Source: Flavobacterium praedii
Lineage (GTDB): Bacteria > Bacteroidota > Bacteroidia > Flavobacteriales > Flavobacteriaceae
Assembly: GCF_026810365.1 (NCBI RefSeq)
Contig: NZ_CP113948.1
Location: 1,389,001-1,453,000, forward strand
DNA length: 64,000 bases
Direction of reading: 5' to 3'
This document shows, in pieces, positions 1 to 64,000 of the stretch. Position numbers and translations under genes: made by a program. Positions within the stretch are counted from its first letter, which is position 1. Each line of letters begins with the position of its first letter. The notes beneath the pieces were generated by a model that worked only from the letters and a program-made list of their open reading frames with translations, did not search any database and had not been told where the DNA came from.

Positions 1-2
1 AT

Positions 3-977
3 TTGGCTAACTATGATACCTTTTTGAAGTTTGAAAAAACAATCGAAAATTATTTCGAAATATTCAATTTTAGGCCAGAGGTAGTATTGATAGACAAGCA
101 TCCAAAATATGAAAGTTCAAGACATTCGAAAACATTCATAAATTCAACAAACAAAGTTAATTTACAAGAAATACAACACCATCAAGCTCATTTTTCAGCC
201 ATTCTTGGAGAGAAAAATTTATGGGATTCACCCGATAAAATAATGGGTATCATTTGGGATGGAACTGGTTATGGCACAGAGAATGAAATTTGGGGTGGAG
301 AATTTTTTACTTACCAAAACAAAAAAATGGAAAGGATAGGACATTTAGATTACTTCCCTTGGATTTTAGGTGATAAAATGTCAAAAAATCCAAAGATTTC
401 TGCATTGTCCATTTGTGAAGCGAATCCAGTTTTAAAAGAATATTTTGACAATAACGAATGGAATGTCTATTCTAGAAGTATCCAGAATTCTGAAATTAAA
501 ACGTCTTCCATGGGGCGATTATTCGATGCAGTGAGTTTTATTTTAGGTTTTAAAAAAGCTGTAAGTTATGAAGGGGAAGCTTCACTATTTTTGGAGAAAA
601 TAGCACAAAAACAATTTTCCAAAAGCAAAAATGCAGTAGTGGATTATCTTGAAAATATTGAATTCTTAAATAATTGCATCCCCACCAAACTCCTTTTCGA
701 TAGAATAATATCAGAAAATAATAAAAAAACAGAAGTGGCAGAAATTGCATTAAATTTTCATTACACCTTGATAAAGTCAATTGAGAAAATTGCCATTCAA
801 AATAATTGTAATATATTAGCTTTCAGTGGCGGAGTGTTTCAAAACGCACTACTTATTGATTTACTCTGGACCTTTCTACCCAAAGATTTTTGCCTACACA
901 TACATGAAACTATTTCACCCAATGATGAAAATATTTCTTTTGGCCAATTAAATTATTATCTAAATATAAAAAACTAA
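3..977 (+). CDS. hypF: Carbamoyltransferase HypF, C-terminal part (cut by window start)
   Basis: This is the C-terminal 324 residues of the [NiFe]-hydrogenase maturation carbamoyltransferase. HypF makes the thiocarbamate on HypE that becomes the CN ligands of the active-site iron. The visible part is the Kae1/YrdC-linked acyl transferase domain: the metal-binding HHQAH near residue 59, WDGTGYG near 86, and the late AFSGGVFQN motif typical of HypF/Kae1/TobZ proteins. The family is about 750 residues long, so the acylphosphatase, zinc-finger and YrdC domains must lie upstream of the window and the TTG at position 3 is not a true start. FKBP and hypD follow in the same direction with short gaps, which suggests a maturation operon. 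The domain assignment is secure; that a hydrogenase is encoded nearby is inference. Confidence 0.9.
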   Translation: MANYDTFLKFEKTIENYFEIFNFRPEVVLIDKHPKYESSRHSKTFINSTNKVNLQEIQHHQAHFSAILGEKNLWDSPDKIMGIIWDGTGYGTENEIWGGEFFTYQNKKMERIGHLDYFPWILGDKMSKNPKISALSICEANPVLKEYFDNNEWNVYSRSIQNSEIKTSSMGRLFDAVSFILGFKKAVSYEGEASLFLEKIAQKQFSKSKNAVVDYLENIEFLNNCIPTKLLFDRIISENNKKTEVAEIALNFHYTLIKSIEKIAIQNNCNILAFSGGVFQNALLIDLLWTFLPKDFCLHIHETISPNDENISFGQLNYYLNIKN

Positions 978-1001
978 GCTAACCTTTTTAGACTAAAAAA
1001 A

Positions 1002-1631
1002 ATGAACATCAACGAATTATTAGGAGAAATACAAAAAACAGATGAATCGGATAAAATATCCTACTCTGCTGGAGTAATTATGGGTCAAAGCTTAAAGGAT
1101 ATTGGATTTGACGAAATACAATATGACGATTACGTGGAAGGAATGAAATCGGTTTTTAACGATTCTGAACCCAAAATCAGTAAAAAACGAGCAATTGAAA
1201 TTTTTCAAAATTATGTTGTCTTACTTCAAGAAGATTTAAAAGATAAAAATGCGGAACTCGGTAAGGCTTTCTTAGAAAAAAACGCCAAAAAACCTGGAAT
1301 CATTTCACTTCCCAACGGCATGCAATACGAAGTTTTACAGGATGGAAAGGGCGAAATTCCAACTGAAAGCAGCATTGTAAAAGTAATCTATGAAGGTAGT
1401 TTGATAGACAAAACCCTATTTGATTCCACTCAGGATACCGGACCGTTAGAACTGGAAGTGTCAAAAACCATTCTAGGATGGCAAGATGCTTTGCAGATGA
1501 TGCCAGTGGGCTCGCGTTGGAAACTTTTTATACCGCATCATTTGGCTTATGGGGAATTTGGCGCTCAACCTATGATCCAACCCAATTCGACAATAATTTT
1601 CTTAATTGAATTGCTGGAAATTGTGAACTAA
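1002..1631 (+). CDS. FKBP-type peptidyl-prolyl cis-trans isomerase
   Basis: A 209-residue FKBP with an N-terminal FKBP_N-like helical dimerisation segment (about residues 1-95) and a C-terminal FKBP domain (about 105-207). The C-terminal domain shows VKVIYEGSLIDKTLFDST, GWQDALQMMPVGSRWKLFIP and LAYGE, the usual active-site strands. It catalyses proline isomerisation during folding. No signal peptide is visible, so it is probably cytoplasmic, unlike many Mip/FkpA-type relatives. It lies 24 bases after hypF and 22 before hypD. Placement inside a hyp cluster suggests a folding role for the Ni-enzyme maturation proteins (SlyD is such a case in E. coli), but no metal-binding tail is present here. 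Confidence 0.88.
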   Translation: MNINELLGEIQKTDESDKISYSAGVIMGQSLKDIGFDEIQYDDYVEGMKSVFNDSEPKISKKRAIEIFQNYVVLLQEDLKDKNAELGKAFLEKNAKKPGIISLPNGMQYEVLQDGKGEIPTESSIVKVIYEGSLIDKTLFDSTQDTGPLELEVSKTILGWQDALQMMPVGSRWKLFIPHHLAYGEFGAQPMIQPNSTIIFLIELLEIVN

Positions 1632-1653
1632 TTGAATATAAAATTCACTTTGC

Positions 1654-2733
1654 ATGAAATATTTAACCGAATATAGAAGTCCAGAACTCGTCAAACATTA
1701 TTTGTCAGAGATTCAAAAAATCGTTACAAAACCATGGAATATCATGGAAATTTGTGGTGGTCAAACCCACTCTCTGGTAAAAAACGGGTTGATTGATTTG
1801 CTTCCAAAAGAAGTCAGAATGATTCATGGCCCTGGATGTCCGGTATGCGTCACTCCTATTTCATTAATCGATAAAGCCATCGAACTCCTAAAACAAGGAG
1901 TCATTGTATGTTCATTCGGCGACATGATTAGAGTTCCAGGTTCTACCAAAAGTCTGTTGCAAGCCAAAGCAGACGGAGGTGATTTACGAATACTGTATTC
2001 CCCTCTTGAAGCTGTAAATATCGCGGTCGAAAATCCAGACAAAGAAGTAGTTTTCTTCGCTGTAGGATTTGAAACTACCGCCCCCAGTAATGCGCTTTCG
2101 GTAATTCATGCACAAAAATTACACCTGAATAATTATTCCATTTTGGTCTCCCACGTTTTGGTTCCTCCTGCAATGGAAGCGATTTTATCCGATAAATTTT
2201 GCAATATCGATGCATTTTTAGCAGCAGGCCATGTGTGTACCATCATGGGACTGGAAGAATATTACCCGATTGCCGAGAACTATAAAATTCCGCTTGTAGT
2301 AACTGGATTCGAACCAGCCGATTTGGTTCAAGGGATTTACCATGCCGTACTTCAATTGGAAAACGGAACCCATTTTGTCGACAATCAATACAAACGAATG
2401 GTGAAAGAAGAAGGAAATACTAGAGCAAAAGAGGTGATATTGGATGTTTTTGAAATTGGAAATCAAGAATGGCGTGGTATTGGAGAAATTCCAAATAGTG
2501 GTTTTGTGATGACCCAAAAATACAAACAGTATGATGCCAACCAGAAATTTTCAATTGAAGTAATTCACTGTGAAAAATCCAAAAACTGCATTGCAGGAGA
2601 GGTATTAAAAGGAATAAAAAAACCACACGAATGTCCTGAATTCAACAAAACCTGTAAGCCCTCCAATCCGCTTGGAGCACCAATGGTTTCGTCTGAAGGT
2701 GCATGTGCTGCTTATTATCATTATTCAATTTAG
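1654..2733 (+). CDS. hypD: Hydrogenase maturation protein HypD
   Basis: A 359-residue HypD, the [4Fe-4S] scaffold which with HypC carries the Fe(CN)2CO unit for [NiFe]-hydrogenase assembly. Conserved blocks are visible: MEICGGQTHS near residues 31-40, IHGPGCPVCVTP near 58-69, GFETTAPS, HVCTIMG, and the C-terminal cysteine cluster (HECPEFNKTCKPSNPLGAPMV followed by EGACAAYY). Length matches the family (about 360-375). It sits between the FKBP gene and a nickel transporter gene. HypC and HypE are not seen in the window and are presumably upstream. Confidence 0.96.
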   Translation: MKYLTEYRSPELVKHYLSEIQKIVTKPWNIMEICGGQTHSLVKNGLIDLLPKEVRMIHGPGCPVCVTPISLIDKAIELLKQGVIVCSFGDMIRVPGSTKSLLQAKADGGDLRILYSPLEAVNIAVENPDKEVVFFAVGFETTAPSNALSVIHAQKLHLNNYSILVSHVLVPPAMEAILSDKFCNIDAFLAAGHVCTIMGLEEYYPIAENYKIPLVVTGFEPADLVQGIYHAVLQLENGTHFVDNQYKRMVKEEGNTRAKEVILDVFEIGNQEWRGIGEIPNSGFVMTQKYKQYDANQKFSIEVIHCEKSKNCIAGEVLKGIKKPHECPEFNKTCKPSNPLGAPMVSSEGACAAYYHYSI

Positions 2734-2738
2734 AAATT

Positions 2739-3440
2739 ATGCTAGGCATTTATATCACTGTTTACGCTGGATTGGAGCACGCTTTCGAGGCCGATCACTT
2801 GTTGGCGGTGAATAGTTTGGTTTCTAACAGAAATAAAATTAATGATGCCGTAAAAGATGGCGTTTATTGGGGGATTGGTCACACGCTCACCATTTTTGTG
2901 GTAGGTGTTTTAATGATTGGGTTTAAATTTAGTGTCAACGAACAAATTTTTAATTACTTAGAAGCTTGTGTTGGAATAATGTTAATCTTTTTAGGAATAT
3001 TCAGATTAACTAAATCTTTCAAAAAAGGAACACACAAACATACATATACGCATAGTCATTCTAATTTAAAACCCCATTCCCATACTTATTCTCACTCCCA
3101 TTTTTATGTAGTTACAAATCATAACCATACTCATAATCTTAAAGATCACAAAGCGGCTTTTGGAGTTGGATTGGTTCACGGATTGGCCGGAAGTGGCGCT
3201 TTGGTAGTATTGGTACTTACACAAATGAAAACTGCGACGGAAGGATTAATGTATATATTAATTTTTGGAATTGGTTCTATATTAGGAATGTTTATTGCTT
3301 CTGGGTTATTCAGTATATCCTTCAGCAAATCGATTTTAAAATCTCAAAAACTTCAAATTCTTTTAATTATTATATCATCACTACTTTGTATATTTTATGG
3401 AAGCCTTGTTGTATATACAAATTTATTTCTTCTTCTCTAA
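2739..3440 (+). CDS. NicO/UreH-type nickel transporter with His-rich loop
   Basis: A membrane protein of about 233 residues. I choose the ATG at 2739, five bases after the hypD stop, over an upstream in-frame start that would overlap hypD. It opens with a hydrophobic helix, then HAFEADHLLAVNS, which resembles the HX4D nickel signature of NicO/NiCoT/UreH families. Then come two further helices, a cytoplasmic-like loop very rich in histidine (about residues 100-140, repeated HTH and HSH), and HGLAGSGALVVLVL with three more helices. The context with hypF and hypD argues for Ni2+ supply to a [NiFe]-hydrogenase. Nickel rather than cobalt is inferred from the neighbours. Confidence 0.8.
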   Translation: MLGIYITVYAGLEHAFEADHLLAVNSLVSNRNKINDAVKDGVYWGIGHTLTIFVVGVLMIGFKFSVNEQIFNYLEACVGIMLIFLGIFRLTKSFKKGTHKHTYTHSHSNLKPHSHTYSHSHFYVVTNHNHTHNLKDHKAAFGVGLVHGLAGSGALVVLVLTQMKTATEGLMYILIFGIGSILGMFIASGLFSISFSKSILKSQKLQILLIIISSLLCIFYGSLVVYTNLFLLL

Positions 3441-3514
3441 GCCAAAGAATGCCGCCCTTTTTCTAGAATAGCAATTTGTAACGAATAAAAAATACTGCTA
3501 AAACAAAAACAGCA

Positions 3515-4519
3515 ATGGATACAGTATCACATATCGTTTTGGGTGCCGCCGTAGGTGAAACAATTTTAGGTCGAAAAATAGGTCGAAAAGCGATGCTATA
3601 TGGAGCCATCATTGGAAACATTCCTGATATTGATGTACTTGGAATATTTTTTCTTAGTGACTCAAAACAATTATTATTCCATCGTGGCATTACCCATTCT
3701 TTGTTTTTTGCGGTATTAATTACTGCTTTGTTTGGTTGGTTCTGCAAGAAGCGGATAAAAAACAACTGGATGCTCTGGACTTTGATGTTCTTCGCAGCAA
3801 TGCTATCCCATCTTTTAATAGATTCATTTACCTGTTACGGCATGGGATTTTTTGAACCCTTCAGCCAACATAGAATATCCTTCAATACTATTTTTGTAGT
3901 CGATCCTTTTTATACCCTACCCTTTTTGGTTTGTATGGGATTGGCTTTTAGAGCAAAGAACAAAACTCCTCTACGAAAAAAATGGACTATTACAGGATTA
4001 TGGATTAGTTCGACCTATTTAGCTTTTACCATCCTAAATCATGTGTACGTACAAAACGTAATGAAACAATCCCTTGAAGAACAAAAATTGGCATTCGATC
4101 ATTTTACGGTAACTCCAACCCCGCTCAATAGTTTTTTGTGGATGGGATATTCTCATGATAAAAATGGTGCATGGATTGGCTATTACTCCATTTTTGATAA
4201 CTATAAAAAAATTAAATACCACAGACAGCAACGCAATGATTCGTTACTTATTCCTTTTCAAAATAAAGAATTGGTTAAAAATCTAAAAGTACTTTCTAAA
4301 GGGAACTATTGCATTTCAAAAGAAGATTCCATTGTCTATTTCAACGATATCCGATTTGGTCAAGTGAGCGGATGGAATACCATAGCTGATGAAGCCTATG
4401 CTTTTAAATTCAACCTCAACAAAAACGCCGATAATAAAAGAGCTTTGAATAGACTAAAATATAAAGAATCAACAAGCGATTGGTTTGTCTCATTAGTCAA
4501 CCGAATTAAAGGAAAATAA
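3515..4519 (+). CDS. DUF457 (YdjM-like) membrane-bound metal-dependent hydrolase
   Basis: A 334-residue protein beginning MDTVSHIVLGAAVGE, followed by GNIPDIDVLG and FHRGITHSLFFA. These His/Asp motifs are the signature of the DUF457 / YdjM family of inner-membrane putative metal-dependent hydrolases. Four or so transmembrane helices occupy the first 190 residues; the C-terminal third is soluble. The family's substrate is not established. It lies 11 bases before the phospholipase D gene, suggesting co-transcription and a possible membrane-lipid role (inference). Confidence 0.8.
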   Translation: MDTVSHIVLGAAVGETILGRKIGRKAMLYGAIIGNIPDIDVLGIFFLSDSKQLLFHRGITHSLFFAVLITALFGWFCKKRIKNNWMLWTLMFFAAMLSHLLIDSFTCYGMGFFEPFSQHRISFNTIFVVDPFYTLPFLVCMGLAFRAKNKTPLRKKWTITGLWISSTYLAFTILNHVYVQNVMKQSLEEQKLAFDHFTVTPTPLNSFLWMGYSHDKNGAWIGYYSIFDNYKKIKYHRQQRNDSLLIPFQNKELVKNLKVLSKGNYCISKEDSIVYFNDIRFGQVSGWNTIADEAYAFKFNLNKNADNKRALNRLKYKESTSDWFVSLVNRIKGK

Positions 4520-4530
4520 CAACAAAACTA

Positions 4531-5727
4531 ATGCAAGAACAAGAAACATATAGCCCCATTTATCATGAAAACAGTAACTTTCATGAAAAGGTAACTCTTG
4601 TTCATAGTGGAGAGGATTATTTTTTGCGCGCTAAAGACCTTATTTCAAAAGCCTTGTCAGAAATTCATTTGCAAATGTATATTTTTGAAATTGATGATAC
4701 GGGCATAGAAATCATCAATACTCTAAAAGAAGCGGCATTACGAAATGTAAAAATTTTTATGCTTCTGGACGGATATGGGTCTTATTCTTTTCCAAATTCA
4801 ATTATCAAAGAACTTTTGCGTTTGGGAATAAACATTCGTTTCTTTTCCCCTTTTTTATCTGGAAACAACATATATATCGGTCGGCGGCTGCATCACAAAA
4901 TAATTGTTTTTGATGGCACTGTTGCGCTTGTTGGCGGAATCAACATTTCGAACCATTATAAAGGAAAAGCCATGAAAACTCCCTGGCTGGATTATGCCAT
5001 TCAAATTGAAAGTTATGAAACTGCAAAGCAACTCGAACAATTGTGCCAAAACATTTATTTTAAACAAAAAAGGACTCAACGAATAAAATTTCTTTCGGTT
5101 CCCTACTTTGATAATGGAACAACAGTTAGAATACTTCAAAATGATTGGCTAAAAAGAAACAATGAAATTGCGAAGGCTTATGTAAAATCAATTCAAAAAG
5201 CGCAAAAAGAGATCCTAATTGTCGGATGTTATTTTCTCCCTGGCCGCCGTCTTACAAAAGTTTTAAAAAAAGCAGCGAGGCGAGGTGTCAAAATAAAACT
5301 CATACTGTCCGGAATATCAGATATTCCTATGATGAAACGAGCAACCTGTCATTTGTATTCCTCTTTTCTTCGTAACAATATTGAACTGTATGAATGGAAT
5401 GTCTCCGTTTTGCATGGCAAAGTAGCATTGGTAGATACAAAATGGGCCACAATAGGTTCTTTCAATTTGAATCATTTGAGCTCCTATGGAAGTATAGAGA
5501 CCAATGTGGAAATAGAATCGAAATTATTTGCCAAAACTCTGGAATCTGATTTGAAGAATGTAATTTCGAAATGTGAAAAAATCACTCCAGAAACTATTAG
5601 ACAAAAAAGCAATACCTTTATTCGAATGGCCAACTGGTTTTCGTATCAATTTGTGAGAACAACTTTAAAAATCATGACCTATTTACCTTATAATAGGTTT
5701 ATGAACAAATTCAGGGAAGAAAATTGA
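4531..5727 (+). CDS. Cardiolipin synthase-like phospholipase D protein
   Basis: A 398-residue two-domain phospholipase D superfamily protein. Both HKD motifs are present: LHHKIIVFDGTVALVGG at about residues 120-136 and LHGKVALVDTKWATIGS at about 294-310, the second followed by FNLNHLSSYGS and NVEI. This arrangement fits cardiolipin synthase (phosphatidyl transfer between two phosphatidylglycerols). No N-terminal transmembrane pair is seen, as in ClsB-type enzymes. It is 23 bases before the P-type ATPase gene and in the same direction. Confidence 0.87.
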   Translation: MQEQETYSPIYHENSNFHEKVTLVHSGEDYFLRAKDLISKALSEIHLQMYIFEIDDTGIEIINTLKEAALRNVKIFMLLDGYGSYSFPNSIIKELLRLGINIRFFSPFLSGNNIYIGRRLHHKIIVFDGTVALVGGINISNHYKGKAMKTPWLDYAIQIESYETAKQLEQLCQNIYFKQKRTQRIKFLSVPYFDNGTTVRILQNDWLKRNNEIAKAYVKSIQKAQKEILIVGCYFLPGRRLTKVLKKAARRGVKIKLILSGISDIPMMKRATCHLYSSFLRNNIELYEWNVSVLHGKVALVDTKWATIGSFNLNHLSSYGSIETNVEIESKLFAKTLESDLKNVISKCEKITPETIRQKSNTFIRMANWFSYQFVRTTLKIMTYLPYNRFMNKFREEN

Positions 5728-5749
5728 AAACTAAATAAAGCTTTCTATT

Positions 5750-8323
5750 ATGAACTGGCATTTACTTCAACTTTCAGAAATCGAACAATTATTGAATTCT
5801 TCTCCAAAAGGAATAGATAGCATTACAGCTTCGGAACTTCTATTGGAAAACGGAAAAAATCAAATAGCAGATCATAAAAAGAAAACACCATTGCGAATGT
5901 TTTTACAACAATTCTCAGACTTTATGATTCTTGTTCTAATTGCCGCTGCCCTAATTTCGGGTATTTTAGGAGATTTGGTCGATACTCTTATTATTTTGGC
6001 AATCATTTTGATTAATGCTGTAGTGGGATTTATTCAAGAATATCGTGCAGAAAAAGCGATGGAAGCATTAAAAAATATGGTATCAAGTACAGCCCGCGTT
6101 TTACGGGAAGGAAAAACAATAGACCTCGATGCATGCGATTTAGTTCTAGGAGATGTTGTCGTACTCGAAGCCGGAAATATTATCCCTGCAGACATTCGTT
6201 TTATAGAAACCCATCAAATTAAAGTAGATGAATCAACACTAACGGGAGAGTCACATAATACCGAAAAAATAGCCAAAACACTTCCTGAAGGCACTTATGG
6301 TTTGGGAGATCGCACCAATATGGGATTTAAAGGAACGAATATTACCAACGGACGCGGATTGGCTTATGTTGTGGCAACTGGCATGAATACCGAATTAGGG
6401 CATATTGCCAAAATGATTCAACAAGACGAAACAGCAACACCGCTCCAAAAAAGACTGATTGCTTTTGGAAAAAGATTATCAATTGTCATACTCCTTATTT
6501 GTGCACTTATTTTTACAATAGGTTGGTTGCGTGGAGAAGCTATTCTTGCCATGTTACTAACATCAATATCACTTGCAGTTGCTGCTATTCCTGAGGCTAT
6601 GCCCGCACTAGTGACAATTGCTCTGGCATTTGGAGCCAAACGATTGGTAAAAAACAATGCGCTGATTCGAAAACTCCCTGCTGTAGAAACACTAGGCTCA
6701 GTTACCTACATTTGTTCTGATAAAACGGGTACATTAACACGGAACAAAATGACTGTTCAAGAAACGGATGAAATTCAAAACACAAATGATTATTTATCTT
6801 TCTTTCAAGAGAATACTTTACTGAAAGCAATGGCACTGAACAACGATATTTCGATAACTAAAGACAAAAAGTGGCTGGGTGATTCTACCGAAATTGCCTT
6901 AGTTCAATATGCATTTGACAATAATATAAATAAATATACAGTTGAAAAAATATTCCCAAGAGTAGCCGAATTACCTTTTGATTCAAACCGAAAATGCATG
7001 ACCACATTACATCAAACAGAAAAAGGAATACTCGTTATTACCAAAGGGGCTGTTGATGAATTGTTTAAAAAACTGGATAAAAATCAAAAAGCACTAATTC
7101 CAGAAATTGAATTCAGAGTAAATAAAATGTCCGAAAAAGGATATCGAGTGTTGGGATATGCAATAAAACTTTTGCCTTCATTACCCGAAAAATTAAGCAT
7201 TGAATCCGTTGAATCCTCACTAACCCTAATTGGTTTTGCCGGAATGATTGATCCACCAAGAGAAGAGGCCAAACAAGCAGTTGCAGAATGCAAACAAGCA
7301 GGAATTATTCCGGTAATGATTACTGGAGACCATCAGCTCACTGCAAAAGCAATTGCAATACAATTAGGAATCATTGCTTCCGAAGAGGATTTGGTATTAA
7401 GCGGAACAGAACTTTCGGCACTAACACAACCTCAATTCGAAGTAATTGTAGAAAAAGTACGCGTATATGCTCGTGTAAACCCAGAACAAAAATTAAAAAT
7501 TGTTAAAGCATTACAGGATAAAAATCAATTTGTAGCCATGACGGGTGATGGCGTGAATGATGCGCCAGCCCTAAAAAATGCCGATATTGGAATAGCAATG
7601 GGCATAAACGGAACCGAAGTTTCCAAGGAAGCTGCCCATATGATATTGCTTGATGATAATTTTGCAACTATTGTAAAAGCAGTCAAACATGGACGAAGAA
7701 TTTTTGACAACATTCTGAAATTTATAAAATACACCATGACCTCAAATTCTGGAGAAATATGGGCCATATTTCTAGCGCCTTTTTTTGGATTACCTATTCC
7801 ATTGCTTGCCATTCACATTCTATGGATAAATTTAGTAACCGACGGATTGCCGGGATTGGCACTTGTATCAGAACCATCAGAATCTAATATTATGTCACGG
7901 CCTCCAAGAAGTACAAAAGAAAACATTTTTGCAGGAGGAATGGCATTGCATATTTTATGGGTTGGATTCTTAATGGGAGTCGTTACATTAGCCATGCAAG
8001 CATGGTCCATGCACTATAGCCAAAATCATTGGCAAACAATGACTTTCACGGTATTATGTCTCAGTCAAATGGGACATGTTTTGGCCATCCGATCTGAACA
8101 AGAGTCTATTTTTAAAATTGGTTTACTATCGAATAAGCCAATGTTGGGAGCCTTACTTTTGACTGTTATATTGCAAATGATGATTATTTACACTCCTCTT
8201 TTCAATAGCCTTTTCAAGACACAACCGCTAACTATTATGGAGTTAGTCATTACTTTTGCTGCTTCCAGTGTGGTTTTTTGCGCTGTAGAAATTGAAAAAT
8301 CATTCAAAAGAATGCGAAAATAA
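5750..8323 (+). CDS. P2-type cation-transporting ATPase (Ca2+ type)
   Basis: An 857-residue P-type ATPase complete with the A-domain TGES loop (about residue 163), the phosphorylation motif SDKTGTLT near residue 324, the nucleotide-binding domain and the hinge TGDGVNDAPALKNADIGIAMG. An N-terminal cation-ATPase segment and ten predicted helices in P2A (PacL/SERCA) order are present, with PEAMPALVT in helix 4. This architecture and the lack of an N-terminal heavy-metal domain favour Ca2+ (or Mn2+) export. The substrate is not proven by sequence alone. It is convergent with the adenylate cyclase gene, ten bases away. Confidence 0.9.
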   Translation: MNWHLLQLSEIEQLLNSSPKGIDSITASELLLENGKNQIADHKKKTPLRMFLQQFSDFMILVLIAAALISGILGDLVDTLIILAIILINAVVGFIQEYRAEKAMEALKNMVSSTARVLREGKTIDLDACDLVLGDVVVLEAGNIIPADIRFIETHQIKVDESTLTGESHNTEKIAKTLPEGTYGLGDRTNMGFKGTNITNGRGLAYVVATGMNTELGHIAKMIQQDETATPLQKRLIAFGKRLSIVILLICALIFTIGWLRGEAILAMLLTSISLAVAAIPEAMPALVTIALAFGAKRLVKNNALIRKLPAVETLGSVTYICSDKTGTLTRNKMTVQETDEIQNTNDYLSFFQENTLLKAMALNNDISITKDKKWLGDSTEIALVQYAFDNNINKYTVEKIFPRVAELPFDSNRKCMTTLHQTEKGILVITKGAVDELFKKLDKNQKALIPEIEFRVNKMSEKGYRVLGYAIKLLPSLPEKLSIESVESSLTLIGFAGMIDPPREEAKQAVAECKQAGIIPVMITGDHQLTAKAIAIQLGIIASEEDLVLSGTELSALTQPQFEVIVEKVRVYARVNPEQKLKIVKALQDKNQFVAMTGDGVNDAPALKNADIGIAMGINGTEVSKEAAHMILLDDNFATIVKAVKHGRRIFDNILKFIKYTMTSNSGEIWAIFLAPFFGLPIPLLAIHILWINLVTDGLPGLALVSEPSESNIMSRPPRSTKENIFAGGMALHILWVGFLMGVVTLAMQAWSMHYSQNHWQTMTFTVLCLSQMGHVLAIRSEQESIFKIGLLSNKPMLGALLLTVILQMMIIYTPLFNSLFKTQPLTIMELVITFAASSVVFCAVEIEKSFKRMRK

Positions 8324-8332
8324 CAGCACGTT

Positions 8333-10177
8333 TCATCCGTATTTCGCTGTTTTTAATTCATTAACAAAATACATTTTCATCATCCCTTTATTTTTGACCG
8401 CTACTTCTCCCCTATATTCACAATCAAAGGCATTATTGATGTATTTATAGGTGTTTTCGGAAATATTGATTTTTCCGGGAATAGAATTGGTTTCCATTCG
8501 AGAGGCAATATTTACGGTATCGCCCCAAATATCATAGGCAAATTTCTTAGTGCCTACAACTCCAGCTACGACGGGACCTGTATTGATTCCGATCCGAATT
8601 TTAAAACGTGTTTGATGGTTTGGATTCTCGGTTAATGACTCATTTACAAATTTTAAAATTTCCTTTGCAGCAAGTACAATTTTATAGGCATGATCTTCGG
8701 TTTGAAAAGGCAATCCACCTGCACACATGTAAGAATCTCCAGAAGTTTTTATTTTTTCCAAATCATATTTTTCAATTATCGCATCAAATTTTGAAAAATA
8801 ATAGTCGATGCTTTCCACCAATTTTTCGGGAGCCAAATTTTCTGCATACAATGTAAATCCTTCAAAATCCGTAAACAAAACTGTAACCGACTCGAATCGT
8901 TTTGCGGCTACTTTTCCATTAGTTTTCAACTCAAGAGCAGTTTCTTCGGGAAGAATATTCAATAATAAATCATCGGATCGTTTTTTCTCGGCTTCAATTA
9001 TGATATTGGTTTTTTGTATAAATCGGTACCTTCGGAATAAACCCAAAGCAATAAAAAACACCAGAACTAGTGAAATAATAGAAGCTATAGTTATAATTCT
9101 TTGGTTTCTTTTTTGGATTTGCATCAAATCCACTTCGGCTTGTTTTTTTGAAACTTCAAAATTCGTTCTTAAATCGGCCGTTTTTTCAATCGTTTCCAGA
9201 TTGTTTATGCTATCCCGATACACAATATATTTTTTATAATAAATATACGATTCTGGGATATTTCCCAATTTTTGATAGAGTTCCGAAAGCAACAAACTAG
9301 ACTTCCGTACTTGATCTTTTAACCCTTGTTTTTGGGCAATTTCTAAACTTCTTTTGGCATACGTTAGAGCTGTATTCCAATCATTCCTACTGAAATAAAT
9401 ATCTGCCATTGAAGAAAGGTAATCCGAAATCCCATAATAATCCTCCAGTTTTTCGAGCATAGTAATGGCTTCGGTAATATTTTTTATAGCCAAATCATCT
9501 TTACCTTGTTTGGCATAAACCATACCCGTATTCCCTAAAGTATAAGCAATACCAATTTTATATTTTTCTTTCTTAAATATAGTTCCAGCTTCGTTAAAAT
9601 AATTTAAAGCCAAATTAAATTTTAAATTCTTCGAATACTCATCACCAGCATTTAATAAGGCTAACGCTAAGGAATTACTATCTGTTGTTTTTCTTAATAT
9701 TCGAATGGATTTTTCATAATATTGTTCTGCATTTTTAGAATTACCCAAATTTGAATAAACGTCTGCAATACAAGTATAAGACATCCCTTCTCCCGTTACA
9801 AAATTCGCTTTTATTGCGGCATCTATACTTTTAAAATAGGAATCCAAAGCTTTATTAAAATCACCTGAAATATTGTTTTTATTTCCTTTTTGACTGTATC
9901 CTCTATACAGGTACAAATAATTTTTTTCTTTTTTGGATAACGCAATGAGCTCCTCAGCATATTGCAATGATAATTGGAGATTATTGGTTTCGTTGAAAGC
10001 TAAATTCCGCAACAATTCCATTTTATCCACTTTAGAAAGCGTATTTTTTTTATAAATTTCTGCAAGACTATCCGCTACTTTTTGGTCTTGAGCAAAAACA
10101 TAAAATTGCTGAAAAAAAAACAGCACAAATACTACTCTCTTTATATTAAAAATTTCAACAAGTTGTTTTTTAGTCAT
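8333..10177 (-). CDS. TPR-containing membrane class III adenylate/guanylate cyclase
   Basis: A 614-residue protein: N-terminal signal or anchor, a long run of TPR repeats (about residues 60-330), a short coiled segment, one transmembrane helix near 365-385 and a C-terminal class III nucleotide cyclase domain (about 420-610). The cyclase shows the metal aspartate in TVLFTDFEGFT, the SGDSYMCAGGLP loop, and the RIGINTGPVVAGVVG and DIWGDTVNIASRME blocks. A periplasmic TPR sensor coupled to a cytoplasmic cyclase is a common Bacteroidota arrangement. Its start overlaps the upstream gene's stop by four bases, so the two are translationally coupled. Whether it makes cAMP or cGMP is undecided. Confidence 0.9.
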   Translation of the reverse strand: MTKKQLVEIFNIKRVVFVLFFFQQFYVFAQDQKVADSLAEIYKKNTLSKVDKMELLRNLAFNETNNLQLSLQYAEELIALSKKEKNYLYLYRGYSQKGNKNNISGDFNKALDSYFKSIDAAIKANFVTGEGMSYTCIADVYSNLGNSKNAEQYYEKSIRILRKTTDSNSLALALLNAGDEYSKNLKFNLALNYFNEAGTIFKKEKYKIGIAYTLGNTGMVYAKQGKDDLAIKNITEAITMLEKLEDYYGISDYLSSMADIYFSRNDWNTALTYAKRSLEIAQKQGLKDQVRKSSLLLSELYQKLGNIPESYIYYKKYIVYRDSINNLETIEKTADLRTNFEVSKKQAEVDLMQIQKRNQRIITIASIISLVLVFFIALGLFRRYRFIQKTNIIIEAEKKRSDDLLLNILPEETALELKTNGKVAAKRFESVTVLFTDFEGFTLYAENLAPEKLVESIDYYFSKFDAIIEKYDLEKIKTSGDSYMCAGGLPFQTEDHAYKIVLAAKEILKFVNESLTENPNHQTRFKIRIGINTGPVVAGVVGTKKFAYDIWGDTVNIASRMETNSIPGKINISENTYKYINNAFDCEYRGEVAVKNKGMMKMYFVNELKTAKYG

Positions 10178-10710
10178 AAATTCCCAGTAATTTTTGGATC
10201 AATACGAAATTTTTGTCTAAACTCCCTTTTTTCATATACACTGCAAAACATTGTATAAGTATCTTCCTTGTTGATTAATTGCAAATTTTCTTCAATTCTT
10301 GCTTTAACATAACTTTTAGGCCCTCTAGTTCCTTTTATTATAGCATTCGGAAAAAATTTAGGCGCATTAGGATCTACAATTAGTGGTTCGCTCACAATTT
10401 TGTCAATAGCTATGGAGTAGTTTTCATCTGCAGACTTACCTATCCACTTTACATTTTTATGAAGATAAACCTTTGATATAAAATCATCTATACTTTTTTT
10501 CGCTGATTTTCCTTTATTATTGTCATATAAAATACAAAAATCATTTACATGTTGCTGATCGGGTTGTTGAGGTGGAATAATCGTTTTCAAATAGTTATGA
10601 AGTCCTTTTGCGTCAGCTACTTCCAATGTAATTTTAATTTTACCTCCATTAGACAATTTGATTTTCAAAAATCCTTTTTCTGTCAAATACATTTTTACTT
10701 TTCGTTCCAT
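10174..10710 (-). CDS. Hypothetical protein, paralogue of the protein at 10801-11253
   Basis: A 178-residue soluble protein I do not recognise. Its C-terminal two thirds align by eye with the neighbouring 150-residue protein: VYLHKNVKWIGKSADENYSI against VYLGRNVEWIGTSSDADYSI, then SIAID(K/R)IV and a final (I/L)IDPK ending. It overlaps the cyclase gene by ATGA, so it is probably a partner or regulator of that cyclase or shares its control. No signal peptide, no cysteines of note. Confidence 0.7.
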   Translation of the reverse strand: MERKVKMYLTEKGFLKIKLSNGGKIKITLEVADAKGLHNYLKTIIPPQQPDQQHVNDFCILYDNNKGKSAKKSIDDFISKVYLHKNVKWIGKSADENYSIAIDKIVSEPLIVDPNAPKFFPNAIIKGTRGPKSYVKARIEENLQLINKEDTYTMFCSVYEKREFRQKFRIDPKITGNL

Positions 10711-10800
10711 TTTATAATTATAAAAAGTTAAAATTCAAAATTTGATTAACGATAGGTTTTATAAAAAAATGGTAAAATTTTAGGGGTAAAATATTGTTTC

Positions 10801-11253
10801 TCAAGTATTCGAAATCAACTTAGGATCAATAAGATACTTTTTGGCACTATTGTTATAATGAATACTAAACTCAATTTTATAGATATTCAAAGTTTTGGCC
10901 ATATCCAATTGATCTTTAATAGTGGCAACCACTTTGCTATGGCAACCTCCGCTGCCCAAAATAGTTGTATCATCTTCTAAGAAACATTTGTCGTTGGGAT
11001 CATTCAGATCAAAGTCATACACAATTCTGTCAATAGCGATAGAATAATCAGCATCTGATGACGTGCCAATCCATTCTACATTTCGCCCTAAGTACACATT
11101 CGACAAAAAATCTTGTACTTTTCCATTTTCAGAAAAACCATCATTATCATCAGACAAAATAGTTTTGGTATCTATTTCCTCTTGTGATGGATTCGACATT
11201 TGATAGAGACTGCTGGCATCAACAGTCAAAACTATCTGCACATTTTTACTCAT
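10801..11253 (-). CDS. Hypothetical protein, paralogue of the protein at 10174-10710
   Basis: A 150-residue soluble protein without a recognisable family. It shares the NVxWIGxSxDxxYSIAIDxIV core and the LIDPK end with its neighbour 90 bases downstream, indicating tandem duplication followed by divergence. Start MSKNVQIVLTVDASS is preceded by an A-rich leader. It is probably the first gene of a three-gene unit ending in the adenylate cyclase. Confidence 0.65.
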   Translation of the reverse strand: MSKNVQIVLTVDASSLYQMSNPSQEEIDTKTILSDDNDGFSENGKVQDFLSNVYLGRNVEWIGTSSDADYSIAIDRIVYDFDLNDPNDKCFLEDDTTILGSGGCHSKVVATIKDQLDMAKTLNIYKIEFSIHYNNSAKKYLIDPKLISNT

Positions 11254-11618
11254 AAGTTATAGATTTTAAAATTAATTAATTCAAAAAAATATAGGTTAAA
11301 ATAAAATGTGGGACAACGTAATAAAAAACTGATTTACAGTACTATATAATCATATTTTATCAAATTTACATTTTTTTAAATCAAAAATTAACATTTAGGA
11401 TAAAAATATCTAGTTTACAGGGCTTTAAAAAAAAATAAACAAAAAAGAACAATTTAAAAGAAGTAATTTCCTTAAATTTACAACAATAACTAACTGTATC
11501 ATAACAATATAAGCACTGATAGTTAGCTTTTTCGTTCTTTATAAAATGATAAAATTGGTTTTACACTTGCAATAAATCAACATCAGAACCATTATTCAGG
11601 CCTTAGTATAAGTCAAGA
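11254..11618. other. Intergenic region without a gene
   Basis: About 365 bases of very AT-rich sequence between a minus-strand and a plus-strand gene. It must hold two divergent promoters, but I see no confident -33/-7 pair and no ORF. Nothing else is evident. Confidence 0.5.
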
Positions 11619-11672
11619 TTGCTATTAAAGAAGATCACCTTTTATGATAATTACCAATTAATTTTTACGCCT

Positions 11673-12560
11673 ATGAAATTCAACCAAGAACCAATCGATT
11701 GGAAAGAAATATTCGAATTAAAGAACATTATTCTCAATTTTGTAGGAGTAGCACTGATTACGTTGGCTTTGAAAGGATTTATGATACCCAACAAATTTTT
11801 GGATGGTGGTGTTATTGGTGCATCGATCCTTATTCATGAAATATCACATATTCCATTTAGTCTTTTAGTTTTGGTACTTAATATTCCTTTTTTATTTATA
11901 GGAAAAATGGTTTTGGGAAAAACATTTGCGTTACAAAGCTTATTGACATTCCTCTTGATTGCAGTAAGCATGACATTTATAGAAATCCAACCGGTAACGT
12001 CAGATAAACTTCTGATTGCATTATTTGGAGGATGTTTGATCGGAATGGGAATGGGATTTGTCATTCGGAGTGGTGCAGCCGCTGATGGTATTGAGATTTT
12101 GGCGCTATTGACTACCAAAAAAATTGGTCTTAGTGTCTCCGAAGTAATCTTTGGAATAAACACTACATTATTTCTATGTGCCGCATGGTTCTTTGGCATT
12201 AGTACCGCTTTATATTCAATAGTTACCTATTTTTCGGCCATAAAATCCTTGGATTACATAGCTCACGGAATTGAACAATACACCTCTCTACATATTATTT
12301 CGTCCAAAAGCGAAGCCATTAAATCCCTAATTGTACAGCATTTTGGAAAAGGAATTACGGTTATAAAAGGAGAAAGAGGATATTTACCACACGCATTTCA
12401 TGAAAAAACCGATTGTGATATCATAATAACCGTAGTAACGCGATTAGAATTACTCCGAATAAAAGAAGAAGTAAGCCAACTCGATCCGCACGCCTTTATG
12501 TACATTCAATATATCAAAGAAGCGAGAGGCGGAATTTTGAGAAACAGAGCCAAACACTAG
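11673..12560 (+). CDS. YitT family membrane protein (DUF161-DUF2179)
   Basis: A protein of about 295 residues. I prefer the ATG at 11673 (MKFNQEPIDWKEIF) to the upstream TTG-type start because the preceding residues are not family-like. Five or six transmembrane helices follow, with the family blocks GFMIPNKFLDGGVIGASILI and IRSGAAADGIEILALL, then a C-terminal DUF2179 cytosolic domain containing GKGITVIKGERGY and VVTRLELLRIKEEV. YitT proteins are integral membrane proteins of poorly defined function. The HD hydrolase gene follows after three bases. Confidence 0.85.
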   Translation: MKFNQEPIDWKEIFELKNIILNFVGVALITLALKGFMIPNKFLDGGVIGASILIHEISHIPFSLLVLVLNIPFLFIGKMVLGKTFALQSLLTFLLIAVSMTFIEIQPVTSDKLLIALFGGCLIGMGMGFVIRSGAAADGIEILALLTTKKIGLSVSEVIFGINTTLFLCAAWFFGISTALYSIVTYFSAIKSLDYIAHGIEQYTSLHIISSKSEAIKSLIVQHFGKGITVIKGERGYLPHAFHEKTDCDIIITVVTRLELLRIKEEVSQLDPHAFMYIQYIKEARGGILRNRAKH

Positions 12561-12563
12561 AAT

Positions 12564-13157
12564 ATGAAAAACTGGGAATCATTATGTCATACCGTTATGG
12601 ATTCATTAAAGGAGAACTTGGCACCTCATTTGACCTATCACGATTGGAAACATACCGAACACGTCATACGCATGTCCGAATATATAGCGCGCAAAGAAAA
12701 CGTATCCGAAAATGATATTTTACTTATTAAAACAGCCGCATTATTTCATGATGCTGGTTTTATCACTACAATATCTGAGGGACACGAGGAAGAAAGCATT
12801 CGATTGGCTCAAGAAAAACTACCACAATATGGATATACAAACCTTGAAATTGAATGCATTGCTGGAATGATAAGAGCAACATCCATTCCTCAAAAACCCA
12901 ATACAAAACTAGAATGCATCATAGCCGACGCCGATTTAGAATATTTAGGCACCGATAGTTTTGAACGAATAGGGAATAATCTCTATCAGGAATTGAAATA
13001 CAGCAATCCGAATCTTACCTTAGCAGAGTGGAATGAAATACAAATTAAGTTTCTACAATCCCATTTCTACCACACCCCTTTTTGTTTGGAACATCGAACT
13101 CCAATTAAAGAGAAAAATATTGAAAAACTTATCCAACAAAAAGAACGTTACTTATAA
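12564..13157 (+). CDS. HD-domain phosphohydrolase
   Basis: A 197-residue HD-superfamily protein. The metal ligands are visible: H in HTEHVIRM (about residues 28-33), the ALFHDAGF HD pair near 68-72, and a later DADLEYLG aspartate near 120. Such proteins hydrolyse nucleotides or phosphoesters, but the substrate cannot be told here. It begins three bases after the YitT-like gene and is likely co-transcribed. Confidence 0.82.
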   Translation: MKNWESLCHTVMDSLKENLAPHLTYHDWKHTEHVIRMSEYIARKENVSENDILLIKTAALFHDAGFITTISEGHEEESIRLAQEKLPQYGYTNLEIECIAGMIRATSIPQKPNTKLECIIADADLEYLGTDSFERIGNNLYQELKYSNPNLTLAEWNEIQIKFLQSHFYHTPFCLEHRTPIKEKNIEKLIQQKERYL

Positions 13158-13239
13158 CTCTTTTGAATCGATTATAGAATATCACAAAAAAAAAGTACAC
13201 CAATAGTTCTCAAAATTCAAACAAAAAACACTTCATTAA

Positions 13240-13716
13240 ATGATTTCATTGACCAAATTACTCCACCTTTTAAAAGAATTAGAAAACAACATCCCCAATC
13301 AAGACAGCACCAACTTACTGGTTTCAAAATCAACTGTGGGTTGGCATATCGAACATACTTTATTGACCTTAAATTTAGTTGTAAGCGCCATAGAAAAATC
13401 GGATCCTGGTTTGTACAAACATAAATTTAGTTTAATTCGAATGCTCATTATGACTACAAAAAAAATCCCCAGAGGAAAAGCCAAAGCCCCAAAAATGGTT
13501 CAACCAACATCCAATTTTGATATCGTAACTCTAAAAAATCACCTAGAAAAAGCAAAAATAAACATCCGCAAATTAGACACTTTCGACACCAATAAATATT
13601 TTGAACATCCCTATTTTGGACCTTTAAAATTAAAACCAACCATTCGTTTTTTAGAAATTCATACCCATCATCATCTCAAAATTATAAACGATATAGTCAC
13701 AAAACCAAAAAAGTAG
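13240..13716 (+). CDS. DinB/DUF1569-like protein
   Basis: A 158-residue helical protein with widely spaced histidines (WHIEHTLLTLN near 35, HTHHHLKIINDI near 147) in the pattern of DinB/YfiT four-helix metal-binding proteins, closest in feel to DUF1569. Function unknown. It is the last conserved gene before the inverted repeat and the integron recombinase. Confidence 0.6.
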   Translation: MISLTKLLHLLKELENNIPNQDSTNLLVSKSTVGWHIEHTLLTLNLVVSAIEKSDPGLYKHKFSLIRMLIMTTKKIPRGKAKAPKMVQPTSNFDIVTLKNHLEKAKINIRKLDTFDTNKYFEHPYFGPLKLKPTIRFLEIHTHHHLKIINDIVTKPKK

Positions 13717-13748
13717 ATCAAAAAATATTAGGCACAAAAACAGCATTT

Positions 13749-13852
13749 GGGCGAGCCACCATACAGTCAAAGGGCCAACTTAGCAAACCGCTCATTCGGC
13801 CCTTTGCCAGTATGCTGTCAGGCTGTATGCGCTACTTCGGTAGCTTGCGCCC
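13749..13852. repeat. Imperfect long inverted repeat
   Basis: The outer arms GGGCGAGCCACCATACAG and its rough complement ending GTAGCTTGCGCCC enclose a perfect inner pair, AAAGGGCC (13769-13776) and GGCCCTTT (13798-13805). It is much more GC-rich than its surroundings. It could be a dispersed palindromic repeat or a terminator for the upstream gene; there is no T-run directly after it. It lacks the GTT/AAC arms of the attC sites, so I do not count it as one. Confidence 0.6.
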
Positions 13853-14163
13853 ATCCTTCTCGCGCAAACTCATCACCTTAATAGGAAAACTACAAATAAG
13901 GATATAAATTCAACTGATTTAACCTATTTTTCAATCACTTTTCTGCAAAAAATTTAAAAAATCTTCCTGAACATAAAAAATAGATTCTCAACGTAATAAT
14001 ATTGTCTCTTTCGTTAAATTACAAGAACTAATGTCACCATTTTTAAAAAACAGAAAAAACACAACCCTTAAAACGCATTACTATTCACAAAAAAAACCAA
14101 AACTTAATAAAAATTTACCTATCTTTATAATTCAACTATACGCCATACTGAATTATACGCCTT
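13853..14163. other. Leader region upstream of the recombinase
   Basis: Roughly 300 AT-rich bases with no credible gene. A short ORF overlapping the recombinase start in another frame is a shadow. TATCTTTA about 45 bases before the start codon is one base off the flavobacterial TAnnTTTG -7 box, without a clear TTG at -33. No LexA-like box is recognisable, although integron integrases elsewhere are often SOS-controlled. Confidence 0.35.
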
Positions 14164-15207
14164 ATGAACTGGAAAGTACAACTCATCAAACATCGTGGTG
14201 TGAGCAGAATCGCCATATATTTCGAAAAAAATCAAGAATGGATTGATCGAATAAAACTGCTAGAAGATTCCCGATGGAGCCAAACACTAGGCGTCTGGCA
14301 TTTGCCTGACACCTTCGAAAACCGAATGATATTTCAAATTGTAAAATCTCCCGTACAATTACCATCAAAAGAAGGAATAGAACAAATCGAAAAATTCAAA
14401 CATTGGTTATTGTCCCGTCGCTATAGCGAAAGCACGATAAAAACCTACAGTGAATCCTTGAAATCCTTCCTAACATTTTACAACGACAAACCGGTCGCGG
14501 AAATATCAAACGATGATTTAATACGGTATAATAATGAATACATATTAAACAACAAATTATCCGAATCCTTTCAAAACCAAATTATTAATGCCTTAAAATT
14601 GTTTTTTTCTTCAATTAGAGAAACAAAAATGGAAATTGATAAAATGCATCGACCAAAACGAGCCAAATTATTACCCAATGTTTTGAGCAAGGAAGAAGTA
14701 AAAATGATATTAAATGCACATAATAACCTAAAACATAAAACGATGTTGAGTTTAATCTATGCATGCGGATTGCGCAGAAGCGAGCTTTTGCATTTAAAAC
14801 CTTCGGATATCGATTCAAAAAGAGGCATTGTAATTATTCGCCAAAGCAAAGGAAAAAAAGATAGAATAGCCCCTTTATCCGACAAGATTTTAGTCATGCT
14901 TCGAAATTATTATTTGGCATTTAGACCAAAAACGTGGTTATTTGAAGGTCATATAGTTGGAGAAATATATTCGGAAAAAAGTCTACAAAGTGTTTTAAAA
15001 AAAGCGTTAAAAAAAGTAGGCATAACCAAGCCCGTCAGTTTGCATTGGTTGCGACACAGTTTTGCGACCCATTTACTCGAAAGCGGAACCGATTTGCGAT
15101 ATATCCAAGAGCTTTTGGGTCATAACAGCAGTAAAACAACAGAAATTTACACGCACGTAAGTACCAAAAATATTCAACAAATAAAGAGTCCATTTGATGA
15201 TTTATAA
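14164..15207 (+). CDS. Tyrosine recombinase, probable integron integrase (Xer-like)
   Basis: A 347-residue tyrosine recombinase. An N-terminal extension (residues 1-65, with SRIAIYFEKN and WSQTLGVWHLPDT) precedes a SAM-like core-binding domain (about 75-155) and the catalytic domain. All catalytic residues are in place: R204 in CGLRRSE, K229 in SKGKKDR, H294 and R297 in LHWLRHSF, H320 in LLGHNS, and Y329 in TTEIYTHV. The C-terminus (GITKP, RHSFAT, SPFDDL) resembles IntI ends. However, the stretch between K229 and H294 is short, and I see none of the extra 16-20 residues that mark classical IntI. It lies directly before the first cassette junction and is oriented with the cassettes. It is the only recombinase in the window able to act on the 53 attC sites, so I infer that it is the array's integrase. 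Confidence 0.85.
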   Translation: MNWKVQLIKHRGVSRIAIYFEKNQEWIDRIKLLEDSRWSQTLGVWHLPDTFENRMIFQIVKSPVQLPSKEGIEQIEKFKHWLLSRRYSESTIKTYSESLKSFLTFYNDKPVAEISNDDLIRYNNEYILNNKLSESFQNQIINALKLFFSSIRETKMEIDKMHRPKRAKLLPNVLSKEEVKMILNAHNNLKHKTMLSLIYACGLRRSELLHLKPSDIDSKRGIVIIRQSKGKKDRIAPLSDKILVMLRNYYLAFRPKTWLFEGHIVGEIYSEKSLQSVLKKALKKVGITKPVSLHWLRHSFATHLLESGTDLRYIQELLGHNSSKTTEIYTHVSTKNIQQIKSPFDDL

Positions 15208-15309
15208 GAAATATTTTCTATTTTAGCAAAATAAAAGGGATGCCATTTACCAGACCTATCCACCCATTTTTGGGTAGATTGGCCTGACGATGTAAGACCT
15301 ATATACTAG
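15208..15309 (+). promoter_or_regulatory. Candidate attI site and array leader
   Basis: This is the only non-coding sequence between the integrase stop and the first cassette. The first cassette starts TTGGGCATC at 15310, exactly complementary to GATGCCCAA before its attC, which places the insertion point at G15309|T15310 within CTAGTTGGGC. Upstream, 15251-15286 forms a 16-pair imperfect hairpin (CAGACCTATCCACCCA, loop TTTT) with three mismatches. GATGCC at 15239 is also complementary to GGCATC just beyond the junction, so the region may fold rather like an attC. TATTTTAG at 15219 is a weak -7-like box that could be a cassette promoter (low confidence). The junction is directly supported; the exact attI limits are inference. 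Confidence 0.6.
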
Positions 15310-15359
15310 TTGGGCATCATTATAACTAATCGTACTAAATAAGAAACACAAAACAAACT

Positions 15360-16457
15360 ATGGCAAATCCTAAAGACATTTTAGTAATAACAACTTCTTC
15401 TGCAGAAGGTTTAAAAATTAAAAAACATCTAAAACCAGTTTCTGCTCATATTGTAGCAGGAACAAATTTATTTAGTGATTTTTTGGGAGGATTAACAGAT
15501 GTATTTGGAGGTCGTTCAAGTTCCTATCAAAAACAGCTTTCTTCTCTATATAATGAAGCAATTGAAAGAATAAAATACAATACACACGAAATTGGTGGAA
15601 ATTGTGTAATAGGTTTGAATATTGATATGGACGAAATTTCAGGAAAGGGAAAATCAATGTTTATGTTAACTGCCATAGGAACAGCAGTAATTATTGAAAA
15701 AGACGAAAAATTAAATTCATTATCGAACACGAATGAAAAGTTTGAAAATGTTGGAGTCGAAAGGATAAACAATTTAAGACAAAGAAAAAATATAATTGAA
15801 AAAGCTGAAAAACGAGAGTTACATTATGATGATGAAACTTGGAGTTTTATAACATCAAATCAAGTTCAAGAAGTTTTTCCAGCACTATTAAGGAGATATA
15901 CCAACGTAATTGAAAACTTTGAATCAATGCAAGATGCTTATAATTTTTTCAATAAAAATTTCATAAGCTATATTGATGCTCAAGAAGAAAGCAAAAAAGT
16001 AAGTTTACTTTACGACAAAATTGAAACCGAAACTAATCATCAAGTTGCTTTATATTTATCTAAAGTAATCAAAGAATTAAACTTATTTGATTATGAAAAA
16101 AATATGAGTTTACTTAAAAATTCAGATTTCAAAAAACAAAAAATTGGTTTAAGAATAGCGACTTATGACAAATCATTTTATGACAAAGAAGATATTGTAA
16201 ACTTAAATCAAACCAAGACTTTTATTTCTGAGACTTTTAAAGAAAGAGGCGAAATATCAACAAAAAAACAACTTTTATCATCGAAAGAAAAAGAAGTTTG
16301 GAATTGTGAATGTGGAAATAAATCCGTTGAAATTGGAGAATATTGCGGAAGTTGTAAAAATGATATTTTTGGATTTAAAGAATCTGAAATGAAACCAACC
16401 GACATTGTGAAATATATTGACCAAAAAATTGAACTAATAAACGAGTATATAAAATAA
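15360..16457 (+). CDS. Cassette 1: YbjQ-like (DUF74) protein with zinc ribbon
   Basis: 365 residues. The first ~110 residues (ILVITTSSAEGLKIKKHL, GGRSSSYQKQL, GGNCVIGLNIDMDEI) match the YbjQ/UPF0145 putative heavy-metal-binding fold, which forms pentamers in its relatives. A helical middle follows. The C-terminus (about 305-335) holds a CxC...CGSC zinc ribbon. It is the first gene of the array, so it should be the best expressed if a promoter lies at attI. Cellular role unknown. Confidence 0.75.
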   Translation: MANPKDILVITTSSAEGLKIKKHLKPVSAHIVAGTNLFSDFLGGLTDVFGGRSSSYQKQLSSLYNEAIERIKYNTHEIGGNCVIGLNIDMDEISGKGKSMFMLTAIGTAVIIEKDEKLNSLSNTNEKFENVGVERINNLRQRKNIIEKAEKRELHYDDETWSFITSNQVQEVFPALLRRYTNVIENFESMQDAYNFFNKNFISYIDAQEESKKVSLLYDKIETETNHQVALYLSKVIKELNLFDYEKNMSLLKNSDFKKQKIGLRIATYDKSFYDKEDIVNLNQTKTFISETFKERGEISTKKQLLSSKEKEVWNCECGNKSVEIGEYCGSCKNDIFGFKESEMKPTDIVKYIDQKIELINEYIK

Positions 16458-16461
16458 CGAT

Positions 16462-16593
16462 GCCCAACACACGCTACAAGCAAGCTGGGCAATTGGCTTA
16501 ATTTGAAAATAGTTTGTATTTGATGCATTTGTTTTTAACCGAAAGATTACGCATCTTTAATCCCAGCCTGCGTGTAGCGCGGGGACGTTAGCA
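16462..16593 (+). repeat. attC 1 (class B)
   Basis: Closes cassette 1 (15310-16587). Class B arms: CGCTACAAGCAAGCTGGG and CCCAGCCTGCGTGTAGCG, with a small hairpin AAAGATTACGCATCTTT in the variable part. The cassette tip TTGGGCATC pairs with GATGCCCAA before the site. Confidence 0.93.
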
Positions 16594-16625
16594 GAAATAG
16601 TAAACCAACACATATACATAACAAT

Positions 16626-17363
16626 ATGGGATTTTTTAACCTTTTTAGCTCTAAACAAAAAAAGCAAACTGATTTAAAAGAAAGTGATAAATTAAATTCA
16701 CAATCTGAAAAAATCACTATAAATATTAACAATGAAAAATACCTAAAACCGTCAAATTGGACATCCAATTATATTTACGGATTTATAAATGGTAATCCAG
16801 TACAAAAAATTGCTAACCAAAATAATTTAATAGAAATTATTAGAAATACGGTTGGAAATGGAAAAGGCTATATTGCAATTGACTCTATTTTTCATCCTTA
16901 TAACCTAATAAATCATAAAGGTGCTACAGCTTGGGATTTAGCTTGGTTTTGGTTATATGTTCAAGACCAAGGAAAAATTATTTCTGAAATTGCAAAAAAT
17001 GAAACTGCAACAATTGTTCAATCCGAAAAATTAAACTTAAATGAAAATTTTAGAATTTGGCCAAATGATAGTTTAAATCCAAGTAAGAATAAACAATATG
17101 ACAAATTTGTTCCCTTTATTCTACCTTACTTAACTTATTCGATAGATGATAATGATTATAAACATTGGATAAAAATGATAAATGCCGAATTGCAATTACA
17201 AGGACACGCTCATACTTACATAGAAAATTTCAATAGCGTTTTATCAAATAACATTGAAGGACATATAATGACTATAGGTTTTGGAGAATTTGACAGAGAA
17301 AATTTAGATGACTTAATAAATAAATTTACAAATTTTTATGACCAAAATATGAGTGAAAAATAG
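16626..17363 (+). CDS. Cassette 2: hypothetical protein
   Basis: 245 residues, N-terminus MGFFNLFSSKQKK followed by a charged linker, no membrane segment. I see no recognisable family. The middle carries GNGKGYIAIDSIFHPY and ATAWDLAWFWLYVQDQGKI. The gene fills its cassette (16588-17498), starting 39 bases from the cassette tip. Confidence 0.6.
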   Translation: MGFFNLFSSKQKKQTDLKESDKLNSQSEKITININNEKYLKPSNWTSNYIYGFINGNPVQKIANQNNLIEIIRNTVGNGKGYIAIDSIFHPYNLINHKGATAWDLAWFWLYVQDQGKIISEIAKNETATIVQSEKLNLNENFRIWPNDSLNPSKNKQYDKFVPFILPYLTYSIDDNDYKHWIKMINAELQLQGHAHTYIENFNSVLSNNIEGHIMTIGFGEFDRENLDDLINKFTNFYDQNMSEK

Positions 17364-17372
17364 AACTACTTC

Positions 17373-17504
17373 TGCTAACACACGCTACAAGCAATTTGGG
17401 TATTTGGCTAAATTTTAAGTTGGTCTTGTATTTGGAAGATTTGGCAAATCCGAATAATGGGCTTAATTTAGTCCCAAACTACTTGTAGCGCGGGGACGTT
17501 AGGC
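17373..17504 (+). repeat. attC 2 (class A)
   Basis: Closes cassette 2 (16588-17498). Class A arms: CGCTACAAGCAATTTGGG and CCCAAACTACTTGTAGCG. Tip TTAGCAGAAATAG against CTACTTCTGCTAA, one A-C mismatch at base 10. Confidence 0.93.
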
Positions 17505-17535
17505 ACAAGCTTAAAAGACGACACAATTAATAAAG

Positions 17536-18258
17536 ATGACCATAGACACAGAAATAGAAACTTTAGAACAAGCAAAGAGATATTTTATATCAATGGGATG
17601 CAGCGGTTTTCATATGATGCGAGAAAATCCTCAAAGATTTGATGAATACAAAGCACTTGATATTGACCCAAACATTGAATCTGAATGGATTAAAGAAGAG
17701 TTTGAAAACAAAATAGAGTATTTCAATACAAATCCGACAAATGAGTATGGACATCTCTTGAGAAGTTTGGACTCTATGATTGAACCAAAAGAATTCTATC
17801 TTGAGAAATTACTTGAATTAGTAATAAAAATAAAAGATAGAATACCGTTAGACCAAATAGAATATGTGTTGTCGACGATAATTGGAAATAATGGAACAAA
17901 ATCTAAAGGTGGTCTAATTCAAAAGTCTTATGATTTGAAACGACCTGATCTGGCAAATAAGTTTTATGCTCAGACAAAATTATTACTAAAAAAGACAGAA
18001 GAAAATTCGATTACCTTAAATTCTGTTCGAGGGTATTTGATTGATGTGATTGATTACTACAGAATAGAAGAAAGTAAAGAATTTATAATTGACTTGCGTG
18101 AAAAAAGTTATTCTGATCAATTTAATTATTTTAAGGACGGTGCGGAAGAAGGCAATAAATATTCAATGAAAATGCTTTCTGATTGTTATAAAGAAGGTAA
18201 AGGATGTATAACAGACATTGACAAATCAAAATATTGGGAACAAAGAGCGAAAGAATAA
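17536..18258 (+). CDS. Cassette 3: hypothetical protein with a C-terminal Sel1-like repeat
   Basis: 240 residues, mostly helical. The C-terminus GAEEGNKYSMKMLSDCYKEG followed by DKSKYWEQRAKE fits one Sel1-like (TPR-type) repeat, a protein-interaction motif. The N-terminal part (YFISMGCSGFHMMRENPQRF) is unassigned. No signal peptide. Confidence 0.6.
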   Translation: MTIDTEIETLEQAKRYFISMGCSGFHMMRENPQRFDEYKALDIDPNIESEWIKEEFENKIEYFNTNPTNEYGHLLRSLDSMIEPKEFYLEKLLELVIKIKDRIPLDQIEYVLSTIIGNNGTKSKGGLIQKSYDLKRPDLANKFYAQTKLLLKKTEENSITLNSVRGYLIDVIDYYRIEESKEFIIDLREKSYSDQFNYFKDGAEEGNKYSMKMLSDCYKEGKGCITDIDKSKYWEQRAKE

Positions 18259-18268
18259 AAAAGCCAGT

Positions 18269-18400
18269 GCCTAACACACGCTACAAGCAATTTGGGTATT
18301 AGGCTTAATTTAAATATGGTTTTGTATTTGGGAGATTTGGCAAATCCGAAGAATGGGCTTAATTTAGTCCCAAACTGCTTGTAGCGCGGGAACGTTACCA
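18269..18400 (+). repeat. attC 3 (class A)
   Basis: Closes cassette 3 (17499-18394). Tip TTAGGCAC pairs with GTGCCTAA; this R box is the classical GCCTAAC/GTTAGGC. Confidence 0.93.
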
Positions 18401-18423
18401 GCAATAATTCAAGAAAAGAAGTA

Positions 18424-19398
18424 ATGAAAACACCAAAATTATTAATACTAATTTTTCTATTATTAGGAAAACATATAAATGCTCAAAATAAAATTGACCA
18501 TTTTTTTAAAATAAAAATAGAACAATCTCTAATTTCGAGAGGAGATAATTTTCCGGATTTTAGAACAAACAAAGATAGTTTGGACGTGTTTTTATTTACA
18601 CTTCATAAAGGTTATTCTCCAAATGACTTTCAAAACTTTACAAAGTTTAAAGACGAAAAAATGTCAAATCTAATTTCCTTATTGGAATCCAAAAATTGGC
18701 TTCATCAAATAAATAATCAATACAAACCAACAGTTTTCATTGCCGACTCAAAAGATGGAAAATTACTTTATAAATATGCAAAACCCATTTCTAAAAAAAT
18801 AACAAAATCAATAACTAAAAATTTATCCGAAATAAAATCACAATTTGACAAAACGGAAATTTCAAAAAAACAAAATTTTCAAAAATGGTCATTTCTGATT
18901 TTAAGTGATGTTTTATTAGATTCTTGGCAAATTGATAACGTTGAAAAAGATTTTCTTAAGAAAGAAGATAGACCTTTAAGACATGGAAATTATTATTATT
19001 ACAAAATCAGTGAAAATACAAATCCACAAATAGAATCTTTTGGGATTTATGGCAATCAATCTCAAAAAATTGGAGATAAATATAATAGCGTTTATGGAAA
19101 TAACAGACTTAATTTAAGAATATCTTCATCTGAAAATCTAATTTCGAAATCAGACAACAAAATTTTCGATGAAATGGCTAAAATCTACTTACCTGACTTA
19201 TTAAAAATTTTAGAGGATGAAAGAAATTATAGTAAAAAGATATATGCTAAATTAGGCTATGACAAAGAAATATCTTTTGAAGAATTTTTTATTTGGTGGT
19301 ATCATTTCATTTATACACAATCAACTGACGAAATGAATAAAAAAGGAATTTTAACAATCCCAGCCGATGGAAATTTTGATTACGTAACAGAAGATTAA
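18424..19398 (+). CDS. Cassette 4: secreted hypothetical protein
   Basis: 324 residues with a clear Sec signal peptide (MKTPKLLILIFLLLGKHINA, cleavage before Q). The mature part is hydrophilic and unassigned, with repeated aromatic and lysine-rich stretches. It is probably periplasmic or outer-membrane associated. It ends 13 bases before attC 4. Confidence 0.6.
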   Translation: MKTPKLLILIFLLLGKHINAQNKIDHFFKIKIEQSLISRGDNFPDFRTNKDSLDVFLFTLHKGYSPNDFQNFTKFKDEKMSNLISLLESKNWLHQINNQYKPTVFIADSKDGKLLYKYAKPISKKITKSITKNLSEIKSQFDKTEISKKQNFQKWSFLILSDVLLDSWQIDNVEKDFLKKEDRPLRHGNYYYYKISENTNPQIESFGIYGNQSQKIGDKYNSVYGNNRLNLRISSSENLISKSDNKIFDEMAKIYLPDLLKILEDERNYSKKIYAKLGYDKEISFEEFFIWWYHFIYTQSTDEMNKKGILTIPADGNFDYVTED

Positions 19399-19409
19399 AT
19401 AATTACTGC

Positions 19410-19541
19410 TGGTAACACACGCTACAAGCAAGCTGGGCAATTGGTCTAATTTAAAAATAGTTTGTGTTTGATACATTTGTTTTTAACCGAAAGATTACGC
19501 ATCTTTAATCCCAGCCTGCGTGTAGCGCGGGAACGTTAGCG
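19410..19541 (+). repeat. attC 4 (class B)
   Basis: Closes cassette 4 (18395-19535). Tip TTACCAGCAATAATT pairs with AATTACTGCTGGTAA, 14 of 15. Confidence 0.93.
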
Positions 19542-19967
19542 ATTATTGTTCCGTTGAAATCGAGCAATTTACGTTAATAAGAAAGAAAAAATGGAAACTA
19601 ATCTGCTCCTACTCTGCCGACAAAAATCAAACGGAATTGATTGCGGATTTTGAAAGTCGAGTTTCAAAATGGAATTTGAAAGTCGATTTTTTTTGAGGTT
19701 TAAGAGGAATTTTATTCTCCTGATTTTTGGATTGCTTGAAAGTGTTTTCGGGACGGATTTTGAAAGTGGATAAACTTCCGCAATTGGAATGGATTATTGG
19801 AATCGATAATCAGAGGTGCTTAACTAGTGTGTCACAACAATCGCTAACACACGCTACAAGCAATTTGGGTATTTGGCTTAATTTGAAGGTGGTTTTGTGT
19901 CAGAAAGATTTGGCAAATCCGAAGAATAGGCTTAATTTAGTCCCAAACTGCTTTTAGCGCGGGAACG
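19536..19967 (+). other. Cassette 5: no credible gene (family N4)
   Basis: The cassette opens TTAGCGATTATTGTTCCG and is closely repeated at 49291-49749 and 58141-58598, with a relative at 48814-49290. It contains a GTCGAGTTTCAAAATGGAATTT-type repeat with a complementary-looking run, then a T-rich stretch at 19687-19694. A 76-codon frame with a TTG start runs into the attC and ends inside it, which argues against a real protein. A small RNA is possible. Confidence 0.6.
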
Positions 19968-19973
19968 TTACCA
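19842..19973 (+). repeat. attC 5 (class A)
   Basis: Closes gene-free cassette 5 (19536-19967). Tip TTAGCGATTATTGT pairs with ACAACAATCGCTAA. Confidence 0.93.
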
Positions 19974-20039
19974 GCTATTTTGACGCAGAGTCAAGAATCT
20001 AACGCAATTTTATAACCAAAAAATGTATAAAATTGTAGT

Positions 20040-21041
20040 ATGAAAACAGCTTACAAAAGACTCAATCGTGATCATAGAATTGAGATTGAAAAACTAATCG
20101 CTTTGGGCAAGAATAACAAACAAATTGCCACTACTCTCTCGGTTCATCCAAGCACCATTTCTAGAGAACTAAAAAGGGTTAAAAATGAACCTTATGACAA
20201 CCTAAAAGCAGAAGTAAATTATGTCCATAATCTAATGGACAGACGCTTAGGAACATCCAAAATTAACAGCAATCCAAAACTCAAAAAAATTGTATATTCA
20301 CAACTGGAATTACATTGGTCTCCAAAGCAAATTTCAGATGCTTTAAAACAATTTTATCCCTTTGATCCAACTATGCAAATCTCGCACGAAAGTATCTATT
20401 ATCACATCTATATTCAGCCTAAAAAAGAGGTCGAAAAATTGCTAATTTCTCAACTTAGGCAAAAGAGAAAATACAGAGGAAATACACGCCGAGGTGCTGA
20501 TAAAAGAACGACAATTAAAGACCCAATTCGCATTGATGAACGACCTGCCGAAGTACTCACTCGCGAGATACCAGGTCACTGGGAAGGCGACTTGGTACTG
20601 GGAAAGAACAGAGAAAGTGCTATTGGAACTCTGGTAGAAAGAACAACCCGATTTTTAATAATTGTACCTCTCAAAAAGAGAGATTCCACAACCGTGAGAA
20701 AAGCTTTTGAAAGCGAGTTTAGAAAGCTTCCTGACAACCTAAAATTATCTTTGACCTATGACAACGGAACCGAGATGGCACAACACAAAACCTTCACTAG
20801 AAATTCCAAGGTAAAAGTCTATTTTGCGCATCCATATAGTCCGTGGGAAAGACCAACAAATGAGAATACAAATGGGTTAATTAGAGACTATTTTCCCAAA
20901 GGAACTGACTTTAATTTAATATCAAAAAAGCAACTCAAAGAAGTACAAAATCAGCTTAATGAAAGGCCTCGAAAAACACTCGAATACGAATCGCCTCTTA
21001 ATACGATTAGTCGATTATATATGAACCAAAATTTTATTTAA
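20040..21041 (+). CDS. IS30-family transposase
   Basis: 333 residues: an N-terminal helix-turn-helix (IATTLSVHPSTISRELKR, about 29-46) of IS30 type, then a DDE domain with D184 in GHWEGDLVLG, D241 in TYDNGTEM and E275 in RPTNENTNGL, giving the D-33-E spacing of the family. It appears intact. It lies in the leader of cassette 6, separating the cassette tip from its gene, so the element probably inserted into an existing cassette. I could not fix terminal inverted repeats or a target duplication by eye. Confidence 0.92.
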   Translation: MKTAYKRLNRDHRIEIEKLIALGKNNKQIATTLSVHPSTISRELKRVKNEPYDNLKAEVNYVHNLMDRRLGTSKINSNPKLKKIVYSQLELHWSPKQISDALKQFYPFDPTMQISHESIYYHIYIQPKKEVEKLLISQLRQKRKYRGNTRRGADKRTTIKDPIRIDERPAEVLTREIPGHWEGDLVLGKNRESAIGTLVERTTRFLIIVPLKKRDSTTVRKAFESEFRKLPDNLKLSLTYDNGTEMAQHKTFTRNSKVKVYFAHPYSPWERPTNENTNGLIRDYFPKGTDFNLISKKQLKEVQNQLNERPRKTLEYESPLNTISRLYMNQNFI

Positions 21042-21080
21042 TATTAGGTAAATTCAAAATAAATCGTAGCTTTATTTTTT

Positions 21081-21126
21081 GAATTTAGAAAGCCTAAAGA
21101 CAATCAAAATCTGGCTTTCTGAATTT
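21081..21126 (+). terminator. Inverted repeat after the IS30 transposase
   Basis: GAATTTAGAAAGCC (21081-21094) and GGCTTTCTGAATTT (21113-21126) form a near-perfect stem with an 18-base loop. It lies 40 bases after the transposase stop and before the next gene. It could be a terminator or belong to the right end of the IS element. Confidence 0.45.
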
Positions 21127-21194
21127 GAAAAATAATGCAAAACTCTAAAGCAAAAAATTGCGCTAGAAACTTGAATCCGCCTGAAAAACCGAAA

Positions 21195-22094
21195 ATGAAA
21201 TACGACTTATTACATACAGAAATCTATCAAACTCCTTGTCCTGACTGCAAAGCAATTTCATTTCCAATTACGAATGAAAATTTATCAAATTATTTTCATG
21301 GAATTAAAATGAATTGTCCTAAATGTAATGCTAATCTTGACTGGTGGACTTTACTTTTAAGACACTTTGACTGGGAAGTTCCTTCATATACTTATGCGAT
21401 TGTAGGTGGATTTACAACTAGTTTGAGGATTTACATGAAAGCTGGTGAAATTTTTACTTTGAATTTAGAAGAAATTGGAATTCCTAAGGAATCTAAAATT
21501 CTTCAAATTAGTTATACTCCAAATGGAAATGGATTGTTTCCTATCGAATTACATGGAAATACACCGGCAAGGCATTACATTCCAAATAGTATCAATTTAT
21601 ATGGTCGTCCAATAGGAGAACCATCAGAAGAAACCCCTGTTGCTGTCCAAATTAATTGGGCAGAAAAATTAAATGATAATCAAATTTGGGAAAATCTTAT
21701 TAATGCTGTAGAGTCTTTTACTGTTAAAGATTATAATTCTTGTGTAATTCCATCAAATGTATCCGTAGAATCAACGCTATATAACATTATGACTAAATAT
21801 TTTTCTCCATTTTCCGCAAAAGATAGAGTTGAAGATTTTTTAAATAATGGAGCAACATATAGTCATCAACTAAATCTTTTACTTCCCCTAATTGCGCATA
21901 CTAATAGTTTTCCTAAAATGCCTGATAATATCAGAGGTAACTTAAATAAATTACGAGGTTACAGAAATTCACTAGCTCACAAAGGAAAAACAGATAAACA
22001 AATAGATAAAAAAACAGTTTCGGAATTAATATGTTCAGCAGCATTTGCTCTCTCTTATTTAAATTTACTAGAAGAAAAAATAAACGGAAACTAA
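21195..22094 (+). CDS. Cassette 6: zinc-ribbon protein with HEPN-like C-terminal motif
   Basis: I choose the ATG at 21195 (MKYDLLHTEIY), giving about 299 residues; an upstream in-frame ATG at 21135 may derive from IS-adjacent sequence. CPDC and CPKC pairs near residues 15 and 43 form a zinc ribbon. The C-terminal helices end in RGYRNSLAHKGK, an R-x4-H motif of the kind found in HEPN RNases. A nuclease or toxin role is therefore possible but unproven. The gene ends just before the attC tip. Confidence 0.6.
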   Translation: MKYDLLHTEIYQTPCPDCKAISFPITNENLSNYFHGIKMNCPKCNANLDWWTLLLRHFDWEVPSYTYAIVGGFTTSLRIYMKAGEIFTLNLEEIGIPKESKILQISYTPNGNGLFPIELHGNTPARHYIPNSINLYGRPIGEPSEETPVAVQINWAEKLNDNQIWENLINAVESFTVKDYNSCVIPSNVSVESTLYNIMTKYFSPFSAKDRVEDFLNNGATYSHQLNLLLPLIAHTNSFPKMPDNIRGNLNKLRGYRNSLAHKGKTDKQIDKKTVSELICSAAFALSYLNLLEEKINGN

Positions 22095-22104
22095 AAAAAA
22101 CAGC

Positions 22105-22236
22105 TGGTAACACACGCTACAAGCAATTTGGGTATTAGGCTTAATTTGAAATTGGTTTTGTATTTGGAAGATTTGGCAAATCCGAAAATAGGGCTTAATT
22201 TAGTCCCAAACTACTTGTAGCGCGGGGACGTTAGTG
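22105..22236 (+). repeat. attC 6 (class A)
   Basis: Closes cassette 6 (19968-22230). The tip TTACCAGCTATTTT still pairs with AAAACAGCTGGTAA although an IS30 transposase gene lies between them. Confidence 0.93.
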
Positions 22237-22261
22237 GCTATACATCCAAAAAATCGTAAAT

Positions 22262-22666
22262 ATGAAATCCAATTTAATTGAATTTGTTAGCGATATTTCA
22301 ATTTTGACTTTAGATGATGAATTCACATCAGAAAGCATAAAACTTGCAATCGATAGTATTAAAGTTGATGAAATTGAATTTACTAAAAATGGTTGCTTTA
22401 TCACATTTGACAACTTACTCAATGTAAATAAACTCCATTCAAAAAGCACGAATTATAACCAATCTGATTTTAGATTTGATGGTGTTGAACTTGAAAATTG
22501 TGAAATGAATTTACTTTGCGATATTAATGTCTACATAATTGATTTTAAAATTGACCATATAGAAATATGGAATAAATTAGGAACTGAAATGAATAAAATT
22601 CCTATAAAATATACTCTTAAACAAATGTGGAAAAAAGATGATAATAAAATATTGGAAAGAAAATAG
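22262..22666 (+). CDS. Cassette 7: hypothetical protein
   Basis: 134 residues, acidic, no signal or membrane segment. Beta-rich appearance (ISILTLDDEF, CFITFDNLLNV, INVYIIDFKIDHIEIW). It starts 32 bases after the cassette tip. Family not recognised. Confidence 0.55.
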   Translation: MKSNLIEFVSDISILTLDDEFTSESIKLAIDSIKVDEIEFTKNGCFITFDNLLNVNKLHSKSTNYNQSDFRFDGVELENCEMNLLCDINVYIIDFKIDHIEIWNKLGTEMNKIPIKYTLKQMWKKDDNKILERK

Positions 22667-22710
22667 TAAAGGGTAAATTAGAAACAATTATTGTAAATAA
22701 CCAGTACAGC

Positions 22711-22843
22711 CACTAACACACGCTACAACGGATTTGGGCAATTGGCTTAATGGAAAAATTGGTTTGTATTTGGGAATATTTGGCAAATCCGAAGATAAGG
22801 CTTAATTTAGTCCCAAACCCGCTGTAGCGCGAGAACGTTGGCA
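22711..22843 (+). repeat. attC 7 (class C)
   Basis: Closes cassette 7 (22231-22837). Class C arms: CGCTACAACGGATTTGGG and CCCAAACCCGCTGTAGCG. Tip TTAGTGGCTATAC pairs with GTACAGCCACTAA. Confidence 0.93.
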
Positions 22844-22882
22844 GAAACCGTTTTGAAAATCACGTAAAAAAGAAATACATAA

Positions 22883-23341
22883 ATGCAAATAACTTCTGAA
22901 TTCAGAACACTGTTTATAATCAGAAAAATTTTAGGAATAACTTTCATTTTAGCAGTTGGTTGTTTTTTCATAAACTCAGCGTTAGAAAAAAACGAATGGG
23001 AAATATTACTCTTAATCATATTTTCAGAATTAATTCTATTATTTTATCTCGTAAAGGACTTTCAGAAAATCTACAAAATAAAAGTTGCTGAAAATGGAAT
23101 TTATAAAATATCTGTTTTCCTCAATAAAACTCAATTCATACCGTATAATGAAATTAAAACTGTTCGTTCGGAAAAAGTACAAGGTTCGAGCACCGATGCA
23201 GGAGAAATAACTTTAGGTTATTTTGAAAGTGTGCTTATAACAGACAAAAATCAAAAAATATTAATTAGTCCTGACCATTTTGAAAATTACAATGAAATTA
23301 TGAAAACCATAAAACTAAATAGAAACGGAGAAAATTACTAA
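22883..23341 (+). CDS. Cassette 8: small membrane protein
   Basis: 152 residues. Two adjacent transmembrane helices (about 14-31 and 39-57) are followed by a soluble PH-like beta domain (IYKISVFLNKTQFIPYNEIKTV onward). This is similar in layout to DUF/YdbT-like bacterial PH-domain membrane proteins. The call is by architecture only. Confidence 0.55.
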   Translation: MQITSEFRTLFIIRKILGITFILAVGCFFINSALEKNEWEILLLIIFSELILLFYLVKDFQKIYKIKVAENGIYKISVFLNKTQFIPYNEIKTVRSEKVQGSSTDAGEITLGYFESVLITDKNQKILISPDHFENYNEIMKTIKLNRNGENY

Positions 23342-23355
23342 CAATTACGGCTATC

Positions 23356-23487
23356 TGCCAACACACGCTACAACGGATTTGGGCAATTGGCTTAATGGAA
23401 AGATGGTTTTGTATTGGGATGATTTGGCAAATCCGAAAATAGGGTTTAATTTAGTCCCAAACCCGCTGTAGCGCGAGAACGTTATGA
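23356..23487 (+). repeat. attC 8 (class C)
   Basis: Closes cassette 8 (22838-23481). Tip TTGGCAGA pairs with TCTGCCAA; beyond that pairing resumes with a one-base bulge (CGG...CCG). Confidence 0.92.
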
Positions 23488-24145
23488 GCTAGTTGAAAAA
23501 AGTGCATTTCATTTAAAATCAGGCTTTTAAAAATTATTTAGTTGTACAGAAAATCAAATTCTGAAGCGTAAAAAATGGAGTTTTTAATTGGAAGTTTATC
23601 GCGAAAAGCAAAAATTACAGTTTGATGTTTAGAAACTGAAATGCAGAACTTGAATTTTGGAACTTCTAAACTGAATCTGAAATTGAAGACTTGAAATACG
23701 GAACTTGAAAAGCAAACTTGAATTTCGGAGTTTTAAACTGAATCTAAAATGAAGAACTTGAAAAGCGAATTTGAATTTCAGAGTTTTTAATGGAAATAAA
23801 CAATCGTTTTGATTCTCAAATTGAGATGAAAAAATAAGAATGAAAATTGGCTGAAATTTAGATTCGAATTGGTTTTTAAATTTGCCAATAATTGGATGAA
23901 ATTAGATTAAAAAAGGGAATGAAATTAGCTGAGATTTGGACAAGAATTGGGTTTTGTGCCTGCCGAAAATTGGTTTAAAATCTATTAATAATTAGGAATA
24001 TCAGCTAGAAACAACCAGCTCATAACACTCGCTACAAGCAATTTGGGCATTAGGCTTAATTTGAAGTTGGTTTTGTATTTGGAAGATTTGGCAAATCCGA
24101 ATAATGGGCTTAATTTAGTCCCAAACTGCTTTTAGCGCGGGGACG
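23482..24145 (+). other. Cassette 9: no gene (repeat family N1)
   Basis: A 664-base cassette opening TTATGAGCTAGTTG and ending CAACCAGCTCATAA. The interior is a degenerate run of units around GAAACTTGAA, GGAGTTTTAAACTGAATC and AAGCAAACTTGAATTTC. The last ~200 bases (from about 23820) are shared with the other N1 and N2 cassettes. Stops are frequent in all frames. The same-length relatives are 31898-32561 and 51224-51887. Confidence 0.7.
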
Positions 24146-24151
24146 TTGGCG
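24020..24151 (+). repeat. attC 9 (class A)
   Basis: Closes gene-free cassette 9 (23482-24145). The left spacer reads ACT instead of ACA. Tip TTATGAGCTAGTTG pairs with CAACCAGCTCATAA. Confidence 0.92.
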
Positions 24152-24187
24152 GTTATATTACCGCAGAACTTTAAAAAACAACATTTT

Positions 24188-25039
24188 ATGAAATATATTT
24201 TAATCCTTTTTACATTTTTTTCAATTAGTTTAAATGCTCAAAATATTTTAAAGTTTGACAAAACAAACGTTCAATGTGAAGATAAGTGGATTGCATACCA
24301 AATGGAAAAAGATAGTACTTATACATTAGGATTTATTTATATCGATTCACAAGCAGGATTAACATTAAACTATGAAGGAAAATTTAAAATTGAAAAAGAT
24401 GGTAAATTTATTCTAATAGATAGTGAAACTAAAAATGAAGTAGGTTTTATAAAAGCAAGGCTTCAACCAAACAGAACTGCAATAGCTGAAATTCCTGAAG
24501 CAAAATTTAAAGAACTAAATATTGAAAAAACACCTAGTTGGTTAAAAACATATAAAACTGATGAAAATTCTGTCGAAAGATTATATCGTTGGGGTTATAT
24601 GTATAATGGCTGGAACGAATGCGAGAAGGCTTTAACTTTTTTAGAAAAAGCAGATAAAATTAATCCGAAATTTAAAGGATTACAAACTGAATTAGCATTT
24701 TCTTATAATGCTTTACAGAAATTTGATAAGGCAGAAATATCATTAAAAAAAGCAATTATAGAAAATCCAGAAGACTGTTATACTTATAAAGAATTGGCTT
24801 ATACTTATACAAAACTTTTGAATTTTGAAAAAGTAGCAGAAACTTATTCAACAATGTCTAAAATTTGTAAGGAACAAAATTTCATTCAAGAAACTGCATA
24901 TAATTTAGCATATGAATATTTTAAAACAAAAGATGTAATTAAGTTTAATAAGTGGAAAAGTGAGGCTGAAAAATGGTCTAAATCTGAAAATCAGTACACA
25001 CAAAACTTAAATAAAATGGAATCTGAATTAAATAAATAA
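24188..25039 (+). CDS. Cassette 10: secreted TPR protein (copy 1)
   Basis: 283 residues from the ATG at 24188; the earlier in-frame TTG lies inside the attC. Signal peptide MKYILILFTFFSISLNA, then a beta-rich N-terminal domain. From about residue 140 come tetratricopeptide repeats (RWGYMYNGWNECEKALTFLE, LAFSYNALQKFDKAEISLKK, ELAYTYTKLLNFEKVAETY). It is probably a periplasmic or surface protein-interaction protein. The whole cassette, 24146-25175, recurs without visible change at 41593-42622. Confidence 0.75.
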   Translation: MKYILILFTFFSISLNAQNILKFDKTNVQCEDKWIAYQMEKDSTYTLGFIYIDSQAGLTLNYEGKFKIEKDGKFILIDSETKNEVGFIKARLQPNRTAIAEIPEAKFKELNIEKTPSWLKTYKTDENSVERLYRWGYMYNGWNECEKALTFLEKADKINPKFKGLQTELAFSYNALQKFDKAEISLKKAIIENPEDCYTYKELAYTYTKLLNFEKVAETYSTMSKICKEQNFIQETAYNLAYEYFKTKDVIKFNKWKSEAEKWSKSENQYTQNLNKMESELNK

Positions 25040-25049
25040 AAAATACAAC

Positions 25050-25181
25050 CGCCAACACACGCTACAAGCAATTTGGGTATTAGGCTTAATTTGAAATTGG
25101 TTTTGTATTTGGAAGATTTAGCAAATCCGAAAATAAGGCTTAATTTAGTCCCAAACTGCTTGTAGCGCGGGGACGTTAGCA
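25050..25181 (+). repeat. attC 10 (class A)
   Basis: Closes cassette 10 (24146-25175). Same sequence as attC 29. The variable part reads GATTTAGCAAATCC instead of the usual TTTGGCAAATCC. Confidence 0.93.
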
Positions 25182-25205
25182 CTCATTAACAAAAAAATCG
25201 CATAA

Positions 25206-26006
25206 ATGACATATTATTTTGACATTGATAAAATTGTAAATTTTTTAGAAAAATATAAAAATGACTTACCCAAACTTTATAATTGGAATGCGAGAATAGA
25301 AAAACTTTTAGACCTTGAAACGCTAACCGAAAAACAAATTACAGAATTAAATAGTTTATCATCTTATCAAAAAGAGCTTGAACTAAAGAAGATAGTTGGT
25401 CAAAAACTAAATGATTCTTTAAAATCAAATAGCGAATTATTTGATAAACTTTGTTTGTGGATAATTAAAGATTGGGGAGGAATAACAACGGCAAAAGATA
25501 TTGATACTTTAATCTTAATTAAAGATTTTCTAATTAAAGACAAACCAAATTTTAATAGAATAGCTAGTTCTTCAAAAGTTGGAGCGTATTTATACCCAAA
25601 TAGAAACGTAATTTATGATTCTCGTGTTGCTTATTCACTAAATTGGATAATACTTTCTGAAAATGCAGGACAAAAATATTTCCCAATTCCAGAAGGACGA
25701 AACTCAAAAATGTCAGCATTTGACTTGAATGTTTTGATAAGATTGAAAAATATTTCTCATTATCAAACAACTGACATTAAACATTTAGATCACAGACTTT
25801 TTATAAAAAAAGCAGATGACAAAATTTACATCGATAAAAAAGATGCATACTTTCAACTTAACAATCTCATAAAACAAGTAAATCAAAGATTGTGGAAAGG
25901 AGATAAAGAAAAAGAAGAAAATTTATACTTTACTGAAATGTTATTATTTTCAATAGCTGACAGAGAAATATTTATTGACATAACTGAAAAATATAGTACT
26001 AAATAA
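25206..26006 (+). CDS. Cassette 11: hypothetical protein
   Basis: 266 residues, soluble, mostly helical. Notable stretches are KLCLWIIKDWGGI, SSKVGAYLYPNRNVIYDSRVAY and LNVLIRLKNISHY. Not assigned with confidence. The layout (helical N-terminus, then a conserved YDSRVAYSLNW core) resembles uncharacterised proteins found beside defence genes, but that is only an impression. Confidence 0.55.
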   Translation: MTYYFDIDKIVNFLEKYKNDLPKLYNWNARIEKLLDLETLTEKQITELNSLSSYQKELELKKIVGQKLNDSLKSNSELFDKLCLWIIKDWGGITTAKDIDTLILIKDFLIKDKPNFNRIASSSKVGAYLYPNRNVIYDSRVAYSLNWIILSENAGQKYFPIPEGRNSKMSAFDLNVLIRLKNISHYQTTDIKHLDHRLFIKKADDKIYIDKKDAYFQLNNLIKQVNQRLWKGDKEKEENLYFTEMLLFSIADREIFIDITEKYSTK

Positions 26007-26015
26007 ATTAACGAG

Positions 26016-26147
26016 TGCTAACACACGCTACAAGCAATTTGGGTATTTGGCTTAATTTGAAGTTGGTTTTGTATTTGGAAGATTTGGCTAATCCGAATAA
26101 TGGGCTTAATTTAGTCCCAAACTGCTTGTAGCGCTGGGACGTTGGTG
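26016..26147 (+). repeat. attC 11 (class A)
   Basis: Closes cassette 11 (25176-26141). Right spacer CTGGGAC. Tip TTAGCACTCATTAA pairs with TTAACGAGTGCTAA. Confidence 0.92.
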
Positions 26148-26230
26148 GCAAGACTAACGGAACTTCGGGGCTAAAAACAACTGTCCAACAAAAGAAAACC
26201 GTCAGAATTGTCGCCGTAAATCGGACAATA

Positions 26231-27337
26231 ATGACGGCGAAAACAAAGAATGAGCGACTAACAGAAGCTAAGAACAATAAAAAGGACGAATTCTACACAC
26301 AACTTTCAGACATTGCAAATGAACTGAAACATTACAAAAAACACTTTAAAGATAAAGTCGTTTACTGTAATTGTGACGACCCCAGAATTAGTAATTTCTT
26401 CCACTTTTTTTCTCACAATTTCGAGAAATTTGAACTCAAGAAATTAATTACAACTTGCTTCCAAAATCAAGAAAGAGATTTATTTAGTAAACATAACTCT
26501 GATAGTGCAATTTATCTAGAATACAATGGCGATAAAAATGGTAACTTTATTCCTGACATTAACGAGATTGGTATAAAACAATTAAAAGGTGATGGTGATT
26601 TTCGTAGTAAAGAAAGTATCGATTTACTAAAACAAGCCGATATTGTCGTTACTAATCCGCCTTTTTCCTTATTTCGTGAATACGTTGCTCAACTTATAGA
26701 ACACAATAAAAAATTTGTAATTATAGGTCATCAAAATGCTACCAAATACAAAGAAATTTTCAGACTTATAAAAGACAATAAAATTTGGTTAGGTTACGGA
26801 TTTAAAGGAGGTGCTGGACATTTTATCAACCAACATTACGAGGATTATGCTACTGCAACCGACAGAAGAGAAGGTATGATTAGGGTCTCAGGGGTTCATT
26901 GGTTTACAAATATTGACCTTAATAAGCGTCACGAAAATTTAATTCTTTACAAAACGTATAACGAAATCGATTATCCAAAATACGACAATTACGACGCCAT
27001 TGAGGTAAGTAAAACAAACGAAATACCACTAGATTATTCAGGTGTTATGGGGGTTCCAATAACATTTTTAGACAAATATAATCCTGACCAATTTGAAATT
27101 GTAGGAATGACTTCAGGCAGAGATGAATTTGAAGCCACTCCAACAAAAAAATACATCAACCCTAAACAACACAACGAAAACGGTACGATTATCAACGGTA
27201 GTAAAGCAAATACTAGCTCAACAATTTTGTATAAAACAAAACCCGAAGGCGTTTATTACACAGCAGATAATGTTGATGGTTATTTAAAAGTTCTTTATAC
27301 AAGGTTTTTGATTAAAAACAAACAAATACAAAACTAG
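26231..27337 (+). CDS. Cassette 12: EcoRI-family adenine-specific DNA methyltransferase (copy 1)
   Basis: 368 residues. The catalytic motif IV is NPPF at residues 142-145 (DIVVTNPPFSLFREY). A cofactor-binding-like VYCNCDDPRISNFF lies near 45-57, and the N-terminal KNNKKDEFYTQLSDI is typical of the EcoRI methylase family. It should methylate the N6 of adenine in a short target. The DUF262-HNH gene follows after two bases, forming a two-gene modification and nuclease cassette (26142-28568). A second, diverged copy is at 46475-47581. Confidence 0.87.
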   Translation: MTAKTKNERLTEAKNNKKDEFYTQLSDIANELKHYKKHFKDKVVYCNCDDPRISNFFHFFSHNFEKFELKKLITTCFQNQERDLFSKHNSDSAIYLEYNGDKNGNFIPDINEIGIKQLKGDGDFRSKESIDLLKQADIVVTNPPFSLFREYVAQLIEHNKKFVIIGHQNATKYKEIFRLIKDNKIWLGYGFKGGAGHFINQHYEDYATATDRREGMIRVSGVHWFTNIDLNKRHENLILYKTYNEIDYPKYDNYDAIEVSKTNEIPLDYSGVMGVPITFLDKYNPDQFEIVGMTSGRDEFEATPTKKYINPKQHNENGTIINGSKANTSSTILYKTKPEGVYYTADNVDGYLKVLYTRFLIKNKQIQN

Positions 27338-27339
27338 CT

Positions 27340-28422
27340 ATGAACATAGAATTAAGAGAAATTACAATACGTGAACTAATTCAAAATTATGAAGACAATA
27401 ACGAAAATGGTGTTATAGGATATGATGGAAAATTAGACATTCGCCCTCCATATCAACGTGAATTTATCTACAAAGACAAACAACGAGAGGCTGTAATTGA
27501 TACAATTACTAAAAATTTTCCACTAAATGTAATGTATTGGGCAGTTCGTGAAGATGGTAATTTTGAAGTTATTGACGGACAACAAAGAACTATTTCAATT
27601 TGTCAGTTTGTCTCAGGTGAATTTGCCTATATGTTTAGATTTTTTCACAATTTGCAAAAAGATGAACAAGAGCAAATCTTAAACTACAAATTAATGGTTT
27701 ATTTATGTAGCGGTACTGATAGCCAAAAGTTGGAATGGTTCAAAACCATCAATATTGCAGGAGAAAAATTAACTGAACAAGAATTGCGTAATGCCGTTTA
27801 CTCAGGTAGTTGGGTATCTAGTGTAAAACCAATCTTTAGTAAACGTAATTGTCCCGCTTTTGGTTTAGCAAGTGATTATATGACTGGTAGTCCGGACAGA
27901 CAAGAATACTTGGAAACAACTATAAAATGGATTTCAAATGGAAACATTGAAGTTTATATGTCCAATCACCAACACGACCCTAATGCTAACGAAATTTGGT
28001 TGTACTTTCAATCTATAATAAATTGGGTAAAAGCTACTTTCCCTAAGTATCGCAGAGAAATGAAAGGTATTGGTTGGGGCTTTTTATATAACGAATTCAA
28101 AACTAAAAACTTTGACCACAAAAAACTCGAAGAAGAAATTGCAACTTTGATGCAAGATGAAGACGTTACCAACAAAAAGGGAATTTACGAATACGTCTTA
28201 ACTAGAAAAGAAAAATTTCTTAATATTAGAGCTTTTACTGACAATCAAAAACGTGAAGCCTATGAAAGACAACAAGGTATTTGCGTGAAATGTGGAGAAC
28301 ATTTTGAATTATCAGGAATGGAAGCAGACCACATTACACCTTGGCACGAAGGCGGAAATACTTCTGCCGAAAATTGCCAAATGTTGTGCAAACACGACAA
28401 CCGAATTAAAAGCGGAAAATAG
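27340..28422 (+). CDS. Cassette 12: DUF262 (ParB-like) plus HNH nuclease (copy 1)
   Basis: 360 residues. The N-terminal DUF262 domain shows IRPPYQREFIYKDKQ (34-48) and the nucleotide-handling motif IDGQQRT (78-84). The C-terminal HNH domain (about 310-360) has CVKCGEHF, ADHITPWHEGG, NCQMLCKHDN. This DUF262 plus HNH order is that of single-chain GmrSD-like enzymes and of nucleases paired with methylases. It may cut unmodified or foreign DNA in partnership with the preceding methyltransferase; that pairing is inference from adjacency. A diverged copy is at 47584-48666. Confidence 0.85.
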   Translation: MNIELREITIRELIQNYEDNNENGVIGYDGKLDIRPPYQREFIYKDKQREAVIDTITKNFPLNVMYWAVREDGNFEVIDGQQRTISICQFVSGEFAYMFRFFHNLQKDEQEQILNYKLMVYLCSGTDSQKLEWFKTINIAGEKLTEQELRNAVYSGSWVSSVKPIFSKRNCPAFGLASDYMTGSPDRQEYLETTIKWISNGNIEVYMSNHQHDPNANEIWLYFQSIINWVKATFPKYRREMKGIGWGFLYNEFKTKNFDHKKLEEEIATLMQDEDVTNKKGIYEYVLTRKEKFLNIRAFTDNQKREAYERQQGICVKCGEHFELSGMEADHITPWHEGGNTSAENCQMLCKHDNRIKSGK

Positions 28423-28442
28423 GAATAAACAAGAAGTCCAGC

Positions 28443-28574
28443 CACCAACACACGCTACAACGGATTTGGGCAATTGGCTTAATGGAAAGTTGGTTTTGTA
28501 TTTGGAAGATTTGGCAAATCCGAAGATAAGGCTTAATTTAGTCCCAAACCCGCTGTAGCGCGAGAACGTTACTG
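28443..28574 (+). repeat. attC 12 (class C)
   Basis: Closes the methylase/nuclease cassette 12 (26142-28568). Tip TTGGTGGC pairs with GCCACCAA. Confidence 0.93.
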
Positions 28575-29199
28575 GCTAGTTGCGAAATAAGAAGGAAAAT
28601 TTCGATAAAAACAGCTTTTATAATTCTATTATGATGACAAGAAATAGTCGTTCGGAAACTTGATAAATTTGAATTTTAAAGTCTGAAATACTAAAACTTG
28701 AACTTGAACTTGAGTTTCGAAGCTTCTAAACTGAATCTGATAAGCGAAGCGTGAATTTCGAACTTGAGTTTCGAAGTTTCTAAACTGAATCTGAAAACAT
28801 AATCTGAATTTCTAACTTGAGTTTCGGAGTTTCTAAACTGAAAAGTAGAAGTTTAAGGTTGGATTTTTTTTAAATTAAAAATGGGTTTTTACCAAAAAAA
28901 CAAGAATGAAATTAATGCCGAATTTGGATTTAAAATTGCCAATATTAGGCTGAAAATCGAATATAAAATGGAATAAAATTAGCTGAGATTAAGGCTAGAA
29001 TTGGGTTTTGTGCCAGCTAAAAATTGGAATAGAATCGGGTTTTAATTGGAACATCAGCTAGAAACAACCAGCCAGTAACACACGCTACAAGCAATTTGGG
29101 GATTTGGCTTAATTTAAAAATGGTTTTGTATTTGGAAATATTTGGCAAATCCGAATAATGGGCTTAATTTAGTCCCAAACTGCTTCTAGCGCGGGGACG
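28569..29199 (+). other. Cassette 13: no gene (repeat family N3)
   Basis: 631 bases opening TTACTGGCTAGTTGCG and ending CAACCAGCCAGTAA. The body repeats AACTTGAGTTTCGAAG and TTCTAAACTGAATCTGA units three to four times (about 28690-28850). The tail from about 28880 resembles N1/N2 tails. A near-identical copy is at 45757-46386. No frame is coding-like. Confidence 0.7.
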
Positions 29200-29205
29200 T
29201 TACTG
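29073..29205 (+). repeat. attC 13 (class A)
   Basis: Closes gene-free cassette 13 (28569-29199). Right arm variant TGCTTCTAGCG. Tip TTACTGGCTAGTTG pairs with CAACCAGCCAGTAA. Confidence 0.92.
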
Positions 29206-29719
29206 GCTAGTTATGCCGAAATTACGCAGGTAATTTCGATTTGGATTAAAGTTTGCAACTCGCAGAAACTTAAAAAGCAGAAGCGTGAAAGTTGGGATCG
29301 CCAACGGAAACTTGAAAAGTTGAAACCTGAAAAGCGAAAGCGTGAAAATAGAAACTTGCCAACAGAAACTTGAAAATTGGAATCTGAAAAGCAGAAACTT
29401 GAAAGTTGAAACTTCCCAGCAGAAACTTGAAAAGCAGAAACTTGAAAAATTTTGTGCGGAAAATAAAAAGTGACTAATTGAAAATAATACGCCGAAAATT
29501 ACAAGCTAAAAAACAGAAACTTGAAAGTTGGATTCAGCCAACAGAAGCGTGAAAAATTTGCGCTTAAATTGTAATTTCGACAAAATAACCAGCCAGTAAC
29601 ACACGCTACAAGCAATTTGGGCATTAAGCTTAATGGGAAGTTGGTTTTATATTTGGAAGATTTGGCAAATCCGAAAAATGGGCTTAATTTAGTCCCAAAC
29701 TGCTTTTAGCGCGGGGACG
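29200..29719 (+). other. Cassette 14: no gene (repeat family N5)
   Basis: 520 bases opening TTACTGGCTAGTTATG. It consists mainly of degenerate units of about 20-30 bases around AACTTGAAAAGCAGAAAC and GTTGGGATCGCCAACAG (29260-29550). No credible frame. It is related to the bodies at 52462-53072 and 62948-63461. Confidence 0.65.
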
Positions 29720-29725
29720 TTAGCG
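29594..29725 (+). repeat. attC 14 (class A)
   Basis: Closes gene-free cassette 14 (29200-29719). Tip TTACTGGCTAGTTA pairs with TAACCAGCCAGTAA. Confidence 0.92.
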
Positions 29726-29764
29726 GTAATTAGCCGAACGAAACGAAAATTTAACAACATAATA

Positions 29765-30361
29765 ATGATAGAAGAAATAATTTTTAAATTACAACTAATA
29801 CAAATAGATTTTTTTACAGCTTTTGGATTATTTACTTTCCTATACTTCATTTCCTCAATCTTTATTAGAAAACCTATTGTCAAAAATATTGATGAAGAAT
29901 CTAATCGCTTTATTTCCTTCATTGGAATACTATATTTATTATTATGGATTATCGGAATATTTGTTGAATTAAATATTTTAAACCAAGAAGACAAAACCGA
30001 ATTTTTAAACAGAATGTTTGGAAAATATTGGTTTGGATTTTGGATTCAACCTTTACTTTGGGTATTAATCACCCAATTATTGCGATTCAAAAGTATTAGG
30101 AAAAACATTTTTTTACGAATATTATTTAGTGTTTTATTGATGATATCAATAGAAAGAATGATTATAATAATTACATCGTTTCATCGTGATTATCTCCCAA
30201 GTTCTTGGACAATGTATAATGAAGTTGGAATTTACCCTTCGAATTTGGTGCTTTCATTATTTCTAAAAATCATTGTGTTTTTAGTTTTCGTCGGAATATT
30301 TTACTCAATCAATGAAAAAATAAAAAATTTTAAACTACGCAGAGAAAATAACTACCGCTAA
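29765..30361 (+). CDS. Cassette 15: polytopic membrane protein
   Basis: 198 residues with about five transmembrane helices (for example ITFFTAFGLFTFLYFI-like near 17-32, ILYLLLWIIGIFVEL near 53-67, QPLLWVLITQLL, FLRILFSVLLMISI and a final IIVFLVFVGIFY). Family not recognised. The stop codon falls within the pre-attC tip, so the gene uses its cassette completely. Confidence 0.6.
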   Translation: MIEEIIFKLQLIQIDFFTAFGLFTFLYFISSIFIRKPIVKNIDEESNRFISFIGILYLLLWIIGIFVELNILNQEDKTEFLNRMFGKYWFGFWIQPLLWVLITQLLRFKSIRKNIFLRILFSVLLMISIERMIIIITSFHRDYLPSSWTMYNEVGIYPSNLVLSLFLKIIVFLVFVGIFYSINEKIKNFKLRRENNYR

Positions 30362-30487
30362 CACACGCTACAAGCAATTTGGGTATTAGGCTTAATTTAA
30401 AATTGGTCTTGTATTTGGAAGATTTGGCAAATCCGAATAATGGGATTAATTTAGTCCCAAACTGCGTGTAGCGCGGGAACGTTAGTG
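30356..30487 (+). repeat. attC 15 (class A)
   Basis: Closes cassette 15 (29720-30481). Tip TTAGCGGTAATTA pairs with TAACTACCGCTAA; the gene's stop is within this sequence. Confidence 0.92.
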
Positions 30488-30525
30488 GTAACTCTAAAGA
30501 ACGACACGTGAAACTATTCAACCTT

Positions 30526-31191
30526 ATGAAACAACAGAAAATAGATTTGACACCTGAACAGACAATTAGGCGTTTGGTTGACTATATGCCTGACTTTTAT
30601 AAAACCCATAAACAATTCATCAATTGTGTTGAGTATTTAAATCATAGAGAATGGGAACTTGCACTTGAAAGTTTAATAGAACTAGCGGACGAAACTGAGC
30701 ATTATTTTTCAGAAGAGTTTTGGTTTGGACTTGCAGACTCTGCCGAAAAAATGCGTTTGTCTGATAAGGCAGATTATTGCAGAAAGCAAATCAAAAAAAA
30801 CGAACAACATATAAAAACAACGACACCATTTGGTTGGACAACTATAAAATATGATGACACCCTTTTTCAACACCACATTTCGGAGAAGCTTAAAGAAGAA
30901 TGGTCGACAACAAGACGTGAAAAGGATAACGTTCACGAGTTCCTAACAAAAGAAGGAGTTCATTTAAAATCTCAAGGACGAAGCGGATTTTTATATATTT
31001 CTGAAAAAGGAAAAATTGCCGAAGTTGAATTTGAATTAGGAATTAATGGGCTTATTCTTTATTTCAACAGTTTGACAAATTGGTCTTTACCAACAAAGCA
31101 AATATTAATGGCTGACGAGAAACAGAAAATAAAAATTGATATTAATAATTGGGCACTAAAGACAAAGAACGCAATCGAGTTTGATGACTAA
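30526..31191 (+). CDS. Cassette 16: hypothetical protein
   Basis: About 221 residues from ATG 30526; a GTG at 30508 would add six. The N-terminal half is helical (YLNHREWELALESLIELADE, TPR-like), followed by a mixed alpha/beta C-terminus (GFLYISEKGKIAEVEFELG). Soluble, no known family. Confidence 0.6.
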   Translation: MKQQKIDLTPEQTIRRLVDYMPDFYKTHKQFINCVEYLNHREWELALESLIELADETEHYFSEEFWFGLADSAEKMRLSDKADYCRKQIKKNEQHIKTTTPFGWTTIKYDDTLFQHHISEKLKEEWSTTRREKDNVHEFLTKEGVHLKSQGRSGFLYISEKGKIAEVEFELGINGLILYFNSLTNWSLPTKQILMADEKQKIKIDINNWALKTKNAIEFDD

Positions 31192-31203
31192 GAAAAGAGC
31201 TAC

Positions 31204-31335
31204 CACTAACACACGCTACAAGCAATTTGGGTATTAGGCTTAATTTGAAGTTGGTTTTGTATTTGGAAGATTTGGCAAATCCGAATAATGGGCTTAATTT
31301 AGTCCCAAACTGCTTGTAGCGCGGGGACGTTATGA
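31204..31335 (+). repeat. attC 16 (class A)
   Basis: Closes cassette 16 (30482-31329). Tip TTAGTGGTAACTCT pairs with AGAGCTACCACTAA. Confidence 0.93.
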
Positions 31336-31897
31336 GCTAGTTGAAAAATGAAAATTTCGGTTTAAATCAGGTTTTTAAAAGCCATTTAGTTGCGCTGAAA
31401 ATCGAAATACAGAAACTTGAAAATTGGATTTTTAATTGGAAACTTGAGAAGCTGAAACTTGAATATTGGAGTTTCTAAACGGAATCTGAATTGCAAAACT
31501 TGAAATGCAGAAACTTGAATTTCGGAGTTTCTAAACTGGATCTGAAAAGCGGAACTTGAAAATTGGAGTTTTAAATTGGATTGCAAAAACTGAAACTTGA
31601 ATGTTGAAGTTTCATAGAAAATAAACAGAAACAATCGTTTTGGTTTTTAAACTGAAACGAAAAAAGGGAATAAAATTTAGTCGAGATTTGGGCAAGAATT
31701 AGGTTTTAAGTCGGCCAAAATTAGGCTAAAAATCAATTAATAATAAGGAATATTTGCTAGAAACAACCAGCTCATAACACACGCTACAAGCAATTTGGGT
31801 ATTAGGCTTAATTTGAAATTGGTTTTGTGTCAGTAAGATTTGGCAAATCCGAAAAATGGGCTTAATTTAGTCCCAAACTGCTTTTAGCGCGGGAACG
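31330..31897 (+). other. Cassette 17: no gene (repeat family N1)
   Basis: 568 bases with the N1 tip TTATGAGCTAGTTG. The body has four units of GAAACTTGAA...GGAGTTTCTAAAC(T/G)GAATCTGA at about 31410-31600. It is about 100 bases shorter than the other N1 members. Minus-strand frames exist but are low-complexity Phe/Gln runs from the repeat. Confidence 0.65.
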
Positions 31898-31903
31898 TTA
31901 TGA
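31772..31903 (+). repeat. attC 17 (class A)
   Basis: Closes gene-free cassette 17 (31330-31897). Variable part contains GTGTCAGTAAGATTT instead of GTATTTGGAAGATTT. Confidence 0.92.
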
Positions 31904-32561
31904 GCTAGTTGAAAAAAGTGCATTTCATTTAAAATCAGTCTTTTAAAAATTATTTAGTTGCGCAGAAAATAAAATTCTGAAGCTTGAAAAATGGAGTTTT
32001 TAATTGGAAGTATATCACGAAAAGCAAAAAACACAGTTTGATGTTTAGAATCTGAAATGCAGAACTTGAATTTTGGAACTTCTAAACTGAATCTGAAATT
32101 GAAGGTTTGAAATTCGGAACTTGAAAAGCAAACTTGAATTTCGGAGTTTTAAACTGAATCTGAAATGAAGAACTTGAAAAGCGAATTTGAATTTCAGAGT
32201 TTTTAATGGAAATAAACAATCGTTTTGATTCTCAAATTGAGATGAAAAAATAAGAATGAAAATTGGCTGAAATTTAGATTCGAATTAGTTTTTAAATTTG
32301 CCAATAATTGGATGAAATTAGATTAAAAAAGGGAATGAAATTAGCTGAGATTTGGGCAAGAATTGGGTTTTGTGCCTGCCGAAAATTGGTTTAAAATCGA
32401 TTAATAATTAGGAATATCAGCTAGAAACAACCAGCTCATAACACACGCTACAAGCAATTTGGGCAATTGGCTTAATTTAAATATGGTTTTGTGTCAGTAA
32501 AATTTGGCAAATCCGAATAATGGGCTTAATTTAGTCCCAAACTGCTTTTAGCGCGGGGACG
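31898..32561 (+). other. Cassette 18: no gene (repeat family N1, duplicated at 51224-51887)
   Basis: 664 bases, read as identical to the cassette at 51224-51887 including its attC. Same degenerate AACTTGAA / GAGTTTTAAACTGAATCTGAAA composition as 23482-24145, from which it differs at scattered positions. Confidence 0.7.
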
Positions 32562-32567
32562 TTATGC
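32436..32567 (+). repeat. attC 18 (class A)
   Basis: Closes gene-free cassette 18 (31898-32561). Reads the same as attC 39. Confidence 0.92.
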
Positions 32568-33224
32568 GGGAGTTGAGCGAAAAAAAAACATTTCAGTTAA
32601 AATTACGTTTTAAAAAAGAATATAGTTACGCTGAAAATCGAAATAAAGAAACTCAAAATTGGAGTTTTAATCTGGAATTTGAAAAGCTGAAAATAGAATT
32701 TTGGAGTTTCTAAACTGAATCCTAAATGTAAAACTTGAAATGCAGAAACTTGAAAAGCAGACTTGAATTTCTGAGTTTCTAAACTGAATCTGAAAAGCGG
32801 AACTTGAAAATTGGAGTTTTAAATTGGAATGCAAAAACTGAAACTTAAATATTGAAGTTTCATTGAGAATAAAAATAAACAATCGTTTTGATTATGAAAT
32901 TGAAACGAAAAAAGGGAATAAAATTTAGCTAATATTTAGACAATAATTTGGCTTTTAATTTGCCAATAATTGGATGAAAATCAATTTTAAAAAGGAATGA
33001 AATTAGCTAGAATTTGAGCAAGAATTAGGTTTTGTGTCTGCCAAAAATAGGCTTAAAATCGATTAATAATTGGAACTATCGGCTAGAAACAACCCCCGCA
33101 TAACACACGCTACAAGCAATTTGGGTATTTGGCTTAATTTAAAAATGGTTTTGTATTTGGGAATATTTGGCAAATCCGAAAATAGGGCTTAATTTAGTCC
33201 CAAACTACTTGTAGCGCGGGAACG
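32562..33224 (+). other. Cassette 19: no gene (repeat family N2, first of three in tandem)
   Basis: 663 bases, tip TTATGCGGGAGTTG and closing CAACCCCCGCATAA. It is almost identical to the next two cassettes. A 71-codon minus-strand frame (32667-32882) recurs in all three. It is low in complexity, rich in Phe, Gln and Ser, and is best explained by the DNA repeat. Confidence 0.7.
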
Positions 33225-33230
33225 TTATGC
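33098..33230 (+). repeat. attC 19 (class A)
   Basis: Closes gene-free cassette 19 (32562-33224). Tip TTATGCGGGAGTTG pairs with CAACCCCCGCATAA. Confidence 0.92.
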
Positions 33231-33887
33231 GGGAGTTGAGCGGAAAAAAAACATTTCAGTTAAAATTACGTTTTAAAAAAGAATATAGTTACGCTGAAAA
33301 TCGAAATACAGAAACTCAAAATTGGAGTTTTAATCTGGAATTTGAAAAGCTGAAAATAGAATTTTGGAGTTTCTAAACTGAATCCTAAATGTAAAACTTG
33401 AAATGCAGAAACTTGAAAAGCAGACTTGAATTTCTGAGTTTCTAAACTGAATCTGAAAAGCGGAACTTGAAAATTGGAGTTTTAAATTGGAATGCAAAAA
33501 CTGAAACTTAAATATTGAAGTTTCATTGAGAATAAAAATAAACAATCGTTTTGATTATGAAATTGAAACGAAAAAAGGGAATAAAATTTAGCTAATATTT
33601 AGACAATAATTTGGCTTTTAATTTGCCAATAATTGGATGAAAATCAATTTTAAACAGGAATGAAATTAGCTAGAATTTGAGCAAGAATTAGGTTTTGTGT
33701 CTGCCAAAAATAGGCTTAAAATCGATTAATAATTGGAACTATCGGCTAGAAACAACCCCCGCATAACACACGCTACAAGCAAGCTGGGGATTTGGCTTAA
33801 TTTGGAAATGGTTTTGTATTTGGAAAATTTGTGTTTAACCGAAAAAATACGCATCTTTAACCCCAGCCTGCTTTTAGCGCGGGGACG
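33225..33887 (+). other. Cassette 20: no gene (repeat family N2, second of three, class B attC)
   Basis: 663 bases, body nearly identical to cassettes 19 and 21. Its attC is of class B (CAAGCTGGGG with the AATACGCATCTTTAACCCC variable part), whereas its neighbours carry class A sites. Confidence 0.7.
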
Positions 33888-33893
33888 TTATGC
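33761..33893 (+). repeat. attC 20 (class B)
   Basis: Closes gene-free cassette 20 (33225-33887). Arms CAAGCTGGGG and CCCCAGCCTGCTTTTAGCG. A class B site on an N2 body whose neighbours have class A. Confidence 0.92.
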
Positions 33894-34550
33894 GGGAGTT
33901 GAGCGGAAAAAAAACATTTCAGTTAAAATTACGTTTTAAAAAAGAATATAGTTACGCTGAAAATCGAAATACAGAAACTCAAAATTGGAGTTTTAATCTG
34001 GAATTTGAAAAGCTGAAAATAGAATTTTGGAGTTTCTAAACTGAATCCTAAATGTAAAACTTGAAATGCAGAAACTTGAAAAGCAGACTTGAATTTCTGA
34101 GTTTCTAAACTGAATCTGAAAAACGGAACTTGAAAATTGAAGTTTTAAATTGGAATGCAAAAACTGAAACTTAAATATTGAAGTTTCATTGAGAATAAAA
34201 ATAAACAATCGTTTTGATTATGAAATTGAAACGAAAAAAGGGAATAAAATTTAGCTAATATTTAGACAATAATTTGGCTTTTAATTTGCCAATAATTGGA
34301 TGAAAATCAATTTTAAACAGGAATGAAATTAGCTAGAATTTGAGCAAGAATTAGGTTTTGTGTCTGCCAAAAATAGGCTTAAAATCGATTAATAATTGGA
34401 ACTATCGGCTAGAAACAACCCCCGCATAACACACGCTACAAGCAATTTGGGTATTTGGCTTAATTTAAAAATGGTTTTGTATTTGGAAATATTTGGCAAA
34501 TCCGAATAATGGGCTTAATTTAGTCCCAAACTGCTTGTAGCGCGGGAACG
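33888..34550 (+). other. Cassette 21: no gene (repeat family N2, third of three)
   Basis: 663 bases. It differs from cassette 20 in only a few positions of the body (for example GAAAAACGG for GAAAAGCGG near 34120) but carries a class A attC. Confidence 0.7.
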
Positions 34551-34556
34551 TTATGG
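34424..34556 (+). repeat. attC 21 (class A)
   Basis: Closes gene-free cassette 21 (33888-34550). Same cassette tip as attC 19 and 20. Confidence 0.92.
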
Positions 34557-35159
34557 GTAAATTGCGAAGAAAATCAGATTTTTAAAGGCATTTAGTTGAG
34601 AAGAAGTCGAAATTCATAAACTTTGAAACTTGAATTTTATGTTTAGAAGCTGAAAAGCAAAACTTGAAATACAGAACTTGAATATTGGAGTTTCTAACCG
34701 AATCTGAAATATAGAACTTGAAATTGAAAACTTGAGTTTCGCAGTTTCTAAACTGAATCTGAAATACAGAATATGAAAAGCAAACTTGAATATTGGAGTT
34801 TTAATGGAAATAAACAATCGTTTTGATTCTCAAATTGAGATGAAAAAATAAGTATGAAAATTGGCTGAAATTTAGATTCGAATTTGGCTTTTAATTTGCC
34901 AATAATTGGATGAAAATCGATAATAAAAGGGAATGAAATTAGCTGGGATTTAGGCAAGAATTAGGTTTTGAGCCTGCCAATAATTGGTTTAAAATCGATT
35001 AATAATTAGAAATATCTGCCAGAAACAATCTACCCATAACACACGCTACAAGCAATTTGGGTATTTGGCTTAATTTAAATATGGTTTTGTATTTGGAAGA
35101 TTTGGCAAATCCGAATAATGGGCTTAATTTAGTCCCAAACTGCTTTTAGCGCGGGGACG
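34551..35159 (+). other. Cassette 22: no gene (N2-related)
   Basis: 609 bases with tip TTATGGGTAAATTGCG and closing CAATCTACCCATAA. The repeat units are the same type as N1/N2, with a shared tail from about 34800. Minus-strand frames are low-complexity and not conserved in register with those of its neighbours. Confidence 0.65.
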
Positions 35160-35165
35160 TTAGTG
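35034..35165 (+). repeat. attC 22 (class A)
   Basis: Closes gene-free cassette 22 (34551-35159). Tip TTATGGGTAAATTG pairs with CAATCTACCCATAA. Confidence 0.92.
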
Positions 35166-35213
35166 GCAAGCAATCGAGAAATTGAGAAAAAAAGAAACAT
35201 AAAATAATACTAA

Positions 35214-36053
35214 ATGAAGAAATTCTACATTATGAATGGACAAAACCAAGAAGGTCCATTTGAAATTGAACAACTAAAATTATTAAACATAAAAAAAGAT
35301 ACTCCTATTTGGTTTCAAGGAATTGAAAATTGGACAACTGCAGAAAAAGTTGAAGATTTGAAATCGATATTATCAATAAATACAACTCCCCCAAAATTTG
35401 AAAATCCAATTCAAAATAATTTTTCAACAACTCCGCCGAATTATTACAATTCTTCCAATTATAATAATCAAAATTATAATTCCCAAAATGATTATCCGAA
35501 AAGTAATTTAAAAAGAAATCTATTAATTGTTGGTGTAATATTAATAGGTTTAGCAATAATAAGCTTTTTATCAAGCAGTTATCAATCTAACAGTTATGAC
35601 TCAGAACCGTATAATGCAGACGAAACTCAAAACAGTGCTGTTTCAGCAGAAGAAACCGAAAGACAAAGAATAAATGAAGCAATTACTAAAAAGAATATGA
35701 ATTTTAGAAATAATTGGCAATCTTATTTAACTGCAACAACAAACCAATATCAATATAGAGAAATTGGTGGAATTTTTAATCTAGCTGTTATTTTCACTAA
35801 TAATACTGATTGCAAAATGGATGAAATTAAAGTAAATGTAAATTATATAAAAGATAGTGGCGGTATCTATAAAACTGAAACTGTTGTTTTCTATAACGTT
35901 TTACCTGGAACACAACAGACGGCACAAGCGCCGGATAGTGAAAGAGGTACATCAGTTGAATTAGAAATTTCGCAAGCATATTCAGATAAAATGAATTTTT
36001 ATTATCCAAGTGATAGTGGTAATTATAAAGACCCATACTTTTATAAACAATAG
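35214..36053 (+). CDS. Cassette 23: GYF_2-domain membrane protein
   Basis: 279 residues. The N-terminal ~55 residues (FYIMNGQNQEGPFEIEQLKL, IWFQGIENWTTAEKVEDL) are a GYF_2 domain, usually binding proline-rich ligands. An Asn/Tyr-rich linker, one transmembrane helix (LLIVGVILIGLAIISFL, about 102-118) and an outer domain (about 165-279) follow. The outer domain contains LAVIFTNNTDCKMDEIKVNV, resembling an FxLYD-type beta fold. The substrate is unknown. Confidence 0.7.
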   Translation: MKKFYIMNGQNQEGPFEIEQLKLLNIKKDTPIWFQGIENWTTAEKVEDLKSILSINTTPPKFENPIQNNFSTTPPNYYNSSNYNNQNYNSQNDYPKSNLKRNLLIVGVILIGLAIISFLSSSYQSNSYDSEPYNADETQNSAVSAEETERQRINEAITKKNMNFRNNWQSYLTATTNQYQYREIGGIFNLAVIFTNNTDCKMDEIKVNVNYIKDSGGIYKTETVVFYNVLPGTQQTAQAPDSERGTSVELEISQAYSDKMNFYYPSDSGNYKDPYFYKQ

Positions 36054-36084
36054 AAATAGAAAACATCACACATATTTTGCCAGC

Positions 36085-36216
36085 CACTAACACACGCTAC
36101 AAGCAAGCTGGGCAATTGGTTTAATTTGAAAATAGTTTGTATTTGATACATTTGTTTTTAACCGAAAGATTACGCATCTTTAATCCCAGCCTGCGTGTAG
36201 CGCGGGAACGTTAGCA
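36085..36216 (+). repeat. attC 23 (class B)
   Basis: Closes cassette 23 (35160-36210). Tip TTAGTGGC pairs with GCCACTAA, then GC with GC after a two-base mismatch. Confidence 0.93.
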
Positions 36217-36257
36217 GTAATTGAACCGCAGAATCAGAAAATAACAACCTTAAAAAT

Positions 36258-37145
36258 ATGAAAAAAACACTTTTAACATTAGTAATAATCTCATTTACAA
36301 ATTTTTCATTCAGTCAACAAATAGAAAAACTTGATTACTGTAATTGCATAGAAAATATCGAGAAGAACTCCCCTATTTATGATGGGAAATATGAACGAAT
36401 TTGTAAAGAAAAAACAACAGATGTTGGGAGTTTTAAAAATGACCTTCCAGATGGAGAATGGATTTCATATAATTATAAAGGCGGATTAATAAATAAAATA
36501 AATTATTCCGAGGGTAAATTAAACGGTTTGTTTGAATTATATTTTCTTAATGGCAAAGTACAATTTAGCGGTAATTTTATAAATGGTAAAAAAAATGGTG
36601 CTTGGAAATATTATAATGAAAAAGGAATTGTCATAATTGATGGCGAATATGAAATGGATAAGCCTATTAATTTATGGACTATCAAAGACAAAAAGGGAAA
36701 AAAAATAGTAGCACAGTACGATTACGCAAATTCAAAATATATCGTAAATGAAGTAGATGAAAAATTTAAATTTAAAGGTTCAGCACTTTTAGGAGGAGCA
36801 TCGTTATCATACGATTTATTTATTGAAAATGCAGAAGTTCCAAGAGATTTTTGGGATACATATGCGGATTTAAAATATTTAGCAAAATTTAAAATTGAAG
36901 AAAATAGTTCAAGTACATTTATTCTTGATGAAGTAAATGAAAAAAGTTCAAATATTACAATTACGTTTGGTAGTAATGTCCAAACTGACCCTGCCAGTCA
37001 ATTACATAAAATTGAGCATAGCAGATTATCTAAAAAATTACTTTACTATAAAATATCGGAAGCGTTAAGCGTCTTGCCTCCTTGGGTTTATAAAGGTGAA
37101 AAAGAAACAAAAATTTACATTCCATATCAAGTAAATATCAGGTAA
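36258..37145 (+). CDS. Cassette 24: secreted MORN-repeat protein
   Basis: 295 residues with signal peptide MKKTLLTLVIISFTNFSFS. Residues 45-140 hold MORN / YwqK-type repeats (GSFKNDLPDGEWISYNYKG, YSEGKLNGLFELYFLNGK, GNFINGKKNGAWKYYNEKG). The C-terminal half is unassigned. Similar proteins are often labelled YwqK antitoxin-like, without proof. Probably exported to the periplasm. Confidence 0.72.
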   Translation: MKKTLLTLVIISFTNFSFSQQIEKLDYCNCIENIEKNSPIYDGKYERICKEKTTDVGSFKNDLPDGEWISYNYKGGLINKINYSEGKLNGLFELYFLNGKVQFSGNFINGKKNGAWKYYNEKGIVIIDGEYEMDKPINLWTIKDKKGKKIVAQYDYANSKYIVNEVDEKFKFKGSALLGGASLSYDLFIENAEVPRDFWDTYADLKYLAKFKIEENSSSTFILDEVNEKSSNITITFGSNVQTDPASQLHKIEHSRLSKKLLYYKISEALSVLPPWVYKGEKETKIYIPYQVNIR

Positions 37146-37154
37146 ATCAACTAC

Positions 37155-37287
37155 TGCTAACACACGCTACAACGGATTTGGGCAATTGGCTTAATGGAAA
37201 GTTGGTTTTGTATTTGGGATGATTTGGCAAATCCGAAAATAGGGCTTAATTTAGTCCCAAACCCGCTGTAGCGCGGGAACGTTAGCA
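37155..37287 (+). repeat. attC 24 (class C)
   Basis: Closes cassette 24 (36211-37281). Right spacer CGGGAAC. Tip TTAGCAGTAATTGA pairs with TCAACTACTGCTAA. Confidence 0.93.
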
Positions 37288-37295
37288 GTAACCCT

Positions 37296-37568
37296 ATGAC
37301 AGAACTATATTATAAAAGACATTTTAATGAAAATCGGATTGAAAAATCCGAAACTTGGGGAACTTGTATTTATTATTTTGAATCCAATCAGAAAGGAGAA
37401 ATACTTCGACAAATTGAAATTTATGAGAATGGCAAAAGATTAAAATACAGTGAAGAATTTATTGAAGACGAATTTGGATTTCTTGCTGACCAAACAATTA
37501 ATCTTTTGGAATTTGAAGAATACGCAATAAATAAAAATGATTTTGAATATCAATGGACAATGAAATAA
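37296..37568 (+). CDS. Cassette 25: small partner of the macro-domain protein (copy 1)
   Basis: 90 residues, acidic, with RQIEIYENGKRLKYSEEFIE, resembling small DUF6881-like proteins. Its end overlaps the start of the macro gene by 16 bases, so the two are translationally coupled. The same pair recurs at 59252-59985. Function unknown; coupling suggests a partner of the macro domain. Confidence 0.7.
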   Translation: MTELYYKRHFNENRIEKSETWGTCIYYFESNQKGEILRQIEIYENGKRLKYSEEFIEDEFGFLADQTINLLEFEEYAINKNDFEYQWTMK

Positions 37569-38029
37569 ATTATCTTATTGGAGATGCCACACAGCCGAAA
37601 ATAACTGACAATAAAATCATTGTACATATTTGTAATGATATTGGAGCTTGGGGAAAAGGTTTTGTAATGGCAATTTCTAAACGTTGGAAAGGACCGGAAA
37701 AAGAATATAGAAATTGGTTTAAAAATCAATACAATTTTTCACTTGGACAGGTACAATTTATAAAAGTTGAAAATGACATTTGGATTGCAAATCTAATTGG
37801 ACAGCATAAAATATATAAAGACGAAAATGGCAATGCTCCTATTCGCTATGACGCAATAAAAGTGGGTCTTAATAAAGTTGCAGAATTTGCAAAAGAAAAT
37901 AATGCGACCGTTCATATGCCTAGAATCGGTTGTGGACTTGCAGGCGGAACTTGGGACAAAATAGAACCCATTTTGAAAGAAACTCTATTGAAAAATGAAG
38001 TCGCAACTTATGTTTATGACATTGCGTAA
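37553..38029 (+). CDS. Cassette 25: macro-domain protein (copy 1)
   Basis: 158 residues forming one macro domain. Visible blocks are the N-terminal YLIGDATQPK, IIVHICNDIGAWGKGFVMAI (the ADP-ribose-binding loop region) and RIGCGLAGGTWDKIEP (the second loop). Macro domains of this small stand-alone kind bind or hydrolyse ADP-ribose derivatives. A role in reversing ADP-ribosylation by a toxin is possible. Copy 2 is at 59509-59985. Confidence 0.85.
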   Translation: MDNEINYLIGDATQPKITDNKIIVHICNDIGAWGKGFVMAISKRWKGPEKEYRNWFKNQYNFSLGQVQFIKVENDIWIANLIGQHKIYKDENGNAPIRYDAIKVGLNKVAEFAKENNATVHMPRIGCGLAGGTWDKIEPILKETLLKNEVATYVYDIA

Positions 38030-38040
38030 AAAAGGGCTAC

Positions 38041-38172
38041 TGCTAACACACGCTACAAGCAAGCTGGGCAATGGGTTAAATTTGAAAATAGTTTGTATTT
38101 GATACATTTGTTTTTAACCGAAAGAATACGCATCTTTAATCCCAGCCTGCGTGTAGCGCGGGAACGTTAGGC
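38041..38172 (+). repeat. attC 25 (class B)
   Basis: Closes macro cassette 25 (37282-38166). Tip TTAGCAGTAACCC pairs with GGGCTACTGCTAA. Compare attC 51, where both strands have changed together. Confidence 0.93.
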
Positions 38173-38227
38173 GTCAGCTTAACAGTGCAGACAACGACAA
38201 ATCTATAAAAACAACCAAAATTATACG

Positions 38228-38866
38228 ATGGAAGAGCTTACAGACAAACAAATAAAGAATCGTTGGGTTGACATCAAAAAGCATATTAATGAACGACAGC
38301 TTTTAGCTTATAGAGTCGGAATACCTCTTGAAAAATGGGATATATATATGCACTCAATTCCATCCACAGAAGAAATAAATAGAATATATTTATGCATCCA
38401 AGAAGACAGAATAAATAAAACTTTAAGAATAAAAGAAGGACTTTCTAAAATCGTAGGATATAGAGAATCTGTTGAATTTAGCCGAAAAAGCGGAGTTTCA
38501 AGCACATCTATTCGTGAAATAATAGAAGGTAAAAAAATAATGGCAGGCTACGATATTATAAATAAATTAGAACTCTTTTTAAATTCAGTAATAGAAGACT
38601 TTGAATTATCAATCGAAAACCCACTAACTCTAAAAAGTTACTCACAAGATTATATTGGAGATATTGCATCTGAAATAAATCGAATAGCAGATGGATTGAA
38701 ACATTATTGTTTTAGGCTGAGTGAAATGGCTCGAAAACAAGAATCTGAATCAGGTTGGGATGGGAAGAAAATTGAACCATCAAATCATTTAGACTACTCA
38801 ATAAAGAATTTAACTGAACTTAAAGAGAAAATCGATACTTTTTGGAAAGTATATATAGAAAAATAA
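38228..38866 (+). CDS. Cassette 26: helix-turn-helix-like hypothetical protein
   Basis: 212 residues, helical. Around 90-120, VEFSRKSGVSSTSIREIIEG followed by KKIMAGYDIINKLELFL has the shape of a phage-repressor/XRE helix-turn-helix. The C-terminus is helical and may be a coiled coil. It is the first of two genes in an unusually long cassette (38167-40098); a 45-base gap separates it from the secreted protein. Confidence 0.55.
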   Translation: MEELTDKQIKNRWVDIKKHINERQLLAYRVGIPLEKWDIYMHSIPSTEEINRIYLCIQEDRINKTLRIKEGLSKIVGYRESVEFSRKSGVSSTSIREIIEGKKIMAGYDIINKLELFLNSVIEDFELSIENPLTLKSYSQDYIGDIASEINRIADGLKHYCFRLSEMARKQESESGWDGKKIEPSNHLDYSIKNLTELKEKIDTFWKVYIEK

Positions 38867-38911
38867 AACAAGCATAATCTATTAAAATCTATAAAAAAAC
38901 AGAATATTAAA

Positions 38912-39904
38912 ATGAAAAAAACTACCCTAATTTTATTACTTATATTTACAATTACAAAAATGAATGCTCAATTAGTTACGGAAGAAATTAACTTTAATAA
39001 TTTTACATCAACAACTAATAATGATTTATCGAATAAATTTGTACAACCAATAACTTATGGTTATACCCAAGTTTCAGATGGAAATAATGGTTATTATTTA
39101 ACTACAAGTCTACAAGGAACAGCTACACAACCTCTAAAATTATGCTCAAGATTCAACGGAATCGATACTGAAACTATGCTTATTTCAATAGACTATAAAG
39201 TTGAAACCTATCCAACAGTAATCTCAAATGTTTATAATTCTGTTGGTCTTTTTATTGCAAAAGACAATGGAGAAACTATTTTATCTTCGGCTATTTCAAA
39301 TACCGTTAGTGACCCTTATGGAAAAATTTTATCTATCAATGGATTGTCTAATCCAAATTCAACTTATAATCCTTCCATTTTTGGTAATAATTTTATAAGT
39401 GGAAATTGGTATAGATTAGTATTTGAATTAACTAAAATTGCTACAAGTAAATTTTCTGTTTCTTCTAAAATTTATGACATTGGAACAGATGGTACATTAA
39501 GTCCTGTTTTAAAAGTAACAAATACAAAAGAAGGCTTTAACTATAATTTCAGTTCAACAAATAACATAAATATTCATATAGTTGGTGGTTATTGGGGAGA
39601 CGTCAAGTATCTTGATAATTTTAAAGTTTATGGTTTTAAAAATGGAAGTAATTGTTCAAATTTATCAAACGATGATTTTCAAATAGAAAACAATATATTG
39701 GTATATCCGAATCCATTTAAAAACCAAATAATTATAAATGAAGAAGTTACAAAAATAAATATCTATAATTTAAATGGTCAATTAATTTCAACTCATTCAG
39801 ATATAAATAAGGAAATTCGTCTTGACAAATTAGCAAATGGAACATATATTTTTGAAATATTTTCAAGTAAAGGTGTCCAAATAAAAAAAATTATAAAACA
39901 ATAA
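38912..39904 (+). CDS. Cassette 26: type IX-secreted protein
   Basis: 330 residues. Signal peptide MKKTTLILLLIFTITKMNA, a beta-sandwich-like body with lectin/LamG appearance, and a C-terminal ~75-residue type A sorting domain (NILVYPNPFKNQIIIN, KINIYNLNGQLI, LANGTYIFEIFSSKG, ending IKKIIKQ). The sorting domain directs export by the Bacteroidota type IX system, so it should end up on the cell surface or outside. A cassette delivering a T9SS substrate fits the host lineage. Confidence 0.85.
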   Translation: MKKTTLILLLIFTITKMNAQLVTEEINFNNFTSTTNNDLSNKFVQPITYGYTQVSDGNNGYYLTTSLQGTATQPLKLCSRFNGIDTETMLISIDYKVETYPTVISNVYNSVGLFIAKDNGETILSSAISNTVSDPYGKILSINGLSNPNSTYNPSIFGNNFISGNWYRLVFELTKIATSKFSVSSKIYDIGTDGTLSPVLKVTNTKEGFNYNFSSTNNINIHIVGGYWGDVKYLDNFKVYGFKNGSNCSNLSNDDFQIENNILVYPNPFKNQIIINEEVTKINIYNLNGQLISTHSDINKEIRLDKLANGTYIFEIFSSKGVQIKKIIKQ

Positions 39905-39972
39905 TTGTAAATAGCAAAAATTTGTAAACTAATCTAAAACTTAATAAAACTTGCTAAATGAAAAAGCCGCAC

Positions 39973-40104
39973 GCCTAACACACGCTACAAGCAATTTGGG
40001 GATTTGGCTTAATGGAAAAATTGGTTTGTATTTGGAAGATTTGGCAAATCCGAAGAATGGGCTTAATTTAGTCCCAAACTACTTGTAGCGCGGGAACGTT
40101 AGTG
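39973..40104 (+). repeat. attC 26 (class A)
   Basis: Closes two-gene cassette 26 (38167-40098). Tip TTAGGCGT pairs with ACGCCTAA; bases 9-10 mismatch, then GC pairs. Confidence 0.92.
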
Positions 40105-40149
40105 GCAAGCTTACGTGAAAAGCAAGAAAACAAGAACTTAATCCAATAA

Positions 40150-40632
40150 ATGAGAAAGCTTATTAAAATATTAGTTGGAATAATAGCAGTCTATTTTTTG
40201 GCTGTACTTGTATTTGCTTACGAAGAAAACTACAGAGAATTAATCCGAAATCTATTTCAACAATTAACAGAAAATAAAATTTCATTTAAGAATTATGGAA
40301 AGTATTTTCACTTTGCAAGTGGTGAATTTATTTCAGCATTTTTAATTTTTATAATTTCAATAATTTTATTGTTAAAAAGGCAAGAAAATAGACAACGCAT
40401 AAAAAATATTTCACTTGGCACGTTGCTTATAATAATTTCGACAATTATTTTTTGCTACATAGATGCTAATGGAAAATTAATTGAATGTACTGCTTGTGAC
40501 GATGGAAAAAGAGTTTTGGCTTTTAATGATTTAAACTATGATTTGATATTTATTTCAAGTTTAATCTTTGGAATTTTACCAGCAATTGTAACAGAAATCA
40601 GAAATCGCAACAGAAAAAAAGCCAGCCACTAA
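40150..40632 (+). CDS. Cassette 27: polytopic membrane protein
   Basis: 160 residues with four hydrophobic segments (LVGIIAVYFLAVLVFAY, FISAFLIFIISIILLL, LGTLLIIISTIIFCYI, LIFISSLIFGILPAIV). A short exposed loop has ECTACDDGKRV. Family unknown. The stop codon lies inside the pre-attC tip. Confidence 0.6.
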   Translation: MRKLIKILVGIIAVYFLAVLVFAYEENYRELIRNLFQQLTENKISFKNYGKYFHFASGEFISAFLIFIISIILLLKRQENRQRIKNISLGTLLIIISTIIFCYIDANGKLIECTACDDGKRVLAFNDLNYDLIFISSLIFGILPAIVTEIRNRNRKKASH

Positions 40633-40759
40633 CAGCCACTACAACGGATTTGGGCATTTGGCTTAATGGAAAGATGGTTTTGTATTTGGGATGATTTGGC
40701 AAATCCGAATAATGGGCTTAATTTAGTCCCAAACCCGCTGTAGTGCCAGAACGTTAGCG
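40627..40759 (+). repeat. attC 27 (class D)
   Basis: Closes cassette 27 (40099-40753). Class D arms CACTACAACGG and CCGCTGTAGTG; left spacer AGC, right spacer CCAGAAC. First class D site. Confidence 0.92.
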
Positions 40760-40794
40760 GTCAGGCAACCGCAGACACTAAGAAAACAAAGACA

Positions 40795-41451
40795 ATGAGA
40801 AATATTTTGATACTAATATTGGTAGCTTTTCTTTTAACAAACTGCAATAATTCCCAAACAAAAATTGTGGACAAAGATGAAAGGCTTGAACTTGTTCCTG
40901 AACAAAACAAACACGCTAGATTATTAGCTAAAGTAATTGAAAAACTCAAAACTAAAAATTGTGATTTTTTAGAACCTGACACTTCCCTTTGTGGAATAAC
41001 ATTAAGAAATTCTATAAGTGCAGACAAAGTTATTGGAACAGATAACAAAACTGATGAAAGAGAGCAATATCATTTTTATTCTCTAATGAATGCAGAAACG
41101 CTTACACTAACACAACATCCGGGTGATGGGAAAAATCAAATTTCTATTTTTAGTATTTCATATTCTGACAAAGCTGACCACAGATACAAACAACTAAATT
41201 TTGATACCTTTCAAACAGAAAAAGGAATTAAACTTGATTTGACAAAAGAACAAGTTGTTGAAAAACTTGGTAATTGCTATACTGTGGTTGATAGCACAAA
41301 AGACCGTCTTGAGCTTTATTACAGGATTGAAAATCCAAAAGACAGCAAAACAAAAATTTTAGAAAGTAACAATATGCCTATTTATTATGCAATATATACT
41401 TTCTGCAAAAACAAATTGAGATATTATGAATTTGGATTTGAATATCCGTAA
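40795..41451 (+). CDS. Cassette 28: lipoprotein
   Basis: 218 residues with a lipoprotein signal (MRNILILILVAFLLTNC, lipobox LTNC). Mature part soluble, with KLGNCYTVVDSTKDRLELYY and a cysteine pair (about 63-71). Family unknown. Likely anchored in the outer or inner membrane facing the periplasm. Confidence 0.62.
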   Translation: MRNILILILVAFLLTNCNNSQTKIVDKDERLELVPEQNKHARLLAKVIEKLKTKNCDFLEPDTSLCGITLRNSISADKVIGTDNKTDEREQYHFYSLMNAETLTLTQHPGDGKNQISIFSISYSDKADHRYKQLNFDTFQTEKGIKLDLTKEQVVEKLGNCYTVVDSTKDRLELYYRIENPKDSKTKILESNNMPIYYAIYTFCKNKLRYYEFGFEYP

Positions 41452-41465
41452 AAAAATGCCCGAAC

Positions 41466-41598
41466 CGCTAACATCTACTACAACGGATTTGGGTAATTGG
41501 CTTAATGGAAAATTGGTTTTGTATTTGGGAAGATTTGGCAAATCCGAAAATAGGGCTTAATTTAGTCCCAAACCCGCTGTAGTAGAGGGACGTTGGCG
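41466..41598 (+). repeat. attC 28 (class D variant)
   Basis: Closes cassette 28 (40754-41592). Arms TACTACAACGG and CCGCTGTAGTA; left spacer ATC, right spacer GAGGGAC. The C-G pair of class D is T-A here. Confidence 0.92.
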
Positions 41599-41634
41599 GT
41601 TATATTACCGCAGAACTTTAAAAAACAACATTTT

Positions 41635-42486
41635 ATGAAATATATTTTAATCCTTTTTACATTTTTTTCAATTAGTTTAAATGCTCAAAATATTTTAAAG
41701 TTTGACAAAACAAACGTTCAATGTGAAGATAAGTGGATTGCATACCAAATGGAAAAAGATAGTACTTATACATTAGGATTTATTTATATCGATTCACAAG
41801 CAGGATTAACATTAAACTATGAAGGAAAATTTAAAATTGAAAAAGATGGTAAATTTATTCTAATAGATAGTGAAACTAAAAATGAAGTAGGTTTTATAAA
41901 AGCAAGGCTTCAACCAAACAGAACTGCAATAGCTGAAATTCCTGAAGCAAAATTTAAAGAACTAAATATTGAAAAAACACCTAGTTGGTTAAAAACATAT
42001 AAAACTGATGAAAATTCTGTCGAAAGATTATATCGTTGGGGTTATATGTATAATGGCTGGAACGAATGCGAGAAGGCTTTAACTTTTTTAGAAAAAGCAG
42101 ATAAAATTAATCCGAAATTTAAAGGATTACAAACTGAATTAGCATTTTCTTATAATGCTTTACAGAAATTTGATAAGGCAGAAATATCATTAAAAAAAGC
42201 AATTATAGAAAATCCAGAAGACTGTTATACTTATAAAGAATTGGCTTATACTTATACAAAACTTTTGAATTTTGAAAAAGTAGCAGAAACTTATTCAACA
42301 ATGTCTAAAATTTGTAAGGAACAAAATTTCATTCAAGAAACTGCATATAATTTAGCATATGAATATTTTAAAACAAAAGATGTAATTAAGTTTAATAAGT
42401 GGAAAAGTGAGGCTGAAAAATGGTCTAAATCTGAAAATCAGTACACACAAAACTTAAATAAAATGGAATCTGAATTAAATAAATAA
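41635..42486 (+). CDS. Cassette 29: secreted TPR protein (copy 2, identical)
   Basis: The 283-residue translation equals that at 24188-25039, and the cassette 41593-42622 has the same length (1030) and attC. The upstream attC differs (class D here, class A there), so the identity begins at the cassette boundary. This is what recent cassette duplication by site-specific recombination predicts. Confidence 0.78.
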   Translation: MKYILILFTFFSISLNAQNILKFDKTNVQCEDKWIAYQMEKDSTYTLGFIYIDSQAGLTLNYEGKFKIEKDGKFILIDSETKNEVGFIKARLQPNRTAIAEIPEAKFKELNIEKTPSWLKTYKTDENSVERLYRWGYMYNGWNECEKALTFLEKADKINPKFKGLQTELAFSYNALQKFDKAEISLKKAIIENPEDCYTYKELAYTYTKLLNFEKVAETYSTMSKICKEQNFIQETAYNLAYEYFKTKDVIKFNKWKSEAEKWSKSENQYTQNLNKMESELNK

Positions 42487-42496
42487 AAAATACAAC

Positions 42497-42628
42497 CGCC
42501 AACACACGCTACAAGCAATTTGGGTATTAGGCTTAATTTGAAATTGGTTTTGTATTTGGAAGATTTAGCAAATCCGAAAATAAGGCTTAATTTAGTCCCA
42601 AACTGCTTGTAGCGCGGGGACGTTACCA
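42497..42628 (+). repeat. attC 29 (class A)
   Basis: Closes cassette 29 (41593-42622), the duplicate of cassette 10. Same site sequence as attC 10. Confidence 0.93.
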
Positions 42629-42633
42629 GCAAT

Positions 42634-43299
42634 ATGAAAAAAAACGCACCTAAATACACGATAATTCTATTTTTTATTTCATTTATTTCTTGTTTTAGTC
42701 AGGATAATAAAAGAATAGAACTTATTAAAGCACCACAATCTTTTGAAAATATTGGCGAAGCAGAAGGAGATTTAGACAAAGATGGAATTGCTGAAAAAGT
42801 TATAGTCTATAATACTAAAAAAGAAACTGATTTCGGAACTGAAAGACAAATATATATTTACAAAAAGAATATTGATAAGTGGGAATTGTGGCGAAAATCT
42901 ATTGGAGCAATACAACCAAGTGAGCACGGTGGTCCGATGGGAGACTCATTTGAGGGAATTTCAATTGAGAGAAATTGTATTGTAATTTATCATACTGGAG
43001 GAGGTAGGCAAAAATGGAGCTATACACATAGGTTTAGATATCAAAATGAGGATTTTTACTTAATCGGAGCAACTGTTAATTTTGGTTCACCTTGCGACTA
43101 TTGGGAAAATTTTGACTATAACTTATCAAGTGGCAAAATTAAATACGAAAAGGAAACAGAAAATTGTGAAAAGAACAGTTCGAAAATTGAAAAAAAGGAA
43201 ATAAACAGAAAACTAAAATCTTTACCGAAAATGGATGGTTTCAATCCTGGAGATAATGAATTAAAGTTTCCAAATTCTGAAATCACAATGTACTATTAA
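42634..43299 (+). CDS. Cassette 30: secreted protein, FG-GAP/VCBS-like start
   Basis: 221 residues with signal peptide (MKKNAPKYTIILFFISFISC; the Cys followed by FSQ leaves lipoprotein status uncertain). AEGDLDKDGIAEKVIVYNTK is like a calcium-binding VCBS/FG-GAP repeat. The rest is unassigned. The start is only 12 bases from the cassette tip. Confidence 0.62.
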   Translation: MKKNAPKYTIILFFISFISCFSQDNKRIELIKAPQSFENIGEAEGDLDKDGIAEKVIVYNTKKETDFGTERQIYIYKKNIDKWELWRKSIGAIQPSEHGGPMGDSFEGISIERNCIVIYHTGGGRQKWSYTHRFRYQNEDFYLIGATVNFGSPCDYWENFDYNLSSGKIKYEKETENCEKNSSKIEKKEINRKLKSLPKMDGFNPGDNELKFPNSEITMYY

Positions 43300-43310
43300 A
43301 AACATACTGC

Positions 43311-43443
43311 TGGTAACAGCCACTACAACGGATTTGGGCATTGGGCTTAATGGAAATATGGTTTTGTATTTGGGATGATTTGGCAAATCCGAAAATAGGG
43401 CTTAATTTAGTCCCAAACCCGCTGTAGTGCCAGAACGTTATGC
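43311..43443 (+). repeat. attC 30 (class D)
   Basis: Closes cassette 30 (42623-43437). Tip TTACCAGCAATAT pairs with ATACTGCTGGTAA. Confidence 0.92.
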
Positions 43444-43477
43444 GATACTTGCCCAGAAAACCTAGAAAAAGACATCT

Positions 43478-44089
43478 ATGAAAAATAAAATAATCTATTT
43501 AATGTTTTTACTAATTGGTAATTTTTCCTTTTCTCAAACAAATGAATTTTATAAAATTATATTTGAAAATGAAGAGAATTTTAGCATTATTAAAATCTTA
43601 AATGGTAAAATTCCTAAAAAATTTATTATAGTTGATTCAACAATTACATTTTATCCTAAAAGTTTTTGGCTAGATATAAATTTGAAAGATGAAAAAGTTT
43701 TAAAAGAAATTGAAGAAGACGAACATCATCCTTACAATAATGTTTACATATTTTCTACAAATAAATATGATAATTTATTTAATGACAATGAAAAGAAATA
43801 TTTAAGCCAAGCTTGTCAAAATGTGAAGTCAAAAAAAATTAAAATATTAGAGAAAAAATATTTTACAGTTAATAATACTAAAAAAACAAAAGGCTTTTAC
43901 TTTTTGATTAGCGAACCTATTTACACTTCAAATAATAAATTTGCTTTCATAGAAGTAGACATTAAATCCAAAGGCGTTTTTTTGGGAGAAAAGACAGATG
44001 ACTATTTTGGAGTTTTAAAAATAATCTTTGAAAAAGGTGAAAATGGAATCTGGAAACAAATTGGAAATTATGAACATCTCGTATTATAG
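43478..44089 (+). CDS. Cassette 31: secreted hypothetical protein
   Basis: 203 residues with signal peptide MKNKIIYLMFLLIGNFSFS. Mature part rich in Lys, Asn and Phe; family not recognised. It fills cassette 43438-44219. Confidence 0.6.
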   Translation: MKNKIIYLMFLLIGNFSFSQTNEFYKIIFENEENFSIIKILNGKIPKKFIIVDSTITFYPKSFWLDINLKDEKVLKEIEEDEHHPYNNVYIFSTNKYDNLFNDNEKKYLSQACQNVKSKKIKILEKKYFTVNNTKKTKGFYFLISEPIYTSNNKFAFIEVDIKSKGVFLGEKTDDYFGVLKIIFEKGENGIWKQIGNYEHLVL

Positions 44090-44093
44090 CATC

Positions 44094-44225
44094 GCATAAC
44101 ACACGCTACAAGCAATTTGGGGATTTGGCTTAATATGAAGTTGGTTTTGTTTCAGGAAGATTTGGCAAATCCGAATAATGGGCTTAATTTAGTCCCAAAC
44201 TGCTTGTAGCGCGGGAACGTTAGTG
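44094..44225 (+). repeat. attC 31 (class A)
   Basis: Closes cassette 31 (43438-44219). Tip TTATGCGAT pairs with ATCGCATAA. Confidence 0.92.
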
Positions 44226-44250
44226 GCAAGCTTGCCTAAAATGCGAAAAA

Positions 44251-44961
44251 ATGGATGAAGAAATTCAAAATAAACTAAATAAATATTGCATCATCAATAG
44301 AAAATATCACCTTCTTGATGAAAAACAATTTTTATCAATGTTTTCTAATATCAAAATTGAACACTTAAAAAAAGCTTGGGAATATAGTTTTGTAGAAATT
44401 CAGAATAAAGAAATAATAACAAGTTATGTCGAATTACAAAAAAATAGAAAAAAAGAATTCTCAAATAGATTGCGAAAATTCAATTTTAATAGTTCTGACT
44501 TATATTTCTATCTAAACAGTGAATTTGATGTAAAGGAATTATTATTTGATGATGAACATTTCGAAAGACGTATAAGAAATGCATTAGCCAAAAGACATCA
44601 AATAATTATCAAAACAGAAATTAAAAAATTAAAAAGGCAAGAGAAATTAAGAGAAATTAAGGATAAAATAATATCAACAATAGCGATAACTTTCATCCCT
44701 ATACTTATTTTTGCATTACTCTTTGTTTCAAGAATTAGAGATGGTTTTACTTCTGTTGATATTTTAACTGAACGAATATATGAACGTGAAATATATGAAT
44801 TTGATGGTTCAATCTGCAGAGATGGAAAAATAAGTCATTCACAAGGAAGAGGAACTTGTTCTTGGCATAATGGTGTTTATCGAAAATTTCATAAAGGACA
44901 ACATAAAAAATCAAAAAAAGAATCTAGAATAGAAGCACAAGAAAGGTCGTGGATTGAATAA
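44251..44961 (+). CDS. Cassette 32: membrane protein with DUF3761-like cysteine motif
   Basis: 236 residues: a helical N-terminal cytoplasmic part, one transmembrane helix (ISTIAITFIPILIFALLFV, about 143-161), and a C-terminal motif CRDGKISHSQGRGTCSWHNG (about 190-209). The motif matches the DUF3761-type CRDG...GTCSxHxGV signature found in small bacterial extracytoplasmic proteins, often near nucleases. Function unknown. Confidence 0.62.
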   Translation: MDEEIQNKLNKYCIINRKYHLLDEKQFLSMFSNIKIEHLKKAWEYSFVEIQNKEIITSYVELQKNRKKEFSNRLRKFNFNSSDLYFYLNSEFDVKELLFDDEHFERRIRNALAKRHQIIIKTEIKKLKRQEKLREIKDKIISTIAITFIPILIFALLFVSRIRDGFTSVDILTERIYEREIYEFDGSICRDGKISHSQGRGTCSWHNGVYRKFHKGQHKKSKKESRIEAQERSWIE

Positions 44962-44970
44962 AAAGCCTGC

Positions 44971-45103
44971 CACTAACACACGCTACAACGGATTTGGGCA
45001 ATTGGCTTAATGGAAAGTTGGTCTTGTATTTGTGATGATTTGGCAAATCCGAATAATGGGCTTAATTTAGTCCCAAACCCGCTGTAGCGCGAGAACGTTG
45101 GCG
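44971..45103 (+). repeat. attC 32 (class C)
   Basis: Closes cassette 32 (44220-45097). Tip TTAGTGGCAAGC pairs with GCCTGCCACTAA with the usual base-10 mismatch. Confidence 0.93.
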
Positions 45104-45136
45104 GTTATTTTCGCTCGACAAAATGAAATTTATAAA

Positions 45137-45622
45137 ATGAAAAAATATCTAATCAAAATATGTTTATTATTTACTATTGCTTTGTTTTATAGTTGCTATG
45201 GAGTCAACGCAGAAACATCTGAAATTGGAGATGCATATTATACTTGTCGAGATAAAAATGCTTGGAATGAAATCTCAAATGAATTTTCTACAAATCAAAT
45301 TAAAGACTCAACATTTTTAGAAGGACTAAAATATGTTGAAAATCATTTTTTGAAACCTGATTATATTATTTATTTTAAAAGTAATCCAAGGGAAATTGTG
45401 GGGATTTCAAATGAAGTAATAAGAGTTGCATTTAATCCTAAAATATTCAATGGTCCAATTGATGGTTTAACACCACAGTTGTCCGATAAAGAACAAGTTC
45501 GTATTAGAAATAGAGTTTTAAAACTATTGTATAAATATGAATGTCCGAAAGGTAAAAGGCAAATATTAAAAGCTTTGAAAGAACCAGCGATTTTTGGAAA
45601 AGAATATTACGAAAATAAATAA
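45137..45622 (+). CDS. Cassette 33: lipoprotein
   Basis: 161 residues from ATG 45137; the in-frame TTG at 45098 is the attC crossover itself. Lipoprotein signal MKKYLIKICLLFTIALFYSC with lipobox. The soluble part includes LKYVENHFLKPDYIIYFKSN. Family unknown. Confidence 0.6.
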   Translation: MKKYLIKICLLFTIALFYSCYGVNAETSEIGDAYYTCRDKNAWNEISNEFSTNQIKDSTFLEGLKYVENHFLKPDYIIYFKSNPREIVGISNEVIRVAFNPKIFNGPIDGLTPQLSDKEQVRIRNRVLKLLYKYECPKGKRQILKALKEPAIFGKEYYENK

Positions 45623-45630
45623 AAAACAAC

Positions 45631-45762
45631 CGCCAACACACGCTACAAGCAATTTGGGTATTAGGCTTAATTTGAAATTAGTTTTGTATTTGGAAGATTT
45701 GGCAAATCCGAAAATAGGGCTTAATTTAGTCCCAAACTGCTTGTAGCGCGGGAACGTTACTG
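45631..45762 (+). repeat. attC 33 (class A)
   Basis: Closes cassette 33 (45098-45756). Tip TTGGCGGTTATTTT pairs with AAAACAACCGCCAA. Confidence 0.93.
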
Positions 45763-46386
45763 GCTAGTCGCGAAATAAGAAGGAAAATTTCGATAAAAAC
45801 AGCTTTTATAATTCTATTATGATGACAAGAAATAGTCGTTCGGAAACTTGATAAATTTGAATTTTAAAGTCTGAAAAACTTGAACTTGAACTTGAACTTG
45901 AGTTTCGAAGCTTCTAAACTGAATCTGATAAGCGAAGCGTGAATTTCGAACTTGAGTTTCGAAGTTTCTAAACTGAATCTGAAAACATAATCTGAATTTC
46001 TAACTTGAGTTTCGGAGTTTCTAAACTGAAAAGTAGAAGTTTAAGGTTGGATTTTTTTTAAATTAAAAATGGGTTTTTACCAAAAAAACAAGAATGAAAT
46101 TAATGCCGAATTGGGATTTAAAATTGCCAATATTAGGCTGAAAATCGAATATAAAATGGAATAAAATTAGCTGAGATTAAGGCTAGAATTGGGTTTTGTG
46201 CCAGCTGAAAATTGGAATAGAATCGGGTTTTAATTGGAACATCAGCTAGAAACAACCAGCCAGTAACACACGCTACAAGCAATTTGGGTATTTGGCTTAA
46301 TTTAAAATTGGTTTTGTATTTGGAAGATTTGGCAAATCCGAAAAATGGGCTTAATTTAGTCCCAAACTGCTTTTAGCGCGGGGACG
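45757..46386 (+). other. Cassette 34: no gene (repeat family N3, copy of 28569-29199)
   Basis: 630 bases, nearly identical to cassette 13 (TCGCG for TTGCG near the tip, one run of CTTGAACTTGAA changed). It lies immediately upstream of the second methylase/nuclease cassette, whereas cassette 13 lies immediately downstream of the first. Confidence 0.7.
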
Positions 46387-46392
46387 TTGGTG
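46261..46392 (+). repeat. attC 34 (class A)
   Basis: Closes gene-free cassette 34 (45757-46386). Right arm CTTTTAGCG here against CTTCTAGCG in its copy, attC 13. Confidence 0.92.
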
Positions 46393-46474
46393 GCAAGACT
46401 AACGGAAATTCGGGGCTAAAACAACTGTCCAACAAAAGAAAACCGTCAGAATTGTCACCGTAAAACGGACAATA

Positions 46475-47581
46475 ATGGCGGTAAAAACCAAGAATGAGCG
46501 ACTAACAGAAGCTAAAAATAATAAAAAAGACGAATTCTACACACAACTTTCAGACATCGCAAATGAACTGAAACATTACAAAAAACACTTTAAAGACAAA
46601 GTGGTTTATTGCAATTGTGATGACCCGAGAATTAGTAATTTCTTTCACTTTTTTTCTCACAATTTCGAGAAATTTGAACTCAAAAAATTAATCACAACTT
46701 GCTTCCAAAATCAAGAACGTGATTTATTCAGCAAACATAATTCTGAAAATGCAATTTATCTCGAATACAACGGAGATAAAAATGGGAATTTCGTTCCCGA
46801 TATTGACGAAATTGGAATAAAACCATTAAAAGGCGATGGCGATTTTCGCAGTAAAGAAAGTATCGACTTGCTAACGCAAGCCGATATTGTCGTTACAAAT
46901 CCGCCTTTTTCTTTGTTTCGTGAATACGTTGCTCAACTTATCGAACACGATAAAAAATTTGTCATTATCGGACATCAAAATGCAACCAAATACAAAGAAA
47001 TTTTCAGACTTATAAAAGACAACAAAATTTGGTTGGGTAACGGTTTCAAAGGTGGTGCGGGTCATTTTATCAACCAACATTACGAAGATTACGCAACTGC
47101 AACCGACAGAAAAGAAGGAATGATTAGAGTTTCAGGCGTTCATTGGTTTACAAATATTGACCTTAACAAACGCCACGAAAATTTAATTCTGTACAAGACT
47201 TATAACGAAATCGATTATCCAAAATACGATAATTATGATGCAATTGAGGTAAGTAAAACTAGTGAAATCCCAATCGATTATGACGGTGTTATGGGAGTTC
47301 CAATTACATTTTTGGACAAATACAATCCTGACCAATTTGATATTGTGGGAATGACTTCGGGCAGAGATGAATTTGAAGCTACGCCAACAAAAAAGTACAT
47401 CAACCCAAAGCAACACAACGAAAACGGTACAATTATCAACGGAAGTAAAGCAAACACAAGCTCAACAATTCTATATAAAACCAAACCCGAAGGCGTTTAT
47501 TACACAGCAGATAATGCTGATGGTTATTTAAAAGTTCTTTACACAAGGTTTTTGATAAAAAATAAGCAAATACAAAACTAG
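46475..47581 (+). CDS. Cassette 35: EcoRI-family adenine-specific DNA methyltransferase (copy 2)
   Basis: 368 residues, the same architecture as the gene at 26231-27337 with NPPF at 142-145. Roughly a dozen amino-acid changes are seen, but very many silent ones (for example different codons through DEIGIK and NCDDPRIS). The cassette, 46387-48813, has exactly the same length (2427) as cassette 12, so the two have diverged under purifying selection without indels. Confidence 0.87.
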   Translation: MAVKTKNERLTEAKNNKKDEFYTQLSDIANELKHYKKHFKDKVVYCNCDDPRISNFFHFFSHNFEKFELKKLITTCFQNQERDLFSKHNSENAIYLEYNGDKNGNFVPDIDEIGIKPLKGDGDFRSKESIDLLTQADIVVTNPPFSLFREYVAQLIEHDKKFVIIGHQNATKYKEIFRLIKDNKIWLGNGFKGGAGHFINQHYEDYATATDRKEGMIRVSGVHWFTNIDLNKRHENLILYKTYNEIDYPKYDNYDAIEVSKTSEIPIDYDGVMGVPITFLDKYNPDQFDIVGMTSGRDEFEATPTKKYINPKQHNENGTIINGSKANTSSTILYKTKPEGVYYTADNADGYLKVLYTRFLIKNKQIQN

Positions 47582-47583
47582 CG

Positions 47584-48666
47584 ATGAACATAGAACTCAA
47601 AGAAATTACAATACGAGAACTAACTGAAAATTACGAAGACAACAACGAAAACGGTGTTATTGGATATGATGGAAAATTAGACATTCGTCCACCCTATCAA
47701 CGTGAATTTATCTACAAAGACAAACAACGTGAAGCAGTAATTGACACGATTACAAAAAACTTTCCGCTAAATGTAATGTATTGGGCAGTTCGTGAAGATG
47801 GAAATTTTGAAGTTATTGACGGACAACAAAGAACTATTTCAATTTGTCAGTTTGTAACAGGCGAATTTGCATATAATTTTAGATTTTTTCATAATCTACA
47901 AAAAGACGAACAAGAGCAAATTTTAAACTACAAATTGATGGTTTATTTGTGTAGTGGAACGGATAGCCAAAAATTGGAATGGTTTAAAACTATCAACATT
48001 GCAGGCGAAAAACTAACCGAACAAGAACTGCGAAACGCAGTTTATTCGGGAAGTTGGGTATCTAGTGCAAAACCAATTTTTAGTAAACGAAATTGTCCTG
48101 CATTTGGTTTAGCAGGCGATTATATGGTTGGAAGTCCTGACCGACAAGAATATTTAGAAACCGCCATCAAATGGATTTCTAATGGAAACATTGAGGTTTA
48201 TATGTCTAATCACCAACACGACCCAAACGCAAACGAAATTTGGTTGTATTTTCAATCTATCATTAGTTGGGTAAAAGCGACTTTCCCAAAACATCGCAGA
48301 GAAATGAAAGGAATTGGTTGGGGATTTTTGTACAACGAGTTTAAAACTCAAAACTTCGACCACAAAAAACTCGAAGAAGAAATCTCAACTTTGATGCAAG
48401 ACGAAGACGTTACCAACAAAAAAGGAATTTACGAATACGTTTTAACTCGCAAAGAAAAATTTCTAAATATTCGAGCATTTACCGATAATCAAAAACGTGA
48501 AGCCTACGAAAGACAACAAGGAATTTGCGTGAAATGTGGCGAACATTTTGAACTTTCGAGTATGGAAGCCGACCACATTACGCCTTGGCACGAAGGCGGA
48601 AATACTTCTGCCGAAAATTGCCAAATGTTGTGCAAACACGATAACCGAATCAAAAGCGGAAAATAG
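47584..48666 (+). CDS. Cassette 35: DUF262 (ParB-like) plus HNH nuclease (copy 2)
   Basis: 360 residues, collinear with the protein at 27340-28422 and retaining IDGQQRT and the C-terminal HNH (CVKCGEHF, ADHITPWHEGG). The changes are conservative (LTENYED for LIQNYED, SSAKP for SSVKP). The intact catalytic motifs in both copies argue that both are functional. Confidence 0.85.
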   Translation: MNIELKEITIRELTENYEDNNENGVIGYDGKLDIRPPYQREFIYKDKQREAVIDTITKNFPLNVMYWAVREDGNFEVIDGQQRTISICQFVTGEFAYNFRFFHNLQKDEQEQILNYKLMVYLCSGTDSQKLEWFKTINIAGEKLTEQELRNAVYSGSWVSSAKPIFSKRNCPAFGLAGDYMVGSPDRQEYLETAIKWISNGNIEVYMSNHQHDPNANEIWLYFQSIISWVKATFPKHRREMKGIGWGFLYNEFKTQNFDHKKLEEEISTLMQDEDVTNKKGIYEYVLTRKEKFLNIRAFTDNQKREAYERQQGICVKCGEHFELSSMEADHITPWHEGGNTSAENCQMLCKHDNRIKSGK

Positions 48667-48686
48667 GAATAAACAAGAAGTCCAGC

Positions 48687-48819
48687 CACCAACACACGCT
48701 ACAACGGATTTGGGCAATTGGCTTAATGGGAAAATAGTTTTGTATTTGGGATAATTTGGCAAATCCGAAGATAAGGCTTAATTTAGTCCCAAACCCGCTG
48801 TAGCGCGAGAACGTTAGCG
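48687..48819 (+). repeat. attC 35 (class C)
   Basis: Closes methylase/nuclease cassette 35 (46387-48813). Same class and tip as attC 12 with differences in the variable part (GGGATAATTTGG). Confidence 0.93.
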
Positions 48820-49290
48820 ATTATTGCTCCGGTGACGAAAAACCGCTGAATTTAATCGGGTATTTTAATTTGGAAAAAGTTTTACAAAAGCTGAAACCGA
48901 GTTGACCGAAATCAGATCCGAAAATTGAAACTTAATTGTTGCGGAAGTAAAAAATGTGAACCGCTTTTCGGACAATCGAAGGCGGAATTTTTTTGTCGAT
49001 TTTTTTTGAGGTTTAAATAAAGTTTGCCGAAGCTAAACTTGCTAAACTGAACTTGCTAAAGCGGAACTTTGGTAGCGGAAAATAAAAAATGGAAATTCAT
49101 ACGCAATTGGAATGGATTATTGTAATCGATAATCAGATGTGCTTAACTAGCGTGTCACAACAATCGCTAACACACGCTACAAGCAATTTGGGGATTTGGC
49201 TTAATGGGAAAATTAGTTTGTTTCAGAAATATTAGGCAAATCCGAAAAATGGGCTTAATTTAGTCCCAAACTGCTTTTAGCGCGGGAACG
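48814..49290 (+). other. Cassette 36: no gene (N4-related)
   Basis: 477 bases. The tip TTAGCGATTATTGCTCCG and the last ~100 bases (AATTGGAATGGATTATTGTAATCGATAATC and TGTCACAACAATCGC, split here) match family N4. The centre differs and includes AAGCTAAACTTGCTAAACTG repeats near 49030. No convincing frame. Confidence 0.6.
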
Positions 49291-49296
49291 TTAGCG
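49165..49296 (+). repeat. attC 36 (class A)
   Basis: Closes gene-free cassette 36 (48814-49290). Variable part unusual: TTTCAGAAATATTAGGC. Confidence 0.92.
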
Positions 49297-49749
49297 ATTA
49301 TTGTTCCGTTGAAATCGAGTAATTTACGTTAATAAGAAAGAAAAAAATGGAAACTAATCTACTCCTACTCTGCCGACAAAAATCGAACGGAATTGATTGT
49401 GGATTTTGAAAGTCGAGTTTCAAAATGGAATTTGAAAGTCGATTTTTTTTGCGGAATTTTTTGGTCGATTTTTTTTGAGGTTTAAGAGGAATTTTATTCT
49501 CCTGATTTTTGGATTGCTTGAAAGTGTTTTCGGGACGGATTTTGAAAGTGGATAAACTTCCACAATTGGAATGGATTATTGGAATCGATAATCAGAGGTG
49601 CTTAACTAGTGTGTCACAACAATCGCTAACACACGCTACAAGCAATTTGGGTATTTGGCTTAATTTGAAGTTGGTTTTGTATCAGAAAGATTTGGCTAAT
49701 CCGAAAATAGGGCTTAATTTAGTCCCAAACTGCGTGTAGCGCGGGGACG
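49291..49749 (+). other. Cassette 37: no gene (repeat family N4)
   Basis: 459 bases closely matching 58141-58598 and 19536-19967. It differs from the latter mainly by an extra GCGGAATTTTTTGGTCGAT-like segment near 49449. The shared 76-codon frame terminates within attC 37. Confidence 0.6.
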
Positions 49750-49755
49750 TTGGCA
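49624..49755 (+). repeat. attC 37 (class A)
   Basis: Closes gene-free cassette 37 (49291-49749). Right arm TGCGTGTAGCG. Confidence 0.92.
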
Positions 49756-49761
49756 GTAATG

Positions 49762-50283
49762 CTACGAAACCGAAGATAGACGCCTTTTGTCCCTATATTT
49801 TTTTTGACTAATTCTGTTTTTGTCTGAATTATTTTGCCTCCAGATTTTCGCTCTTAAAATACATAACTCTTTGTTTTTTTCGTACCAGTTTCTAGCTAGT
49901 AAAGCTTGATTTTTTTTGTCAATAACTCTGGTTGAGTTAATATTTTCTTCACAGTCTTTACAACAATAATACAGATAAGAAAATTTATATACTTTTGAAT
50001 ATCTTTCTCTAAATAGGAAAGAATTTTTAAACTCTTTGCATACGTTGCATTTTTTTTCAAAATCTTGAATATTTCCTTTTTCACGTTGTATTTCACCTGT
50101 AAAAATTCTGTATTCAGAATATATTTCATTGACTATTTCTTTTTTTAAATCTAATGGATTTTTTGCAAAAGCATTATAAAAAAAATCGTGAATTTCTAAA
50201 GTTTTATGGTCTAAATTTCCAAAAATAGAAATGTATTTATTTTTTGTAAATTTCAATAAATCATCGTGTTCCTGCTGTGTCAT
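49762..50283 (-). CDS. Cassette 38: hypothetical zinc-finger-like protein (minus strand)
   Basis: 173 residues with a CNVC...CKDC set (KCNVCKEFKNSFLFRE, then YYCCKDCEENI) suggesting a treble-clef zinc site, and a basic C-terminus (RISQKKYRDKRRLSSVS). It could be an HNH-type nuclease remnant or a DNA-binding partner. Its start overlaps the stop of the methylase gene by four bases, so the two are coupled. Both run against the cassette direction. Confidence 0.6.
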   Translation of the reverse strand: MTQQEHDDLLKFTKNKYISIFGNLDHKTLEIHDFFYNAFAKNPLDLKKEIVNEIYSEYRIFTGEIQREKGNIQDFEKKCNVCKEFKNSFLFRERYSKVYKFSYLYYCCKDCEENINSTRVIDKKNQALLARNWYEKNKELCILRAKIWRQNNSDKNRISQKKYRDKRRLSSVS

Positions 50284-50984
50284 ACGTCAAAAAGTGTTAA
50301 TGGAAAATTCTCAACCAAAACAGGCTCTTCTTCTTCTACTTTCTCAGTAAATAAATAACGCCTGCATTCGTCAACCGATAACGGTTGCACGCCCAAAAGC
50401 GTTTCGGGCATATAAATCCTCCATCCTCCGTATATTTCAAGCGAAAGGCAATTCATATAAATTACAACTCCAGATAGTCCGAACATTACGAAATTTAGAA
50501 CCGACATTAAGCAACAGCGTTTGTCTAAATCCTGCCCAACATAAAAAAAATTGAATCGGTTGTTTGGATTTTTCATTGCGTGGGCGATAAGGTTTCTTGA
50601 ACTCCCGCATGAAGGATCATTTACCGTTTGTGTTTCTTCTTTCAGATTGTCATTCGTAAAATAAGCCATAAGATTACAAATCGAAGTTGGTGTAAAAAAC
50701 TGCCCCATTTTAGAATTGCTTTGTCCAAACTCCTCGAAGTAATTTCCTAAAAAGTCTTTCCATTGAACAGATATGTTTTGCTTTTCGTGGTCTAAAACTA
50801 ATCCACCTAATGCGTTGGCGAAACCTTTCAATTCTTCTTCGTTGTATTTTTTTGCTATATCCAAATAAATATCCTCGCTCTTTCCAAGGGAGTAGGCACA
50901 TACTGCCATTCCCAAAAAATCATCAAAAACTTGGCTTTTATGGTGGCGGTTAGATATTTTATTTAATTCACTTGCGAATAACAT
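50280..50984 (-). CDS. Cassette 38: N6-adenine DNA methylase-like protein (minus strand)
   Basis: 234 residues. MGQFFTPTSICNLMAYF is the usual lead-in to the SAM-binding motif of type I-like HsdM / N-6 DNA methylases, and VNDPSCGSSRNLIAHA is motif I (normally DPACGSG). The catalytic (N/D)PP(Y/F) motif is not seen within these 234 residues, and the family is usually longer. It may be truncated or a non-catalytic relative of the methylases carried by Bacteroidota conjugative elements. Confidence 0.65.
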   Translation of the reverse strand: MLFASELNKISNRHHKSQVFDDFLGMAVCAYSLGKSEDIYLDIAKKYNEEELKGFANALGGLVLDHEKQNISVQWKDFLGNYFEEFGQSNSKMGQFFTPTSICNLMAYFTNDNLKEETQTVNDPSCGSSRNLIAHAMKNPNNRFNFFYVGQDLDKRCCLMSVLNFVMFGLSGVVIYMNCLSLEIYGGWRIYMPETLLGVQPLSVDECRRYLFTEKVEEEEPVLVENFPLTLFDV

Positions 50985-51081
50985 AAGGTGGATTTTTAAT
51001 TAAACAATCGTGTTTGTGTTTTTCAACGTAATCGACAATTTTTTGAGGCGTTTTGTAAACTAATAATTTGACAGCCTCCAA
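50968..51081 (-). CDS. Cassette 38: possible small ORF upstream of the methylase
   Basis: A 37-codon frame starting at a TTG and overlapping the methylase start (contains YKTPQKIVDYVEKHKHD). It could be a translated leader peptide or chance. It has no homologue that I recognise. Confidence 0.25.
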   Translation of the reverse strand: MEAVKLLVYKTPQKIVDYVEKHKHDCLIKNPPYVIRK

Positions 51082-51095
51082 AAGAAAAGCACTAC

Positions 51096-51229
51096 TGCCA
51101 ACACTTGCTAAACAAGATTCGGGCAATTGGTTTAATTTAGACATAGTTTTGTATTTGTTTTTATGGTTTTTTAATTAGAGGTTCAGGATTTATCAGTCCC
51201 GAACCTCGTTTAGCAAGGGGACGTTATGA
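51096..51229 (+). repeat. attC 38 (class E, divergent)
   Basis: Closes minus-strand cassette 38 (49750-51223). Arms TGCTAAACAAGATTCGGG and CCCGAACCTCGTTTAGCA share little primary sequence with the others, yet keep the 3/7 spacers (ACT, AGGGGAC), the CGGGCAATTGG start of the variable part and the tip pairing TTGGCAGTA/TACTGCCAA. Confidence 0.9.
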
Positions 51230-51887
51230 GCTAGTTGAAAAAAGTGCATTTCATTTAAAATCAGTCTTTTAAAAATTATTTAGTTGCGCAGAAAATAAAA
51301 TTCTGAAGCTTGAAAAATGGAGTTTTTAATTGGAAGTATATCACGAAAAGCAAAAAACACAGTTTGATGTTTAGAATCTGAAATGCAGAACTTGAATTTT
51401 GGAACTTCTAAACTGAATCTGAAATTGAAGGTTTGAAATTCGGAACTTGAAAAGCAAACTTGAATTTCGGAGTTTTAAACTGAATCTGAAATGAAGAACT
51501 TGAAAAGCGAATTTGAATTTCAGAGTTTTTAATGGAAATAAACAATCGTTTTGATTCTCAAATTGAGATGAAAAAATAAGAATGAAAATTGGCTGAAATT
51601 TAGATTCGAATTAGTTTTTAAATTTGCCAATAATTGGATGAAATTAGATTAAAAAAGGGAATGAAATTAGCTGAGATTTGGGCAAGAATTGGGTTTTGTG
51701 CCTGCCGAAAATTGGTTTAAAATCGATTAATAATTAGGAATATCAGCTAGAAACAACCAGCTCATAACACACGCTACAAGCAATTTGGGCAATTGGCTTA
51801 ATTTAAATATGGTTTTGTGTCAGTAAAATTTGGCAAATCCGAATAATGGGCTTAATTTAGTCCCAAACTGCTTTTAGCGCGGGGACG
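51224..51887 (+). other. Cassette 39: no gene (repeat family N1, copy of 31898-32561)
   Basis: 664 bases, read as identical to cassette 18 through the attC. It follows the aberrant class E attC, showing that a cassette with standard ends was joined to a divergent site. Confidence 0.7.
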
Positions 51888-51893
51888 TTATGC
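51762..51893 (+). repeat. attC 39 (class A)
   Basis: Closes gene-free cassette 39 (51224-51887). Duplicate of attC 18. Confidence 0.92.
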
Positions 51894-51914
51894 CTAATGC
51901 TAGAAGAAAAATAA

Positions 51915-52325
51915 ATGACAACAGAATTTCCACATACAGAAGAAATAAAAGCTATTCTAAAAGACAAAGCTGACTTTGTCAGGCAGGACGGACTGAACTA
52001 TTTAATTCCAAAGTGGAAACGATTTACAGACAATTATGCGGACAATGAAGAGTTGATTTATGAATGGCTAAACGAAATGGATGCAAGAAAAATAATTGAC
52101 GAGATACTTGTTATACTCCCAAATACAGAAAGTGCTAAAATAACAGAAGTGCTAAAAGCAATTGACACTAAATTTATTGAAAAGACTTTTGAAATTAATG
52201 AATGTGTTTGGAGTGATAAAGTTGAAAAAGAGAACAAATACGACAGACAAAAAAATTGGTATTACTATAGAGTGAATCAAAATTTATTTGAAAGCGAAGT
52301 TGGACAATTTACCAAACGACAATAA
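51915..52325 (+). CDS. Cassette 40: hypothetical protein
   Basis: 136 residues, acidic and helical, no signal. NEELIYEWLNEMDARKIIDE and VLKAIDTKFIEKTFEINECV suggest an all-helical fold. The family is not recognised. Confidence 0.58.
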   Translation: MTTEFPHTEEIKAILKDKADFVRQDGLNYLIPKWKRFTDNYADNEELIYEWLNEMDARKIIDEILVILPNTESAKITEVLKAIDTKFIEKTFEINECVWSDKVEKENKYDRQKNWYYYRVNQNLFESEVGQFTKRQ

Positions 52326-52334
52326 AAGCACTAG

Positions 52335-52467
52335 GCATAACAGCCACTACAACGGATTTGGGCAATAGGCTTAATGGAAAGATGGTCTTGTATTTGGGAT
52401 GATTTGGCAAATCCGAAAAATGGGCTTAATTTAACCCCAAACCCGCTGTAGTGCCAAGACGTTAGTG
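52335..52467 (+). repeat. attC 40 (class D)
   Basis: Closes cassette 40 (51888-52461). Right spacer CCAAGAC. The late part reads TTTAACCCC for TTTAGTCCC. Tip TTATGCCTAATGC pairs with GCACTAGGCATAA. Confidence 0.92.
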
Positions 52468-53072
52468 GCAAGCTCGAAGAGAAACAGACGTAAAAAATTG
52501 AATTACAAAAAGTTAAATATATTCAAAACTTTCAAAATGTAAGTTTGAAGAGCGAAGCTTTGAAATTAAATAGAAATATAAAAATTGATGTTTAGCTAAA
52601 AAATGTAAAAAGTGGAATCTGAAAAGCAGATACTTGAAAGTTGGAACGTGCCAACAGAAACGTGAAAATTGGAATCTGAAAAGCAGAAACTTGAAAGTTG
52701 GAATGTGCCAACAGAAACGTGAAAATTGGAATCTTAAAAGCGGAACTTGAAAGTTGGAATGTGCCAACAGAAACGTGAAAATTGGAATCTGAAAAGCAGA
52801 AACTTGAAAGTTGGAATGTGCCAACAGAAACGTGAAAATTGAAACCTAAAAAGTAGAAACGTTAAAGACGGAATTTGAAAAATAGATGTTTAATAGTTGG
52901 AATTTGAAAGTAGAAACTTGAAAATTAGAACGCTGAAAGAGCCAGCCACTAACACACGCTACAAGCAATTTGGGCATTTGGCTTAATTTGAAGTTGGTTT
53001 TGTGTCAGGAAGATTTGGCAAATCCGAAAATAGGGCTTAATTTAGTCCCAAACTTCTTGTAGCGCGGGAACG
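52462..53072 (+). other. Cassette 41: no gene (repeat family N5 with 57-base tandem repeat)
   Basis: 611 bases. From about 52614 to 52840 a unit of about 57 bases is repeated four times; it runs from GGAATCTGAAAAGCAGAAAC through TGCCAACAGAAACGTGAAAA. A long minus-strand frame of 103 codons is simply the repeat translated. Confidence 0.72.
52614..52840 (+). repeat. Tandem repeat, about 57-base unit, four copies
   Basis: Four head-to-tail copies; the third is three bases shorter (CTTAAAAGCGGAACTTG). Each unit contains the pair AGTTGGAATGTGCCAACAG, a small hairpin (GTTGG...CCAAC). The unit is the same word family as the other N-type cassettes. Confidence 0.8.
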
Positions 53073-53078
53073 TTATAG
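52947..53078 (+). repeat. attC 41 (class A)
   Basis: Closes gene-free cassette 41 (52462-53072). Right arm ACTTCTTGTAGCG. Confidence 0.92.
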
Positions 53079-53304
53079 GGCAGTTGAGCCGATTACGCAG
53101 ATAAAATAATTAGAAAATAAGCATTTGTTTCCGCCGAAAGTTTATAAAGCAGAAGCGTGAAAAGTTGGATTTTACCAACAGAAACTTGAAAAGTTAAAAC
53201 CTGAAAAGTTGAAACCTGAAAAGCAGAAGCGTGAAAATTAGAATTTGACAGCTGAAACTTGAAAGTTATGCGTAATTTGAATTAACTAACAACAAAAAGT
53301 TTAA
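53073..53304 (+). other. Cassette 42 leader made of N5 repeats
   Basis: 232 bases before the gene at 53305 consist of AACTTGAAAAGTTAAAACC-type units like those of the gene-free N5 cassettes. After the gene (53689-53803) the same repeat type resumes. The cassette therefore looks like a gene placed inside an N5 body. Confidence 0.55.
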
Positions 53305-53688
53305 ATGGAATACTGGCTAAAACATTTATTTTCATATTTTTTGACATCTGTTTTAAGTAACATTATTTTTGTAATCTATCTAAAAACAACTAATTATTCT
53401 GGAGGCGAAATTGGAATGGCGCCATTTATAACAATGTTGAATGTAAGCATAACATTTGCTATTTCGTTAGTAATATTAATTTGTCTAAGAATATTTCGTG
53501 TTAAAGTTTCTATTTTTATAAGTTTAGCAATTTTTAGCTTGGTGTCAACTTCAGTTCTTTTCACTTATTTTAAAATAAAACCATTTGAAGGGTATCTATC
53601 AGATGTTTACTTAATGGCTTTATTGAGTGTAATTGTTGCTAGCTTATTAACTTGCTTAATTTTTTTAATTAAGAAAAACATCGCGTAA
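53305..53688 (+). CDS. Cassette 42: small polytopic membrane protein
   Basis: 127 residues with four transmembrane helices (SYFLTSVLSNIIFVIYL, TMLNVSITFAISLVILICL, IFISLAIFSLVSTSVLF, LMALLSVIVASLLTCLIFLI). No known family. Confidence 0.58.
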   Translation: MEYWLKHLFSYFLTSVLSNIIFVIYLKTTNYSGGEIGMAPFITMLNVSITFAISLVILICLRIFRVKVSIFISLAIFSLVSTSVLFTYFKIKPFEGYLSDVYLMALLSVIVASLLTCLIFLIKKNIA

Positions 53689-53803
53689 CTTAGATGCTAC
53701 ACGAAACGTTGGAATTTAACCGCAGAAACTTGAAAAATTAGATTTTGCCAACAGAAGCGTAAAAGTTTTGTGTGAAAATCGTAATTTCGATAAAACAACC
53801 GCC

Positions 53804-53935
53804 CTATAACACACGCTACAAGCAATTTGGGTTTTAGGCTTTATTTGAAATTGGTTTTGTATTTGGGAGATTTGGCAAATCCGAATAATGGGCTTAATTT
53901 AGTCCCAAACTCCGTGTAGCGCGGGGACGTTAGCT
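53804..53935 (+). repeat. attC 42 (class A)
   Basis: Closes cassette 42 (53073-53929). Variant GGGTTTTAGGCTTTATTTG. Tip TTATAGGGCAGTTG pairs with CAACCGCCCTATAA. Confidence 0.92.
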
Positions 53936-53954
53936 GTGATTTTAACCAACGACA

Positions 53955-54506
53955 ATGCTAAAATTTAAACATCAAATATTAGAACTTAAAAATCAAAAAC
54001 TTGTAACAATTAGACAAGCTGAAATTGACGATGCCGAAAAATTACTTAATTGTATAAAAACATATATTCCTCAAAGTGATTACATTCCAAAACTTGGACA
54101 AGAAATCAAAATGACAATTGAACAAGAAAAGGAATGGATAAACTCTTTCTTGACAAATGATAATTCTTTGCTTTTAGTCGCAGAATATGACAATGAAATA
54201 ATTGGAAATATTGACTTAACTGGAAATCGGAGAAAAATTATGGAACATACAGCTGTTATTGGAATGGGAATATTAAAAGAATGGAGGAATTCTGGACTTG
54301 GTAGGATATTATTAAAATCGACAATCGAATGGGCTAAACACAATTCGATTGTAGAATTGATTTGGCTACAAGTTTATACAGAAAATGAACTAGGACTAAA
54401 TCTATATCGAAAAATGGGATTTGAAGAAAGTGGAATAATAAAAAACTTTTTCAAGCAAGATGGCAGATATTTTGACAATTTAACAATGACAATGAACGTG
54501 AAATAA
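53955..54506 (+). CDS. Cassette 43: GNAT-family N-acetyltransferase
   Basis: 183 residues of GNAT fold. The acetyl-CoA loop motif A is GMGILKEWRNSGLGRILLKS (about 98-117, R-x-x-G-x-G type). Motif B is around NLYRKMGFEESG (about 152-163). It is closest to RimJ/RimL/SpeG-like enzymes, which acetylate protein N-termini, polyamines or antibiotics; the substrate cannot be read from the sequence. Confidence 0.85.
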   Translation: MLKFKHQILELKNQKLVTIRQAEIDDAEKLLNCIKTYIPQSDYIPKLGQEIKMTIEQEKEWINSFLTNDNSLLLVAEYDNEIIGNIDLTGNRRKIMEHTAVIGMGILKEWRNSGLGRILLKSTIEWAKHNSIVELIWLQVYTENELGLNLYRKMGFEESGIIKNFFKQDGRYFDNLTMTMNVK

Positions 54507-54513
54507 AAACCAC

Positions 54514-54645
54514 AGCTAACAGCCACTACAACGGATTTGGGCATTGGGCTTAATGGAAAGTTGGTTTTGTATTTGGAAGATTTGGCAAATCCGAAAAATG
54601 GTCTTAATTTAATCCCAAACCCGCTGTAGTGCCAGAACGTTGGCG
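54514..54645 (+). repeat. attC 43 (class D)
   Basis: Closes GNAT cassette 43 (53930-54639). Tip TTAGCTGTGATTTT pairs with AAAACCACAGCTAA. Confidence 0.92.
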
Positions 54646-54807
54646 GTAATTGCGACATATTTACTCTTAAATTGAACCCTTCAGCTAATGGAATAAAGTA
54701 AAAATATGGATGAATATCAGAAAAGCATAAATGGTAAATAATTATTTTCAGAACATTAAAGAGGCATTAATAAAAAAATTGCTTTTTAAACTTAAAATAC
54801 AATAACT
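54640..54807 (+). other. Cassette 44 leader
   Basis: 168 bases between the cassette tip (TTGGCGGTAATTGCG) and the gene. AT-rich; no frame of note. Confidence 0.4.
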
Positions 54808-55110
54808 ATGAACTCTGCGAAAAAACAGAAAATAATTTTAATAGTAATTCCGTTGATATTTATTGCTAGTCTCTACTGTAGAAGTGATGTTTGCTATGTT
54901 GAAAATTACTATTTGATAGCTACATTTACTACTATTCTATTAATAGCAAGTGCTATTAAATTAAAACTCAATAAGCTGTTTACAAGATTATATTTATCCC
55001 TTATCTTTTTTTTGTGGGTTTTACTTTCCCTTACTGTATACGCCTATTTCACTCAATTCGTTCAACATTATACGCCATGTAATTGGGTATTTAGACTTTT
55101 TTTTGAATAA
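54808..55110 (+). CDS. Cassette 44: small membrane protein
   Basis: 100 residues with three hydrophobic helices (IILIVIPLIFIASLYC, YYLIATFTTILLIASAI, LYLSLIFFLWVLLSLTVYAYF). No known family. Confidence 0.55.
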   Translation: MNSAKKQKIILIVIPLIFIASLYCRSDVCYVENYYLIATFTTILLIASAIKLKLNKLFTRLYLSLIFFLWVLLSLTVYAYFTQFVQHYTPCNWVFRLFFE

Positions 55111-55126
55111 GTAAAAAAGTAACTAC

Positions 55127-55258
55127 CGCCAACACACGCTACAAGCAATTTGGGGATTTGGCTTAATTTGAAGTTGGTTTTGTATTTGGAAGATTTGGCA
55201 AATCCGAAAAATGGGCTTAATTTAGTCCCAAACTGCTTGTAGCGCGGGGACGTTAGCG
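55127..55258 (+). repeat. attC 44 (class A)
   Basis: Closes cassette 44 (54640-55252). Tip TTGGCGGTAATT pairs with AACTACCGCCAA (base-10 mismatch, then resumes). Confidence 0.92.
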
Positions 55259-55306
55259 GTCAGCTTGAAACCGAAACGGAGAATATAAAATTAAACAAAT
55301 AGAAAA

Positions 55307-55639
55307 ATGATTGAAGCACTTGTATCTGGATTAATATTAATGATTGTTAGCGGAGTTGCTTTTATAGCATATAACCATCCAGATTTTTATGAAAGAAAGA
55401 TAAATGCTGTCTTATTTTTTGTGTTTTCAGTTTTTATTTGTTTAGTTATTTATAATTCAACTCTTGAAAAATCTTTTTCTTTAATTGAAAAATACATTCC
55501 AAAAGAAAAAAGAAGTATTGCTTATAATTTATTATTAGAAAGTAAAATTTCCGACAAATATGTTTATGGTGGATATTTGGTTATTACTTTATACTTGTGT
55601 TTTCTTGGTCTATTGAAAATAATTAGAAATAAGACTTAG
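55307..55639 (+). CDS. Cassette 45: small membrane protein
   Basis: 110 residues: two N-terminal helices (LVSGLILMIVSGVAFIAY, INAVLFFVFSVFICLVIY), a charged amphipathic middle, and a C-terminal helix (YLVITLYLCFLGLLKII). Unknown function. Confidence 0.55.
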   Translation: MIEALVSGLILMIVSGVAFIAYNHPDFYERKINAVLFFVFSVFICLVIYNSTLEKSFSLIEKYIPKEKRSIAYNLLLESKISDKYVYGGYLVITLYLCFLGLLKIIRNKT

Positions 55640-55787
55640 AATAAAACCAATTAGAAAAGTGATAATGCAGAATTTTATTAAATCAATTTTATCTTTTTTT
55701 TTCATAATTAAATAGTTTTAAAAAATGCTTCCGACTTTGAAATGGCGCGGAAGCAAAACCGAAATTCAGTGAATAAAAAAGCCGAAC

Positions 55788-55919
55788 CGCTAACACACGC
55801 TACAAGCAATTTGGGTATTAGGCTTAATTTGAAATTGGTTTTGTATTTGGAAGATTTGGCAAATCCGAAAATAGGGCTTAATTTAGTCCCAAACTACTTG
55901 TAGCGCGGGGACGTTGGCA
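55788..55919 (+). repeat. attC 45 (class A)
   Basis: Closes cassette 45 (55253-55913). Tip TTAGCGGT pairs with ACCGCTAA; bases 9-10 (CA) face GA, then GC pairs. Confidence 0.92.
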
Positions 55920-55960
55920 GTAATTATTCGACGAATCCGATTTTAAAAGATATTTTTGTT

Positions 55961-55968
55961 TAAATTTG
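55961..55968 (+). promoter_or_regulatory. Possible -7 box before mntA-like gene
   Basis: TAAATTTG fits the flavobacterial TAnnTTTG -7 consensus and ends four bases before the ATG at 55973. If used, transcription would begin at or near the start codon (leaderless). No convincing TTG at the proper distance was found. Confidence 0.3.
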
Positions 55969-55972
55969 TAGT

Positions 55973-56272
55973 ATGGGAATTATTGACAATAATATAGATA
56001 ACTTAAAAAAGCTTTGTGTAATATACAATGTGGAAAAAATGTATCTATTTGGTTCATCCCTGAATTCCAGCTTTAACGAAAAAAGCGATGTTGATTTATT
56101 AGTTAAGTTTAAGCAAATTGAACTTTCAAAATATTTTGACAACTACATAAACTTCAAAGAAAAATTAGAGTCTTTATTTGGTCGAGAAGTTGACCTACTT
56201 GAAGAACAGACTTTAAAAAATCCAATCTTAATTAAATCAATCGACAATTCAAAAGAACTAATTTATGGATGA
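55973..56272 (+). CDS. mntA: Cassette 46: MntA-type minimal nucleotidyltransferase (antitoxin)
   Basis: 99 residues, a minimal nucleotidyltransferase with GSS at 27-29 and the D-x-D pair (D39, D41) of the GSx10DxD active site. In characterised MntA/HepT pairs this protein adds AMP units to the toxin's HxY tyrosine and so inactivates it. It overlaps the HepT-like gene by eight bases. The two make up a complete cassette toxin-antitoxin module. Confidence 0.85.
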   Translation: MGIIDNNIDNLKKLCVIYNVEKMYLFGSSLNSSFNEKSDVDLLVKFKQIELSKYFDNYINFKEKLESLFGREVDLLEEQTLKNPILIKSIDNSKELIYG

Positions 56273-56618
56273 AAGGATTCTTAAATGGTTGTTTGATATA
56301 AAAATGTCCATTGATGAAATAAACGAGTTCTTCCATAATGAAGAGAAAGATTTTTTCAAATATCGAAGTAACTTAATGCGTAAAAGAGCTGTTGAAAGAA
56401 ATCTTGAAATTATTGGCGAAGCAATCAACCGAATAATTACTCGAGATGATTCTTTTGTTGATAAAATATCAAACGCAAAAGCAATTATTGGACTCAGAAA
56501 TCATGTGATTCATGCTTATGATAATGTTTCTGACGAGAATATTTGGTCAATCTTAATCAATCACTTACCGAAATTGAAAATAGAGATTGACAATTTAATC
56601 CAAAAAGAAGAAAAATAA
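56265..56618 (+). CDS. hepT: Cassette 46: HepT-type HEPN RNase toxin (DUF86)
   Basis: 117 residues, DUF86/HEPN. The toxin motif R-x4-H-x-Y is present as R78, H83 and Y85 in RNHVIHAY. GEAINRI at 51-57 is typical of the family. HepT proteins are RNases neutralised by MntA. Start and end positions fit the family's length. Confidence 0.87.
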   Translation: MDERILKWLFDIKMSIDEINEFFHNEEKDFFKYRSNLMRKRAVERNLEIIGEAINRIITRDDSFVDKISNAKAIIGLRNHVIHAYDNVSDENIWSILINHLPKLKIEIDNLIQKEEK

Positions 56619-56622
56619 CTAC

Positions 56623-56755
56623 TGCCAACACACGCTACAACGGATTTGGGCAATTGGCTTAATGGAAAGTTGTTTTTGTATTTGGGATGATTTGGCAAAT
56701 CCGAAAATAGGGCTTAATTTAGTCCCAAACCCGCTGTAGCGCGGGAACGTTACCA
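56623..56755 (+). repeat. attC 46 (class C)
   Basis: Closes the toxin-antitoxin cassette 46 (55914-56749). Right spacer CGGGAAC. Tip TTGGCAGTAATTATT pairs with AAATAACTACTGCCAA, one mismatch at base 10. Confidence 0.93.
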
Positions 56756-56778
56756 GCAATGCAAAAAAAACGAAGTAA

Positions 56779-57246
56779 ATGAAGTGGTTTAAAAGGTTAA
56801 TAATAAGCGTTTTAATATTATTATTTTTCTGTATCTTACTTTATAAACCCGATGGAATCAATTTAGAGGGGAATTGGGAAGCTAAAGAAATAGTATTAGA
56901 TAACAAGAAAATATATCCAGATTTATTAGCTACTATTATAGATTTTCCGCCTCAAATTATAATTAACGGTTGGACAAAATCAATTACAATTCCAGTAGAG
57001 AGAAATAATATAAGTGCAAGTTTACAATATGTTGAAAGTATAAAAGGAAACTATAAAATAAAGTTATCTTCAAGTGAGAAATCATTGAATGGAACTTTTG
57101 ATTTAATAGTCGATACCTTAGATATTGGACCACAAGCTTATATTGTAAATGTAAAATTAAAGTCAAACAAGACATTAATACATTTTCAAAGAACTGTAAT
57201 TATTCCTCCTTGGAAACCACCATTTCCGAAGAGAGGTCAAGTATAA
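56779..57246 (+). CDS. Cassette 47: membrane-anchored hypothetical protein
   Basis: 155 residues with an N-terminal anchor (LIISVLILLFFCILLYK) and a beta-rich periplasmic-type domain that starts INLEGNWEAKEIVLDNKKI, which resembles lipocalin-like starts. Pro-rich end (IPPWKPPFPKRGQV). Function unknown. Confidence 0.58.
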   Translation: MKWFKRLIISVLILLFFCILLYKPDGINLEGNWEAKEIVLDNKKIYPDLLATIIDFPPQIIINGWTKSITIPVERNNISASLQYVESIKGNYKIKLSSSEKSLNGTFDLIVDTLDIGPQAYIVNVKLKSNKTLIHFQRTVIIPPWKPPFPKRGQV

Positions 57247-57259
57247 ATAAATGCACAGC

Positions 57260-57392
57260 TGGTAACAGCCACTACAACGGATTTGGGCATTTGGCTTAAT
57301 GGGAAAATGGTTTTGTATTTGGGATGATTTGGCAAATCCGAAAATAGGGCTTAATTTAGTCCCAAACCCGCTGTAGTGCCAGAACGTTGGCG
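57260..57392 (+). repeat. attC 47 (class D)
   Basis: Closes cassette 47 (56750-57386). Tip TTACCAGC pairs with GCTGGTAA, then TGC with GCA. Confidence 0.92.
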
Positions 57393-57425
57393 GTCAGTTT
57401 AGCCGAACGAAACGAAATTAAAAGT

Positions 57426-58004
57426 ATGAATATAATCGAAAAATATAACATCGAAATTTTTACTGATAAAACTTATGAAGTTGGTTCTGCTGAAAATACA
57501 AATAAATATGATTCTGAATATTTAGAAGCTGAAAATAAATACAACTCAACTTTTGTTGGTATAAAAATATACGAAAACAAACAATTAATAAAAAGTGCAA
57601 TTATTGGCTCCGAAGGCGGAAACTCAGGAATAAGCGAAAACTCAAAAATTATTGAAAAAAACAGAATTTTAATATGCTGTGCTGATAAAATATTCTGTTT
57701 ATCGTTTCCTGAATTAAACCTTTTATGGAAAACTAAAGCAGACCAAATAAGTTGTTTTGAAATTTTTAAAAAGGATAATTTTTATATAGTTCACGGAGAA
57801 ACAGAAATTTCAAAGTTGGATGAAAACGGAATGATATTGTGGCAGAAAGGTGGAGCTGATATATTTACTACGATTAGTGGAAAAGATGATTTTGAACTAA
57901 ACGAAAAATATATAATTGCTACAGATTGGGAAAACAGAACTTATAAATTTGATTATGACGGAAATGAATTTACAGATATGAAACAATTTCCTTGGAATAA
58001 ATAA
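57426..58004 (+). CDS. Cassette 48: hypothetical beta-propeller-like protein
   Basis: 192 residues from ATG 57426. Repeated short strands with WDR/PQQ-type spacing (RILICCADKIFCLSFPELNL, ISKLDENGMILWQKGGAD, KYIIATDWENRTYKFDYDG) suggest a partial beta-propeller. No signal peptide, so cytoplasmic. Family not certain. Confidence 0.58.
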   Translation: MNIIEKYNIEIFTDKTYEVGSAENTNKYDSEYLEAENKYNSTFVGIKIYENKQLIKSAIIGSEGGNSGISENSKIIEKNRILICCADKIFCLSFPELNLLWKTKADQISCFEIFKKDNFYIVHGETEISKLDENGMILWQKGGADIFTTISGKDDFELNEKYIIATDWENRTYKFDYDGNEFTDMKQFPWNK

Positions 58005-58014
58005 AAAACCGAAC

Positions 58015-58146
58015 CGCCAACACACGCTACAAGCAATTTGGGGATTTGGCTTAATGGAAAAATTGGTTTGTAATTGGAAGATTTGGCAAATCCGAAAGAT
58101 AACGCTTATTTAGCCCCAAACTTCTTGTAGCGCGAGAACGTTAGCG
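58015..58146 (+). repeat. attC 48 (class A variant)
   Basis: Closes cassette 48 (57387-58140). Divergent interior: CGAAAGATAACGCTTATTTAG (split from the usual GGGCTTAATTTAG form), right spacer CGAGAAC. Confidence 0.9.
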
Positions 58147-58598
58147 ATTATTGTTCCGTTGAAATCGAGCAATTTACGTTAATAAGAAAGAAAAAATGGA
58201 AACTAATCTGCTCCTACTCTGCCGGCAAAAATCGAACGGAATTGTTTGCGGATTTTGAAAGTCGAGTTTCAAAATGGAATTTGAAAGTCGATTTTTTTTG
58301 CGGACTTTTTTCGCCGATTTTTTTTGAGGTTTAAGAGGAATTTTATTCTCCTGATTTTTGGATTGCTTGAAAGTGTTTTCGGGACGGATTTTGAAAGTGG
58401 ATAAACTTCCGCAATTGGAATGGATTATTGGAATCGATAATCAGAGGTGCTTAACTAGTGTGTCACAACAATCGCTAACACACGCTACAAGCAATTTGGG
58501 GATTTGGGTTAATTTAAAGTTGGTTTTGTGTCAGGAAGATTTGGCAAATCCGAAAATAGGGCTTAATTTAGTCCCAAACTGCTTTTAGCGCGGGGACG
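58141..58598 (+). other. Cassette 49: no gene (repeat family N4)
   Basis: 458 bases, very similar to 49291-49749. It includes T-rich CGATTTTTTTT runs at about 58290 and 58316, each preceded by GTCGA or GCCGA, which could be terminator-like ends of a short transcript. The 76-codon frame again runs into the attC. Confidence 0.6.
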
Positions 58599-58604
58599 TT
58601 AGGC
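58473..58604 (+). repeat. attC 49 (class A)
   Basis: Closes gene-free cassette 49 (58141-58598). Tip TTAGCGATTATTGT pairs with ACAACAATCGCTAA. Confidence 0.92.
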
Positions 58605-58635
58605 AACATTATAACAAAATCAGGAAACATAAGAA

Positions 58636-59106
58636 ATGAAGAAAACAATAAAATTATTATTAATTACTTTACTTGTTATATTTTGCTCTTGTGAATCCTA
58701 TACAGCTTCGTCCATAATTAATTCTTCTGAAAGGAATCTTTATCTAAAAATACAATACGATAAAGATACTATTGAAAAATATTTGGGAATAAAAATACAA
58801 AACGATGAAGACACAATTAAAAAATTCTTAGGAGGAACAGACCCTTTTAATGCATTATTCGTCGAAGAAAATTCACAGAAAGATATGTTCATAAAAGTAG
58901 ACTCTTTGAATTGCTTAATAGATGTTAAAATTACACCGAAAGATACTTTTGAAATCTGTGTAAATCGTGGTTCAGAACCAATATTTGAATACATTAAAAA
59001 TATTAAGATTTTTGGCAAAGACACCATTTTACTGCAAAACAGAGAAGAAATGCAAAAAGTTTTTCAAAAAGAAAGAACAGGAAAATTTGAACTTATAATT
59101 AAATAA
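58636..59106 (+). CDS. Cassette 50: lipoprotein
   Basis: 156 residues with lipobox signal MKKTIKLLLITLLVIFCSC. An internal duplication (IQYDKDTIEKYLGIK and IQNDEDTIKKFLGG) occupies about residues 39-68. Function unknown. Confidence 0.62.
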   Translation: MKKTIKLLLITLLVIFCSCESYTASSIINSSERNLYLKIQYDKDTIEKYLGIKIQNDEDTIKKFLGGTDPFNALFVEENSQKDMFIKVDSLNCLIDVKITPKDTFEICVNRGSEPIFEYIKNIKIFGKDTILLQNREEMQKVFQKERTGKFELIIK

Positions 59107-59110
59107 CGTT

Positions 59111-59243
59111 GCCTAACAGCTACTACAACGGATTTGGGTAATTGGCTTAATGGAGAGTTGGTTTTGTATTTGGGATGATTTGGCAAATCCGAAGAATGGG
59201 CTTAATTTAGTCCCAAACCCGCTGTAGTACCAGAACGTTACCA
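59111..59243 (+). repeat. attC 50 (class D variant)
   Basis: Closes cassette 50 (58599-59237). Arms TACTACAACGG and CCGCTGTAGTA with spacers AGC and CCAGAAC. Tip TTAGGCAAC pairs with GTTGCCTAA. Confidence 0.92.
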
Positions 59244-59251
59244 GTAACCCT

Positions 59252-59521
59252 ATGACAACATTATATTACAAAAGACATTTTAACGAAAGTCGGATTGAAA
59301 AATTCGAAACTTGGGGAACTTGTGACTATTATCTTGAATCAAATCAGAAAGGAGAAATACTTCGACAAATTGAAGTTTATGAAAATGGAAAAATATTAAA
59401 ATATAGTGAAGAATTAATAGAAGATGAGTTTGGATTTCTTGCAGACCAAAAAATCGACCTTTTAGAATTTGAAAAATTCATTATAAACAAAAAAGACTTT
59501 GAATATCAATGGGAAAAGTGA
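59252..59521 (+). CDS. Cassette 51: small partner of the macro-domain protein (copy 2)
   Basis: 89 residues, about 85 percent like the protein at 37296-37568 by eye, with the same overlap into the macro gene. Conservation of both members and their overlap in two cassettes indicates that they work as a unit. Confidence 0.7.
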   Translation: MTTLYYKRHFNESRIEKFETWGTCDYYLESNQKGEILRQIEVYENGKILKYSEELIEDEFGFLADQKIDLLEFEKFIINKKDFEYQWEK

Positions 59522-59985
59522 TCAATTATATTGTAGGTGATGCTACAAATCCGAAAATAATCGGTAATAAAATCATTGTCCATATTTGTAATGACATTGG
59601 AGGTTGGGGAAAAGGATTTGTAATGGCAATTTCTAAACGTTGGGCAGAACCTGAGAAAAAATATAGGGAGTGGTTTAAATCACAAGACAACTTCTTACTT
59701 GGACAAATACAGTTTGTAAGAGTTGAAGAGGATATTTGGATTGCAAATTTAATTGGACAGCATAGAATAAATATAGATGAAAATGGTAATGCTCCAATTC
59801 GTTACGATGCGATAAAAATTGGACTTGAAAAAGTTGCCCAATTTGCAAAAGAAAATAATACATCTGTCCACATGCCAAGAATTGGTTGCGGACTTGCAGG
59901 TGGAACTTGGGATAAAATAGAACCGCTAATACAGGAATCTTTACTGAACAATGAAATCGAAACTTATGTTTATGACATTAAGTGA
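59509..59985 (+). CDS. Cassette 51: macro-domain protein (copy 2)
   Basis: 158 residues with IIVHICNDIGGWGKGFVMAI and RIGCGLAGGTWDKIEP, collinear with the protein at 37553-38029. Many silent changes separate the two. The cassette carries a class D attC, whereas copy 1 carries class B. Confidence 0.85.
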   Translation: MGKVINYIVGDATNPKIIGNKIIVHICNDIGGWGKGFVMAISKRWAEPEKKYREWFKSQDNFLLGQIQFVRVEEDIWIANLIGQHRINIDENGNAPIRYDAIKIGLEKVAQFAKENNTSVHMPRIGCGLAGGTWDKIEPLIQESLLNNEIETYVYDIK

Positions 59986-59998
59986 GTAAAAGGGCTAC

Positions 59999-60130
59999 TG
60001 GTAACAGCCACTACAACGGATTTGGGCATTGGGCTTAATGGAAATATGGTTTTGTATTTGGATGATTTGGCAAATCCGAAAAATGATCTTAATTTAATCC
60101 CAAACCCGCTGTAGTGCCAGAACGTTAGTG
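59999..60130 (+). repeat. attC 51 (class D)
   Basis: Closes macro cassette 51 (59238-60124). Tip TTACCAGTAACCC pairs with GGGCTACTGGTAA. Against attC 25, G to C on one side is matched by C to G on the other. Confidence 0.92.
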
Positions 60131-60178
60131 GCAAGCGCCCGTGTGAAAACCAGAAAATTCAGGAATCTAACGCAACAA

Positions 60179-60415
60179 ATGAGAAATTACATAAATATAT
60201 TAGAAGAAATTGACGCAAAACTCAAACATACAGAATTTGAAAATTTTAGAATTGAGATTGAAATTCCATTTCGTAATTATTGTTCAGCGCTTGAAATTTG
60301 TTATGAAGTAAAGTCTAAAATGCAGAGTTTTGAACAGAAAAATAAAAAAATAAGAACCATAATTGGAACTCAAATTGATGAATTTTACGAATATTGTAAA
60401 TTCAATAAAATTTAA
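60179..60415 (+). CDS. Cassette 52: small hypothetical protein
   Basis: 79 residues from ATG 60179; a GTG at 60128 inside the cassette tip would lengthen it. Helical and charged (INILEEIDAKLKHTEFENFR), no membrane segment. Unknown family. Confidence 0.5.
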   Translation: MRNYINILEEIDAKLKHTEFENFRIEIEIPFRNYCSALEICYEVKSKMQSFEQKNKKIRTIIGTQIDEFYEYCKFNKI

Positions 60416-60421
60416 CGAATA

Positions 60422-60790
60422 ATGTATATCAGCGAAAAACATATAATTTACATTTATCCAATTTTGTTCATACTATTAGTTTTACCTATATTGCTAAAAT
60501 CACGAAAAGTAAATTTATTTAATAATTTCACCTTTGACAATTTAGTAGTAATTCTAAATAAATCTATTAAACATCAATTTTATATTGGAATAGTTGCCTT
60601 AATAATATCATCTATTATCGACAAAATATTTTATGGAAATATAAACAGATAAGGAAATATTTTTACTGCCCTATTTATAGAAACAACTTATTATTATATT
60701 GTATTGGGAATATTTGTGTATTTACCAATTGTTGGCTTTTTAAATTTGATTAATTTTGGAAAACAGAAATTGAAAAACAGAAATAACTGA
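60422..60790 (+). pseudogene. Cassette 52: membrane protein interrupted by an in-frame stop
   Basis: The first frame ends at TAA 60650-60652 after 76 codons (YGNINR). The same frame then continues for 45 more codons of coding-like membrane sequence (GNIFTALFIETTYYYIVLGI, then a helix and a basic end) to TGA at 60788. This looks like a nonsense mutation splitting a protein of about 122 residues with three to four helices. A genuine short protein is the alternative. Confidence 0.55.
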
Positions 60791-60891
60791 AGCGAAAAGT
60801 CGAGTAGGTAAAGGGGAATCTCACCCCTAAACCTCTCACAGAACCGTACGTGAACCTCTCGATTCATACGGCTCTTCTTAATTCAAGTCTT

Positions 60892-62154
60892 TTAAGGTCT
60901 GAAGCCTTCGTATTGCCAATGTTCAAACAGGTTTGGAAAGTCTCTTGATAACTTTTGAAGATATTTATACCCTACGTACCAAGGTTTCCTTCTGAAACGA
61001 CGGTATTTGTTTCGTATCCATTTGGTCAGGCGAAGATGCAGAACCTTGAAAAGTTTCCGCATTTCGCTCATTCGGAACTTGCCATAGTAATTTATCCAGC
61101 CTCGGAGTTTGAGCCTTAGTAGTTCCGCAATTTTACTTATCGGAAATTGAACCCATCGATGAAAATTCATTTCTTGGAGTTCTTTGACTATTCTGCTCCT
61201 ACTCTTTTGGCTCATTGCAGGCGAAAATCCTAATCTGATTTTCCCCCGTTCTTTCACTACTCGTGGCTTAAAGGTGTAACCTAAGAAGTCGAACTTTTGA
61301 TACCTTACCTTAAATGGTGGTTGGCGTTTTTGATTGCTTCGGCAATAGACGATTTTGGATTTCTCTTGGTTTAATTCCAATTTGCAATCTCGCAATCGCT
61401 CTTTTATTGACTGCATCAACCCTAACGCCTGCTTGATACTCTTGCAGTGAAGCACAATATCATCTGCATACCTTTGGAAAGGTGTAGTTGGACTTGTTTG
61501 GGTTATCCATTTATCAAACACTATATCCATAAAGATGTTGGCAAGTACAGGACTGATTACTCCGCCTTGTGGCGTGCCTTTTCCCTCTGGGTGTTTGATG
61601 GTTCCGTCTGCTAGCTGAACTGGTGCATTGAGCCAGCGTTTTACATACATCAAAATATGTTTCTCTTGCGTGTAAAACTGTACTGCTTTTAGCAATAATT
61701 CGTGATCAATGTTATCGAAAAACCCTTTGATGTCCAAATCAATTACCCAACTGTATTTCATACTGTTGATACGGCATTGCTCTAGGGCATCGTGTGCCGA
61801 TTTATTTGGTCTATAACCAAAACTGCTCGGATGGAAGTGTTTCTCTACTATTTGCTCCAATTCGGTAGCAATTACCTGTTGGGCAACTCTATCGACTATG
61901 GTAGGAATACCCAATGGACGCATTTTTCCATCGCTTTTGGGTATCAAAACTTGTCTGACGGCTTTGGGATAGTAACTCCCACTTGCCATTCTATTCCACA
62001 TTGGGTACAGATATTTGCGAGTGTTTTTGGTTACTGCTTCGATGGTTACTCCATCTACTCCACTAGCCCCTTTGTTGGCTTTTACTCTCTTAAAAGCTTC
62101 TTGTACCTGCAACTTACTTATCGGTTGCGACTTGGGTTGTTCATTAAAAATCAT
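60892..62154 (-). CDS. ltrA: Group II intron reverse transcriptase/maturase
   Basis: 420 residues. RT blocks are complete: IPKSDGKMRPLGIPTIVDR (71-89), SSFGYRPNKSAHDA (110-123), DIKGFFDNIDH (141-151), TPQGGVISPVLANI (194-207), and the catalytic YADD at 229-232. A maturase domain X follows (LKLRGWINYYGKF). No HNH endonuclease domain is seen after domain X, so this is an En-minus type that probably primes at replication forks. Apparently intact. Confidence 0.93.
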   Translation of the reverse strand: MIFNEQPKSQPISKLQVQEAFKRVKANKGASGVDGVTIEAVTKNTRKYLYPMWNRMASGSYYPKAVRQVLIPKSDGKMRPLGIPTIVDRVAQQVIATELEQIVEKHFHPSSFGYRPNKSAHDALEQCRINSMKYSWVIDLDIKGFFDNIDHELLLKAVQFYTQEKHILMYVKRWLNAPVQLADGTIKHPEGKGTPQGGVISPVLANIFMDIVFDKWITQTSPTTPFQRYADDIVLHCKSIKQALGLMQSIKERLRDCKLELNQEKSKIVYCRSNQKRQPPFKVRYQKFDFLGYTFKPRVVKERGKIRLGFSPAMSQKSRSRIVKELQEMNFHRWVQFPISKIAELLRLKLRGWINYYGKFRMSEMRKLFKVLHLRLTKWIRNKYRRFRRKPWYVGYKYLQKLSRDFPNLFEHWQYEGFRP

Positions 62155-62814
62155 CCTTAAATTGCTTTAAGTTGTTATACAATAAATCAACTAATTAAGT
62201 GAAGTCCTTCGCTCGCAGGGTCATTACTCCTACTCTCTTGGATATTTTCGCTACTACGACTTCATCCGTCCCAAGAACTAAACATTGCTACTTTCTGCCT
62301 TTTCCGCTCTGGGATTTTTGACATTTTTGCTTGTCATTTTAGTCTTGGTTCTCCTGTTCCCTACTAGAGCCTGGTTATAGTTCTTGCCCTCTTTATGCCG
62401 TGTGCCATGTAGCCAGTAATCAGGTTTTCCGCTACACTCTGTCTCGCTGGGTCGCTGACCCCATAGATTTTGACACAGTAAAAGTTATTTTCGACACCTC
62501 AATAAGGGTTTGCTTGCGCTCAACTCCTATAACCGCACCATACAGCTACTCAACATACAAACGTTGGCACTGCTTTGACCTTGACGCTCAATACCAAATT
62601 CTCTTTAAATCAGCACCTCAAGGCGGTTTGAAAACAACTCCTGAAAGTCCTATCCGATAGTCCAATTCTTTACTTGTAATCCTTTGTGAGACCTCCACGC
62701 TTCTTGGCGTGGCTCGTTTCTGAACACTCATAAAGCCTATCATCTCTAATAAAGTTATGTTGCCTTTTCAAAGAACTTTTATATCTTCGTATCCTAAGGC
62801 AACGCAGGACACAC
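62155..62814 (-). ncRNA. Group II intron 5' ribozyme part (domains I-IV)
   Basis: About 650 bases upstream of the maturase gene on the minus strand with higher GC than the cassettes and several visible stems (for example CCACGC...GCGTGG near 62692-62712 and AAGGCAAC pairing near 62758). This is expected for domain I-III RNA. A plus-strand frame here is a shadow. Confidence 0.7.
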
Positions 62815-62821
62815 AGCCAGC

Positions 62822-62953
62822 CACTAACACACGCTACAACGGATTTGGGCAATTGGCTTAATGGAAAAATTGGTTTGTATTTGGAAGATTTGGCAAATCC
62901 GAAAATTGGGCTTAATTTAGTCCCAAACCCGCTGTAGCGCGAGAACGTTGGTG
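62822..62953 (+). repeat. attC 52 (class C)
   Basis: Closes cassette 52 (60125-62947), whose tail holds the group II intron. Tip TTAGTGGC still pairs with GCCACTAA across the insertion. Confidence 0.92.
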
Positions 62954-63461
62954 GCAAGTTGCGCCGAAATTACGCAGGTAAATCCAATTTGAAAATAAAC
63001 AGTTTTTTCCGCCGCAAGTTTTCAAAGTAGAAGCGTGAAAATTGAAACCTGCCAACAGAAGCGTGAAAAATTGAAACTTGGAAAGCGGAAGCGTGAAAAT
63101 CGGAATCTGACAGTGGAAGCGTAAAAACAGAAACTTAAAAGTAGTTCGTCTAAAATTGAAAACTGAAAAGCAGCATTATGAAAGTTGGAACTTGCCGTTG
63201 AAACGTGAAAAGCAAAACTTGAAAAACACTGCGCCTAAAATTGAAAGCTGAAAAGTAAAAGTGTGAAAATTGGAATCTGAAAAGCAAAAGCGTTATAACT
63301 TTGCGGTTATTCGTAATTTCGACAGAACAACCAGCCACCAACACACGCTACAAGCAAGCTGGGCAATTGTCTTAATTTGAAGATAGTTTGTGTTTGATGC
63401 ATTTGTTTTTAACCGAAAGATTACGCATCTTTAATCCCAGCCTGCGTGTAGCGCGGGGACG
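62948..63461 (+). other. Cassette 53: no gene (repeat family N5, class B attC)
   Basis: 514 bases opening TTGGTGGCAAGTTGCGCC. AGAAGCGTGAAAATTGAAACC-type units (split here) recur about eight times between 63030 and 63290. No coding frame. Confidence 0.65.
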
Positions 63462-63467
63462 TTATGT
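63336..63467 (+). repeat. attC 53 (class B)
   Basis: Closes gene-free cassette 53 (62948-63461). The last complete site in the window. Tip TTGGTGGCAAGTTG faces CAACCAGCCACCAA. Confidence 0.92.
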
Positions 63468-63513
63468 GATAGTTTGCCAAAAAACCGCAGAAAAAGAATA
63501 ATAGTAATTGAAT

Positions 63514-63951
63514 ATGAAAAACATTCTAGCTCTAACAATTTCGCTAATCTTAGTGTTGATAAATGGTATTATTGGTCATTTTTTCCCACCAAATGGAATT
63601 GATTTTACTATAATATTAATTCCAACAATAACAGCAATTATTTGTTTTGCTTCCGAAAATCTGAACTCAATACTTAAAAGTTTATCTGTATCTTTTTTAG
63701 TAATCGCAAATGACATTTTAATAAAATTATATTCGGGTGGAACTCACGATTTGGAAGGATTGGAATGGATTCACTTTTTTATGTATTGTGGAATATTAAT
63801 CGGTCTAATAATTTTGTCGATAAACGTTATGAAAAATAAAAAAGAAAATCTCTACATAAAAATTTTATCGATAATTACATTTCCCTTTTTAATTTATATT
63901 TACTTACAATTTTTCTATCAATTAGGATTAGGAAGAAAGTATCCGATTTAA
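63514..63951 (+). CDS. Cassette 54: polytopic membrane protein (cassette end beyond window)
   Basis: 145 residues from ATG 63514. Five hydrophobic stretches (LALTISLILVLINGIIG, FTIILIPTITAIICF, SVSFLVIANDILIKLY, FFMYCGILIGLIILSI, FPFLIYIYLQFFYQLG). Family unknown. The cassette starts TTATGTGATAG at 63462. Its expected closing sequence (CTATCACATAAC-like) is not reached by position 64000. Confidence 0.6.
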   Translation: MKNILALTISLILVLINGIIGHFFPPNGIDFTIILIPTITAIICFASENLNSILKSLSVSFLVIANDILIKLYSGGTHDLEGLEWIHFFMYCGILIGLIILSINVMKNKKENLYIKILSIITFPFLIYIYLQFFYQLGLGRKYPI

Positions 63952-64000
63952 GCTGAAAATTATGATGTTAATATTAAAAAGGAAGCATAACTAACGAGAA
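63952..64000 (+). other. Tail of window inside cassette 54
   Basis: 49 bases after the last stop. AAGCATAACTAACG near 63985 superficially resembles an R'' box but does not complement this cassette's tip and is not followed by ACACGC. Confidence 0.4.

Follow-up and report, generated by a model that had tools for sequence, protein, structure and literature searches.

Can gene cassettes be captured and shuffled by a tyrosine recombinase that lacks the IntI-specific insert? The question is raised by a 64,000-nt stretch of Flavobacterium praedii DNA (NZ_CP113948.1, positions 1,389,001–1,453,000 of the forward strand; GCF_026810365.1; hereafter the window), in which such an enzyme is encoded beside a long cassette array (Table 1). 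Passages in PMC7790495 hold the I2 helix of IntI to be necessary for cassette capture, to confer single-strand recombination, and to occur in no other protein, and a published screening pipeline keeps or discards integrases by this helix, as outlined in part of PMC9176274. With a recently shuffled array of 75 cassettes lying beside an enzyme without I2, either this account is contradicted or another recombinase is required. Judging from the sequences, we consider it likely that the locus is a 75-cassette integron, whose XerA-like recombinase captures and shuffles cassettes via predicted single-strand attC hairpins with G·T wobbles in place of the extrahelical bases.

Table 1. Features of the window and their positions (position 1 is the first nucleotide of the window).
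Feature	Position	Strand
Insert-less tyrosine recombinase, 347 aa, proposed integron integrase of the array	14164..15207	+
N-terminal extension, aa 1–69, predicted beta-beta-alpha-beta-beta-alpha domain, weakly HARP-like	14164..14370	+
Predicted attI, crossover G|TT at 15309–15311	15210..15311	+
Cassette array, continuing to window-scale 81095 in the genome	15310..63461	+
attC site 0, bottom strand predicted to fold	16466..16589	-
attC site	17377..17500	-
attC site	18273..18396	-
attC site	19414..19537	-
attC site	19846..19969	-
attC site	22109..22232	-
attC site	22715..22839	-
attC site	23360..23483	-
attC site	24024..24147	-
attC site	25054..25177	-
attC site	26020..26143	-
attC site	28447..28570	-
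attC site	29077..29201	-
attC site	29598..29721	-
attC site	30360..30483	-
attC site	31208..31331	-
attC site	31776..31899	-
attC site	32440..32563	-
attC site	33102..33226	-
attC site	33765..33889	-
attC site	34428..34552	-
attC site	35038..35161	-
attC site	36089..36212	-
attC site	37159..37283	-
attC site	38045..38168	-
attC site	39977..40100	-
attC site	40631..40755	-
attC site	41470..41594	-
attC site	42501..42624	-
attC site	43315..43439	-
attC site	44098..44221	-
attC site	44975..45099	-
attC site	45635..45758	-
attC site	46265..46388	-
attC site	48691..48815	-
attC site	49169..49292	-
attC site	49628..49751	-
attC site, divergent arms and loop	51100..51225	-
attC site	51766..51889	-
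attC site	52339..52463	-
attC site	52951..53074	-
attC site	53808..53931	-
attC site	54518..54641	-
attC site	55131..55254	-
attC site	55792..55915	-
attC site	56627..56751	-
attC site	57264..57388	-
attC site	58019..58142	-
attC site	58477..58600	-
attC site	59115..59239	-
attC site	60003..60126	-
attC site	62826..62949	-
attC site	63340..63463	-

The main array, the 75-cassette chromosomal array of this genome, contains 75 attC-type sites over 65 kb, 53 of them in the window (16466–63463) and 22 further downstream, the last ending at window-scale 81095. An earlier note on this DNA had counted the 53 attC-like repeats exactly, and its figure of at least 54 cassettes agrees with 53 complete cassettes in the window and one more that the window end truncates. 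As in an integron element, the cassettes are in tandem and oriented, each ending in an attC, with exact G|TT junctions. The R'/R'' complementarity, between the six bases after G|TT and the last six of that cassette, is 6/6 nt in 72 of the 75 cassettes and 5/6 in the other three (mean, 5.96 of 6; 10,000 permutations gave a mean of 2.91 and a maximum of 3.45). Cassettes that are 100% identical, own attC included, are found again in a shuffled order: in six groups, the cassettes are 100% identical and their own attC identical, with upstream attC 62–94% identical, and cassettes 13–17 recur as 13, 17, 15, x, 16, 14. Cassettes 61, 33, 32, 30, and 31, all 100% identical, are present in a second cluster, where the pair 30–31 keeps its order, a point that counts against the explanation preferred here. 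From the identical cassettes, changed order, and exact junctions, the cassettes appear to be mobile.

The recombinase that the earlier note placed next to the array matches Phage_integrase (1.4e-40), and is most similar among NCBIfam entries to NF040815 ('site-specific tyrosine recombinase/integron integrase', XerA; 219.5–220.1 bits; cut-off, 220). The IntI profile TIGR02249 scores 211 bits, below its curated cut-off of 265 bits, and aligns in two pieces (profile positions 2–176 and 238–315), leaving positions 177–237, where IntI has the insert, without a match. The spacing from KGxxDR to HxxRH is 59 residues, versus 100 in 15/15 canonical IntI; it is 58–59 aa in 25/25 members of the new set and 62–66 in three Xer proteins. 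In this set, 24 genes are accompanied by R1 matches or a chain, and the remaining one, the orthologue L024, is on a short contig on which neither is seen. By the profile gap and the motif spacing, the IntI-specific domain with the I2 helix is absent from between the catalytic patches. In a quick-search tree, the IntI rows form one clade (support, 100) with the window recombinase outside, and the AU test rejected a joint clade of IntI and 11 array recombinases (p 0.00015). The absence of the insert reported in the earlier note is confirmed by profile, spacing, and tree alike, and the lineage suggested there, independent or very divergent, is supported by the tree and the AU test. The SAM-like domain begins only near residue 75, so that the N-terminal extension, put earlier at about 65 residues, is real. 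Its best structural match, a weak one, is the HARP domain of SMARCAL1 (Foldseek 4o66; E 0.32; prob 0.54; 20% identity); the HARP profile also matches weakly (E 0.69), a Pfam search of the extension gave no match, and the extension is absent from the VIA list.

One point is corrected here: the recombinase gene is directed toward the array, and attI lies 3' of it. At the window locus, the G|TT lies 101 nt past the stop codon, and a conserved attI is found 100–102 nt past it in 10/28 loci examined; TATATACTA or TATATACAA precedes the predicted G|TT in 8/9 of these with context examined. A predicted attI, recognised by its sequence, is placed beside the recombinase gene, at a fixed distance in these 10 loci.

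A bottom-strand hairpin model was evaluated with the 50 distinct sites of the window, from which both the alignment and the structure were derived: 97.3% of the cells were paired, 12/23 pairs showed double changes, and shuffles (n = 500) were as high as the hairpin in 0/500 cases on four of five measures and in 50/500 on the fifth. For comparison, the same finder and script were applied to 13 arrays of the new kind (103 sites, including 25 from a 26 kb stretch of the main array) and 11 canonical arrays (74 sites). Exactly 14 nt after AAC, the bottom strand has a G·T wobble in 101/103 new and 0/74 canonical sites, whereas an extrahelical base on the canonical (5') arm is present in 1/103 and 73/74, respectively; 18/103 new sites carry an extra base on the other (3') arm, which counts against the preferred explanation. 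Position +14, in the inner (L) stem, is A/G in 75/75 sites of the main array. The outer (R) stem of 11–12 bp has a fixed mismatch at position 8 after GTT, which is complementary in 1/75 and 0/68 new sites versus 45/63 canonical ones, the start base being A in 143/143 and the bottom-strand pair G·T in 128/143 new sites. The arms fold more stably on the bottom strand than on the top strand in 75/75 main-array sites and in 36/74 canonical sites; outside the main array, this holds for 59/80 new sites, with only 2/16 at locus L055 among them, again to be counted against the preferred explanation. By these sequence features, the new attC is of a different type from the canonical attC. The idea put forward earlier, that folded attC sites may be recognised by a different solution, is backed by a difference in the DNA that the earlier note had not noticed: the canonical arm is without conserved extrahelical bases, and G·T wobbles are fixed instead.

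The symmetric arms could alternatively be bound as double-stranded DNA, in which case attC would be an ordinary inverted-repeat site and the arm complementarity would reflect two facing recombinase half-sites. An XerA-like enzyme that lacks the insert employed by IntI for single strands would suit such a system, as would the attI repeats of changing sequence, which resemble double-strand half-sites. We nevertheless regard it as unlikely: the arms are complementary over ~20 bp despite their sequence change, with double changes in 12 pairs, and the G·T positions, of one polarity in 101/103, are meaningful as pairs only on a folded strand. That the repeats are dispersed palindromes or a segmental duplication instead of cassettes is scarcely credible; large repeat families with many near-identical copies could be read in this way, but the complementarity is held within each cassette, the G|TT boundaries are exact, and the own attC travels with the cassette body, while the upstream attC differs and the order is changed.

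A different enzyme might also move the cassettes. The array may be a relic or be served in trans, a canonical IntI elsewhere (on another replicon or in other cells) having built it and moving its attC, with another role for the neighbouring recombinase. In other classes of Bacteroidota, canonical IntI is indeed common, and among 121 same-genus genomes (E ≤ 1e-6 for R1; E ≤ 1e-60 for the recombinase), R1 matches occur in 76, the recombinase in 57, and both in 40; the recombinase alone occurs in 17, R1 alone in 36, the last figure speaking for this alternative, and the co-occurrence is not significant (Fisher p 0.13), which is also to be set against the preferred explanation. Among the 14 genomes with ≥15 R1 matches, 12 have the recombinase, G010 and G513 being the two without it. 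A relic or service in trans is still very unlikely, in view of the complete 4.17 Mb genome, in which TIGR02249 found no IntI above the curated cut-off, and of the 107 genomes of the phylum with this profile at E ≤ 1e-60, of which one belongs to the same class and none to the same genus; moreover, the sites are devoid of the extrahelical bases on which IntI relies, according to sections of PMC3053210 and PMC4792948, and attI is at a fixed distance from the recombinase gene in the 10/28 loci. Even less probable is the movement of cassettes by host XerC/XerD or another chromosomal tyrosine recombinase. Such enzymes do occur in the genome: five other recombinase genes were located, and one of them, encoding a 405-aa integrase, borders the second cassette cluster, both of which speak for this possibility. 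Against it, the remaining four lie >27 kb from any R1 match, four other tyrosine recombinases of the genome are 26–35% identical to the array recombinase, and attI is conserved along with the enzyme linked to the array. The earlier note would have been refuted by another integrase of this genome moving the sites, and when this was checked, the genome had no canonical IntI above the cut-off and its other tyrosine recombinases were 26–35% identical to the array enzyme.

In the integron model that we prefer, the recombinase would bind attI as double-stranded DNA and attC as its folded bottom strand. The G·T wobbles would become A·C mismatches if the top strand folded, and would thereby help the choice of the bottom strand, by analogy with the extrahelical bases for IntI. 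The N-terminal HARP-like domain would assist in recognition of the hairpin or of the point where it meets unpaired DNA, and the exchange of a single strand would be completed by replication, as in known integrons.

The locus shares with canonical integrons the attI platform, tandem oriented cassettes, the G|TT crossover, GTTRRRY/RYYYAAC boxes, R'/R'' complementarity within the cassette, hairpin attC, and shuffling. It differs from them, large chromosomal ones included, in a recombinase without the insert (59 vs 100 aa) outside the IntI clade, in the extra N-terminal domain, in the gene direction toward the array, and in attC with fixed G·T wobbles, the 11–12 bp outer stem, the position 8 mismatch, and a canonical arm without conserved extrahelical bases. 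In Treponema integrons, compared here by description only, the integrase gene is likewise transcribed toward attI, in the direction of the cassettes, and part of PMC3607928 describes these as intI integrons. XerA, which has the same catalytic fold, resolves chromosome dimers, as mentioned in PMC8138268, and the window gene differs from it by the extra N-terminal domain, attI, and the array. Within the 'Integron-like' YR subgroup of Smyshlyaev 2021, the insertion is called essential for integron function, and insert-less members are not linked to arrays in the relevant passages (PMC8138268). CTX-phi and IMEX, whose hairpins are recombined by XerC, resemble the present system in a Xer-type enzyme acting on a single-strand hairpin, but are described in part of PMC7790495 as phage exploiting host XerCD at dif, with no array of attI and cassettes. 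Our search of the integron literature found no account of this insert-less class.

Because an insert-less recombinase adjoins the array and wobbles replace the flipped-out bases, the locus probably represents a second route to integron-type gene capture in bacteria. We are inclined to go further and suggest that integrons evolved at least twice, the second class being widespread in Bacteroidota, with a XerA-like recombinase without the I2 insert that reads attC by G·T wobbles in both half-sites and by an N-terminal HARP-like DNA-structure domain, and being discarded by screens that demand I2. This paired change, in which fixed wobbles accompany the absence of both insert and extrahelical bases, offers a directly testable second solution to structure-specific DNA recombination. 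With it come a large pool of Bacteroidota cassettes that has been little read and possible recombination tools for these bacteria. On a plasmid of Chryseobacterium whose recombinase is 66% identical, the gapped finder gave no chain, and it gave chains of ≥3 sites in 12 of 100 loci chosen by their recombinase; both results are counted against the preferred explanation. Downstream chains of ≥3 sites were present in 8 of the 34 named loci that have ≥4 kb of downstream sequence, R1 matches lie beside the recombinase in 12/20 relatives' loci, and relatives with arrays were found in several Bacteroidota families.

The DNA sequence alone shows that this region contains an array of cassettes with an attI-like junction, that cassettes have moved recently, that the sites are changed, and that the insert is missing from the recombinase; every integron feature testable here is found in the element. 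Downstream of the 347-residue tyrosine recombinase, all 53 attC-type sites claimed in the earlier note were found, each 124–126 nt long, and the array runs on with 22 more sites in the 17 kb following the window, giving 75 in total within the complete 4.17 Mb genome. From each G|TT to the following AAC there are 311–2702 nt (median, 554). The cassette rule tested is that, in a circular cassette, the bases after G|TT pair with the cassette's own bases before AAC, although in the array the paired hexamers stand hundreds of bases apart and in two different sites. This 6-nt R'/R'' complementarity was perfect in 72 of the 75 cassettes and 5/6 in the remaining three (mean, 5.96; 10,000 permutations averaged 2.91 and never exceeded 3.45); because 31 distinct start hexamers occur among the array cassettes, one repeated motif is excluded as the explanation. 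A covariance model of the 53 window sites gave 104 matches over the same genome, some of them weak (opposite-strand or partial), comprising the array and smaller clusters near 155, 1514–1519, 1566, 1679, 2147–2161, 2835, and 3059 kb.

Features of the array and its cassettes (window coordinates unless a locus is named)
Feature	Coordinates	Strand	Remarks
Tyrosine recombinase ORF	14164-15207		
First attC site	16466		
Transposase in cassette	20040-21041		HTH_38 and rve domains; presumably IS30-like
Repeat-rich cassette bodies	23484-24023, 28571-29597, 31332-34427		abundant degenerate AACTTGAA-type repeats; no ORF of at least 150 aa
Cassette present twice	26231-28419, 46475-48666		~90% DNA identity; EcoRI-type adenine methylase and HNH/GmrSD-like restriction enzyme
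Tandem cassettes 18, 19, 20	31898-34552		
attC sites flanking the intron cassette	60003, 62826		
Group II intron within one cassette	60799-62672	-	reverse transcriptase/maturase ORF
405-aa tyrosine integrase	L198:97-1314	-	adjoins the second, 5-cassette cluster

The sequence of the recombinase bore out the proposal that it lacks the IntI insert, and by the three criteria tested on it the enzyme is not an IntI. The motif distance was obtained for all but 5 of the 72 'other related' proteins; the motif-spacing set of 25 includes L024, an orthologue without a match to R1 (an attC search pattern tuned to the window), and does not include L113, which has a very long branch in the tree and is marked there as array-bearing from a single R1 match. 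The tree excludes 20 of the 30 canonical IntI loci (L139–L168), which the ORF motif filter missed, and also L004, L005, L067, L085, L104, L120, L123, and L126, owing to a filter miss or a wrong ORF. Residues 1–57 are predicted to adopt a beta-beta-alpha-beta-beta-alpha fold (pLDDT 83.8), and many relatives share a pattern of the form WS-x(5)-W-x-[LV]-P in this N-terminal domain. The top Foldseek match of this domain is the HARP domain of SMARCAL1 (structure 4o66; a weak match with E 0.32, prob 0.54), to which the N-terminal alignment profile also matches weakly (E 0.69, fourth of six); HARP is a fork/structure-binding domain. Extended N-termini are seen in the recombinase relatives at L037, L038, L080, and L102. 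By eye, relatives of about 610 and 503 aa (L037, L038, and L080) appear to repeat the N-terminal domain, and the 704-aa protein at L102 appears to contain a second, degenerate recombinase half. Plasmid recombinases from Klebsiella, Aeromonas, and Acinetobacter are 50–52% identical over residues 99/127–347.

Judged by their arms, the sites belong to a different type of attC. The comparison covered 13 arrays of the insert-less recombinase kind (new), the main array contributing 25 sites from a 26 kb stretch, and 11 canonical IntI arrays, 10 in genomes of the phylum and 1 on a Thiodictyon plasmid, one script having found and aligned both. Canonical sites have extra bases, usually two or three, on the top-strand 5' arm in 73/74 cases, and these are the known extrahelical bases, whereas new sites have an extra base on that arm in 1/103 and on the other arm in 18/103. 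In the new sites, a top-strand A stands against a G of the reverse-complemented arm exactly 14 nt past AAC (+14) in 101/103, a count that leaves out 2 of the 105 sites (one each in L080 and L083), whose arm alignment began at least 5 nt from AAC, and contains one probably spurious L064 site (64 nt, close behind the stop codon), which is one of the two lacking the wobble. This pair is a G·T wobble if the bottom strand folds and an A·C mismatch if the top strand folds; it occurs in 0/74 canonical sites, and the +14 state is A/G in 75/75 sites of the main array. Many new sites have a second wobble closer to the base. Their outer stem shows complementarity reaching position 11–12 (counted after GTT), with position 8 paired in 1/75 and 0/68 sites versus 45/63 canonical ones, in which pairing drops from position 9 onward to 25/63 or below. 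Position 8 itself carries an A in 143/143 new sites, with a bottom-strand G·T in 128/143. We read this pattern as each recombinase half-site holding one fixed wobble. The joined arms are more stable on the bottom strand in 75/75 sites of the main array, 59/80 other new sites, and 36/74 canonical sites; L055 runs against this tendency, with the bottom strand more stable in only 2/16 sites.

Six groups of cassettes (9=28, 13=69, 14=74, 15=71, 16=73, and 17=38=70) are 100% identical in the body and their own downstream attC, with upstream attC sites 62–94% identical. Cassettes 13, 14, 15, 16, and 17 recur in the order 13, 17, 15, (72), 16, 14; a segment duplication would preserve the order, and since the order has changed, single-cassette transfer at G|TT is needed. 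A second cluster, 43 kb past the array, consists of cassettes 61, 33, 32, 30, and 31, each a 100% identical copy of both the body and the attC, with the order of the pair 30–31 unchanged; no copy of the array recombinase was found at this cluster. The tandem cassettes 18, 19, and 20 are a counter-example, in that their bodies are 99.1–99.6% identical, but the neighbours' own attC sites are only 79–81% identical, against the rule seen elsewhere that the attC travels with the body.

The predicted attI was located as the G|TT pairing with the first attC. Of the 28 loci examined, 10 have such a candidate 100–102 nt past the stop codon; in the nine of these whose flanking sequence was inspected, it is accompanied by a short hairpin-like CCC..GGGT-type element and an inverted repeat of varying sequence. 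The G|TT is preceded by TATATACTA or TATATACAA in 8/9 of these loci, and the first-cassette starts are all different among the nine. In the remaining loci, where resolved, the candidate is at 41–300 nt; none was found in L047 and none convincing in L042, L045, and L051, and the attI of L067, which has no clean ORF, was not placed.

An orthologue of the recombinase (E ≤ 1e-40) occurs in 24 of 60 relatives, its own genome counted, and R1 matched (E ≤ 0.1) on the gene's stretch in 12 of 20 relatives' loci, and in 8 of the best 80 named loci. A first chain finder, which allowed no bulges, was dropped because it might conceal extrahelical bases, and a gapped one, independent of the window's arm sequences, was applied to both kinds. 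Of the 34 named loci listed whose downstream DNA is 4 kb or longer, it found chains of at least three sites in eight (Flavobacterium aciduliphilum, F. enshiense, Algibacter onchidii, Rufibacter sp., a Flavobacteriaceae isolate, Winogradskyella ursingii, Seonamhaeicola aphaedonensis, and a Bacteroidetes MAG), and further chains are borne by L044, L050, L051, and L055. Such chains were present in 12/100 recombinase-selected loci, many of which have short downstream DNA, and in 11/21 canonical loci; none was found on the Chryseobacterium plasmid L193, whose recombinase is 66% identical. The finder is blind to orientation because the cassette rule is symmetric, and orientation was assigned from the recombinase-to-array direction; the array is 3' of the recombinase gene in 12/12 chain-bearing loci. 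As random controls gave 3-site chains in 2/123 sequences, the arrays resting on three sites (new, L051, L081, and L102; canonical, L185 and L187) are weak alone. R1 and the recombinase occur together in 40/121 same-genus genomes (Fisher p 0.13), and the recombinase is present in 12/14 genomes having at least 15 R1 matches; this co-occurrence test is weak either way, because R1 is tuned to the window and integrase-less cassette clusters are described as usual in integrons in the available text of PMC9668308.

The IntI profile TIGR02249 has no match over its cut-off in the complete genome carrying the array, and is over the cut-off in 105/395 genomes of the phylum; at E ≤ 1e-60 it matches 107 genomes (106 'same phylum' and 1 'same class'). 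The adjoining recombinase probably works the array; it would act on single-stranded DNA in folded form and make use of the wobbles, perhaps of its N-terminal domain as well. In the accessible parts of the literature, the additional domain is the basis of integrase definitions (PMC2426708, PMC9668308, PMC9176274), I2 is described as necessary for cassette capture and present in no other protein (Escudero 2020, PMC7790495), the insertion is held to be essential to integron function, though incompletely conserved in an integron-like subgroup (Smyshlyaev 2021, PMC8138268), and recognition and strand choice are guided by extrahelical bases (PMC3053210, PMC4792948). Searches on integrons in the open-licence PMC literature, which does not extend to subscription papers and preprints, yielded no account of an insert-less integron class in Bacteroidota. 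An unusual gene direction is shared with the Treponema integrons, as described in the available text of PMC3607928. Some relatives carry the NCBI label NF040815, 'site-specific tyrosine recombinase/integron integrase', so that the name integron integrase pre-existed for them through profile similarity.
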